Source: Candidatus Rokubacteria bacterium 13_2_20CM_69_15_1
Lineage (GTDB): Bacteria > Methylomirabilota > Methylomirabilia > Rokubacteriales > CSP1-6
Reading direction: 5' to 3'
DNA length: 45,477 nt
Assembly: GCA_001914535.1 (NCBI GenBank)
Contig: MNCR01000014.1
Coordinates: 1 to 45,477 of the forward strand
Shown one piece after another: positions 1-45,477 of the stretch. Each line of letters opens with the position of its first letter. Positions within the stretch are counted from its first letter, which is position 1. The notes beneath the pieces are model-generated. The model was not told the origin of the DNA and made no database searches. It saw only the letters and a program-made list of their open reading frames with translations. A program made the translations under genes and the position numbers.

Positions 1-310
1 TCCCGTCGAACACCAGCGCGCTCCCGTACCGCCCCGCCGTCGTCCACGTCGCCCCGTTGAGCGTCCCCGTGTTGCCGTTCCCCGACGCGTCCGCGACCGT
101 CGTCCCGCTCCCCTCGTTGAACGCGTACGCCGCCACCAGCCCCGTCTGCGCGCGCGCGGGCGAGTTCCCGACCAGCACCGTTGCGACGCCCAGGACCAGC
201 CATGCGAACCGTCGACGTCGGGCAGCGGCTCGAGTGCGCTGCGCATGCCCGGCAGCGAGCGCGGCCAAGCGAATGCGGCGCGCGACTCCCGCACCAGGTT
301 CTCGCGTCAT
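1..310 (-). CDS. LamG/concanavalin A-like domain secreted protein, 5' part only (runs off left edge)
   Basis: Minus-strand reading from ATG at 310 gives MTREPGAGVARRIRLAALAAGHAQRTRAAARRRRFAWLVLGVATVLVGNSPARAQTGLVAAYAFNEGSGTTVADASGNGNTGTLNGATWTTAGRYGSALVFDG; signal-peptide-like N-terminus, then the typical LamG start 'GLVAAYAFNEGSGTTVADASGNGNTGTLNGATW'. Not in the supplied ORF track. Confidence 0.85.
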   Translation of the reverse strand, partial: MTREPGAGVARRIRLAALAAGHAQRTRAAARRRRFAWLVLGVATVLVGNSPARAQTGLVAAYAFNEGSGTTVADASGNGNTGTLNGATWTTAGRYGSALVFDG

Positions 311-674
311 CTTAGTCGCCGCCGCGGTCACTCTCACGCTCATCACGCTCGCTCGCTCGCATCAGCCCTGTCGGCTCCGGGCCGTGGTGCGCGAGCGTAG
401 GCTGAGACGCGCGACATTGCAATCAAATCCTCGGCCGATTTCCGGATTTGCAGCGTGATTTCGGCAACAGTGCAACGGCGTGCGCGCAAACTTTTGCATA
501 GTCGTGGCGTATCGCGGCCGGCTCAAAAAGAGAAACACGCGAAGAATCGACCAATTGCCTCGCGCGGGCTTCGGCTTGTCGGCATCCACGTGGAGGCGTA
601 TACTCGGCGGCCGAACCCGCGCAAGAGTCGGGTGAGATATCGCCAGCTGCCATCCTCAACGAGGAGGACCGTTC

Positions 675-2087
675 ATGGCTCAGACCCGTCGCACGTTCCT
701 GAAGACTGCAGTCGCGGGAGCCGCCAGCGCGCTCGGCATACCGGCGACGCCGCACGCCGCGGACGCGAAGTTGACCGTCTGGTGGAACAAGGGCTACTAC
801 CCCGAAGAAGACGCCGCGATGCAGAAGATCGTGAAGGAGTTCGAGGCGACGCACAAGGCCGAGGTCGACCTCTCCTTCACCGCGCAGGAGGACCTGCTCA
901 AGAAGATCACGGCCTCGCTCATCGCGCATCGTGTGCCCGACGTCGCCTTCTGTTTCTACAACGACTGGCAAGTCGTTCCCAAATTCGGCTGGGACAATCA
1001 GCTCGCCGACGTGTCCGACGTCATCCAGGCGCTCAGGCCCCGCTACAACGAGAAGCTGCTGCCGGTCGCCTACGTCACGAACGGCAAGACGAAGAAGCGG
1101 GCGTACTACGGCGTGCCGATCGAGGCCCAGACGATGCACATCCATTACTGGCGCGACCTGCTGCGCGAGGTCGGCATGGCGGACGACCCGGCCAAGATTC
1201 CGATGAAGTGGGACGAGTACTGGAACTACTGGAAGAAGGCGCAGGACGCCCTCCGGAAGAAGGACCCCGCGAAGTACGGCAAGCTCTACGGCATCGGCAT
1301 GACCGAGTCCACGCGGGCCAGCGACACGCTCTACAACTTCGAGATGGCGCTGCTCTCGTTCAACGGCGAGACGGTGGACAAGGACGGCAAGGTCGTCGCC
1401 GACGCGCCGAGGAATCACGAGGCGATCGTCAAGACGCTCACGTGGTTCGGTGAGCTCTTCACGTCCGGCTACGTCCCGCCCGACGCCACCAACTGGACGG
1501 ACGGCGACAACAACGCGGGCTTCCACAGCCGCACGATCGTGATGACGCCGAACCCGTCGCAGTCGATCCCCGCGGCCCAGTTCTTCAACAAGGACGACGC
1601 CGAGAAGAAGAACTACTTCGACAACATGGCGACGATCGAGTGGCCGGACGGCCCCGACGGCAAGAAGGCCCGATACCTCTCGGCCGTGAAGACGATCGTC
1701 GTTCCCAAGGACGCGAAGAACCCGACGCTGGCCAAGGAGTTCATCAAGTTCGTCGTCGAGAAGAACCGCTTCAGCGAATACATCAAGGCGGCGAATGGCC
1801 GCTGGTTCCCCGCGTTCAACGACGTGGCCGCCGACCCGTTCTGGCGCACGGGGCACAAGGGCCCCAAGGGCCAGAAGGACATGCACGTCCCCGTGGCGAC
1901 CACGATCTTCCTGGACCGCGAGAACAAGGTGTTCGAGCACTACAAGAACCCCGCGTTCTCCCAGCTCTACGACGAGAACGTCTGGGGTAAGGCGATGGCG
2001 CGGATCGCCATCGACAAGTGGCCGGCCGAGAAGGCCGCCGACGAGGCGATCGAGCGCATGAAGGCGATCTTCGCCGGCTACAAGTAA
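675..2087 (+). CDS. ABC transporter extracellular solute-binding protein (sugar type), Tat-like signal
   Basis: 470 aa; N-terminus MAQTRRTFLKTAVAGAASALG (twin-arginine motif) then LTVWWNKGYYPEEDAAMQKIVKEFEATH; RBS-like gaggagg upstream; followed by two permeases. Confidence 0.9.
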   Translation: MAQTRRTFLKTAVAGAASALGIPATPHAADAKLTVWWNKGYYPEEDAAMQKIVKEFEATHKAEVDLSFTAQEDLLKKITASLIAHRVPDVAFCFYNDWQVVPKFGWDNQLADVSDVIQALRPRYNEKLLPVAYVTNGKTKKRAYYGVPIEAQTMHIHYWRDLLREVGMADDPAKIPMKWDEYWNYWKKAQDALRKKDPAKYGKLYGIGMTESTRASDTLYNFEMALLSFNGETVDKDGKVVADAPRNHEAIVKTLTWFGELFTSGYVPPDATNWTDGDNNAGFHSRTIVMTPNPSQSIPAAQFFNKDDAEKKNYFDNMATIEWPDGPDGKKARYLSAVKTIVVPKDAKNPTLAKEFIKFVVEKNRFSEYIKAANGRWFPAFNDVAADPFWRTGHKGPKGQKDMHVPVATTIFLDRENKVFEHYKNPAFSQLYDENVWGKAMARIAIDKWPAEKAADEAIERMKAIFAGYK

Positions 2088-2097
2088 GCCCGCCCCG

Positions 2098-2970
2098 ATG
2101 AGCGCCCCGACGCGCGACGGAGGCCCGAGAGCGCCGTCGCGCGCCGCGCGGCTGCTCCGCTCTCGCACCACGCACGGCTTCTTCTTCACGGCGCCGCTCC
2201 TCGTCCTCTTCGCGGCGTTCGTGATCTACCCGATGGCGTTCGGGATCTATTACGCCCTCGACGCCGACAGCTACCGCGCGCTCTTCTCGGACCCGACCTT
2301 CCGGCAGACCGTCGTCAACACGCTCTGGTACGTCGGCTTCGCCGTCAACCTGAAGCTCGTCCTGGCGCTCCTCCTCTCGGGGATCCTCGACTTCCCGTTC
2401 GTGTGGATCCGGGTCCTGGCCGCGCTGTTCCTGATCCCCTGGGCCGTCCCCGCGCTGCCCGGCATTCTCTCGTTCCGGTGGATGCTCAACTCGCAGTGGG
2501 GCATCTTCAACCATCTGCTCTCGAAGTTCGGCCTCGCCTCGGTGCCATGGCTCGCCCAGCACGACACCGCGCTCGGCGCCGTGATGATCTTCCACATCTG
2601 GAAGTACCTGCCCTTCTGGACGATCATCTTCCTGGCGGGGCGCCGCGCGATTCCGAACGAGCTCTACGAGGCGACCGCGATCGACGGCGCCTCGCCGGTG
2701 CAGAACTTCTTCTACGTGACGTTCCCGCTGCTCCGGAACCTCTATCTGATCTGCACGCTGCTCTCGATGGTCTTCACGCTCGGCGACTTCACGGTGCCCT
2801 GGCTCATGACGGGCGGTGCCCCGGGCGACTCGACCCACGTGCTGGCGACCCTCGCGTACCGCTACACGTTCGCGATGGGGCGGCTCGAGTGGGGACTGGC
2901 CACCTTCGCGGTGGCCCTGCCCGTGACGCTCGGCTTCATCGGCCTGTTGCTCCGGTGGGTGAAGATTTGA
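2098..2970 (+). CDS. Sugar ABC transporter permease (MalF-like)
   Basis: 290 aa membrane protein with EAA-loop-like 'ELYEATAIDGASPVQNFFYVTFPLL'. Confidence 0.92.
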   Translation: MSAPTRDGGPRAPSRAARLLRSRTTHGFFFTAPLLVLFAAFVIYPMAFGIYYALDADSYRALFSDPTFRQTVVNTLWYVGFAVNLKLVLALLLSGILDFPFVWIRVLAALFLIPWAVPALPGILSFRWMLNSQWGIFNHLLSKFGLASVPWLAQHDTALGAVMIFHIWKYLPFWTIIFLAGRRAIPNELYEATAIDGASPVQNFFYVTFPLLRNLYLICTLLSMVFTLGDFTVPWLMTGGAPGDSTHVLATLAYRYTFAMGRLEWGLATFAVALPVTLGFIGLLLRWVKI

Positions 2971-3824
2971 GCGCGCCCGGCCGGCGGAAACGGCGCGGCC
3001 TCCACATCGGGCTCTCCCTGGTCGCGATCGTGCTCCTCGGCTGGACGCTCTTCCCCGTCTACTACATGCTGCTGCTCTCGTTCACCAGGACGGACGACCT
3101 GTTCCAGCCCGGCTTCTACGTCGACCACCCGACCGTGAAGAACTACACGTACACGATGGGGCAGGAGAACCCCTTCGTCCGCTACTTCTGGCATCAGATC
3201 GGGAACAGCCTCGTCGTGGCCCTCTGGGCCATGGCGCTCGTCGCGGCCGTCGCCGCGCTGGGCTCGTTCGCGATGGCCCGGATGAAGTTCCGCTTCCGCC
3301 GCTTCGTGTCGGGGTTGACGCTCTTCACCTACGTCATCCCCTCGTCGTTCCTCGCGATCCCGTTCTTCAAGATGATGGCCGACTACGACCTGATCGACAC
3401 GAAGCTGTCCCTCATCCTCGCCATGACGACGTTCGCGTCGCCCTACGCCCTCTGGGTGCTGTCCGATTACGCGCGCTCGCTGCCGCCCGAGATCGAGGAG
3501 GCCGGCGCGATCGACGGCGCCGGGACGCTCGCCACGTTCTTCCACCTCTACCTTCCGCTGATCCGCCCGCCGCTGATCGCGATCGGGACCTACGCCTTCC
3601 TCTACGCCTGGAACGAGTACCTGTACGCCCTGCTCTTGCTGACGGGTGAGCCGCGCGTCACGCTGCCGGTGGCGATGTCGAATTTCCTGACGACCGACAA
3701 CGCGCCCTGGAACCTCCTGATGGCCGTCTCGACCGTGTACGCGATCCCCCCGGTCGTCCTCTACTACTGCTTCAAGCGCTATCTCGTCAGCGGCCTCGTC
3801 TCGGGCGCCGTCTCGGGCACGTGA
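2967..3824 (+). CDS. Carbohydrate ABC transporter permease (MalG-like)
   Basis: C-terminal part of ORF 2403..3824; probable TTG start at 2967 overlapping the upstream stop (TTGA); 'EIEEAGAIDGAGTLATFFHLYLPLIRPPL' EAA loop. Confidence 0.9.
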   Translation: MSAPGRRKRRGLHIGLSLVAIVLLGWTLFPVYYMLLLSFTRTDDLFQPGFYVDHPTVKNYTYTMGQENPFVRYFWHQIGNSLVVALWAMALVAAVAALGSFAMARMKFRFRRFVSGLTLFTYVIPSSFLAIPFFKMMADYDLIDTKLSLILAMTTFASPYALWVLSDYARSLPPEIEEAGAIDGAGTLATFFHLYLPLIRPPLIAIGTYAFLYAWNEYLYALLLLTGEPRVTLPVAMSNFLTTDNAPWNLLMAVSTVYAIPPVVLYYCFKRYLVSGLVSGAVSGT

Positions 3825-3877
3825 TCCGCACGCGCCGGCGTGTGAGCGGGATTCCGACCCCGGGCTGGTGACGGCGA

Positions 3878-5104
3878 TCACTGCAGGCGGTAGGCGACGA
3901 GGTCTCGAACTTGAAGGCCCGAATCCAATCGCTCACGGATCCGAACGGGATTTTTGAGCTCGGGAGCGTACCATTCTTCATAGCGAATCGCCGTCGTCCG
4001 CGTGTTTCGGTAAGCAATCTTGAGCGTCCGAAACGTGCCGGCCGGCACCCCGACTGTCTCCTCACCCTCGACGGAGACGGTGTCCTCCCACTCGGTGGTC
4101 CGGCGATCGACGGGTCTGTCTTCGCGAAACGCCTGCTCCCATATCTTTCCTACCTCGAGCGGCCACACGTACCGGATTCTCGACGGAGAGTGCTGCCTGA
4201 CCACCGCCCCGTTCACGGTCTCGCGCGTGTGGGCAAGATCGGCTGTTCGATAGAAAATTTCTCGCGTCCCTTGCTTGATCACGTAGTGGGAGACGCCTTC
4301 GACCATTTCTTCACGGTCGACCGACCAGACATACATCCCGTTCCCTGTGGGACTCTGAAGGCAGAAGGTCCACGTGTCACCCGGCTTCCAGACGGGCACC
4401 GGCACCGGTATCGCAGCAACCGCCGAACGCGAAGTCGGTTTCTCCGCCGCGAGCGCTCCCGCGCTGTCCCTGGGGTCCCTGGAGTCGAGCGGGATCGACT
4501 CCTCGATTCCAGCCAGCAGCGGTGCGCTGTCAGGAAAGCGCGCGATGAGGTTCGCAATCTCGTCAGCGGGCAGGCGATGGCCCGGCGCAAGCGCGCCGCC
4601 GCACGCGATGACTCCCTGGGCCCGACGGAGATGGGTGACCATCGTTCGCACCGCCTCCGTCTCACTCATGCCTCGAACGCGCATCAGGATCTCGACGGCT
4701 TTCGCGTTGGCGTCGAGTTCGCGCAGTTCCTGTGCCCGCTGAAGCTCTGCCATTGACGGCCCGGACATCGGCTCATGTCCCAGGACGTAATGCGCCAGCT
4801 CGTGGGCCACGAGCGCGGTCGGAGTGCCCGAACCGAGCGTTCGCGCGTTGAGGTAGAAGTTCCCCTGGCGATATCGCCCACCGATCCCCAGGTTGGTCGC
4901 CGGCTCGATGGTGACGCGAATCTGAGGCAGGTTGTAGGCCGTCGCCGTCCCATCGGCGAAGTGCTGAACGTCGGCGACCGTGTCCTGCTCCTGCGGTGTC
5001 AGGGTGGCGCAGCCGACGACAATGATGACCAATGCCGCGACCACGAATCCGTGACGCCTTCTGAGCGCGCCGATCGACGAGGGCGGGGCGGCGAAAGACA
5101 TCAC
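3878..5104 (-). CDS. Lipoprotein-like zinc metallopeptidase (M48-like) with extra C-terminal domain
   Basis: 408 aa; lipobox-like VVGCATL, HELAHYVLGHE zinc motif, downstream ELDANAKAVEIL; second domain starts about PVWKPGDTWTFCLQ. Confidence 0.75.
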   Translation of the reverse strand: MMSFAAPPSSIGALRRRHGFVVAALVIIVVGCATLTPQEQDTVADVQHFADGTATAYNLPQIRVTIEPATNLGIGGRYRQGNFYLNARTLGSGTPTALVAHELAHYVLGHEPMSGPSMAELQRAQELRELDANAKAVEILMRVRGMSETEAVRTMVTHLRRAQGVIACGGALAPGHRLPADEIANLIARFPDSAPLLAGIEESIPLDSRDPRDSAGALAAEKPTSRSAVAAIPVPVPVWKPGDTWTFCLQSPTGNGMYVWSVDREEMVEGVSHYVIKQGTREIFYRTADLAHTRETVNGAVVRQHSPSRIRYVWPLEVGKIWEQAFREDRPVDRRTTEWEDTVSVEGEETVGVPAGTFRTLKIAYRNTRTTAIRYEEWYAPELKNPVRIRERLDSGLQVRDLVAYRLQ

Positions 5105-5299
5105 GTGCTCCTTCGCGCGACGGCGATCAGGGCAGAGGGCGCGACCGCCACGTCAGTCGTCGCTGGGCGGGAGACTACGTCATCGGGCGTTCTCGCACAA
5201 GGGCGGTCGCGCAGGCCTCCCTCTCGGGCCCGGACTTGCTCGCCGGCGAGTTCGAGCGTAGCCTAGGGCTGGCAACAAGCGCACGCTCACTCGTCGTAA

Positions 5300-7113
<1,814 letters not shown>

Positions 7114-7162
7114 GGCGAGCCACCCGTCCCTCGCCCACGTCGGCGGGCCCCACGGCGGGGCT

Positions 7163-7348
7163 TCAGCGGGGGGACGACTGCCGGTTCTGCTCGAAGCGTT
7201 CCCGCAGCTCGCGGAGAGCGAGGAAGGTCGCAGCGTCGATAGCCTCGTCCTTCCTCAGGATGCGGACCATCGCGACGAAGCCAGCGACCACAATCGCCGC
7301 CACCAGTCCGAGCACGCCGAGGAGAACCCAGTGCGTGAGATCCATCAC
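7163..7348 (-). CDS. Small single-TM membrane protein (hypothetical)
   Basis: 61 aa MMDLTHWVLLGVLGLVAAIVVAGFVAMVRILRKDEAIDAATFLALRELRERFEQNRQSSPR; one hydrophobic segment plus charged tail. Confidence 0.5.
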   Translation of the reverse strand: MMDLTHWVLLGVLGLVAAIVVAGFVAMVRILRKDEAIDAATFLALRELRERFEQNRQSSPR

Positions 7349-7474
7349 TCGCCCTCCGTGGACTTATTGAACCAGGCGGCCCCGCTCTGGTCAACGTGCG
7401 AGGTCGGATACACGCGACCGTGGCCCCGGCACCGATCGGGCGACCGAGGTTCCCACCAAAGGGCCGACGTGGCC

Positions 7475-8905
7475 TCAGTCCTCGAGGCCGCCGGGGTCGA
7501 TCCCGTGCTCGACGAGCTTCTTCCGTAGCGTGTTGCGGTTGATGCCGAGGATCTGCGCCGCGCGCACCTGGTTGCCGCCCGTCTCGCGCAGGACCGCGCG
7601 CAGGAGCGGCTTCTCGACGAGGCCGAGGATCAACGCGTAGAGGTTGGCGCTCGCCTGCTCGCGGAGGCCGCGGACGCACTCGACCAGCTTGCGCTCGATG
7701 ATCTCCTCGAGCGTCGCGTCTCCGGCGACCGACGTCGCCGCCGACACGGGCCCGATCGGCAGGTGCTCGGGCAGGATCACGCCGCTCGTGGCCATGACCA
7801 TCGCGCGCTGGATGACGTTCTCCAGCTCACGGACGTTCCCGGGCCAGTCGTGGCCGACCAGACGGTCGAGCGCCTCGGGGGCCGCGCCCCGCTCGCCGAG
7901 GTCGCCCGCGTACTTCGAGAGGAAGTGTTCGACGAGCAGGGGGATGTCGCGCCGCCGCTCGCGGAGCGGCGGGAGGTGGACGGTCACGACGTTCAGGCGG
8001 TAGTACAGATCCTCGCGGAAGCGTCCCTCCCGCATGAGCGCTTCGAGGTCGCGGTTGGTCGCCGCGAGCACGCGCGCGTCGATGCGGATCGAGTCGGTCC
8101 CGCCCACGCGCTCGATCGTGCGCTCCTGGAGCGATCGCAGCAGCTTCGTCTGGAGGTCGACGGGCATGTCGCCGATCTCGTCGAGGTAGAGCGTTCCCCC
8201 GTGCGCCAGCTCGAGCCTGCCGAGCTTCCGCTCTTTCGCGTCCGTGAATGCGCCGCGCTCGTGCCCGAACATCTCGGACTCGAGGAGGGGCCCCGGGATC
8301 GCGGCGCAGGACACGGCCACGAACGGCCGCCCGGCCCGCCGGCTGTAGTGGTGGATCGCGCGTGCGACCAGCTCCTTGCCGGTGCCCGACTCGCCGCGGA
8401 GCAGCACGGTGACGTCGCGCGAGGCGACGCGGCCGATCGTCTTGTAGACGTCCTGCATGCGCGGGTGCCGGCCGATCAGAGCGCCGAACTCCCAGACCTC
8501 CTGGAGCCCGCTCTTGAGCTGGATCACCTCCTGCGTGAGCCGGCGCGCGGCCAGGGCCCGCTCGGCGAGGAGCACGACCTCGTCGAGGTCGAAGGGCTTT
8601 GCGAGGTAGTCATAGGCGCCGCGTTGCATGGCCTGGATCGCGGTGTCCATCGTGCCGTGGGCCGTTATCACCACCACGGTCGCGTCGGCGCGGATCTCAC
8701 GGATTCGCGCGAGCGCGGCCAGGCCGTCCACGCCCGGCATCCGCACGTCGAGGAAGACGAGGTCGAAGGGCTCGGCCTCGAACTCCTGGATCGCGCCGGG
8801 GCCGTCCTTGACCGAGGTGACCTCGTACCCCGCCTGCCTGAGGCCCTTCTCGAGGACCCAGCGCAGGCTGTCTTCGTCGTCCGCGATCAGGACGCGGGCC
8901 GTCAT
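7475..8905 (-). CDS. Sigma-54-dependent response regulator, NtrC family
   Basis: 476 aa; receiver domain (VLIADDEDSLRWVL), AAA+ GESGTGKE and sigma-54-interaction motif GAFTDA, C-terminal Fis-type HTH GGNQVRAAQILGINRNTLRKKL. Confidence 0.95.
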   Translation of the reverse strand: MTARVLIADDEDSLRWVLEKGLRQAGYEVTSVKDGPGAIQEFEAEPFDLVFLDVRMPGVDGLAALARIREIRADATVVVITAHGTMDTAIQAMQRGAYDYLAKPFDLDEVVLLAERALAARRLTQEVIQLKSGLQEVWEFGALIGRHPRMQDVYKTIGRVASRDVTVLLRGESGTGKELVARAIHHYSRRAGRPFVAVSCAAIPGPLLESEMFGHERGAFTDAKERKLGRLELAHGGTLYLDEIGDMPVDLQTKLLRSLQERTIERVGGTDSIRIDARVLAATNRDLEALMREGRFREDLYYRLNVVTVHLPPLRERRRDIPLLVEHFLSKYAGDLGERGAAPEALDRLVGHDWPGNVRELENVIQRAMVMATSGVILPEHLPIGPVSAATSVAGDATLEEIIERKLVECVRGLREQASANLYALILGLVEKPLLRAVLRETGGNQVRAAQILGINRNTLRKKLVEHGIDPGGLED

Positions 8906-9000
8906 GGTATCGGGGTCCGCGAGGCCGGCATCAACCGTAGGTGGCCTGAGAAAGGCACGCTCAGCTCCGTTGTATCGGGGTCCGCGAGGCCGGGATCACT
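8906..9000. repeat. Dispersed intergenic repeat, copy 1 (65-bp unit plus truncated second unit)
   Basis: gtatcggggtccgcgaggccgg occurs at 8907-8928 and again at 8972-8993 (65-bp period); unit body is similar to the copies near 11105, 16755 and 32336. Confidence 0.8.
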
Positions 9001-9004
9001 CGGC

Positions 9005-10078
9005 TCATTTGGCAATCGGGAGGAAGCAGGTCACGACGGTGCCACGCCCCGCGTCGCTCTCCACCTGGATGGCGCCGCGGTGCTCCTCGAGGATCCGGTG
9101 GCAGACGGCGAGCCCGAGCCCGAGGCCCTTGTCTTTCGTGGTGAAGAACGGGTCGAAGATCCGCGAACGTACCTCCGCGGGGATCCCGGCGCCCTCGTCC
9201 ACCACCTTGGCCTCGACCATGCTCCGCTGTCCCACGCCGAGGTCGATCTTGCCGAAGAGGGGGTTGAGGCTCACGCGGGTCGTGAGCGTCAGCCGCCCGC
9301 CGGACGGCATGGCGTCGATCGCGTTGCGCACGAGGTTGTGAAACACCTGGACGAGCTGGTCCTCGTCGCCGAGGATCGGCGGCAGGCTCGGGTCGTAGCT
9401 CCGCACCAGCGCGACCTTGCGCTCGCGGCATGCTTCCTCGTGGAGCATCGCGATGCGCTCCAGGAGCTGGTGAAGGTTGAGCGGCACCAGGCGCAGCTGG
9501 ACGGGCCGCGCCAGGTCGAGCAGCATCTCGATGATCCGGTTCACGCGGTCGACCTCGGTGAGGAGCACGTCCGTGTACTCGGCGAGCCGCGTGTCGGCCC
9601 CGAGCTCACGCTTCAAGAGCTGGACGGCGCCCCGGATCGCGCCGAGCGGGTTTCGCACCTCGTGGGCGAGGCCGACCGCCATGCGGCCGGCGGCGGCGAG
9701 CGTCTCGCCGCGCCGCACCTCGGCCTCGAGCTGGCGGACCCTGGAGAGGTCGCGCAGCACGCCGACGGCGCCCTCGACGCTCCCGTCGCGCGCGAAGAGC
9801 GGCGCGGTGACGAGGCTCACGGGCACCCGCCGGTTCTCGCCCCGGTCCACGAACCCCTCCGCCTCCGAGCGGCTCTCTCCGGTGGAGACCGTCTCGCCGA
9901 GGCGGCGCACGACGGAGGTGTCGGGCGGAAAGACCTCCTTGAGGTAGCGGCCCTCCGCCCGACGCGCCGAGCGTTCGGTCAGGACCTCGGCGGCCGCGTT
10001 CCAGAAGACGATCCGCAGGCTCGTGTCGACGGCGATCACCGCGTCGGGCAGGCCGGCGAGGACGCCTTCGTAATTCAC
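9005..10078 (-). CDS. PAS-domain sensor histidine kinase (NtrB/AtoS-like)
   Basis: 357 aa; H-box GLAHEVRNPLGAIRGAVQLL, N-box VFHNLVRNAIDAM, G-boxes; GTG start overlaps tsaD stop (GTGA). Confidence 0.94.
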   Translation of the reverse strand: MNYEGVLAGLPDAVIAVDTSLRIVFWNAAAEVLTERSARRAEGRYLKEVFPPDTSVVRRLGETVSTGESRSEAEGFVDRGENRRVPVSLVTAPLFARDGSVEGAVGVLRDLSRVRQLEAEVRRGETLAAAGRMAVGLAHEVRNPLGAIRGAVQLLKRELGADTRLAEYTDVLLTEVDRVNRIIEMLLDLARPVQLRLVPLNLHQLLERIAMLHEEACRERKVALVRSYDPSLPPILGDEDQLVQVFHNLVRNAIDAMPSGGRLTLTTRVSLNPLFGKIDLGVGQRSMVEAKVVDEGAGIPAEVRSRIFDPFFTTKDKGLGLGLAVCHRILEEHRGAIQVESDAGRGTVVTCFLPIAK

Positions 10079-11079
10079 GGCGCGAGCGCCATATCGGGTT
10101 GGGCGTTCATGTGGAGCGGGGCGCGCTCGCCGGCCTGAAGCCGCGCCGTCCCCGCGGCCGTGATCATCGCTCCGTTGTCGGTGCAGAGCCGCGGCGGCGG
10201 CACATGGAGGGCGACCCCGTGCTCGGCGGCCTCGGCGGCGAGTCCCGCGCGCAGCGGTCCGTTCGCCGCGACGCCGCCCGTGAGGACCACACGCTTGACG
10301 CCCGTGCGGAGCGCCGCCTTCACGGTCTTACGCACGAGCATCTTCACGACCGCGGCCTGGAACGACGCGGCGATGTCGGCGACCTGTCCAGAGGAGAGCG
10401 GCGCGTGGCGCTTCACGTGGAGCGACACGGACGTCTTCAGGCCGCTGAACGAGAAGTCCGCGGCGCCGTCGGTCATCTGCGCGAGCGGGAACGTGATCGC
10501 CTTCGGATCGCCGGTCTGCGCCGCCCGCTCGAGGGCGGGCCCGCCGGGAAACGGGAGCCCGAGGAGCTTGGCGACCTTGTCGAAGGCCTCCCCCGCGGCG
10601 TCGTCGCGCGTCTGGCCGAGCAGCGCGTACGCGAGAGGTGCGCGGGCGTGGTAGAGGGCGGTGTGGCCGCCGGAGACGACGAGGGCGAGGAACGGGTGGA
10701 GGGGCGGATCGTCGGTGAGGAACGCGGCGTAGATGTGGCCCTCGAGGTGGTTGACGCCGACGAGCGGCTTGCCGTGCACATAGGCGAGGGACTTCGCCAG
10801 TGAGCACCCGACGAGGAGCGAGCCCACGAGCCCGGGGCCCTGGGTGACCGCGATGCCGTCGAGGTCTGGGAGCCTCACGCCCGCGTCGGCGAGCGCCCGC
10901 TCGACGACCGGCACGATCACCTCGAGGTGCCGCCGCGAGGCGAGCTCGGGGACGACACCGCCGTACGGGGCGTGGAGCGCGTCTTGCGAGGCGACGACGT
11001 TGGACAGGATCCGGCGGCCGTCGGTGAGGACCGCCGCCGCCGTCTCGTCGCACGAGCTCTCGATCCCCAGCACGATCAT
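10075..11079 (-). CDS. tsaD: tRNA N6-adenosine threonylcarbamoyltransferase TsaD
   Basis: MIVLGIESSCDETAAAV, VNHLEGHIYA, LVVSGGHTALY; ATG at 11079 preferred over the longer ORF start at 11103. Confidence 0.96.
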   Translation of the reverse strand: MIVLGIESSCDETAAAVLTDGRRILSNVVASQDALHAPYGGVVPELASRRHLEVIVPVVERALADAGVRLPDLDGIAVTQGPGLVGSLLVGCSLAKSLAYVHGKPLVGVNHLEGHIYAAFLTDDPPLHPFLALVVSGGHTALYHARAPLAYALLGQTRDDAAGEAFDKVAKLLGLPFPGGPALERAAQTGDPKAITFPLAQMTDGAADFSFSGLKTSVSLHVKRHAPLSSGQVADIAASFQAAVVKMLVRKTVKAALRTGVKRVVLTGGVAANGPLRAGLAAEAAEHGVALHVPPPRLCTDNGAMITAAGTARLQAGERAPLHMNAQPDMALAP

Positions 11080-11104
11080 CCCGGGCGTCTCTCCCGTCCA
11101 CACA

Positions 11105-11167
11105 CGCAGCCGAACGTGCCTCGCTCAGGCCACCCACGGTTCGCGCCGGCCTCGTGGACTCCGCTAC
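11105..11167. repeat. Dispersed intergenic repeat, copy 2 (opposite orientation)
   Basis: cgcagccgaacgtgcctcgctcaggccacccacggttcgcgccggcctcgtggactccgctac aligns without gaps to the reverse complement of copy 1 (about 51 of 63 identical by hand count). Confidence 0.8.
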
Positions 11168-11239
11168 AAATGCCAAGGGCGACGCGGGCCGAGTCCACTG
11201 CCCCGGCCCGCATCGCCCTCGAGAAGAAGCGGCCGAAGG

Positions 11240-12484
11240 CTACTGCGGCCGGACCTGGCCCTGTAGATTTTGCGCCGGGCGCTGCTGCTCGATGATGCGC
11301 ATGGTCTTGATCACGTCGATCGCCCGCTGGACCTGGATGTCCTTCTTCAAGTCCTCGAGCGGGTCGAGGGACGGCTGACGCGCCGCCGCCTCCTTGGGCT
11401 CCTTGGGCAGCTCGACGACGATGTCCGGCGTGATGCCCTTGCCGTGGATCGAGCGCCCGTTCGGCGTGAAGTATTTCGCGGTCGTCAGCCGGAGCCCCGA
11501 GCCGTCCGAGAGCGGGATGATCGTCTGCACCGAGCCCTTGCCGAAGGTCTGCGTCCCGAGGATGATCGAGCGCTTCCAGTCCTGCAACGCCCCCGCCACG
11601 ATCTCCGACGCCGACGCGCTCCCCTGGTTCACGAGAACCACCATCGGCAGGGTCGGGTAGGACTTCTTGGCGTGCGCCGTGAAGCGCATGTTCTGGTTCC
11701 GCACCCGCCCCTCGGTGTAGACGACGAGCTTGCCGTCGTCGACGAACTCCTCCGTCACCTCGACCGCGGCCGTCAGCAGGCCGCCGGGGTTGTTGCGGAG
11801 ATCGAGGATGAGCGCCTTCATGCCGGCCTTGGTCGCCGTCTCGAGCGCGCCGGAGAGGTCGCTGGGGGTCTGCTCCTGGAACTGGCGGAGCTTCACGTAG
11901 GCGATGCCGCCGCCGAGATCGTGCGAGCGTACCGACTGGACCCTGATCTGCTCACGCGTGATCTCGAAATCCTTGGGCTCGGCCCAGCCCTCGCGGACCA
12001 CCGTGATCGTCACCTTGGTGCCCGGCTTGCCGCGCATCCGCTTGACGGCGTCCGGGAGCTGCATGTCCTTGGTCGAGAGGCCGTCGATCTTGACGATCCG
12101 GTCACCGGTCTGGAGTCCCACGCGGTACGCGGGCGTCCCGTCGATGGGCGAGACGACCGTGAGGACATCGTCCTTCAGCGTGATCTCGATGCCGAGCCCG
12201 CCGAAGCTCCCCGAGGTCTCCACCTGCATCTCGCGGTAGCTCTCGGGGTCGAGGAAGGAGCTGTGCGGATCCAGGCCGCGCAGCGTGCCCTTGATGGCGC
12301 TGTAGATCAGGTCCTTCGGCGGGACCTCGTCGACGTACTGGTTCTGGACGATCGAGAGCACTTCCGTGAACAGCCGGAGCTGCTCGTAGGTCGCGCCGTT
12401 GTCGGTGCCCTTGCTGGCCACGGAGCCGCCGAGCGACAGGGTGAGCACGACGAGGAGCGCGCCAATCACAAATGCCTTCTTCAT
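11240..12484 (-). CDS. S41 family C-terminal processing peptidase (CtpA-like)
   Basis: 414 aa; PDZ segment GLGIEITLKDDVLTVVSPIDGTPAYRVGLQTGDRIVKIDG and catalytic VLVNQGSASASEIVAGALQDWKR..GTQTFGKGSVQ. Confidence 0.95.
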   Translation of the reverse strand: MKKAFVIGALLVVLTLSLGGSVASKGTDNGATYEQLRLFTEVLSIVQNQYVDEVPPKDLIYSAIKGTLRGLDPHSSFLDPESYREMQVETSGSFGGLGIEITLKDDVLTVVSPIDGTPAYRVGLQTGDRIVKIDGLSTKDMQLPDAVKRMRGKPGTKVTITVVREGWAEPKDFEITREQIRVQSVRSHDLGGGIAYVKLRQFQEQTPSDLSGALETATKAGMKALILDLRNNPGGLLTAAVEVTEEFVDDGKLVVYTEGRVRNQNMRFTAHAKKSYPTLPMVVLVNQGSASASEIVAGALQDWKRSIILGTQTFGKGSVQTIIPLSDGSGLRLTTAKYFTPNGRSIHGKGITPDIVVELPKEPKEAAARQPSLDPLEDLKKDIQVQRAIDVIKTMRIIEQQRPAQNLQGQVRPQ

Positions 12485-12512
12485 AGATTCCCCCTCGAAT
12501 CCCTCTCTCGAC

Positions 12513-13718
12513 CTAACCCCGCTGCCGCAGCCACTCCGCCGGATCCTGTGGCTTCCCCTGATAGCGTACCTCGAAGTATAGCCGAGGGCCCGCCAGGGAT
12601 GCCGTATCCCCTACGGTGCCGATCCGCTGCCCCTGGCGCACGTCCTCGCCCTCCCTCACCTCGATCTCGGCGATGTGGGCGTAGAGCGTGTAGTACTCGC
12701 TGCCGTGGTCCAGGATAATCAGATTGCCATATCCCTTGAACCAGCCCGTGTAAATCACGTGGCCCGCGTAGACCGCCGTGACGTCCGTGCCTTCGGCGGC
12801 CTCGATGTCGACCCCATTCCGGAAAGTCCGGGTGCCGAATCGCGGGTGCACCTGGGCGCCGAACGGCACGACGATACGGCCGTCGGTCGGCCACGGGAGC
12901 CGCCCGCGGGAACTGCCGAACCCGACGCCGGGGGGCTCGATACCGCCCTTCGGCGGCGGCACTTTGGCCAGCTTCCGCTGCTTGGCGCCGAGTTCGCGGA
13001 TGAATGCTTCGAGTCGGCGGGAAGCTTCGGTGAGCTCGCCCACCACGCGCTCGTGGTAAGCGCGCTCGTCGCGCACCCTGGCAAGCAGTGTCCGCCGCTT
13101 CGCGGCGTCGCGGTCGACCTCCGCCTGCTCGCGCTGGGCGTCCGCGTGCAAGGCCGCCAGCTCCTGCTGGCGAGCCTCTTCGCGACCCTTGCGATCGGCG
13201 AGCCGTTCCGATGTCCCACGATACTCTCGAATCTGACGAGCGTCCAGGGCCGCCAGGCTCGCGAGGTGGCGCACCGCCGTCGCGCGCGTCACCGGGTCGT
13301 CGCCGCTCAAGATCAGCGGCAGGGCGCCGCCCTGCGCGTGCACCCGGTACATGACCCGGAGCCGCCGGGCGAGCGCCTCTTCTTGGCCCGCGCGGTGACC
13401 CTCGAGGCGCGCGACCTCGGCCCGCAGCGCACCGATGTCGGACCGCGTCCGCGTGATACGCACCTCGAGCCGGGCGACCTCCGCCTGCTTGTCGGCCAGG
13501 CGCTGGTCGATCTGCTCGAGCTCGGCGAGCAGCGAGGTCTCGCGCGCGCGCGCGGCCGCCGCCTTCTCGCGCTCTTCCTTGAGGCGCTTCTGGGTCTGCT
13601 GGAGCTTCTTCTGCTCGCCCTGAAGGGTGTCGTCGCGCTTGGGCTGCGCGCCCAGAGGGATCGCGACCGCGACCAGCACGGCGAGCAGCACGAGGACAAC
13701 GGGGAGGGGCCGGGGCAT
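12513..13718 (-). CDS. Murein hydrolase activator EnvC-like protein (coiled coil + M23/LytM)
   Basis: MPRPLPVVLVLLAVLVAVAIPLGAQPKRD start; coiled-coil repeats; LytM region PFGAQVHPRFGTRTFRNGVDIEAAEGTDVTAVYAGHVIYTGWFKGYGNLIILDHGSEYYTLYAH. The longer ORF to 14453 runs antisense-style through ftsX and is not used. Confidence 0.93.
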   Translation of the reverse strand: MPRPLPVVLVLLAVLVAVAIPLGAQPKRDDTLQGEQKKLQQTQKRLKEEREKAAAARARETSLLAELEQIDQRLADKQAEVARLEVRITRTRSDIGALRAEVARLEGHRAGQEEALARRLRVMYRVHAQGGALPLILSGDDPVTRATAVRHLASLAALDARQIREYRGTSERLADRKGREEARQQELAALHADAQREQAEVDRDAAKRRTLLARVRDERAYHERVVGELTEASRRLEAFIRELGAKQRKLAKVPPPKGGIEPPGVGFGSSRGRLPWPTDGRIVVPFGAQVHPRFGTRTFRNGVDIEAAEGTDVTAVYAGHVIYTGWFKGYGNLIILDHGSEYYTLYAHIAEIEVREGEDVRQGQRIGTVGDTASLAGPRLYFEVRYQGKPQDPAEWLRQRG

Positions 13719-13723
13719 CGCGC

Positions 13724-14602
13724 TCACGATTTCGCGCGGGCGAGCCAGCCGCCGAGACCGCCCATCAGCGCGCCCGCGAGCATCAGGGCGACGAGGTTCG
13801 CCGGAGACAGGAAGGCGAGGCTCCCGAGGCCGAGCGTGAGGTTGACGAGCGGCTCGAGGCTCGGCGCCACGACGGCGTGCGTCGCCACGAGCGCGGTGAG
13901 CGCCAGGACGGCGCCGATCAATCCCTGCATCGTCCCCTGCAGGAGGAGCGGGAGCCGGATCGTCGTCTCGCTGGCCCCGACGAGGCGCATGATCTCCGTC
14001 TCCTGTCGGCGCGCGTGGAGGATCAGCGTCGTGGCCGTCGTCACCGTGAGGAACGCCGCGACCGCCAGCACGGCCCCGATCCCGAGCCCGATGGTCGTCA
14101 GGAGCCGCTGCCACTGCGAGAGCCGCTCGACCCAGTCCGCGCTCCCGGCCACCTCGTCCGCCTCGGGGAGCGACGAGAGGCGCTCGAGGAGCGCGCGCGC
14201 GCCCTCGGGCGTGGCGGCGTCCGCCGCGGGCGTCACCTCGAGCGAGGCCGGCAGCGGGTTGACGGGAAGCTGCGCGACGACACTCGCGTCCTTGCCGAGA
14301 AGCTGCTTCAGGGAGGCGAGCGCATCGGCCTTGCTGATGTAGAGGACCCCGGCGACGCCCGGGACCGCCTGGACGCGCGCGACGAGAGCCTGGGCCTCGC
14401 GGGACGCGGGCTCGCGCTTGAGGTACACGATGATGCGCACCCGCTCCCGCCACTGGGCCATCGCGCGCTCGAGGTTCAGCGAGAGCAGCCAGAACCCGCC
14501 CAGCGCCGCGAGGGAGAGCGTGATCAGCACGATCGCGCTCACGGCCACGCGCCCGGCCCGCCGGAGATCCCGCACCGCCTCGCCGATCAGGAACCCTAGC
14601 AC
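13724..14602 (-). CDS. ftsX: Cell division protein FtsX (permease-like)
   Basis: 292 aa; MLGFLIGEAVRDLRRAGRVAVSAIVLITLSLAALGGFWLL; adjacent to ftsE. Confidence 0.93.
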   Translation of the reverse strand: MLGFLIGEAVRDLRRAGRVAVSAIVLITLSLAALGGFWLLSLNLERAMAQWRERVRIIVYLKREPASREAQALVARVQAVPGVAGVLYISKADALASLKQLLGKDASVVAQLPVNPLPASLEVTPAADAATPEGARALLERLSSLPEADEVAGSADWVERLSQWQRLLTTIGLGIGAVLAVAAFLTVTTATTLILHARRQETEIMRLVGASETTIRLPLLLQGTMQGLIGAVLALTALVATHAVVAPSLEPLVNLTLGLGSLAFLSPANLVALMLAGALMGGLGGWLARAKS

Positions 14603-14606
14603 GCCG

Positions 14607-15287
14607 TCAGCCCTCGTCTTTCACGACCCGTCCACCCTCGAGCGTGATCGTCCGTCGCCGGAGCGCGCGCGCGAGGTAGGCCTGGTGCGTGGCGAGCACG
14701 ACCGTCGTGCCGCCCGCCCAGATGTCCCTGAGCACGGCGAGGATCTCGTCCTCCATCGTCTCGTCGAGGTTCCCCGTCGGCTCGTCGGCGAGGAGGAGAG
14801 GAGGCCGGCGCACGATCGCGCGCGCGAGCGACGCGCGCTGCGCCTCGCCCTGCGAGAGCTGAGCCGGGTACGCCTGGGCGCGCGCCGAGAGGCCCACGAC
14901 GCGGAGCGCGTCGAACGCGCGCTGGGTGATCTCGCGCTTGGGCGTCCCCAGCACACGGAGAACGAAGGCGACGTTCTCGTAGACGGTACGGACCGGGAGG
15001 AGCTTCGCGTCCTGGAAGACGACGCCGATCGACCGCCGGAGCGCGGCCACCTCGCCGCGCTTGAGCCTCCCGAGGTCATGGCCGAGCACCTCGATGTCGC
15101 CCTCCGAGGGGAGATCGTCACGGTAGAGGAGCCGCAGCAACGTCGTCTTGCCCGCGCCGGAGGGTCCGGTGAGGACGACGAACTCGCCCTTGTCGATCCG
15201 GAGGGAGACGTCGCTCAGCGCAGGGACCTTCACGGGCCCGACCGAGTACACCTTCCAGACGCGATGAACCTCAATCATGGCGGGCAC
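14607..15287 (-). CDS. ftsE: Cell division ATP-binding protein FtsE
   Basis: 226 aa ABC ATPase; GPSGAGKTTLLRLLYRDDLPSEG, LSQGEAQRASLARAIVRRPPLLLADEPTGNLD; likely start at MIEVHRVWKVY. Confidence 0.95.
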   Translation of the reverse strand: MPAMIEVHRVWKVYSVGPVKVPALSDVSLRIDKGEFVVLTGPSGAGKTTLLRLLYRDDLPSEGDIEVLGHDLGRLKRGEVAALRRSIGVVFQDAKLLPVRTVYENVAFVLRVLGTPKREITQRAFDALRVVGLSARAQAYPAQLSQGEAQRASLARAIVRRPPLLLADEPTGNLDETMEDEILAVLRDIWAGGTTVVLATHQAYLARALRRRTITLEGGRVVKDEG

Positions 15288-15307
15288 TTCGATTATAGCG
15301 GCCCGCC

Positions 15308-16783
15308 TCAGATTTTAGAGAGCTTCTCCTCCAGGAGCCGGTTGACGACGCCGGGGTTGGCTCGGCCGCCCGTCGCCTTCATCACCTGGCCGACCAACGC
15401 CTTGGCGGCCGCAGTCTTGCCTCGCTTGTAGTCCTCGATCGCCTTTGGATTCTCGCTGAGGACCCGGTCGATCACCGCGCCCACCGCCGCCGCGTCGGCG
15501 ACCTGCGTCAGCCCCTCGCGGCGCACGATCGTGGGTCCATCCTCGCCGGAGCGGACCATCTTCTCGAAGACGTCCTTGGCGATCTTGCCGCTGATCGTCC
15601 CGTCCTCGATGAGTGCGAGGAGCCCGGCGAGGCGCACGGGGGTGATCGTGGAGCTCCCGATCGCACGCTCGTCGTCGGCCCCGAGCTCTCGCAGGAGCTC
15701 GGACATGACCCAGTTGGAGACGATCTTCGGCTTCGGAAACTCGCGCACCGCGGCCTCGAAGTAGTCGGCGAGCGCCCGGCTCTGCGTGAGGATCTCCGCG
15801 TCGTAGGGCGGCAGGCCGTACTGCGCGACGAAGCGCGCGCGCCGCGCGCGCGGCAGCTCGGGGAGGCCCGCGCGGAGCTCCTCCACCCAGACGCGGTCGA
15901 GCGTGAGCGGGACGAGATCCGGCTCGGGGAAATAGCGATAGTCGTGCGCGGACTCCTTCGAGCGCATCGAGCGCGTCGCCCCCTGGTCGGCGTCCCAGAG
16001 GCGCGTCTCCTGCACGATGCGCTCGCCGGCCGCGAGGGCCTGCGCCTGGCGGCGCACCTCGAACTCGAGCGCCAGCTTCACGTTCCGGAACGAGTTCATG
16101 TTCTTGATCTCGACCTTCGTACCGAGCTCGCGGGAGCCGCGCGGCCGGAGCGAGACGTTCGCGTCGCAGCGGAGCGACCCCTCCTCCATATTGCCGTTCG
16201 AGACCCCGAGATAGACCAGGACCGCCCGAAACGCCTTGAGGTACGCCGCCGCCTCGTCAGGCGAGCGGAGGTCGGGCTTGGAAACGGTTTCCATGAGCGG
16301 GACGCCCGAGCGGTTGAAATCCACGAGGCTCGCCCGGGCGGTCTCGAGCGTGCCCTCGTGGAGGAGCTTGCCGACGTCCTCCTCGAGGTGGAGACGCTCG
16401 ATGCCGATGGTGCGCGACGCACCATCGACCTCGATGTCGAGCGAGCCGTCTTCGGCGAGCGGCTCTTCGTATTGGCTGATCTGGAAGTTCTTGGGCATGT
16501 CCGGGTAGTAGTAGTGCTTGCGCGCGAAGCGGCACGCGGGGTTCACTCGACACTTGAACGCGAGCGCCGTGCGGATGCCGAACTCGACCGCCCGGCGGTT
16601 GACGACGGGGAGCGCGCCGGGCATCCCCTGGCAGACCGGGCACGTCTGGCTGTTCGGCGGCGCGCCGAAGGTCGTCGGGCAGCCGCAGAACATCTTCGAG
16701 CGCGTGCTGAGCTGTGCGTGGACCTCGAGCCCGATGACGACCTCCCAGTCTGTTGGACCGGGGTCCGCGAGTCCGGTTCTCAC
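15308..16783 (-). CDS. gatB: Asp-tRNA(Asn)/Glu-tRNA(Gln) amidotransferase subunit B
   Basis: 491 aa; DWEVVIGLEVHAQLSTRSKMFCGCP, CPVCQGMPGALPVVN, YYYPDMPKNFQISQYEEP; first ~12 residues lie in the repeat. Confidence 0.97.
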   Translation of the reverse strand: MRTGLADPGPTDWEVVIGLEVHAQLSTRSKMFCGCPTTFGAPPNSQTCPVCQGMPGALPVVNRRAVEFGIRTALAFKCRVNPACRFARKHYYYPDMPKNFQISQYEEPLAEDGSLDIEVDGASRTIGIERLHLEEDVGKLLHEGTLETARASLVDFNRSGVPLMETVSKPDLRSPDEAAAYLKAFRAVLVYLGVSNGNMEEGSLRCDANVSLRPRGSRELGTKVEIKNMNSFRNVKLALEFEVRRQAQALAAGERIVQETRLWDADQGATRSMRSKESAHDYRYFPEPDLVPLTLDRVWVEELRAGLPELPRARRARFVAQYGLPPYDAEILTQSRALADYFEAAVREFPKPKIVSNWVMSELLRELGADDERAIGSSTITPVRLAGLLALIEDGTISGKIAKDVFEKMVRSGEDGPTIVRREGLTQVADAAAVGAVIDRVLSENPKAIEDYKRGKTAAAKALVGQVMKATGGRANPGVVNRLLEEKLSKI

Positions 16784-16870
16784 GGAAGGTGGCCTATCCG
16801 AGGTGCGGTGTGGCTCCGTAACTCGGTTCTCACCGGAGGTGGCCTGTCCGAGGTGCGGTGTGGCTCCGTT
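16755..16870. repeat. Dispersed intergenic repeat, copy 3, containing a 50-bp tandem duplication
   Basis: cggttctcacggaaggtggcctatccgaggtgcggtgtggctccgt at 16774-16819 is nearly repeated at 16824-16869 (period 50 bp); flank gaccggggtccgcgagtccgg matches the end of copy 1. Confidence 0.8.
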
Positions 16871-16873
16871 CGC

Positions 16874-18328
16874 TCATGCCCCGCTCGGCCTCCGCGCGCG
16901 CCACGGGGTCGCCTGCTCGTACGCGTACGCGGCGCGCAGGACGCCGGCCTCGTCGAGCGCTCGGCCGATGAACTGCAGACCGATCGGCAGCCCCCCGGCG
17001 CTGAACCCGCACGGCACCGAGATCGCGGGGAGCCCCGTCATGTCCGCCGGGACCGCGAAGACGTCGTTCAGGTACATCGAGAGCGGGTCCTCCTTCTCTC
17101 CGAGCTTGAAGGCGACGTTCGGCGTCATGGGCGCGACGATCAGGTCCACGCGAGCGAACGCCGCGTCGAAGTCGCGGCGCACGAGCGTCCGCACCTTCTG
17201 GGCGCGGCCGTAATACGCCTCGTAGTATCCCGCCGAGAGCACGTAGGTGCCGAGCATGATCCGGCGCTTGACCTCGGCACCGAAGCCCGCCGCGCGCGTG
17301 CGGCTCGACATGCCGATGAGATCCTTCGCGCCGGCGACGCGCAGGCCGTACTTCACGCCGTCGTAGCGCGCGAGGTTCGACGAGGCCTCCGCGGGGGCGA
17401 TCACGTAGTAGGTCGCGAGCGCGTGTGGCGTCGCCGGGAGCGAGACGCGCTCGACCGTGGCGCCGAGCCCCCGCAGCACGTCCACCGCGACGCGGACGGC
17501 GCGCTCCACCTCGCCGTCCATGCCCTCGATGAAGTACTCGTCGGGGAGGCCGAGCCGGAGTCCTCGCACGCCCTGCGCGAGCGTCGCGGCGTAGTCGGGC
17601 ACCGCCGCGGTGAGGCACGTCGCGTCGCGCGGGTCCGCCCCGGCGATCGCCCGGAGCAGGAGCGCCGTGTCCGTGACATCCCTCGCGAACGGGCCGATGT
17701 GGTCGAGCGAGGAACCGAACGCGACGAGCCCGTAGCGGGAGACGCGCCCGTAGGTCGGCTTGAGCCCCACGATGCCGCAGAAAGCGGCAGGCTGGCGGAT
17801 CGAGCCGCCCGTGTCGGTGCCGAGCCCTCCCGCGGCGAGGCCCGCGGCGACCGCGGCGGCGGGACCGCCCGACGAGCCGCCGGGGACGCGCGCGAGGTCC
17901 CACGGGTTCTTGGTCGGCTTGAACGCCGAGTGCTCGGTGGAGGAGCCCATGGCGAATTCGTCCATGTTGCCCTTGCCGAGCATGACCGCGCCCGCGGCGG
18001 CGAGGCGCTCGACGACGGTCGCGTCGTACGGCGGCACGAAGCCCTCGAGCATCCTGGAGCCGCAGGTGGTCGTGACCCCGCGCGTGCAGAGGACGTCCTT
18101 GTAGACGAGCGGCGCGCCGTCGAGCGGACCGAGCGGCTTGCCCGCCCGGTAGCGCGCCTCCGCGTCGGCGGCGGCCCGCAGCGCGGCCTCGCGTGTCACC
18201 GTGAGGTAGGTGCCGAGCTCGCCGTCGAGCTTCGCGATCCGCGCCAGGAAGGCCTCGGTCGCCGCCGTCGGCGTCGTCTCGCCGCGGCGATACGCCTCGG
18301 TCAGCTCGTGGATCGGTCGCCCGGTCAC
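16874..18328 (-). CDS. gatA: Asp-tRNA(Asn)/Glu-tRNA(Gln) amidotransferase subunit A
   Basis: [27 protein letters not shown] from GTG at 18328; amidase signature [36 protein letters not shown]. Confidence 0.97.
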
Positions 18329-18330
18329 CC

Positions 18331-18624
18331 TCAGTCCTCGAGGATCCGCGGGACGCGGAAGAACTCGCCGACGCGGTCGGGCGCGTTCCGGAGCATCTCC
18401 TCCGGGGCGAAGCACGGCACGACCTCGTCGTCGCGCATCACGTTGACGAGCGGCACGGCGTGCGACGTCGGCTCGACGCCGGTGACGTCGAGCGCCTTGA
18501 GCCGGTCGATGTAGGTCAGGATCGAGGTGAGCTGCGCACGCATCGTCTCGAGCTCGGCTTCACTCAGCTCGAGCCGCGCGAGCCGCGCGACGTGCAGCAC
18601 CTCGGCCGGCGTGATGGACGGCAT
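18331..18624 (-). CDS. gatC: Asp-tRNA(Asn)/Glu-tRNA(Gln) amidotransferase subunit C
   Basis: 97 aa [59 protein letters not shown]. Confidence 0.95.
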
Positions 18625-21600
18625 CAGATCTCCTCGAGCTGAGCGTACTGGAGCGAGAGCTGCTTCCGACCGACCGAGGCGAAACGCACCGTGACGAGCG
18701 TGTCAGCGCCGCTCCGCTCGACACCGACCACGAGCCCCTCACCCCAGCGACCGTGGCGGACGCGCGCGCCGACCTTGAGGGGCAGGTCGTCGTCGCTCGC
18801 GTCGGCGAGCGACGCCTCCGCGTCGGGCGCGGCGGGCGCGCCGGCACGGTCCGCGCCGCCGAGGAGGGCGAGGTGTTCCGCCGGCATTTCCAGCAGGAAG
18901 CGCGAGGGCTCGCCCAGACCGTAGCCGTGCGCCCGGCGATGGAGGGCGTAGGAGATCCAGAGCCGGACCTTCGCGCGCGTGATCCCGACATAGCAGAGTC
19001 GCCGCTCCTCCTCGATCTCGTCCACGGAGTCCATCGAGCGGGCGTGCGGAAAGACCCCCTCCTCCATCCCCGTGAGGAAGACGACAGGGAACTCGAGCCC
19101 CTTCGCCGAGTGGAGCGTCATGAGGGTGACGCCGCGCGTACCATCCGGCAGCTCGTCGACGTCGCTCACCAGCGCGACGCCGTCGAGGAACCCTTCGAGC
19201 GTCGCGGTCTCCGGCCCCCGCGCATAGTCCTCGGCCGCGGCGATCAGCTCCTCGAGGTTCTCGAGCCGCGCCTCGGCCTCCGACGAGCGCTCGGCTCGCA
19301 GGTCATCGCGGTACCCGCTCGCGTCCAGGACCTGGTCGATGAACGCGGGCAGCGGCGCCGTCTCTCTCTCCGCCGCGAGGCGCGAGAGGAGCGCGGCGAA
19401 CTCCTCGAGCGCGTGCCGGGGCCTGCCGGTGAGGTCGGCCGGCGGCGTCGCCGCGAGCGTGAGGAGCGGCCGCCCCTCGCGGGAGGCCACCTCCTCCAGG
19501 CGCGTGAGCGTGGCGCGACCGATGCCGCGGCCCGGCGCCTGGATCGCCCGGCGGAAGGCGACGTCGTCGGCGGGGTTCACGACGAGCCGGAGATACGCGA
19601 GCGCGTCCTTGATCTCCTTGCGCTCGTAGAAGCGCACCGAGCCGACGATCACATACGGGATCCCGCCCCGCCGGAGCGCATCCTCGAGCACCCGCGACTG
19701 AGCGTTGGTGCGGTAGAACACGGCGATGTCGTCCCAGGCGGTGGAGGCGGCGCGCGCGGCCAGGATCGTCTGGGCGACGAAGTTGGCCTCCTCATGCTCG
19801 TCCCAGGCGCGGTACACCGCCGCGCGCTCGCCCTCGCCGTTGTCGGTCCACAGCGCCTTGTCCTTCCGCGAGACGTTGTGGGCGATGACCCCAGAGGCGA
19901 GGGCCAGGATCCGCTTCGTGGAGCGGTAGTTCTGCTCGAGCCGGATCACCCGAGTGCCCGGATAGTCCGTCTCGAAGTCGAGGATGTTCCGGATGTCGGC
20001 CCCGCGCCACCGATAAATCGAGTTGTGGACGATCACCTCTCCAGCTGCGTAATTGCGGAAGTCCTCGATCGTCAGGTCGTAGACGAACCCGCGGTACCGA
20101 CGGAACTCGACCGACGCGACCCGCACCTCCCGAACCTCGCCGGCTTTCAGGATGGGGATCGCCATGCCGAGACGCACGTGGCTGGCAGGCATGAACTGGA
20201 ACGCTTTGCGGGGCGTGAGACGGGCGCGCCGCACCACTTCCATGGCCGCGCCTACGCATAGGCTCCGGGCGAACTCGAGCCCCTTGTCGTAATCCTTGCG
20301 CGAGGTCTCGATTCGCCAGGTCCGTCGCTTGCCGCGCCGAGGCCGGGAGACGAGCGAAACCGCTTCCCAGAGGGTCTCGTCGGAGCTTATGAGCTGAATC
20401 CGGTGCTCGTGCCACTCGTACTGCCTCGGGTCCCCGAACATCGTGAAGTTGACGATCTTTCGCGAGCCTTCGCGAGTGAGCGCACGCGCACGGTGATGTG
20501 GGTAGTCGGGGAATAATCGAAGATCGGCCATCAGGCGCTCGGCCCGAGCCCGAGTATCGACGTCCTGGTAAAGCCGGTCCACATGGTCCTGGGTGAGCGC
20601 CATTCGACGGCCGCGGACGTGGAACACCATGGTCGGCAGACCGTACTGCGCCGCGAAGTACGACTCGAGGTACCTAGCGTCGGCCAGCGAGTCGCAGACG
20701 GCCAGGATCCACAGCCTGTCCGCGACCTCGTGGGTGGTCCGCATCTGAATCCCGGGCACGATCGCCTTGTCGTCACCGGACCTGGCGCCCCGGGTGACTC
20801 CGACACGATAACCGAGCCTCCCTTGATACATCAGATACACGTAGTATCGCTTCGGGTCCGGGTCGACGCGGGCAAACAGCACGTGATTCGGAGTCGCAAC
20901 GAGCTCCTGCCCGGCGTCCGTCGTGATCGCGACGACGAGCCCGTCGAACTCGCTTCGACGGACTGCCTGGACGCGAGCCGTCCGTGCGCTACCCCAGCCG
21001 GCCCCAGCGATGATCCGATCGCCTTCGCGGATCTTCTCGACGGGCCTCGGGCCTCGGGGCGTCTCGATCAGCGTCCCCTCGACGACGCATTGGTCTGCGT
21101 CACCGACCACGCAGACGTTCCGGCGCTCGCCGGTGAGCTGCCGAATGATCCGGTACTGGGCGCGGTTTGTGTCCTGGTACTCGTCCACGAGCACGTGCGT
21201 CCAGAGCCCGCGGTACCACGCGAGCACCTGGGGCGCCTCCGCGAAGAGGCGCACGGTCAGGAGCAGGAGGTCGTCGAAGTCCACGGCGGCCGCCTGAGCG
21301 AGCCGCTCCGCGTAGCGGCGGACGAGCGCCGCGATCCGCTCCTCGCGCGGCCCCCGCGCCGCCCGCTCGATCTCCTCGAGCGAGACCATCTGGTTCTTCG
21401 CCGCGCTGATCCGCTGGACGAGCGACGCCGGCGTCCACGTCCGGTCCGTCATGTCGAGCTCGCGCATGCACTCCTTCACGAGCTGGAGGCGGTCGTCCTC
21501 GTCGTAGATCGTGAAGTGCGGCGGATGGCCGATGTGTCGGATGTGCGCGCGGAGAATCCGCACGCACGCCGAGTGGAACGTCGCGATCAGGGGCGCCCGG

Positions 21601-21851
21601 ATCCCGAGCGGCGCCAGCAGCGCCTCCACCCGCCGCGCCATCTCGCCGGCCGCCTTGTTCGTGAACGTGACCGCGAGGACGTTCTTCGGGTGCACCCCGC
21701 GCACGCTCAGGAGCCACGCGATCCGGTGGGCGATGACGCGCGTCTTCCCACTCCCGGCGCCCGCGAGCACGAGGAGGGGCCCGTCGCCCGCCGTCACGGC
21801 ATCGCGCTGCGGCGGATTCAGATCGGCGAGAAGGGCGTCGCGGTCCAGCAC
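18624..21851 (-). CDS. uvrD: UvrD/PcrA-type superfamily 1 DNA helicase containing an in-frame intein
   Basis: 1075 aa; Walker A [84 protein letters not shown]; flanks rejoin cleanly if 20022-21089 is removed. PcrA vs UvrD naming not resolved. Confidence 0.95.
   Translation of the reverse strand: [1075 protein letters not shown]
20022..21089 (-). mobile_element. Intein (356 aa) inserted between GDADQ and SIYRWRGA of the helicase
   Basis: Starts with Cys in [28 protein letters not shown] (block A), TPNH block B, ends [21 protein letters not shown] then Ser +1; 1068 nt, in frame. Confidence 0.95.
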
Positions 21852-21957
21852 CAGGCGATTGTACCGTATGCCGGACGGCGCCTCGTGGGCGGTGATGCGA
21901 CGACCGCGGCGGCCCGCACCGATCGATCGGCCCCCGGGCGCGCGTGGGGGCCGCGGT

Positions 21958-23738
<1,781 letters not shown>

Positions 23739-23740
23739 GG

Positions 23741-25120
23741 CTAGACCTCCGGGCTCTTGTGCTTCTTGGCCTTCCGTGCCGTCCAGCCTTCCTTGACGAC
23801 CTGCGCGCCACGCCCGACCGCGAGCGCGCCCGGCGGCACGTCCTTCGTGATGGTCGAGCCGGCGCCGATGTAGGCGCCCTCGCCGATCGTGAGGGGGGCC
23901 ACGAGGCTCGAGTTGGTGCCGACGAACGCGCCGTCGCCGATCGTGGTCGCGTGCTTCGCGACGCCGTCGTAGTTGCACGTGACCGTGCCGGCGCCGACGT
24001 TGACGTCGGCGCCCACGGTCGTGTCGCCGACGTAGGAGACGTGCGGCACCTTCGACCCGCGACCGATGCGCGACTTCTTGAGCTCCGCGAAGTTTCCGAC
24101 CTTGGCCTTCTGCCCGATGTGGCACCCGGGGCGGAGGTGGCAGAAGGGGCCGAGCGTCGCGCCGTCCTCGACCACGGCTTCGGCGATGATGCAGTAGGGC
24201 TTGAGCGTGACGCGGTCGCCGAACCGGCTCGCCGTCACGTGGCTGCCGGACCCGACGACGCACTCGGTCCCGAACGTCGTCACGCCTTCGAGGACGACCT
24301 GCGGGTACACGACGGTGTCGGGACCGAGCGTGACCGTGTCCTCGATGTACGTGCTCGCGGGGTCGACGATGGTGACGCCGTCGGCCATCAGGCGGTCGAG
24401 GATACGGCGGCGCAGGATCGCCGCGACGGCCGCGAGCTGTCTTCGGTCGTTGATCCCGAGCGCCTCGACCGGATCCGGGGCCGTCACCGCCTCGATCCGG
24501 CCGCCCGCCTTGGCCAGGATGCCGATGACGTCCGTCAGGTAGTACTCGCCCTGATCGTTGTCGGTCCGTACCTCGGCGAGCGCCGGCCAGAGGCGCCGCG
24601 CGTCGAAGCAGTAGATGCTCGTGTTGATCTCGGCGATCTTCTTCTGGTCGTCGGTGGCGTCCCGGTCCTCGACGATGCGCCGCACGCGGCCGTCCTGGCG
24701 CAGGATGCGCCCGTAGCCCTGGGGACGGTCCGCGACCGCGGTCAGGACCGTGGCCGCGGCGGCCGTGGCCTGATGATGACCGACGAGGTGCTCGAGCGTC
24801 TCGCCCGAGAGCAGCGGCATGTCTCCGGCCAGGACCACGATGGGCCCGCTGCCACACGCGCCTCGCGCCTGCCCGAGGGCGTGGCCCGTGCCGAGCCGCT
24901 CGCGCTGTTCGACGAATGTGACGCCGTCGCCCGCGGCGGCGCGCACGTCGTCGGCGTTCGGCCCGACGACCATGACGACCCGGTCGGCGATCGCGCGCGC
25001 CGTCCGGAGCGCGTAGGCGATCAGCGGGCGGCCAGCGAGCGGGTGGAGCACTTTGGGCTGCCGGGAGCGCATCCGCTTGGCCTCCCCAGCGGCGAGAATG
25101 ACCGCGGTCACCCCGTCCAT
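23741..25120 (-). CDS. glmU: Bifunctional UDP-GlcNAc pyrophosphorylase / GlcN-1-P acetyltransferase GlmU
   Basis: [38 protein letters not shown]; left-handed beta-helix hexapeptide repeats and acetyltransferase core [34 protein letters not shown]. Confidence 0.97.
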
Positions 25121-25157
25121 GGGATCCTCATGGGTTCTTATCCTACACCGTCGCCGG

Positions 25158-26108
25158 CTAGGGGGTGTTGCGTAGGTGAGACAGGAGTCGCTCGATGCGG
25201 GCCGGCATCGGCGACTCGAACTCTTGCGCGCGTCCGGTGGCCGGATGAATGAACGCCAGGCGCACGGCGTGCAGGGCCAGGCCCTCGAGCGGCGTCGGGA
25301 GCGGCTCGCGGCGCCTGCCTCCATACACGTCGTCGCCGGCGACGGGGTGACCGAGCGCGGCGAGGTGCACGCGGATCTGGTGCGTGCGTCCGGTCTCGAG
25401 GCTCACCTGGAGGAGCGTGAAGCCGCCGAAGCGCTCGAGCACCCGGTACCGGGTCACCGCCCGCTTGCCCTGGCCCGCCGGGCGCACGGCCATCTTCACG
25501 CGGTCGTGCGGGCGACGGCCGATCGGCCGGTCGATCACGCCGTCGTCCGCGCGCACACGGCCGTGGACGACCGCGAGATAGCGCCGTGTCACGCTCCGTC
25601 GGGCGAGCTGAGCCACGAGCGCGTCGTAGGCCAGCTTGCTCTTGGCGACGACGAGCAGACCGGAGGTGTCCTTGTCGAGCCGGTGGACGATACCCGGGCG
25701 CCGCGGCCCGCCGACGCCCGCGACCGCGGGCGCGTGGGCCAGGAGCGCCGCGGCGAGGGTGGCGCGCGCGTGACCGGGGCCGGGGTGGACGACGACGCCG
25801 GGCGGCTTGTCGAGGACGAGGACGTGCGCGTCCTCGAACACGATCGAGAGCGGCGCCGGCTCGGGGACGAGCTCCTCGACGGCGGGCGGCGGCACGTCGA
25901 CCTCGACTCGCTCGCGCCCCGCCAGCCGCGCCGCGGCCTTCCGGACAGCGCCGTCGACGCGGACGCGGCCGGCCTCGATCAGCGCCTGGAGCCGCGCACG
26001 CGAGAGCCCGGGCAGCCGCTCGGCGAGCCAGCGGTCGAGCCTCGACCCCGCCGCGGCGGGGTCGACGGCGAGCCTGACGAGCCCGGGCGCAGCGGAGGCC
26101 GCCCTCAC
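25158..26108 (-). CDS. rluD: RluA/RluD family pseudouridine synthase
   Basis: 317 codons from GTG 26108 (GTGA overlap with lspA stop); S4 domain [32 protein letters not shown]; active site motif [18 protein letters not shown]. Confidence 0.92.
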
Positions 26109-26599
26109 GGGCGCGGCGCGGACGCGCCCTCGCCGAGGAGACGGATGGCGAGCACCGTCACGCCGACGGTGATCGCGGAGTCGGCGACGTTGAACGCCGG
26201 CCAGTGCCACCCGCGATAGTGGACGTCCACGAAGTCGATCACCGCGCCGAAACGGGCGCGGTCGATCAGGTTGCCGATGGCCCCGCCGAAGATCAGGCCG
26301 ATCGCCCCGTGATCGGCGAAACCGCCGCGAGGCAGGATCCGCAGGGCGACGCGGACCAGGATCACGAGCGCGACGAGTGACAGGAGCGCGACGATCCAGC
26401 GCCATTCCGTCGGCACGCTCGCGAGGAGGCCGAAGGCGAGGCCCGGGTTGAGCACCAGCGTCAGCGCCAGCACGTCGTCGATGACGCGGACGGGCGCGCC
26501 CGGGACGAGCCGGGCCAGCGCGATCAGCTTGGTGATCTGGTCGAGCACGACCACGACGCCGGCGAGGACGGCGACGCGCGTGGTCGCCGGCCGCGTCAT
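26105..26599 (-). CDS. lspA: Lipoprotein signal peptidase
   Basis: [27 protein letters not shown]..; conserved [46 protein letters not shown] overlap with ileS. Confidence 0.97.
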
Positions 26600-29439
26600 C
26601 CTCGCCCGAGGACGACCGGCACGCAGCGCTCGCAGAGCCCGGGGTGCTCCCGGCTCTCGCCGACCCGCTCGCTCCACGTCCAGCAGCGCTCGCACTTCCG
26701 GCCGCGCGCCCGGTCGACGCCGATGACGAGGCCGGGGATCTCCTGGCTCTCGTACTGCACGGCCGCGCTCGCGCGCGCGCCGCCGAGCTCGACCTGCGAC
26801 ACGATGAACAGCGTGGGCAGGAGGGCGCGCTTGGCGCGGAGCAATTCCGGCAGGTCCTCGGGCGCCGCCGCGATGCGCACCCGGGCCTCGAGCCCGCTGC
26901 CGATCAGGCTCTGCGTGCGGGCGGTCTCGAGAGCCTTGGCAACCTCGCGGCGGACCTCGAGCAACCGCGCCCACTCGCGCGCCAGCGTGTCGTCGAGCCA
27001 CTCACGCGGGACCTCCGGGAATCGCTCCAGGTGGACGCTCTCGCCCTTGACGCCGGGCGCGTGCCGCCACGCCTCCTCCGCGGTGAACGTGAGGATCGGC
27101 GCCATGAGGCGGGCGAGCGCACTGAAGATGTCGTGGCACGTCGTCTGGGCCGCTCGCCGCCGCGGGTCGTCGGCCGCCGAGGTGTAGAGGCGGTCCTTGA
27201 TGATGTCCAGGTACTGCGCCGAGAGGTCCACGGCGCAGAAGTTGTGCACGGCGTGGAACACGGTGTGGAACTCGTACGTCTCGTAGGCGCGCGTGACACG
27301 ACCGACGAGCCGGCCGAGGCGATCGAGGATCCAGCGGTCGATCTCGTCGAGTCGCGCGGACGACTGACGGTCGCGCGCCGGGTCGAAGTCCGCCAGGTTC
27401 CCCAGGAGGAATCGGAACGTATTGCGGATGCGGCGGTAGGCGTCGGCGAGGCGATCGAGGATCTCCGTCGAGAAGCGGATGTCCTGCGTGTAGTCCTCGG
27501 CCGCCGCCCAGAGCCGCAGGATCTCGGCGCCGTACGTCCGGAACAGCTCGTCGAGCGTGCCGTAGTTGCCGAGCGACTTGGACATCTTCCGGCCGTCACC
27601 GTCCACCACGAACCCGTGGGTCAGGACGCTCTTGAACGGGGGTCGCCCGCGCGTGCCGATCGCCTCGAGCAGCGAGGACTGGAACCAGCCGCGGTGCTGG
27701 TCCGAGCCCTCGATGTACATCTCCGCCGGCCACTTCAGCTCCGGCCAGGTCTCGAGGACCGCCGCGTGGCTGCACCCGGAGTCGAACCAGACGTCGAGGA
27801 TGTCGGTCTCTTTCGCGAACCGCTCGCCGCCGCACTTGGCGCAGCGCGTGCCAGGCGGCAGCAGCACGGCCGCCTCGCGCGCGTACCACTCGTCGCCGCC
27901 CTGGCCCTCGCGGAAAATCCGCGCGACATGCTCGACGATCCGCTCCTCGAGGAGCAGCGTGCCGCACGCCGCGCAGTAGAACGCGACGATCGGCACGCCC
28001 CAGACGCGCTGGCGCGAGATGACCCACTCGGGCCGGTGCGCCACCATGTTGTAGATCCGCTCCTCGCCCCACCCCGGGATCCACTGCACGTCGCGCTTGA
28101 TCGCCTCGAGCGCACGGGCGCGGAATTGGTGCTTGTCGAGCTCGATGAACCACTGCTCGGTTGCGCGGAACAGCGTCGGATTCTTGCACCGCCAGCAGTG
28201 CGGGTAGGTGTGATCGAGCGCGCGCTCGGCGACGAGCATCCCGATCGATCGGAGATGGTCGATGATCCGTGGGTTGGCCTCCCACACGGTGAGCCCCGCG
28301 AAGTGCTCCACGCCAGGGACGAAGCGCCCGTCGTCGTCCACGGGGTTGAAGATCGGCAGCCCGAGCGAGCGACCGAGGTCGTAGTCCTCCTCGCCGTGAC
28401 CGGGGGCGATGTGGACGAGGCCCGTCCCCTGGTCCATCGCCACGAAGTCCGCCGCCGCGATCGGGCCCTCGCGGTCGATCCACGGGTGGCGGAACGTGTG
28501 GCCGACGAGCTCGCGTCCGTCGAAGGAGGCGAGGGCGTGGTGCGCCGGGTTCTTGAAGAGCCCCAGAAAGTCGTTGAGCCGCGCGCGCGCGACGACGTAG
28601 ACATCCGCAGACTGCCCCGGCACCTCGACGGCGACGTAAGGCTGCGTCGGGTGGACGGCGATCGCGAGATTGGCGGGCAGCGTCCACGGCGTCGTCGTCC
28701 AGATCACCGCGAAGGCGCGCCGGCCGGCGAGCGCCGCCTGGAGCGGGGCCGGCGCCGACACGAGCGGAAACTTCACCCACACCGAGGGCGTCCGCTGGTC
28801 CTCGTACTCGACCTCCGCCTGCGCCAGCGCGGTCTTGCAGTGCATGCACCAGTGCACGGGCTTGAGCCCTTTGTGGACGAGGCCCCGGCCGACGAAGCGG
28901 CCGAACTCGCGCGCGATGATCGCCTGGTAGGCGGGCGCCATCGTGACGTAGGGGTTGTCCCAGTCGCCGAAGACACCCAGGCGCTTGAACTCGGCGCGCT
29001 GGATGTCGATGAACCGGAGCGCGTACTCACGGCACTTCCTGCGCTTCTCGACGGGATCCATGGCGCGCCGCACGTCCCCCGAGGCCTGGTCGAGACCGAG
29101 CTCCTTGTCGACCTGATGCTCGATCGGCAGACCGTGACAGTCCCAGCCCGGGACGTAGACCGCGTTGAAGCCGAGCATCGTGCGCGACTTCACGATGACG
29201 TCCTTCAGGACCTTGTTGAGCACGTGGCCCAGGTGGATATTGCCGTTCGCGTACGGCGGGCCGTCGTGCAGGATCCAGAGCGGGCGATCCGCGGCCACGT
29301 GGCGGAGGCGCTTATAGATCCCGAACTGCTCCCACCAGGCGAGCATCGTCGGCTCTCGCTCCTGGAGGTTGGCCTTCATGGGAAAGGCGGTTTTCGGCAG
29401 GTTCAGCGTGGCTTTGTAGTCCATGGTCAGATCACGCAT
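26596..29439 (-). CDS. ileS: Isoleucyl-tRNA synthetase
   Basis: 947 aa; HIGH-type [32 protein letters not shown]-terminal zinc site CERCWTW..CERCVPV; likely start [25 protein letters not shown]. Confidence 0.98.
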
Positions 29440-29475
29440 CGTACCACGCCGCGCGAGAGCGACGGCCGCCGGGGA

Positions 29476-30105
29476 TTACTTGATCTTGGGCGCCAGGGTG
29501 GCGATGCCGTTGTCGGAGTCGATCGAGACCTTGAACTGGTCGAGGAAGTCACGTCCGAGGAGACCGTCCACCGCTCCCTGCTCGATGTCGTGCGCAACGA
29601 CCAGGAGGTCGATGACCTTCGCGTCGCCGATCTCGAGGGATTCGAGCGCTGCCGTCTGCACGCTCGCGGACCCCGTCGCGCCGCGAATCTGGCCCGTCGG
29701 CCCTTCGGTCAGGGACACCCCGGCCTCCGTGAGCGCGCGGGGGTTGATCACGGTCCGGTCGGCGCCGGTGTCGAGGATCAGCTTCACGGAGGTGCCGCCA
29801 TTGATCGTCGCGTCCACGACGATCGCCTGCCCCTTCGTGAACCTGATCTCAGTAGCGGCCGGGCCCTCGGAGGCGCCCGTCTCCGCGGACGTCCTCGACG
29901 ACCCCGGCGCCCTCCTGAGATCGAAGGGCGCCGCCGCCGAGCGGTACTTCTGGGGGACGCTGTCGATGCCCTGGACGAAGTGGGGCACGCCGCGCTCGTC
30001 GACCCAACGATAGATCGGGGCGTCGGCCGGTGCGGGACGAGCCAGGAGCAGGGTCGCCGCGACGAGCACCGCCAGTCGAATCATCGCGCGAATCATACCG
30101 TACAA
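29476..30105 (-). CDS. Secreted protein with DUF4124-like N-terminus and retropepsin-like aspartic protease domain
   Basis: Signal peptide; APIYRWVDERGVPHFVQGIDSVPQKYR; VVDATINGGTSVKLILDTGADRTVINPRAL (DTGA active-site motif). Confidence 0.8.
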   Translation of the reverse strand: MYGMIRAMIRLAVLVAATLLLARPAPADAPIYRWVDERGVPHFVQGIDSVPQKYRSAAAPFDLRRAPGSSRTSAETGASEGPAATEIRFTKGQAIVVDATINGGTSVKLILDTGADRTVINPRALTEAGVSLTEGPTGQIRGATGSASVQTAALESLEIGDAKVIDLLVVAHDIEQGAVDGLLGRDFLDQFKVSIDSDNGIATLAPKIK

Positions 30106-30173
30106 ACCGGTCGACGCGAGAGGGTTGCCGCGAGGTCAGAGCGACGCGGTCGGCGTGGGCACGGCCGGGCGGA

Positions 30174-30368
30174 TTACGACGCCTTCTTCTCCTCTTCCTT
30201 TTTCACGGCAGCCGTCGAGTCGTCCTTTGACGTCTCGCTGACGCCCTTCTTGAACTCCTTGACGCTCGATCCCAGCGAGCGCGCCAGATCCGGCAGGCGG
30301 TTGGCGCCGAAGAGGATCAACACGATCACGAGGATGATCAGCAACTCCTGGTAGCCCAGTCCAAACAT
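30174..30368 (-). CDS. tatA: Sec-independent translocase TatA/TatE family
   Basis: 64 aa [50 protein letters not shown]. Confidence 0.93.
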
Positions 30369-30405
30369 GAGAGGCTCCTTTCAGCGCCTTCACCATACTC
30401 CGCGC

Positions 30406-32307
30406 CTACCCGCCCCGCAAGACCCGCTTCTCGCCCATCCGGACCGTCACCCGGCGAGCGTCCAGGTACTCCAGGAGCGGGATCGCGTACTTGCGGGAGA
30501 TCCCCAGGAGGTCCTTGATATCGCCCGGCCCGATCTCCTTCCGCTCGCGCAGGAGCGCCACGACCTTGTCCTGGATCGCGTCCAGTGCCGCGGCGTGGAA
30601 GTAGAGCGACTCCTTGACCCGTACGAGCCTCTTGCCCTCGACGAGGAATTGAAAGAGTTCGTGCTCGTCGCCGCCGCTCACGCCGGCGTGGCCGAGCGCT
30701 TCCTCGGGACTCGGCGGCGACGCCTCGGCCTTGACGAACTCCTGCTCGACGCGGTCCACGATCCGCTGCTGCTCCGGCGTCAGCCGCACCTGGTGCGCCG
30801 CGAGTCGGATCTTGTCCCGGTCGGTCGCCACCACGCCCTCGCTCAGGAGCCCGGCGACCAGCGCCGCGAACACCCGCTCGTCGGCGCCGCCGGCGCGCAC
30901 CCGGAGCTCCTCGCGCGACATCCCCGGCTTGAGCGGGTTGGCGCGGTGGAAGGCCTCGAGCGCCGTGAGGGCCTGCCCCCGGAGGCGCGCCGAGCTCTCG
31001 GGATGGAGGTACCACTCCCGCTCGACGACGAGGACCCGGCCCTGCGCCACGAGGTGGTCGAGCACGCCCCGGAGCTGCTCGGGCCCGAAGGGCACTCGGC
31101 CGAGCAGGGTCGCCAGGCGCGTGCCCGCGGCGCCGACGTGGCGCACGTGCTCCTCGACGACCTCTGCGGGGCTGCCTGTCTGCAGGAGACCGAGGTGCGC
31201 CGCCAGCGCCGGCGCCTTGCGTTTGAAGCGCGGCGGATTCACGTCGAGGATCGTCCCGCCCCCGATCGTCACGACCGGCGAGTACGAGCGCACGACGAAC
31301 CGGTCGCCGGGAAGCGCGACGAGCGGCGCCTCCAGGCGGAAGCGCGCGAAGGCCGTCTGGCCCGGTTCGAGCTCGGCCGTATCCAGGAGGAGGACGCGGG
31401 CCATGATCTCGCGGGTCCCGACGTGAAAGCGGACGCGGGTGCGCGACTTGATCGCGCGCGGGGCGTCCCCGAGGAGCTCGAGCGTCCCGTCCACGAGCAC
31501 CGTGGGGACGAGCGTGCCGGCGAGGCCGACGACGTCACCGCGCTCCACCGCCGCCCGCTCCACGCCTTGCAGATTCACCGCGGTGCGCTGGCCCGCGAAC
31601 GCCTCCGTCACCGGATGGCCGTGCGTCTGCAGGCCCCGGATCTTCGTCTCGACGCCCCCCGGATAGACCTGGACGCGATCGTCCACGGCGAGCCTGCCCC
31701 CCCTGAGCGTCCCGGTGACGACGGTGCCGAAGCCGCGCACGGTGAACACGCGGTCGATCGGCAGGCGCGGGAGCTGGTCCAGACTGCGTGGCTCCACCGC
31801 CTCCGCGAGCCGTCGGAGCGCCGCGCGAAGCTCGGCGAGGCCGTCACCGGTCTTCGCCGAGACGGCGAGGATCGGCGCGCCCGCGAGGAACGTGGCGCGC
31901 ACGAGCGTCCCGACGTCGTCCCTGACGAGCTCGAGCCAGTCGGGGTCGACGAGATCGGTCTTGGTCAGGACCACGAGGCCGCCCTTGATGTGCAGGAGCG
32001 AGCAGATCGCGAGGTGCTCACGTGTCTGCGGCATCACGCCCTCGTCGGCGGCGACGACGAGCATCGCCAAATCGATGCCGCCGACGCCGGCGAGCATGTT
32101 CTTGACGAAGCGCTCGTGCCCGGGCACGTCGACGATCTCGATGGTCGGGCCCGGGGGCTCCTCAAGAAACGCAAACCCGAGGTCGATGGTGATCCCGCGC
32201 GCCTTTTCCTCGGGCAGGCGGTCGGTGTCGATGCCGGTGAGGGCTTTCACGAGGGCGGTTTTGCCATGGTCGATGTGACCCGCCGTCCCGACGACGACGT
32301 GCTTCAT
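30406..32307 (-). CDS. selB: Selenocysteine-specific elongation factor SelB
   Basis: [49 protein letters not shown]; winged-helix C-terminus; next to selA and tRNA-Sec. Confidence 0.97.
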
Positions 32308-32308
32308 G

Positions 32309-32405
32309 GTCGTTCCCGGGGGGGCCGCGGGGGCCGCGTCAACCGCAGGTGGCCCGAGAACGGCACGCTCGGCTCCGTGGTGGCGCGGGCCGGGTGCACG
32401 GTGTG
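32309..32405. repeat. Dispersed intergenic repeat, copy 4 (core 32336-32377 plus degenerate second unit)
   Basis: gcgtcaaccgcaggtggcccgagaacggcacgctcggctccg closely matches copy 1 gcatcaaccgtaggtggcctgagaaaggcacgctcagctccg; sits between selA and selB. Confidence 0.8.
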
Positions 32406-32423
32406 CTCCGTGCGCGGCCGACG

Positions 32424-33830
32424 CTAGGCACGGTCTGGCTCCACCGCGGCTGACAGCGCTCGAGCGAGGATGGCGACCTGGTGCGGCAGGACGGTCCGGC
32501 AGTCGAGGAGCAGGCGGTCGTCCACGATCCGTCCGACGACGGGCGGGTCGCCCGCCCGGAGGCGCGCGTCGAGACCCATCGCCTCCGTCCCGCCGTCGCC
32601 GATCGCGACCGCGGCCGTCGGCAGCGCCACCGTCGGCAGCGCACCGCCGCCGACCTGCGCGTGGTCGTCCACGACGCGGGCCTTGAGGCGCGCGCGCGTC
32701 GCCGGCGCGAGTCGTCGCAGGACCGCGCGCGCGCGGCTCCGGACGCGGGCGAGCGGCTCGGTCAGGAGCCTGAGCGTCGGGATCGCCTCGAGCGCCGTGC
32801 CGGCTTCGTACGCGTACAGCGTCGCCTCCAGCGCGGCGATCGTGAACTTGTCGATCCTGAGCGCGCGGTTCCAGGGGTTCTTCTTGAGCCGCGACACGAC
32901 GGCGCGCCGGCCGACGACGATCCCGGCCTGAGGGCCGCCGAGCAGCTTGTCGCCGGAGAAGGAGACCACGTCGACGCCCGCGGCCACGGTCTCCTGCACG
33001 GTCGGCTCGTAGGGGAAGCCCCACGGACGCAGATCGATCAGGGATCCCGAGCCGAGGTCTTCCATCACCGGGACCCCCCGCTCGCGCCCGAGCCCGACGA
33101 GCTCACGGGACGACACCTCGGCGGTGAAGCCCACGACGCGGTAGTTCGAGGTGTGCACCTTGAGGAGCAGGGCCGTGTCCGGCGTGATCGCGTCCGCGTA
33201 ATCACGAAGGTGGGTCCGGTTCGTCGCCCCCACCTCGCGCAGCACGGCGCCGCTCCGCAGCATGATGTCGGGGATCCGAAACTCGCCGCCGATCTCGATC
33301 AGCTCCCCGCGTGAGACGATGACCTCCTTGCCGTGCGCGAGGGTTTCGAGCGCCAGCAGGACGGCGGCGGCGTTGTTGTTGACGACCAGCGCGTCCTCCG
33401 CCCCGGTCAGGCGCTGGAGGAGCGGCTCGACGTGGCTGTACCGTGACCCCCGCTCCTTGCTGGCAAGATCGAGCTCGAGGTTTGAGTAGGCGACGGCAAC
33501 GGCCGCGAGCCGCTCGAGGGCGAGCGGGCTCACGAGCGCGCGCCCCAGGTTGGTGTGAAGCACGACGCCCTGTGCGTTGATCACCGGGCGCAGGGAGAAG
33601 ACGCCGGCTCGCCGCACGCGTTCGACGACACGGGTCACGAGCGTCTCGACCCCCGCCGGCACGGCGTGCTCTTCGAGGACGCGTTTGCGCTCCTGCTCGA
33701 GCGCCTCGCGGACGAGCGCGGTCACGCGCGCGCGCGTGATGCCGTGGAGCTCCGCGCGTTCTGCGAGACGGCGGAGGAGTTGGTCCACGGAGGGCAGGCC
33801 GCGGAGGGCCGTCGCGCGGTCAGCGCTCAT
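32424..33830 (-). CDS. selA: L-seryl-tRNA(Sec) selenium transferase SelA
   Basis: 468 aa; VINAQGVVLHTNLGRALVSPLALERLA, ALVVNNNAAAVLLAL, SFSGDKLLGGPQAGIVVGRR PLP-lysine motif. Confidence 0.97.
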   Translation of the reverse strand: MSADRATALRGLPSVDQLLRRLAERAELHGITRARVTALVREALEQERKRVLEEHAVPAGVETLVTRVVERVRRAGVFSLRPVINAQGVVLHTNLGRALVSPLALERLAAVAVAYSNLELDLASKERGSRYSHVEPLLQRLTGAEDALVVNNNAAAVLLALETLAHGKEVIVSRGELIEIGGEFRIPDIMLRSGAVLREVGATNRTHLRDYADAITPDTALLLKVHTSNYRVVGFTAEVSSRELVGLGRERGVPVMEDLGSGSLIDLRPWGFPYEPTVQETVAAGVDVVSFSGDKLLGGPQAGIVVGRRAVVSRLKKNPWNRALRIDKFTIAALEATLYAYEAGTALEAIPTLRLLTEPLARVRSRARAVLRRLAPATRARLKARVVDDHAQVGGGALPTVALPTAAVAIGDGGTEAMGLDARLRAGDPPVVGRIVDDRLLLDCRTVLPHQVAILARALSAAVEPDRA

Positions 33831-34104
33831 CGAGCGCGGCCTCGACCTTCTTCCGCAGGCGGGCGACGACTTCCTGGGTCTCGTGGCGCCACGTTTGGGG
33901 CGTCCACTTGCCGTCGCGGGCCTGCCGGCCGCTGCGCACGGCGTCCTCCACGAGCCCCGCCCACAGCTCGTCGAGGTCGGCGCGCGACAGGCCCTGGCCC
34001 CGCAGCGCCCGCGCCCACTCCTCGGCGAGGCCGTCGATGAGCCGGTCGCGCTCGGTGGCGAGACGCCGCGCCTTGCGGATCAGGTCGGCCAGACGCGAGG
34101 GCAT
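33820..34104 (-). CDS. Hypothetical 94-aa protein overlapping selA start
   Basis: MPSRLADLIRKARRLATERDRLIDGLAEEWARALRGQGLSRADLDELWAGLVEDAVRSGRQARDGKWTPQTWRHETQEVVARLRKKVEAALDER; 11-nt overlap with selA. Confidence 0.7.
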   Translation of the reverse strand: MPSRLADLIRKARRLATERDRLIDGLAEEWARALRGQGLSRADLDELWAGLVEDAVRSGRQARDGKWTPQTWRHETQEVVARLRKKVEAALDER

Positions 34105-34108
34105 CCGC

Positions 34109-34603
34109 CTACTCCTTGACGAAGTCCCGCACGGTGTCGAGCAGGTTCGCCTCGAACCGTCCGGTCGACGCGCACTGGTAGACGGGCGCGGGGCGGAGCT
34201 TGCCGCTCCCGCCCTTCCGGTGCATGTGGGTGCGCATCTTCGCGTTGATCTGGACCTTCGTGTGGGCGCCGTTGGGCTCGGCGAAGAGCGTGAAAGCGAC
34301 GAGCGCCTCGCCCTCGAGGAGGTCGTCGCCGATGCGGCCGCAGTCGGCGTAGACACCGATCGGCGCGATGAAGTCGTCGGTCGCGATGACACCGGAATCG
34401 CGCGCGATCGCCCGGAGCGCCACGTTCTCCTTCGCCAGCGCGCGCACGATCGCCGCCCACGTGACGTCGTAGCCGGCGGCGATGTCCTCGCGGTGCGGGG
34501 GCGGCGCGAGCGGCGAGACGAACGGGCGCGCACACGCCGCGAGGAGCAGCGCCGCGGTCACGACCCCGCGGCCGACCCTACTTGTTGTGGTGGTCGATCC
34601 CAC
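34109..34603 (-). CDS. Predicted lipoprotein of unknown function
   Basis: Signal/lipobox LLLAACARPF; conserved-looking YDVTWAAIVRALAKENVALRAIARDSGVIATDDF; GTG start approximate. Confidence 0.7.
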   Translation of the reverse strand: MGSTTTTSRVGRGVVTAALLLAACARPFVSPLAPPPHREDIAAGYDVTWAAIVRALAKENVALRAIARDSGVIATDDFIAPIGVYADCGRIGDDLLEGEALVAFTLFAEPNGAHTKVQINAKMRTHMHRKGGSGKLRPAPVYQCASTGRFEANLLDTVRDFVKE

Positions 34604-35114
34604 GGTACGCCTTGACGAACCGGACGATCCGCTTCTCGTCGAACTCGTCGAACGCGTCGATGCGCGTCCACGCGGTCAGCGCGATCCGGCTCTTCATCGT
34701 CGGGTACGGCGCCAGGATCACGTAGTGGGTGTAGCGCTGCACGATCGCGCGGAGCTTCTCGACGAGCTCCGGACAGTCGCAATTGTACTGGACGAGCACG
34801 CCGCCGTCCTCGAGGTTGTGGACCTGGAGTGGCTGCGGGATCGGACGCGTGTGCACGCCCCACGGCGCGATGTACGGCAGGTGCGGGCCCGAGGTCGGCG
34901 GGTCGGAGTTGTAGGGCTCATGGGGGCTGTCCTCTGTGGGAATGTGGAGGTTTCCCTGGTCGGGCATCTGCGCACCGGGGAGATTCGCGGCGGCCCGGTA
35001 GGCGAAGTATCCGACGGCCACAGCGACGATGACCACCGCCGTCGTGACGAGCATCCGCCGCTGCCGGCGCGAGATCCGTCGGTGGGAGCGTGGCTGCCGA
35101 TCGTGTTTGGCCAT
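34578..35114 (-). CDS. DUF3105-like membrane-anchored protein
   Basis: 178 aa; one TM, then HIPTEDSPHEPYNSDPPTSGPHLPYIAPWGVHTRPIPQPLQVHNLEDGGVLVQYNCDC. Confidence 0.8.
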   Translation of the reverse strand: MAKHDRQPRSHRRISRRQRRMLVTTAVVIVAVAVGYFAYRAAANLPGAQMPDQGNLHIPTEDSPHEPYNSDPPTSGPHLPYIAPWGVHTRPIPQPLQVHNLEDGGVLVQYNCDCPELVEKLRAIVQRYTHYVILAPYPTMKSRIALTAWTRIDAFDEFDEKRIVRFVKAYRGIDHHNK

Positions 35115-35125
35115 CGTCTCCTGTG

Positions 35126-35223
35126 TGGCGGAAGCGTATGGGAGTCGAACCCATCGACCGTTTGTCTAGAACGGTCCACCGGATTTGAAGTCCGGGAGGC
35201 CCACCGGGTTCCTAGACGCTTCC
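35126..35223 (-). tRNA. selC: tRNA-Sec (anticodon TCA), CCA encoded
   Basis: Minus strand: GGAAGCGT (8-bp acceptor) ... CCGGACTTCAAATCCGG (anticodon arm, TCA) ... GACCGT/ACGGTC long variable arm ... ATGGGTTCGACTCCCAT ... ACGCTTCCGCCA; ~98 nt. Confidence 0.96.
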
Positions 35224-35618
35224 GGCACCGTAACTATCTGTCGCTTCAGCCGTCTGAGTGTACCATCGCCCCCTTTGAGCCGGCCGACTGTCGCCGTGAA
35301 CCGACCTCGCGGCGCCGCGGTCGAGGGCGGTGGACCCCGCATCACGCCCGCCATCGCGGATGGCCCGCGGAGAGCTCGAGCGACCGCGAGCTCCGCCCGC
35401 GTCTCCGATCCCGACGGGCTCGCGCTCACCGCGTCGAGCCGGCTTACGAACCTGTCGAGACGTTGCGCGCGTGGTTTCCGGAGAGGCCTCAGCCAAAATT
35501 CCGCAAAATGAATCCGTCTTCACATCGGCGACGGCCCTCTTCTGCCATCACGCAACAAACTTCACTTCCGTCAATCCGATGGCGACCGCATCTCCGCGCG
35601 GTTCCAAGGGTCCGCCCG

Positions 35619-35637
35619 TTTGGCAGCGGGTTTGCGT
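35619..35637 (+). promoter_or_regulatory. Putative sigma-54 -24/-12 promoter element
   Basis: tttggcagcgggtttgcgt: GG and GC dinucleotides with 10-nt spacing, close to the TGGCACGNNNNTTGC consensus; ~70-85 nt upstream of the PEP-CTERM ORF. Confidence 0.5.
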
Positions 35638-35703
35638 CTGTCCCGCTCGACGAACCGAGACCGCGGCTCCGACGCACGCGGCAAAGACTGCGAAAGGACG
35701 CGA

Positions 35704-36417
35704 ATGATGACTTTGAGATTGCCTGGTGCTCTGGGGGTATTGCTACTCTGCCTTCTGTCGATCGTCGGAACCGCCGCGGCCGTTCCGACGCTCGACTTCA
35801 CCATCAACGCGCCCAATCCCGGATCGATCGCCTACGGGGTGTCCGGCGCGGAACTCGTGGGCAGCGGCATCACGATCGCCAGCATCGTCGGGGGGCTGGG
35901 CACGGCGGACACGGCCACGCCTGCAAACAACGGCGTGGTGGCGGCCTGCGTGGGCTGCGTGCTCTCCTTCGCGACGGGGAGCCTGACAGCGTCGAGCTCC
36001 ACGCAGTGGTTCTTTGACTCGGGTGGCACCATCCAGCTCGTCGGAGAGGTGGCGGCCGCGGGAATTTCGGCGGGGACGACATTGTTTTCTGGAACGTGGT
36101 CGAGCGCGTCGGTCACGCAGATCGGAGATTCCTTTAATATCGCCGGTGGCATTTTCTCCAGCTCCACCGACGCCACTCTGGCCGCATTCTTCGGCCTGCC
36201 GGACGGCGGCCTTCAGTGGACCGGCGCTCTCAACCTGAGCCTCCTTGCAGCAGGGAGTCCGCCCGACGCGTTCGCAAGTAGCGCCCTCGGGAGCGGCGAC
36301 GTGATGGTGGTTGCGACACCCGAGCCGGCGACCTTCCTTCTCCTGGCCTCCGGGCTGGTCGGGATCGGTCTCGCCGCGCGAAGGCGCGCACGGCCGGGGC
36401 ACGCTCTCAGCGAGTAG
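35704..36417 (+). CDS. PEP-CTERM sorting-domain secreted protein
   Basis: Start ATGATGACTTTGAGATTG; signal peptide; C-terminus VATPEPATFLLLASGLVGIGLAARRRARPG. Confidence 0.9.
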   Translation: MMTLRLPGALGVLLLCLLSIVGTAAAVPTLDFTINAPNPGSIAYGVSGAELVGSGITIASIVGGLGTADTATPANNGVVAACVGCVLSFATGSLTASSSTQWFFDSGGTIQLVGEVAAAGISAGTTLFSGTWSSASVTQIGDSFNIAGGIFSSSTDATLAAFFGLPDGGLQWTGALNLSLLAAGSPPDAFASSALGSGDVMVVATPEPATFLLLASGLVGIGLAARRRARPGHALSE

Positions 36418-36449
36418 GCGCAAGAAGCGCCCCTTTCGAGGGCGAGGAT

Positions 36450-36471
36450 CTGCGGCGGGCGCTCGCCGCAG
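36450..36471. terminator. Hairpin downstream of PEP-CTERM gene (no clear T-tract)
   Basis: ctgcggcg-ggcgct-cgccgcag, perfect 8-bp stem. Confidence 0.35.
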
Positions 36472-36610
36472 GCCTCGCCGTCCAAGGTGCGGGCCGGCGC
36501 TCGACCGAGACGCCTATCGTGTGACGTCGCTCGGGTCCCGTCGCTGACACTCCCCGGATCGCCTGATTTCCCCTCCGGGCCGCCGGCGCCTTGCTACGAT
36601 AGTCGCCGCC

Positions 36611-37603
36611 TTGACGGAGCTCCCGCACACGGGCCTACAACCGGTCCGACCGACGGCGTCCCCCTGGTGGCTCGGGGGACTCTCCGTCCGGCAGCTCGCC
36701 CGTCGTGTGTATGGCAGGGTCTGGGAGGACGAGCTCCTCGACCGCGCGGCCGGGCTCTCGTATTACTTCTCGTTTGCGCTCCTACCGACCTTGCTCTTCC
36801 TGACCGCCCTGCTCGGGCTCTTGCCCTTCCCCGACCTGATGGGCCAGTTGCTCGATTATGCCGATCGCATGCTACCGAGCGACGCGGCGTCACTGCTCAG
36901 GCGGACGCTCGCGGAGATCGTGAGTGGCGCGAGCGGCGGCCTGCTCTCGATCGGCGTCTTCGCCGCGCTGTGGGCAGCGTCGAGCGGGATGCTGTCCATC
37001 ATGACCGCGCTCAACGTCGCGTGTCGCGTGAGCGAGCAACGCCGCTGGTGGACGTCCCGGCTCATCGCGATCGGTCTCACGGTCGGGTTCTCCCTGTTCA
37101 CGCTGAGCGCGCTCCTGCTGCTCGTCTTCGGCGGGCGTATCGGCGAGGCCGTGGCGCGGCGAATCGGCCTGACACCGGTCTTCACGCTCGCGTGGACGCT
37201 GCTCCAGTGGCCGGTGGTGTTCTGCCTCGCCCTCACGGGCTTGGCCCTCGTCTATTATCTCGCGCCCGCGGCGGGGCGGCGCTGGCACTGGATCACGCCG
37301 GGGTCGACGTTCGCCCTGGGGGCGTGGCTGGCGATGTCGTCGGCGCTCAAGTTCTACGTGACGTACTTCGTGAACTACAACGCCACCTACGGCTCGATCG
37401 GCGGCGTGATCCTCTTGATGCTGTGGCTCTACGTGAGCGGTGTCGCCCTGCTCGTCGGCGCCGAGATCGACTCCGCGGTCGACGAAGCGGCGGCCGAGGC
37501 CGCCGAGCCCTCACGCGTGCTGCGGCCCATGCCTCCCGCCAGCGGTGGGAAGATCGCGATCACGTCGCCCGCATCGAGAGGACGCCCGGGCTCGGGGTCC
37601 TGA
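36611..37603 (+). CDS. YihY/virulence factor BrkB family membrane protein
   Basis: 330 aa; multiple TMs; DRAAGLSYYFSFALLPTLLFLTALLGLLPF, YVTYFVNYNATYGSIGGVILLMLWLYVSGVALLVGAEIDS. Confidence 0.9.
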   Translation: MTELPHTGLQPVRPTASPWWLGGLSVRQLARRVYGRVWEDELLDRAAGLSYYFSFALLPTLLFLTALLGLLPFPDLMGQLLDYADRMLPSDAASLLRRTLAEIVSGASGGLLSIGVFAALWAASSGMLSIMTALNVACRVSEQRRWWTSRLIAIGLTVGFSLFTLSALLLLVFGGRIGEAVARRIGLTPVFTLAWTLLQWPVVFCLALTGLALVYYLAPAAGRRWHWITPGSTFALGAWLAMSSALKFYVTYFVNYNATYGSIGGVILLMLWLYVSGVALLVGAEIDSAVDEAAAEAAEPSRVLRPMPPASGGKIAITSPASRGRPGSGS

Positions 37604-37767
37604 CCGTTCACGAGCACGACGCGAGCGAGGTCGGGGGGGATCCGGAGGCGCCGCGCGACGTCGTCAACGGTCGACCCAGGAGGCACGTCGAGGGCAACGG
37701 CGCCCTGCGGGTCTGGGGCCGGCAGATACGCGAGGAAGGCCGCGAAGAGCCGGACTTCGACCTTCAG
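37429..37767 (-). CDS. MoaD/ThiS-family ubiquitin-like protein with C-terminal tail past Gly-Gly
   Basis: From probable CTG start: LKVEVRLFAAFLAYLPAPDPQGAVALDVPPGSTVDDVARRLRIPPDLARVVLVNGQDPEPGRPLDAGDVIAIFPPLAGG then 33 extra residues overlapping yihY antisense. Confidence 0.8.
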   Translation of the reverse strand: MKVEVRLFAAFLAYLPAPDPQGAVALDVPPGSTVDDVARRLRIPPDLARVVLVNGQDPEPGRPLDAGDVIAIFPPLAGGMGRSTREGSAASAAASSTAESISAPTSRATPLT

Positions 37768-39092
37768 CGGAGTTCGGCGACTCGCAGCCGATCGCCAGGC
37801 CGGATCGGATCCTGGCTCTCGAGGCTGTTCCAGCGGAGCACCTCTTTGACCGACAACCCGTAGCGCTTGGCGATCGAGGTCACCGTCTCGCGCGGCCGGA
37901 CGACGTGGATCTCGGCCGCAGCGTGGCGGGGCGCCCTCGCCTTGGCGATGCCGACCGACCGGCGCGGCGCCAGCGCCGCGAGAACGCCCTCCCGGGTGCC
38001 GGCCGGAACACGAATCTCCCACCTGGTGCCCGGCGGTGTCACCCCGCGGACGAGAGTGGGATTGAGTGCCCGCAGCATGGCGGGCGAAATCCCGGCGACC
38101 GTGGACAAGCGACGGAGATCCGTCGAGGGCGGCACGGAGATGCGCTCGGTGTCGTCCCACGGCTCGCCTCCCACCTCGAATCCGTACTGGTCCGGATCGC
38201 GGCCGATGAGCGTCGCCGCCTGGATCGCGGGGACGAACTCACGGGTCTCCCGCCCCAGATACTCCGTGCGTGTCAGGGCCCAGAAGTCCGACGAGCCCGT
38301 CACGCGAATCGCCCGGCTCACCACCACCTCACCCGCGTTGTACGCCGCCTGCGCGAGCTCCCATGCGCCGAACTGGCGGTACAGATCCCGCAGGTACGCC
38401 GCGGCGGAGACGGTGGATTTCTCGGGGTCGAGGCGCTCGTCCACCCACCGGTCCACGCGCAGACCGTAGCGGCGTGCCGTAGGAGCCATGAACTGCCAGA
38501 GCCCCTTCGCGCCGACGCGGGAGACCGCGCGCGGGTTGAAGCCGCTCTCGATCATCGCCGTGAATGCGAGATCGGTCGGGAGGCCTTGATTTCGGAAGAC
38601 CTCCTGGATCATCGCGAGATAACGCCCGGATCGGCTCATCCAGAGCTCGACGACCATGCGCCGGCTCCCGGTGAAGCGGTCGAGGAAGTACTGGACGTCG
38701 TCGTTCATCACCCGCGGATAGTCGGGGAAGTCAGGCGCCAGAGCGACCGCATTGAGTTGGGCCGATTCGGCGAAGGCGTGGGCCCACGAGTCCACCTCGG
38801 TGACCTCCGCGAGAGCCTTCGCCCCGGGCCCGGCATCGGGCGCGGCCCCTTTCGGTTCCATCACCGGCTCGGACCGTCCTGGGTCGTCCTCAGACGGTGG
38901 CACGGCCACCGCCGCCACAGGAGTCGGCTCAGAGGAAGGTCCGGCTGTGCTCGAAGTGGCTGTGGCCAGCGGCAGGATGCCAACGAGACACGTTGTGAGC
39001 AGGAGTAGGCTCGATCGACTCACCATGGAGGAGAGGACATTCAATACTCGTACCATGGGCTTGGTTCCCAGGTCAACGGCGCCTGGTTGCAT
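37764..39092 (-). CDS. Lytic transglycosylase (MltD-like) with LysM domain
   Basis: SLT region FTAMIESGFNPRAVSRVGAKGLWQFMAPTARRYGLRVDRWVDERLDPEKSTVSAAAYL; C-terminal LysM HVVRPRETVTSIAKRYGLSVKEVLRWNSL. True start probably one of the internal ATG codons. Confidence 0.92.
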   Translation of the reverse strand: MQPGAVDLGTKPMVRVLNVLSSMVSRSSLLLLTTCLVGILPLATATSSTAGPSSEPTPVAAVAVPPSEDDPGRSEPVMEPKGAAPDAGPGAKALAEVTEVDSWAHAFAESAQLNAVALAPDFPDYPRVMNDDVQYFLDRFTGSRRMVVELWMSRSGRYLAMIQEVFRNQGLPTDLAFTAMIESGFNPRAVSRVGAKGLWQFMAPTARRYGLRVDRWVDERLDPEKSTVSAAAYLRDLYRQFGAWELAQAAYNAGEVVVSRAIRVTGSSDFWALTRTEYLGRETREFVPAIQAATLIGRDPDQYGFEVGGEPWDDTERISVPPSTDLRRLSTVAGISPAMLRALNPTLVRGVTPPGTRWEIRVPAGTREGVLAALAPRRSVGIAKARAPRHAAAEIHVVRPRETVTSIAKRYGLSVKEVLRWNSLESQDPIRPGDRLRVAELR

Positions 39093-39221
39093 GTACCGGG
39101 CGGAACAATCTTTTCTTTCTGCTAGATTTCATCCATACTTAAACCAGGAATAAACGCCTGCCGCGACTCGTCGTACGCCCAGGAGGCAGGCACCGAGTTC
39201 CCTAACCCCTTTGGTGGAGGA

Positions 39222-39629
39222 GTGACCACTGTGAAGAACCTACTTGCTCTGGTTGTTGCAATCGCGTTCACTGCCGGCCTGGCCGGGCCTGCGACGGCCC
39301 AGTCCATAACGCCGGCGCCGGCCGAGAAGAAGGTCGAAAAGCCGACCGAGATGAGAAAGATGCCGGTGAAGAACGCCAACGGCACGGTGAAGGCGGCGTC
39401 GGCCGACAGCATCGTGGTGGCCGGCAAGGAGAGGAAGAAGGAGACCGAGTGGACCTTCGGCGTCGCCCCGAAGACCTCCATTCGGAAGGGCGGCAAGTCG
39501 ATCACGGCCGCCGACCTCAAGCCGGGCGACGCGGTTCATGTCCGCTACATGGAGATGGACGGCAAAGCCGTCGCGCAGTCGATCACGGTGAAAGGCGGCG
39601 GGATGGCGAAGAAGGAATCCAAGAAGTAG
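39222..39629 (+). CDS. Small secreted protein, DUF5666-like fold guess
   Basis: Signal peptide to QS; NGTVKAASADSIVVAGKERKKETEWTFGVAPKTSIRKGGKSITAADLKPGDAVHVRYMEMDGKAVAQSITV; Lys-rich tail. Confidence 0.7.
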   Translation: MTTVKNLLALVVAIAFTAGLAGPATAQSITPAPAEKKVEKPTEMRKMPVKNANGTVKAASADSIVVAGKERKKETEWTFGVAPKTSIRKGGKSITAADLKPGDAVHVRYMEMDGKAVAQSITVKGGGMAKKESKK

Positions 39630-39637
39630 CGTCCGCG

Positions 39638-39672
39638 CGCTGGACGCTAGGTCTACGGGCTAGCGTCCAGCG
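39638..39672. terminator. Bidirectional hairpin terminator between convergent genes
   Basis: cgctggacgctag (39638-39650) pairs perfectly with ctagcgtccagcg (39660-39672), 13-bp stem; lies over the 3' end of the minus-strand ORF. Confidence 0.7.
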
Positions 39673-40294
39673 TGCGTTCCTCCTCGATCCCGGTAAACCA
39701 GGGGTTCCGATCCATGAGTTCCACCTGGATCAGGCCCGTGGAGACGGTGAGCTCGCGTAGCCAGACGGACACCGTGCTGAAGCCCGTCAGCCGGAGGGCG
39801 GGCGCGTAGGTTCCGCGCTCCCGCTCGGTGACGCGAGGCGAGGCCTTGTCGACAAAGACCGACCGGGTGGCGATCAAGAGCCAGGCGCCGGCAGGCAGAT
39901 CCTCGATTTTGAAATCACCGCTCCCGTCGACGACACTGGTCCTGACGAGATCGGCCGCTCCGGCCTCCCACAGCTCCTTCTCGTAGGCCTCACGCGCGAG
40001 TCGCATCACACGTGCCGACCCTCGGTAGGCGTTCATCGAGTCTCGCGAGCGCGTCCGAATCTCCTCGAGCCGCGCCCGCAGCGCAGGTGAGTGGGGCACG
40101 AGCGTGACCACGGTGCCCGTGAGCGGCTGCTCAACGCCGGCCGGCCGCCGGCGCTCCTCCCACGCGTGACCCGCGACCGTGCCGAACGCCCCCGCGGCGG
40201 CCGCCCGGCGATACGCGTCGACTTGCACGTCGGCACCGGACGCCGTCGCAACGGCCCCGAGTATGAGCGCGGCAGCGAGCACGCGCGTGATCAC
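39653..40294 (-). CDS. Secreted hypothetical protein (possible carboxypeptidase-regulatory-like fold)
   Basis: 213 aa with signal peptide; VVDGSGDFKIEDLPAGAWLLIATRSVF; GTG start overlaps upstream stop (GTGA). Confidence 0.6.
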   Translation of the reverse strand: MITRVLAAALILGAVATASGADVQVDAYRRAAAAGAFGTVAGHAWEERRRPAGVEQPLTGTVVTLVPHSPALRARLEEIRTRSRDSMNAYRGSARVMRLAREAYEKELWEAGAADLVRTSVVDGSGDFKIEDLPAGAWLLIATRSVFVDKASPRVTERERGTYAPALRLTGFSTVSVWLRELTVSTGLIQVELMDRNPWFTGIEEERTLDASP

Positions 40295-41160
40295 CGTGTC
40301 GCCTCCTCAGGGGGTCGCGTGCGCCAGCGATTGTGCATCCACAGCCACTGCTCCGGCACCTGGCTGATCGCCGCCTCGATCGCCGCCGTGCAACGCATGG
40401 TCAGTTCGACGACGGCGCGCTCGGTGTTGTTCACCATGGGCGGCGCGAGAGGCGGGTGGATCGTGACGTGGTGGCGTCGGCCGTCGCGACGGATGAAGAT
40501 CGGGACGACGGGCGTTCCGGTGCGCACGGCCAGCACCGCGAGGCTCTTCGACGTCGAGGCCGGGCGCCCGAAGAACGGCACGAACACGCTCTCCCGCCGG
40601 GCCGCGTTCTGGTCCAGCATGATGCCCACGATGTGCCCGTCGGCCAGGGTGCGCAGCACGCGCCGCAGCCCGCCGCGCTTGTCGATCAGCTCCACGCCCG
40701 ACTTCCGCCTGAGCCGCTCCGCCAGCTGGTTCAGCGGCGCAGAATCGAGCGGGCGAACGACGATCGCGAGCGGGTAGCCCGTCAGCCGGTGGGCCGCGGC
40801 GAGCAGCTCCCAGTTGCCGAGGTGCGCCGTCAGAACGAGCGCCCGCCCACGGGTCGCCATGACGCCGCGCAAGTGCTCGAGGCCCTCGAAGCTGATCGCC
40901 GCGAGTGCGCGCTCGAACGGGCGCCCGAGGGTCGCCGCGAGCTCGACGAACAGCAGGCCGAGGTGCTGGAAGGAGCGCCGGCCGACACGCCGGCGCTCGG
41001 CGGCGCCGAGCGTGGGGAACGCGATGGAGAGGTTGGCGAGCGCCACGCGTCGCCGCCCCCGGAGCGCGACGAACGCGAGGTCGCCGAGCCGCCGCCCGAG
41101 CCAGGCCCCCGCGCCGGCGGGCAGCCGCCCGACGAGGGTGAAGAGCGCCGACAGGATCAG
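40291..41160 (-). CDS. LpxL/HtrB-family lysophospholipid/lauroyl acyltransferase
   Basis: LVLTAHLGNWELLAAAH, GIMLDQNAARRESVFVPFFGRPASTSKSLAVLAVRTGTPVVPIFIRRDG; N-terminal family-like residues LILSALFTLVGRLPAGAGAWLGRRLGDLAFVALRGRRR lie upstream of the tracked GTG (41046), implying a CTG start at 41160. Confidence 0.85.
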   Translation of the reverse strand: MILSALFTLVGRLPAGAGAWLGRRLGDLAFVALRGRRRVALANLSIAFPTLGAAERRRVGRRSFQHLGLLFVELAATLGRPFERALAAISFEGLEHLRGVMATRGRALVLTAHLGNWELLAAAHRLTGYPLAIVVRPLDSAPLNQLAERLRRKSGVELIDKRGGLRRVLRTLADGHIVGIMLDQNAARRESVFVPFFGRPASTSKSLAVLAVRTGTPVVPIFIRRDGRRHHVTIHPPLAPPMVNNTERAVVELTMRCTAAIEAAISQVPEQWLWMHNRWRTRPPEEATR

Positions 41161-41783
41161 GCCGCGCGCCGCCGGCGCTCCTTGAGGATCTCGACCGCGA
41201 TCGGGATCACGGACAGAACGATCACGACGATGACGACAATGTGAATGTACTCAGCGATGTTCGGAATCGCCCGCCCCAGCAGGTAGCCCCCCCAGGTCAT
41301 CGACGTCACCCATCCCACGCCGCCGGCCACATTGTAGAAGAGGAACCGGCGGTATGGCATCTGGCCGACACCGGCGACGACCGGCGCGAACGTGCGGACG
41401 ATCGGGACGAAACGCGCGATGACGATCGTCTTGGCCCCGTAGCGGGCATAGAAGCGACGGGTCCGCTCGACGTGGCGCGGGTTGAAGAGCAGCGACTGCT
41501 CGCGCGTGAACAGGCGCGGGCCGATCCGGGCGCCGATAGCGTAGCCGACACTGTCCCCCACGACGGCAGCCACGATGAGGAGCCCGTTCGTCAGCCAGAT
41601 GTTGAGGCCGCCCGCCGCGGCGACGAGCCCCGCGGTGATCAAGAGCGAATCGCCGGGCAGGAAGAACCCGACGAGGAGCCCTGTCTCGGTGAAGACGATC
41701 CCGACCAGGATGGCGTAGCCGCCCCAGCGGATGAGGTCGTCAAGCGAGTAGGCCCCGGTGACGACCCCGAGCAAGAACTCCAC
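41157..41783 (-). CDS. DedA family membrane protein
   Basis: GYAILVGIVFTETGLLVGFFLPGDSLLITAG; RFVPIVRTFAPVVAGVGQMPYRRFLFYNVAGGVGWV. Confidence 0.95.
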   Translation of the reverse strand: MEFLLGVVTGAYSLDDLIRWGGYAILVGIVFTETGLLVGFFLPGDSLLITAGLVAAAGGLNIWLTNGLLIVAAVVGDSVGYAIGARIGPRLFTREQSLLFNPRHVERTRRFYARYGAKTIVIARFVPIVRTFAPVVAGVGQMPYRRFLFYNVAGGVGWVTSMTWGGYLLGRAIPNIAEYIHIVVIVVIVLSVIPIAVEILKERRRRAA

Positions 41784-41789
41784 GGAGCC

Positions 41790-44276
41790 TTACTTGCTGC
41801 CCCGCGCGACGGCGCCCACGCGCCGAGTCTCGACTTTGGCGGGCGCGCCGCCTCCGATCCGCATCGCGTAGAACGATCGCCAGACGAAGACGACCGACAC
41901 CGCGAAGAAGAGCGCGGCGAGGAACAGGCTCAGCCCGGCGCCCTGTTCGGCCGTGAGCGTCACCGCGAGCTCAACCGCCAGGAGACCGAAGAGCGTGGTG
42001 AACTTGATGATCGGGTTCATCGCGACCGACGACGTATCCTTGAACGGATCGCCAACCGTGTCACCGACGACGGTCGCGGCGTGGAGCGGCGTCCCCTTCT
42101 CCTTCAGATCCACCTCGACGATCTTCTTCGCGTTGTCCCAGGCGCCGCCCGCATTCGCCATGAACACCGCTTGGAAGAGCCCGAAGAGCGCGATTGAGAT
42201 CAGGTAGCCGATGAAGAAATACGGCTCGAGGAAGGCGAAAGCGAGCGTCGCGAAGAACACGGTCAGGAAGATGTTGAACATGCCCTTCTGCGCGTACTGC
42301 GTGCAGATCTCCACCACTTTCTTGCTGTCCGCGACCGACGCCTTCGTCACACCCTCGAGCTTGATATTGGCCTTGATGAACTCGACGGCACGGTAGGCGC
42401 CGGTGGTGACGGCCTGGGTGGCCGCGCCGGTGAACCAATAGATCATCGCGCCGCCCGTGATCAACCCGAGCAAGAACGGCGGGTGGAGCAGCGAAAGCTT
42501 GTCCAGGTTCTGCGACAGACCGTGCGTCAGCAGCACGATGATCGAGAAAATCATCGTGGTGGAGCCCACGACCGCAGTCCCGATGAGGACGGGCTTGGCC
42601 GTCGCCTTGAACGTGTTTCCCGTGCCGTCGTTCTCCTCGAGGAGGTGCTTCGCGTTCTCGAAGTTCACGTCGAAGCCGTACGTCCGCTTGATCTCCTGGC
42701 GGATCCCGGGCACCTGCTCGATGAGCGATAACTCGAAGACCGATTGGGCATTGTCGGTCACCGGGCCGTACGAGTCGACGGCGATCGTCACCGGGCCCAT
42801 GCCGAGGAACCCGAAGGCCACGAGGCCGAACGCGAAGACGGCCGGCGCCACCATGAGGCTCGCGAGCCCCGCCGTGCTGATCGCGTAGGCGATGCCCATC
42901 AGCACGACGATCGCCATGCCGAGCCAGTAGGCGCTGAAGTTGCCCGCCACGAACCCCGAGAGGATGTCGAGGGATGCCCCGCCCTCCCGCGCGGAGGTCA
43001 CGACCTCACGCACATGGCGCGACTTCGTCGACGTGAAGACCTTGACGAGCTCGGGGATGATCGCGCCTGCCAGAGTGCCGCACGTGATGACCGTCGAGAG
43101 CTTCCACCAGAGCGAGCCATCGCCGAGGTCACGGACGAGCGCGTACGAGGCGACGTAGGTCAGCATCACGGAGACGACCGACGTGATCCACACCAGTGAG
43201 GTCAGCGGCGCCTCGAAGTTCATCCGCGTGGCCGCGCCGAAGCGGGCACGCGCGATACCGTCGTTGATCAGGTAGGAGGCGCCGCTCGCGACGATCATCA
43301 GCACGCGCATGACGAAGATCCACACCAGCAGCTGCACCTGCACGGCGGGTTCTCTCACCGCGAGCAGGATGAACGAGATCAGGGCGACGCCGGTCACACC
43401 ATAGGTCTCGAAGCCGTCCGCGCTCGGACCGACCGAGTCGCCGGCATTGTCGCCCGTGCAGTCGGCGATGACGCCGGGGTTGCGCGCGTCGTCCTCCTTG
43501 ATGTTGAAGACGATCTTCATGAGGTCGGATCCGATGTCCGCGATCTTCGTAAAGATGCCGCCCGCGATCCTGAGAGCCGCGGCGCCGAGCGACTCGCCGA
43601 TCGCGAACCCGATGAAGCACGGCCCCGCGTAGTCCCCTGGGATGAAGAGCAGGATGCAGAGCATCAGGAACAGCTCGACGCTGATGAGCAGCATGCCGAC
43701 GCTCATCCCGGCCTTGAGCGGGATCGCGTACACCGGGAACGGCTTGCCCCCAAGACTCGCAAACGCCGTGCGCGAATTCGCGAAGGTGTTGATCCGCATC
43801 CCAAACCAGGCCACGCCGTAGCTTCCGCCGATCCCGATCAAGCTGAAGAGCAGGATGATCAGCACCTTCATCGCATCGAGCTTCAGCAGCACGCCGAAGT
43901 ACAGGACGATGATGACGCCGATGAACGCCTCGAGGATCAGGAGGAACTTCCCCTGCGTGATCAGGTAGGTTTTGCACGTTTCGTAGATCAGCTCGGAGAT
44001 CTCGCGCATGGAGGCGTGGACTGGGAGGTTCTTGAGCTGGGAGAAGACCACCATCCCGAACACCAGGCCCATCACGCACACCACGAGCCCCCACATGAGG
44101 AGCGCACGGCCGCCGACTCCGCCGAACGTCACATGCCCGAGGTCGGGCACGATAAGGCTCGCCTCGCCGCCCGCCGCCAGCACGGGCGGCGCCACGACGG
44201 AGACGAGCGCGAGGACAACGAGCGCCGCGAGGATCACAGACGGGACGTGACGATTCCGGAGACCAATCTGATTCAT
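41790..44276 (-). CDS. hppA: Membrane-bound proton-translocating pyrophosphatase
   Basis: MNQIGLRNRHVPSVILAAL start; IADIGSDLMKIVFNIKEDDARNPGVIADCTGDNAGDSVGPSADGFETYGVTG; GDTVGDPFKDTSSVAMNPIIKFTTLF. Confidence 0.96.
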   Translation of the reverse strand: MNQIGLRNRHVPSVILAALVVLALVSVVAPPVLAAGGEASLIVPDLGHVTFGGVGGRALLMWGLVVCVMGLVFGMVVFSQLKNLPVHASMREISELIYETCKTYLITQGKFLLILEAFIGVIIVLYFGVLLKLDAMKVLIILLFSLIGIGGSYGVAWFGMRINTFANSRTAFASLGGKPFPVYAIPLKAGMSVGMLLISVELFLMLCILLFIPGDYAGPCFIGFAIGESLGAAALRIAGGIFTKIADIGSDLMKIVFNIKEDDARNPGVIADCTGDNAGDSVGPSADGFETYGVTGVALISFILLAVREPAVQVQLLVWIFVMRVLMIVASGASYLINDGIARARFGAATRMNFEAPLTSLVWITSVVSVMLTYVASYALVRDLGDGSLWWKLSTVITCGTLAGAIIPELVKVFTSTKSRHVREVVTSAREGGASLDILSGFVAGNFSAYWLGMAIVVLMGIAYAISTAGLASLMVAPAVFAFGLVAFGFLGMGPVTIAVDSYGPVTDNAQSVFELSLIEQVPGIRQEIKRTYGFDVNFENAKHLLEENDGTGNTFKATAKPVLIGTAVVGSTTMIFSIIVLLTHGLSQNLDKLSLLHPPFLLGLITGGAMIYWFTGAATQAVTTGAYRAVEFIKANIKLEGVTKASVADSKKVVEICTQYAQKGMFNIFLTVFFATLAFAFLEPYFFIGYLISIALFGLFQAVFMANAGGAWDNAKKIVEVDLKEKGTPLHAATVVGDTVGDPFKDTSSVAMNPIIKFTTLFGLLAVELAVTLTAEQGAGLSLFLAALFFAVSVVFVWRSFYAMRIGGGAPAKVETRRVGAVARGSK

Positions 44277-44416
44277 ACGCCGGCTCCTTCGGGGTGGGAC
44301 GTGACCCACGAAACTCTACGCGACGCGTCGGGGACTGTCAACGCGAAAGCTCGCCGAGCGCTGACGAAGTGCCCGAGTTGACATGCTTTGTCGGCGCCCG
44401 GTACGATGCACCCACC

Positions 44417-44605
44417 ATGGACGAAGAGGCCGTCGCTCCGCCCCGTGAGCGCGGCGTGACGTGCCCTACCTGCCGACGTCGGGCCCACTGGCAAGGCAAC
44501 CCCCACCGGCCCTTTTGCTCGCTCACCTGCCGGCTCGTCGATCTCGGCGTGTGGCTCGACGAGCGATGCCGCATCCCGGCCGAGAGAGACCACGATGTTC
44601 CGTAA
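44417..44605 (+). CDS. yacG: YacG-like zinc-binding DNA gyrase inhibitor
   Basis: MDEEAVAPPRERGVTCPTCRRRAHWQGNPHRPFCSLTCRLVDLGVWLDERCRIP; CxxC...CxxxC and RPFCS.RC-like motif. Confidence 0.88.
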   Translation: MDEEAVAPPRERGVTCPTCRRRAHWQGNPHRPFCSLTCRLVDLGVWLDERCRIPAERDHDVP

Positions 44606-45425
44606 GACCTCGGGCGCGATCCTCTGCCCCTCCTGCGGCCGGCTGACCAACGCCGACGCGCCGGTGTGCCTCGTGTGCGGCCGGCGTAACCCCGGCATGT
44701 GGGGGTTCGGCGGGCTGCTCGGTACACTCTTCCGTCGCTGGAACTTCACCAACGCCGTCACGGCGGCGTGCGTCGCGCTCTATGTGATCAGCCTGATTTT
44801 CGACCCGCTCGCGGTGCTCCGGCCGCGAGGCTTCCTTGAGGTCTTTTCGCCGAGCGCCGACGCGCTCTGGGCGCTGGGTGCCGCCGGATCGATCCCGTGG
44901 CGCTTTGGACGCTGGTGGACCCTGCTCACCGCGATCTACCTCCACGGCGGGCTGCTCCACATTCTGTTCAACGTGCTCTGGATCCGCCAGCTCGGCCCCG
45001 CCGTCGAGGAGATCTACGGGCCCGCACGGCTCGTTGTCATCTTCACTATCTCGGGCGTCGCCGGCTTCGTCGTGTCCAACTCGCTCGGCGTGCCGTTCAC
45101 GATCGGCGCATCGGGCTCGATCTTCGGACTCCTCGGCGCGATCGTCGCCTACGGCAGAAAGCGCGGGGGGGTCTTTGGTCAGATGGTCCTGCAGCAATAC
45201 GGGCAATGGGCGCTGATCCTGTTCATCATGGGCTTCCTCATGGACGGCGTGAACAACTGGGCCCACGCCGGCGGTTTCGTCGGGGGCTTCCTCGCCGGGC
45301 TCGGGCTTTCGCTGGCCGAGCATCGCGACGAAACGGCCCTCGACAAACTCCTCGCTGCCGCGGCGATCGTGCTGACGCTGGCCGGCTTCGCGCTCGCGCT
45401 CTGGACGGCGTTCGTCGGGCGGTAG
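44595..45425 (+). CDS. Rhomboid family intramembrane serine protease with N-terminal zinc ribbon
   Basis: ILCPSCGRLTNADAPVCLVCGRRNP zinc ribbon; HGGLLHILFNVLWI, GASGSIFGLLGAIVAYG, NNWAHAGGFVGGFLAGL. Confidence 0.93.
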   Translation: MFRKTSGAILCPSCGRLTNADAPVCLVCGRRNPGMWGFGGLLGTLFRRWNFTNAVTAACVALYVISLIFDPLAVLRPRGFLEVFSPSADALWALGAAGSIPWRFGRWWTLLTAIYLHGGLLHILFNVLWIRQLGPAVEEIYGPARLVVIFTISGVAGFVVSNSLGVPFTIGASGSIFGLLGAIVAYGRKRGGVFGQMVLQQYGQWALILFIMGFLMDGVNNWAHAGGFVGGFLAGLGLSLAEHRDETALDKLLAAAAIVLTLAGFALALWTAFVGR

Positions 45426-45449
45426 CCCGCTCGGGTTCAGGACACACGA

Positions 45450-45477
45450 ACGCCCGGGTCCGCGGGGACCCGGGCGT
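45450..45477 (+). terminator. Strong hairpin after rhomboid gene
   Basis: acgcccgggtcc-gcgg-ggacccgggcgt, perfect 12-bp stem at the window edge; T-tract would lie outside the window. Confidence 0.75.

What the first reader, a model, noticed from the sequence alone, without database searches (positions are those of the whole stretch)
8906..32405. Uncharacterised dispersed intergenic repeat family at four loci
A ~63-65 bp element occurs between HK and RR genes (8906-9000), between ctpA and tsaD (11105-11167, inverted), between gatA and gatB (16755-16870) and between selA and selB (32309-32405). Consensus on one strand: CGGAGCYGAGCGTGCCTTTCTCAGGCCACCTACGGTTGATGCCGGCCTCGCGGACCCCGATACC. Copies 1 and 2 align without gaps over 63 nt (about 51 identical by hand). 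It fills the spacers between genes and is not seen inside any CDS apart from the gatB start. I do not recognise it as a named REP, BOX or ERIC family.
Basis: seen in the sequence. Interest (0 to 1): 0.75.

Follow-up and report, generated by a model that had tools for sequence, protein, structure and literature searches.

The report
Repeats that relay translation between genes
A short DNA repeat found dozens of times in these uncultured bacteria often sits exactly where one gene's stop codon overlaps the next gene's start codon, and most such copies carry a tiny reading frame that bridges the two genes, apparently so that ribosomes can still pass from one to the other.

Summary
The repeat is real. 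The window holds 4 loci; the own genome has at least 52 blastn places and up to 95 model matches. It occurs in 40 of 57 genomes of one Rokubacteria-like family and in none of 38 other genomes of the phylum. It matches no Rfam family, has no conserved RNA fold, and repeat-rich genomes lack a RAYT/Y1 transposase.

It is more than an intergenic repeat. Orthologous empty sites are often bare ATGA or GTGA stop/start overlaps (gatA/gatB, nuoL/nuoM, a cofC junction, a glycosyltransferase pair, HK/RR, selA/selB). Filled sites are typically ATGA-element-ATG: the upstream gene keeps its stop, the downstream gene its start. Inside, a mini-ORF starts in the left ATGA and ends in the TGA overlapping the downstream ATG. 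This relay held in 22/29 discovery arrays (7 expected) and 19/27 replication arrays (3.5-8 expected), across inserts of 56-260 nt and all three reading frames. Non-repeat spacers rarely show it.

Best reading: a dispersed, once-mobile insertion kept as a translated mini-cistron that preserves termination-reinitiation coupling. The transposition mechanism is unknown; translation is inferred. An unrelated dispersed repeat in another genus behaves similarly.

The parts
8906..8969 (-). Full repeat copy between HK (9005-10078, -) and RR (7475-8905, -); right end '...CCCCGATACC' abuts the RR ATGA start
8972..9001 (-). Partial tandem copy (right-end block CCGGCCTCGCGGACCCCGATACA) just after the HK stop
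8961..9008 (-). Mini-ORF 1: ATG overlapping the HK TGA (AAATGAG), 15 codons, ends AGC-TGA
   Evidence: read
8902..8958 (-). Mini-ORF 2: GTG two bases after the mini-ORF 1 stop, ends in the TGA overlapping the RR start (CCATGACG)
   Evidence: read
11105..11167 (+). Inverted copy in the ctpA/tsaD spacer, upstream of tsaD; an exception: not at a stop/start overlap
16757..16857 (-). Two tandem units between gatA (stop TGA 16874-16876) and gatB
16830..16877 (-). Mini-ORF 1: ATG overlapping the gatA TGA, ends in a GTGA overlap
   Evidence: read
16780..16833 (-). Mini-ORF 2: starts in that GTGA and ends in a second GTGA whose GTG (16783) is the start of the gatB ORF, i.e. a relay into gatB
   Evidence: read
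32320..32377 (-). Degenerate copy between selA (ends TAG, 32424) and selB (ATG about 32307); no strict relay here

Best explanation
This is a family of short (about 65 or 87 nt per unit, often tandem) dispersed insertion repeats. They sit at stop/start overlaps (ATGA or GTGA) of co-directional genes and are retained as translated mini-cistrons. Insertion turns ATGA into ATGA-element-ATG(A): the left ATGA keeps the upstream stop codon and the right one the downstream start codon. A ribosome ending the upstream gene can restart on the AUG in the left ATGA, read the element, stop at a TGA overlapping the downstream AUG and restart there, so termination-reinitiation coupling survives a 56-260 nt insertion. 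The peptide does not matter; phase and absence of premature stops do. Shown: dispersal, filled/empty sites, ATGA anchoring, orientation bias, frame relay against controls, replication on separate loci. Inferred: that the mini-ORFs are translated and that lost coupling is the selective cost. Unknown: the enzyme that moved the element.
For: Filled/empty pairs: glycosyltransferase pair, G000 has 65 extra nt where G001, G002, G003 have bare ATGA; nuoL/nuoM empty ATGA in G002; cofC junction empty ATGA in G003 and G006; dihydropyrimidinase junction empty ATGA in G001 and G010; gatA/gatB ATGA in G008, G009; HK/RR GTGA in G001, ATGA in G012; selA/selB GTGA in G003, G013, G043. Upstream TGA at a fixed offset from the element core in many arrays and the downstream ATG often at +3. 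Relay: discovery 22/29 against 6.9-7.2 expected (shuffle p about 3e-12); replication 19/27 against 3.5-8.1 (p about 2e-9); allowing +-8 nt, 26/29 and 24/27. All three frames of the conserved GGCCACC block are used (41, 12, 6 occurrences) and single-mini-ORF inserts span 56-260 nt, so the frame is not simply inherited. Repeat spacers: 44/61 have an xTGA upstream stop and 41/61 relay within 8 nt, against 14/72 and 10/72 of non-repeat spacers. Orientation with the genes 48 to 4. Only 7 of 69 element-fed starts have an SD-like motif. Published tests in E. coli and Haloferax find that about 20 nt of spacing nearly abolishes coupling (PMC10666635).
Against: No expression or ribosome data exist here. 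Gene starts and stops come from codon statistics and homology. Arrays are related sequences, so p-values are optimistic. Some copies do not fit: the inverted tsaD copy, selA/selB, several with TAG/TAA upstream stops, and a few in-frame fusions to the downstream gene. Some orthologous empty junctions are not overlaps (for example murD, nrfD). No transposase was identified. Patchy filled/empty patterns could include losses as well as gains.
Confidence: 0.74

Rival explanations
1. An ordinary REP- or MITE-like parasite with an intrinsic ATGA target. Its 65-nt unit happens to be open and of the right length, so the relay is inherited passively and is not selected.
For: Copies share sequence; the commonest short unit is 65-66 nt, and 65 already gives the relay; ATGA recurs between tandem units.
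Against: Inserts of many lengths and with three different entry frames still relay; 1-2 nt deletion controls lose the relay; orthologous arrays of different length (hemC: 87, 130, 211 nt) still relay.
Confidence: 0.16
2. A repeated small-protein gene whose peptide is functional.
For: Open frame of about 22-30 codons with a recurring SGHPRxxPASRTPIQ motif.
Against: Nonsynonymous/synonymous ratio 1.16 in that frame, and third codon positions are not more variable (0.151 against 0.19); three frames are used; no NCBIfam match and no credible Pfam match.
Confidence: 0.04
3. An RNA-level regulator: terminator, attenuator, processing site or promoter.
For: GC-rich; TACAAT-like right end; orientation with the genes.
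Against: Consensus fold energy about -1, fold z-scores about -0.1 and +0.2, no compensatory pairs among the strongest covarying columns, no Rfam match; the ATG overlaps the would-be -10 box.
Confidence: 0.04
4. REP/REPIN element mobilised by a RAYT.
For: Short, dispersed, extragenic in appearance, sometimes in pairs.
Against: No Y1_Tnp gene in repeat-rich genomes; no conserved hairpin.
Confidence: 0.02

Closest known systems
Rickettsia palindromic elements (RPE) and other ORF-bearing bacterial MITEs (reviewed in PMC2229807, PMC10969869)
   Same: Small dispersed non-autonomous repeats that keep a frame open and are tolerated in coding context
   Different: RPEs fuse in frame inside one ORF and are palindromic. 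Here the element mostly forms its own mini-cistron(s) between two genes, and has no conserved palindrome.
REP / REPIN with RAYT (PMC3116915)
   Same: Many short copies in extragenic positions
   Different: No RAYT, no conserved hairpin, located at stop/start overlaps
Termination-reinitiation at ATGA gene overlaps (PMC6728339, PMC10666635)
   Same: The proposed working principle: stop and start codons overlap and the ribosome restarts
   Different: Known for direct gene pairs; here one or several repeat-borne mini-ORFs are interposed and relay the ribosome

Membership tests
REP/REPIN-RAYT | RAYT (Y1_Tnp) gene in the genome or close relatives | tested here: not met
   PF01797 absent from G000-G003, G006, G010, G013; present elsewhere in the phylum, so the search works
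REP/REPIN-RAYT | Conserved imperfect palindrome / hairpin | tested here: not met
   RNAalifold about -1; fold z near 0 on both strands
MITE | Terminal inverted repeats | tested here: not met
   No conserved terminal pairing visible in the alignment or the covariation scan
MITE | Target-site duplication at empty/filled sites | tested here: inconclusive
   ATGA on both sides of many filled sites, single ATGA in empty sites, but tandem units also contain ATGA, so duplication and carried-in sequence cannot be told apart
Rickettsia palindromic element-like ORF inserts | In-frame insertion inside a host protein gene | tested here: not met
   Mostly separate mini-ORFs; fusion to the downstream gene in 0/37 discovery and 3/32 replication arrays, strict test
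Rfam RNA families | Match above gathering score | tested here: not met
Termination-reinitiation coupling | Stop codon overlapping the next start codon at each step | tested here: met
   41 of 56 arrays with an xTGA upstream stop form an unbroken 4-nt-overlap chain
Termination-reinitiation coupling | Downstream translation depends on upstream translation | not testable with these tools
   Needs reporters or ribosome profiling

The most novel reading that the evidence does not exclude
A distinct class of genomic repeat, the 'translation-relay insertion', whose spread is channelled to ATGA/GTGA gene overlaps by target choice, selection or both, and which arose more than once: the family described here, an unrelated ATGAGCGCTTGCGCGAAGAGGCC repeat in G005 at several loci, and a palindrome-rich insert at HK/RR in a named Rokubacteria genome that also relays exactly. 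An unrecognised ATGA-targeting transposition system would lie behind at least the first.
Probability: 0.38. Interest if true: 0.86.

Novelty: new variant of a known kind. Interest (0 to 1): 0.72.

Why it matters
Overlapping stop/start codons are very common in bacteria, and whether the coupling they give is selected is hard to test. These insertions are a natural experiment repeated at dozens of operons: where a spacer came between coupled genes, lineages kept a ribosome path open through it with compensating lengths and frames. That argues coupling matters to fitness. It also describes a way for repeats to spread inside operons without breaking them, and warns annotators that such spacers probably hold translated mini-ORFs that set the true start context of genes such as gatB.

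Tried and rejected
RAYT/IS200-605 mobilisation: no Y1_Tnp in repeat-rich genomes. RNA structure: alifold, fold z-scores and mutual information all negative. Promoter reading of the TACAAT end: the ATG overlaps it, so it cannot serve as the -10 box of the downstream gene. Functional peptide: no codon-level constraint; the one Pfam hit (PF12551, 30.5 bits) comes from a 13-residue match counted more than once in a triplicated peptide and was set aside as an artefact. A simple fixed-frame model: disfavoured because three frames are used. Literature searches for Rokubacteria repeats and for repeats at stop/start overlaps found nothing relevant; the library lacks most subscription journals.

Full report
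Observation. The HK/RR and tsaD copies pair over 64 nt at 81%. In the own genome (2.8 Mb, 146 contigs, 76% complete) the 64-nt consensus finds 52 places at E<=1e-3; iterative nhmmer on the first 29 fetched regions plus the window finds 81 copies in 45 arrays.

Organism and distribution. The best named relative of the window's TsaD is from Candidatus Rokubacteria 13_1_40CM_69_27, 85% identical; I infer a Rokubacteria-type genome. The family is present in 40 of 57 genomes of the same family, patchy by genus, and in none of 38 other genomes of the phylum.

Anatomy. Two kinds of unit share a core of the form CGnnCCT..TCRGGCCACCCACGG..CCGGCCTCGCGGACCCCGnTACAATGA. Short units begin AATGAnGCC and recur every 65 or 66 nt; long units begin GGAATGAGAAGCGACATGCGGAACGGAGCC and recur at about 87 nt. 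Units are often tandem. The core is conserved at nucleotide level, not at codon level: third positions are no more variable than the others, and the nonsynonymous/synonymous ratio is 1.16 in the frame read by most copies. No conserved structure was found on either strand.

Position. Most copies point the same way as two co-directional flanking genes (48 arrays, against 4 in the opposite sense). In many arrays the upstream gene's TGA lies in the element's left ATGA at a fixed offset, and the downstream ATG starts three bases after the core. Orthologous junctions without the element are often bare 4-nt overlaps: gatA/gatB in G008 and G009; a glycosyltransferase pair in G001, G002, G003; nuoL/nuoM in G002; the cofC junction in G003 and G006; the dihydropyrimidinase junction in G001 and G010; HK/RR GTGA in G001 and ATGA in G012; selA/selB GTGA in G003, G013 and G043. 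In the glycosyltransferase case only G000 is filled among four congeners, which suggests a gain in its lineage.

Relay. From the ATG in the left ATGA, translation would run through the element and end in a TGA overlapping the downstream ATG, directly or through further ATGA/GTGA steps. In 37 discovery arrays (21 from the own genome, 15 orthologous, 1 of the unrelated G005 repeat) the strict chain was intact in 22; in the 29 with an xTGA upstream stop about 7 were expected from 1-2 nt deletions or shuffling. The same rule applied to loci not used to form the idea gave 19 of 27 strict and 24 of 27 within 8 nt, against 3.5-8.1 and 5.2-10.0 expected. Shuffle p-values are about 3e-12 and 2e-9, optimistic because copies are related. 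The chain is not just an inherited frame: the GGCCACC block is read in all three frames (41, 12, 6), and single-mini-ORF inserts range from 56 to 260 nt. Spacers of 40 nt or more without the repeat rarely show the pattern: xTGA upstream stop 14/72 against 44/61, relay within 8 nt 10/72 against 41/61. In the same loci, 89 of 297 repeat-free close co-directional pairs are 4-nt overlaps.

In the window, gatA to gatB relays by ATGA, GTGA, GTGA, with gatB starting at the GTG inside the element; HK to RR relays through two mini-ORFs with one 2-nt step; selA/selB does not relay strictly; the tsaD copy is inverted in a true spacer.

Why a relay. In E. coli and Haloferax, about 20 nt between stop and start nearly abolishes coupling (PMC10666635), and coupling at overlaps is widespread (PMC6728339). 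An insert of 65 nt or more without a relay would be expected to uncouple the pair, and only 7 of 69 element-fed starts have an SD-like motif. I infer that selection keeps the relay; translation itself is not shown.

Independent parallels. G005, which lacks this family, carries an unrelated repeat (ATGAGCGCTTGCGCGAAGAGGCC...) at several loci (18 blastn places). At the dihydropyrimidinase junction three units start at the upstream ATGA and end TAG-AA-ATG. In L045 an unrelated palindrome-rich insert at HK/RR reads open for 52 codons from the ATGA and stops exactly in the RR ATGA. These suggest the constraint is general in this lineage, though the samples are small.

Comparison. RPEs and other ORF-bearing MITEs are closest in spirit but fuse inside one ORF. 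REP/RAYT membership fails on the transposase and the hairpin. I found no description of repeats placed at stop/start overlaps, within a library that lacks most subscription journals.

Noticed in passing
L266, L320, L323, L328, L330 (G005): Unrelated dispersed tandem repeat ATGAGCGCTTGCGCGAAGAGGCC..., units of about 45-63 nt, starting at ATGA and, where seen, ending near the next start codon; same architecture as the main finding.
   Followed up: partly
L045 HK/RR junction; L131; L241: Palindrome-rich repeat GGGGGGCGAAGCCCCCC; in L045 it sits between HK and RR and keeps an exact ATGA-to-ATGA mini-ORF; in L131 (G014) it forms an in-frame N-terminal extension of gatB.
   Followed up: partly
L200, L204 (G002), L351 (G001): A second repeat (GACTCACTCAGGCTCGCCTCGCGCGTCGGACGCGCTGCGGCTTCGCAC, approximate) nested inside this element just after TCTCAGGCC, sometimes duplicated.
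   Followed up: no
window 16757-16877: gatB start codon is GTG at 16783 inside the repeat; where congeners have ATG at the right end this genome has ACA, so GatB has a repeat-derived N-terminus.
   Followed up: partly
window 5292-5401: TPP riboswitch (RF00059, 60.4 bits) upstream of a + strand ORF at 5392-7113.
   Followed up: no
window 35130-35223: Selenocysteine tRNA (RF01852, 69.8 bits) close to selA/selB: a compact selenocysteine locus.
   Followed up: no
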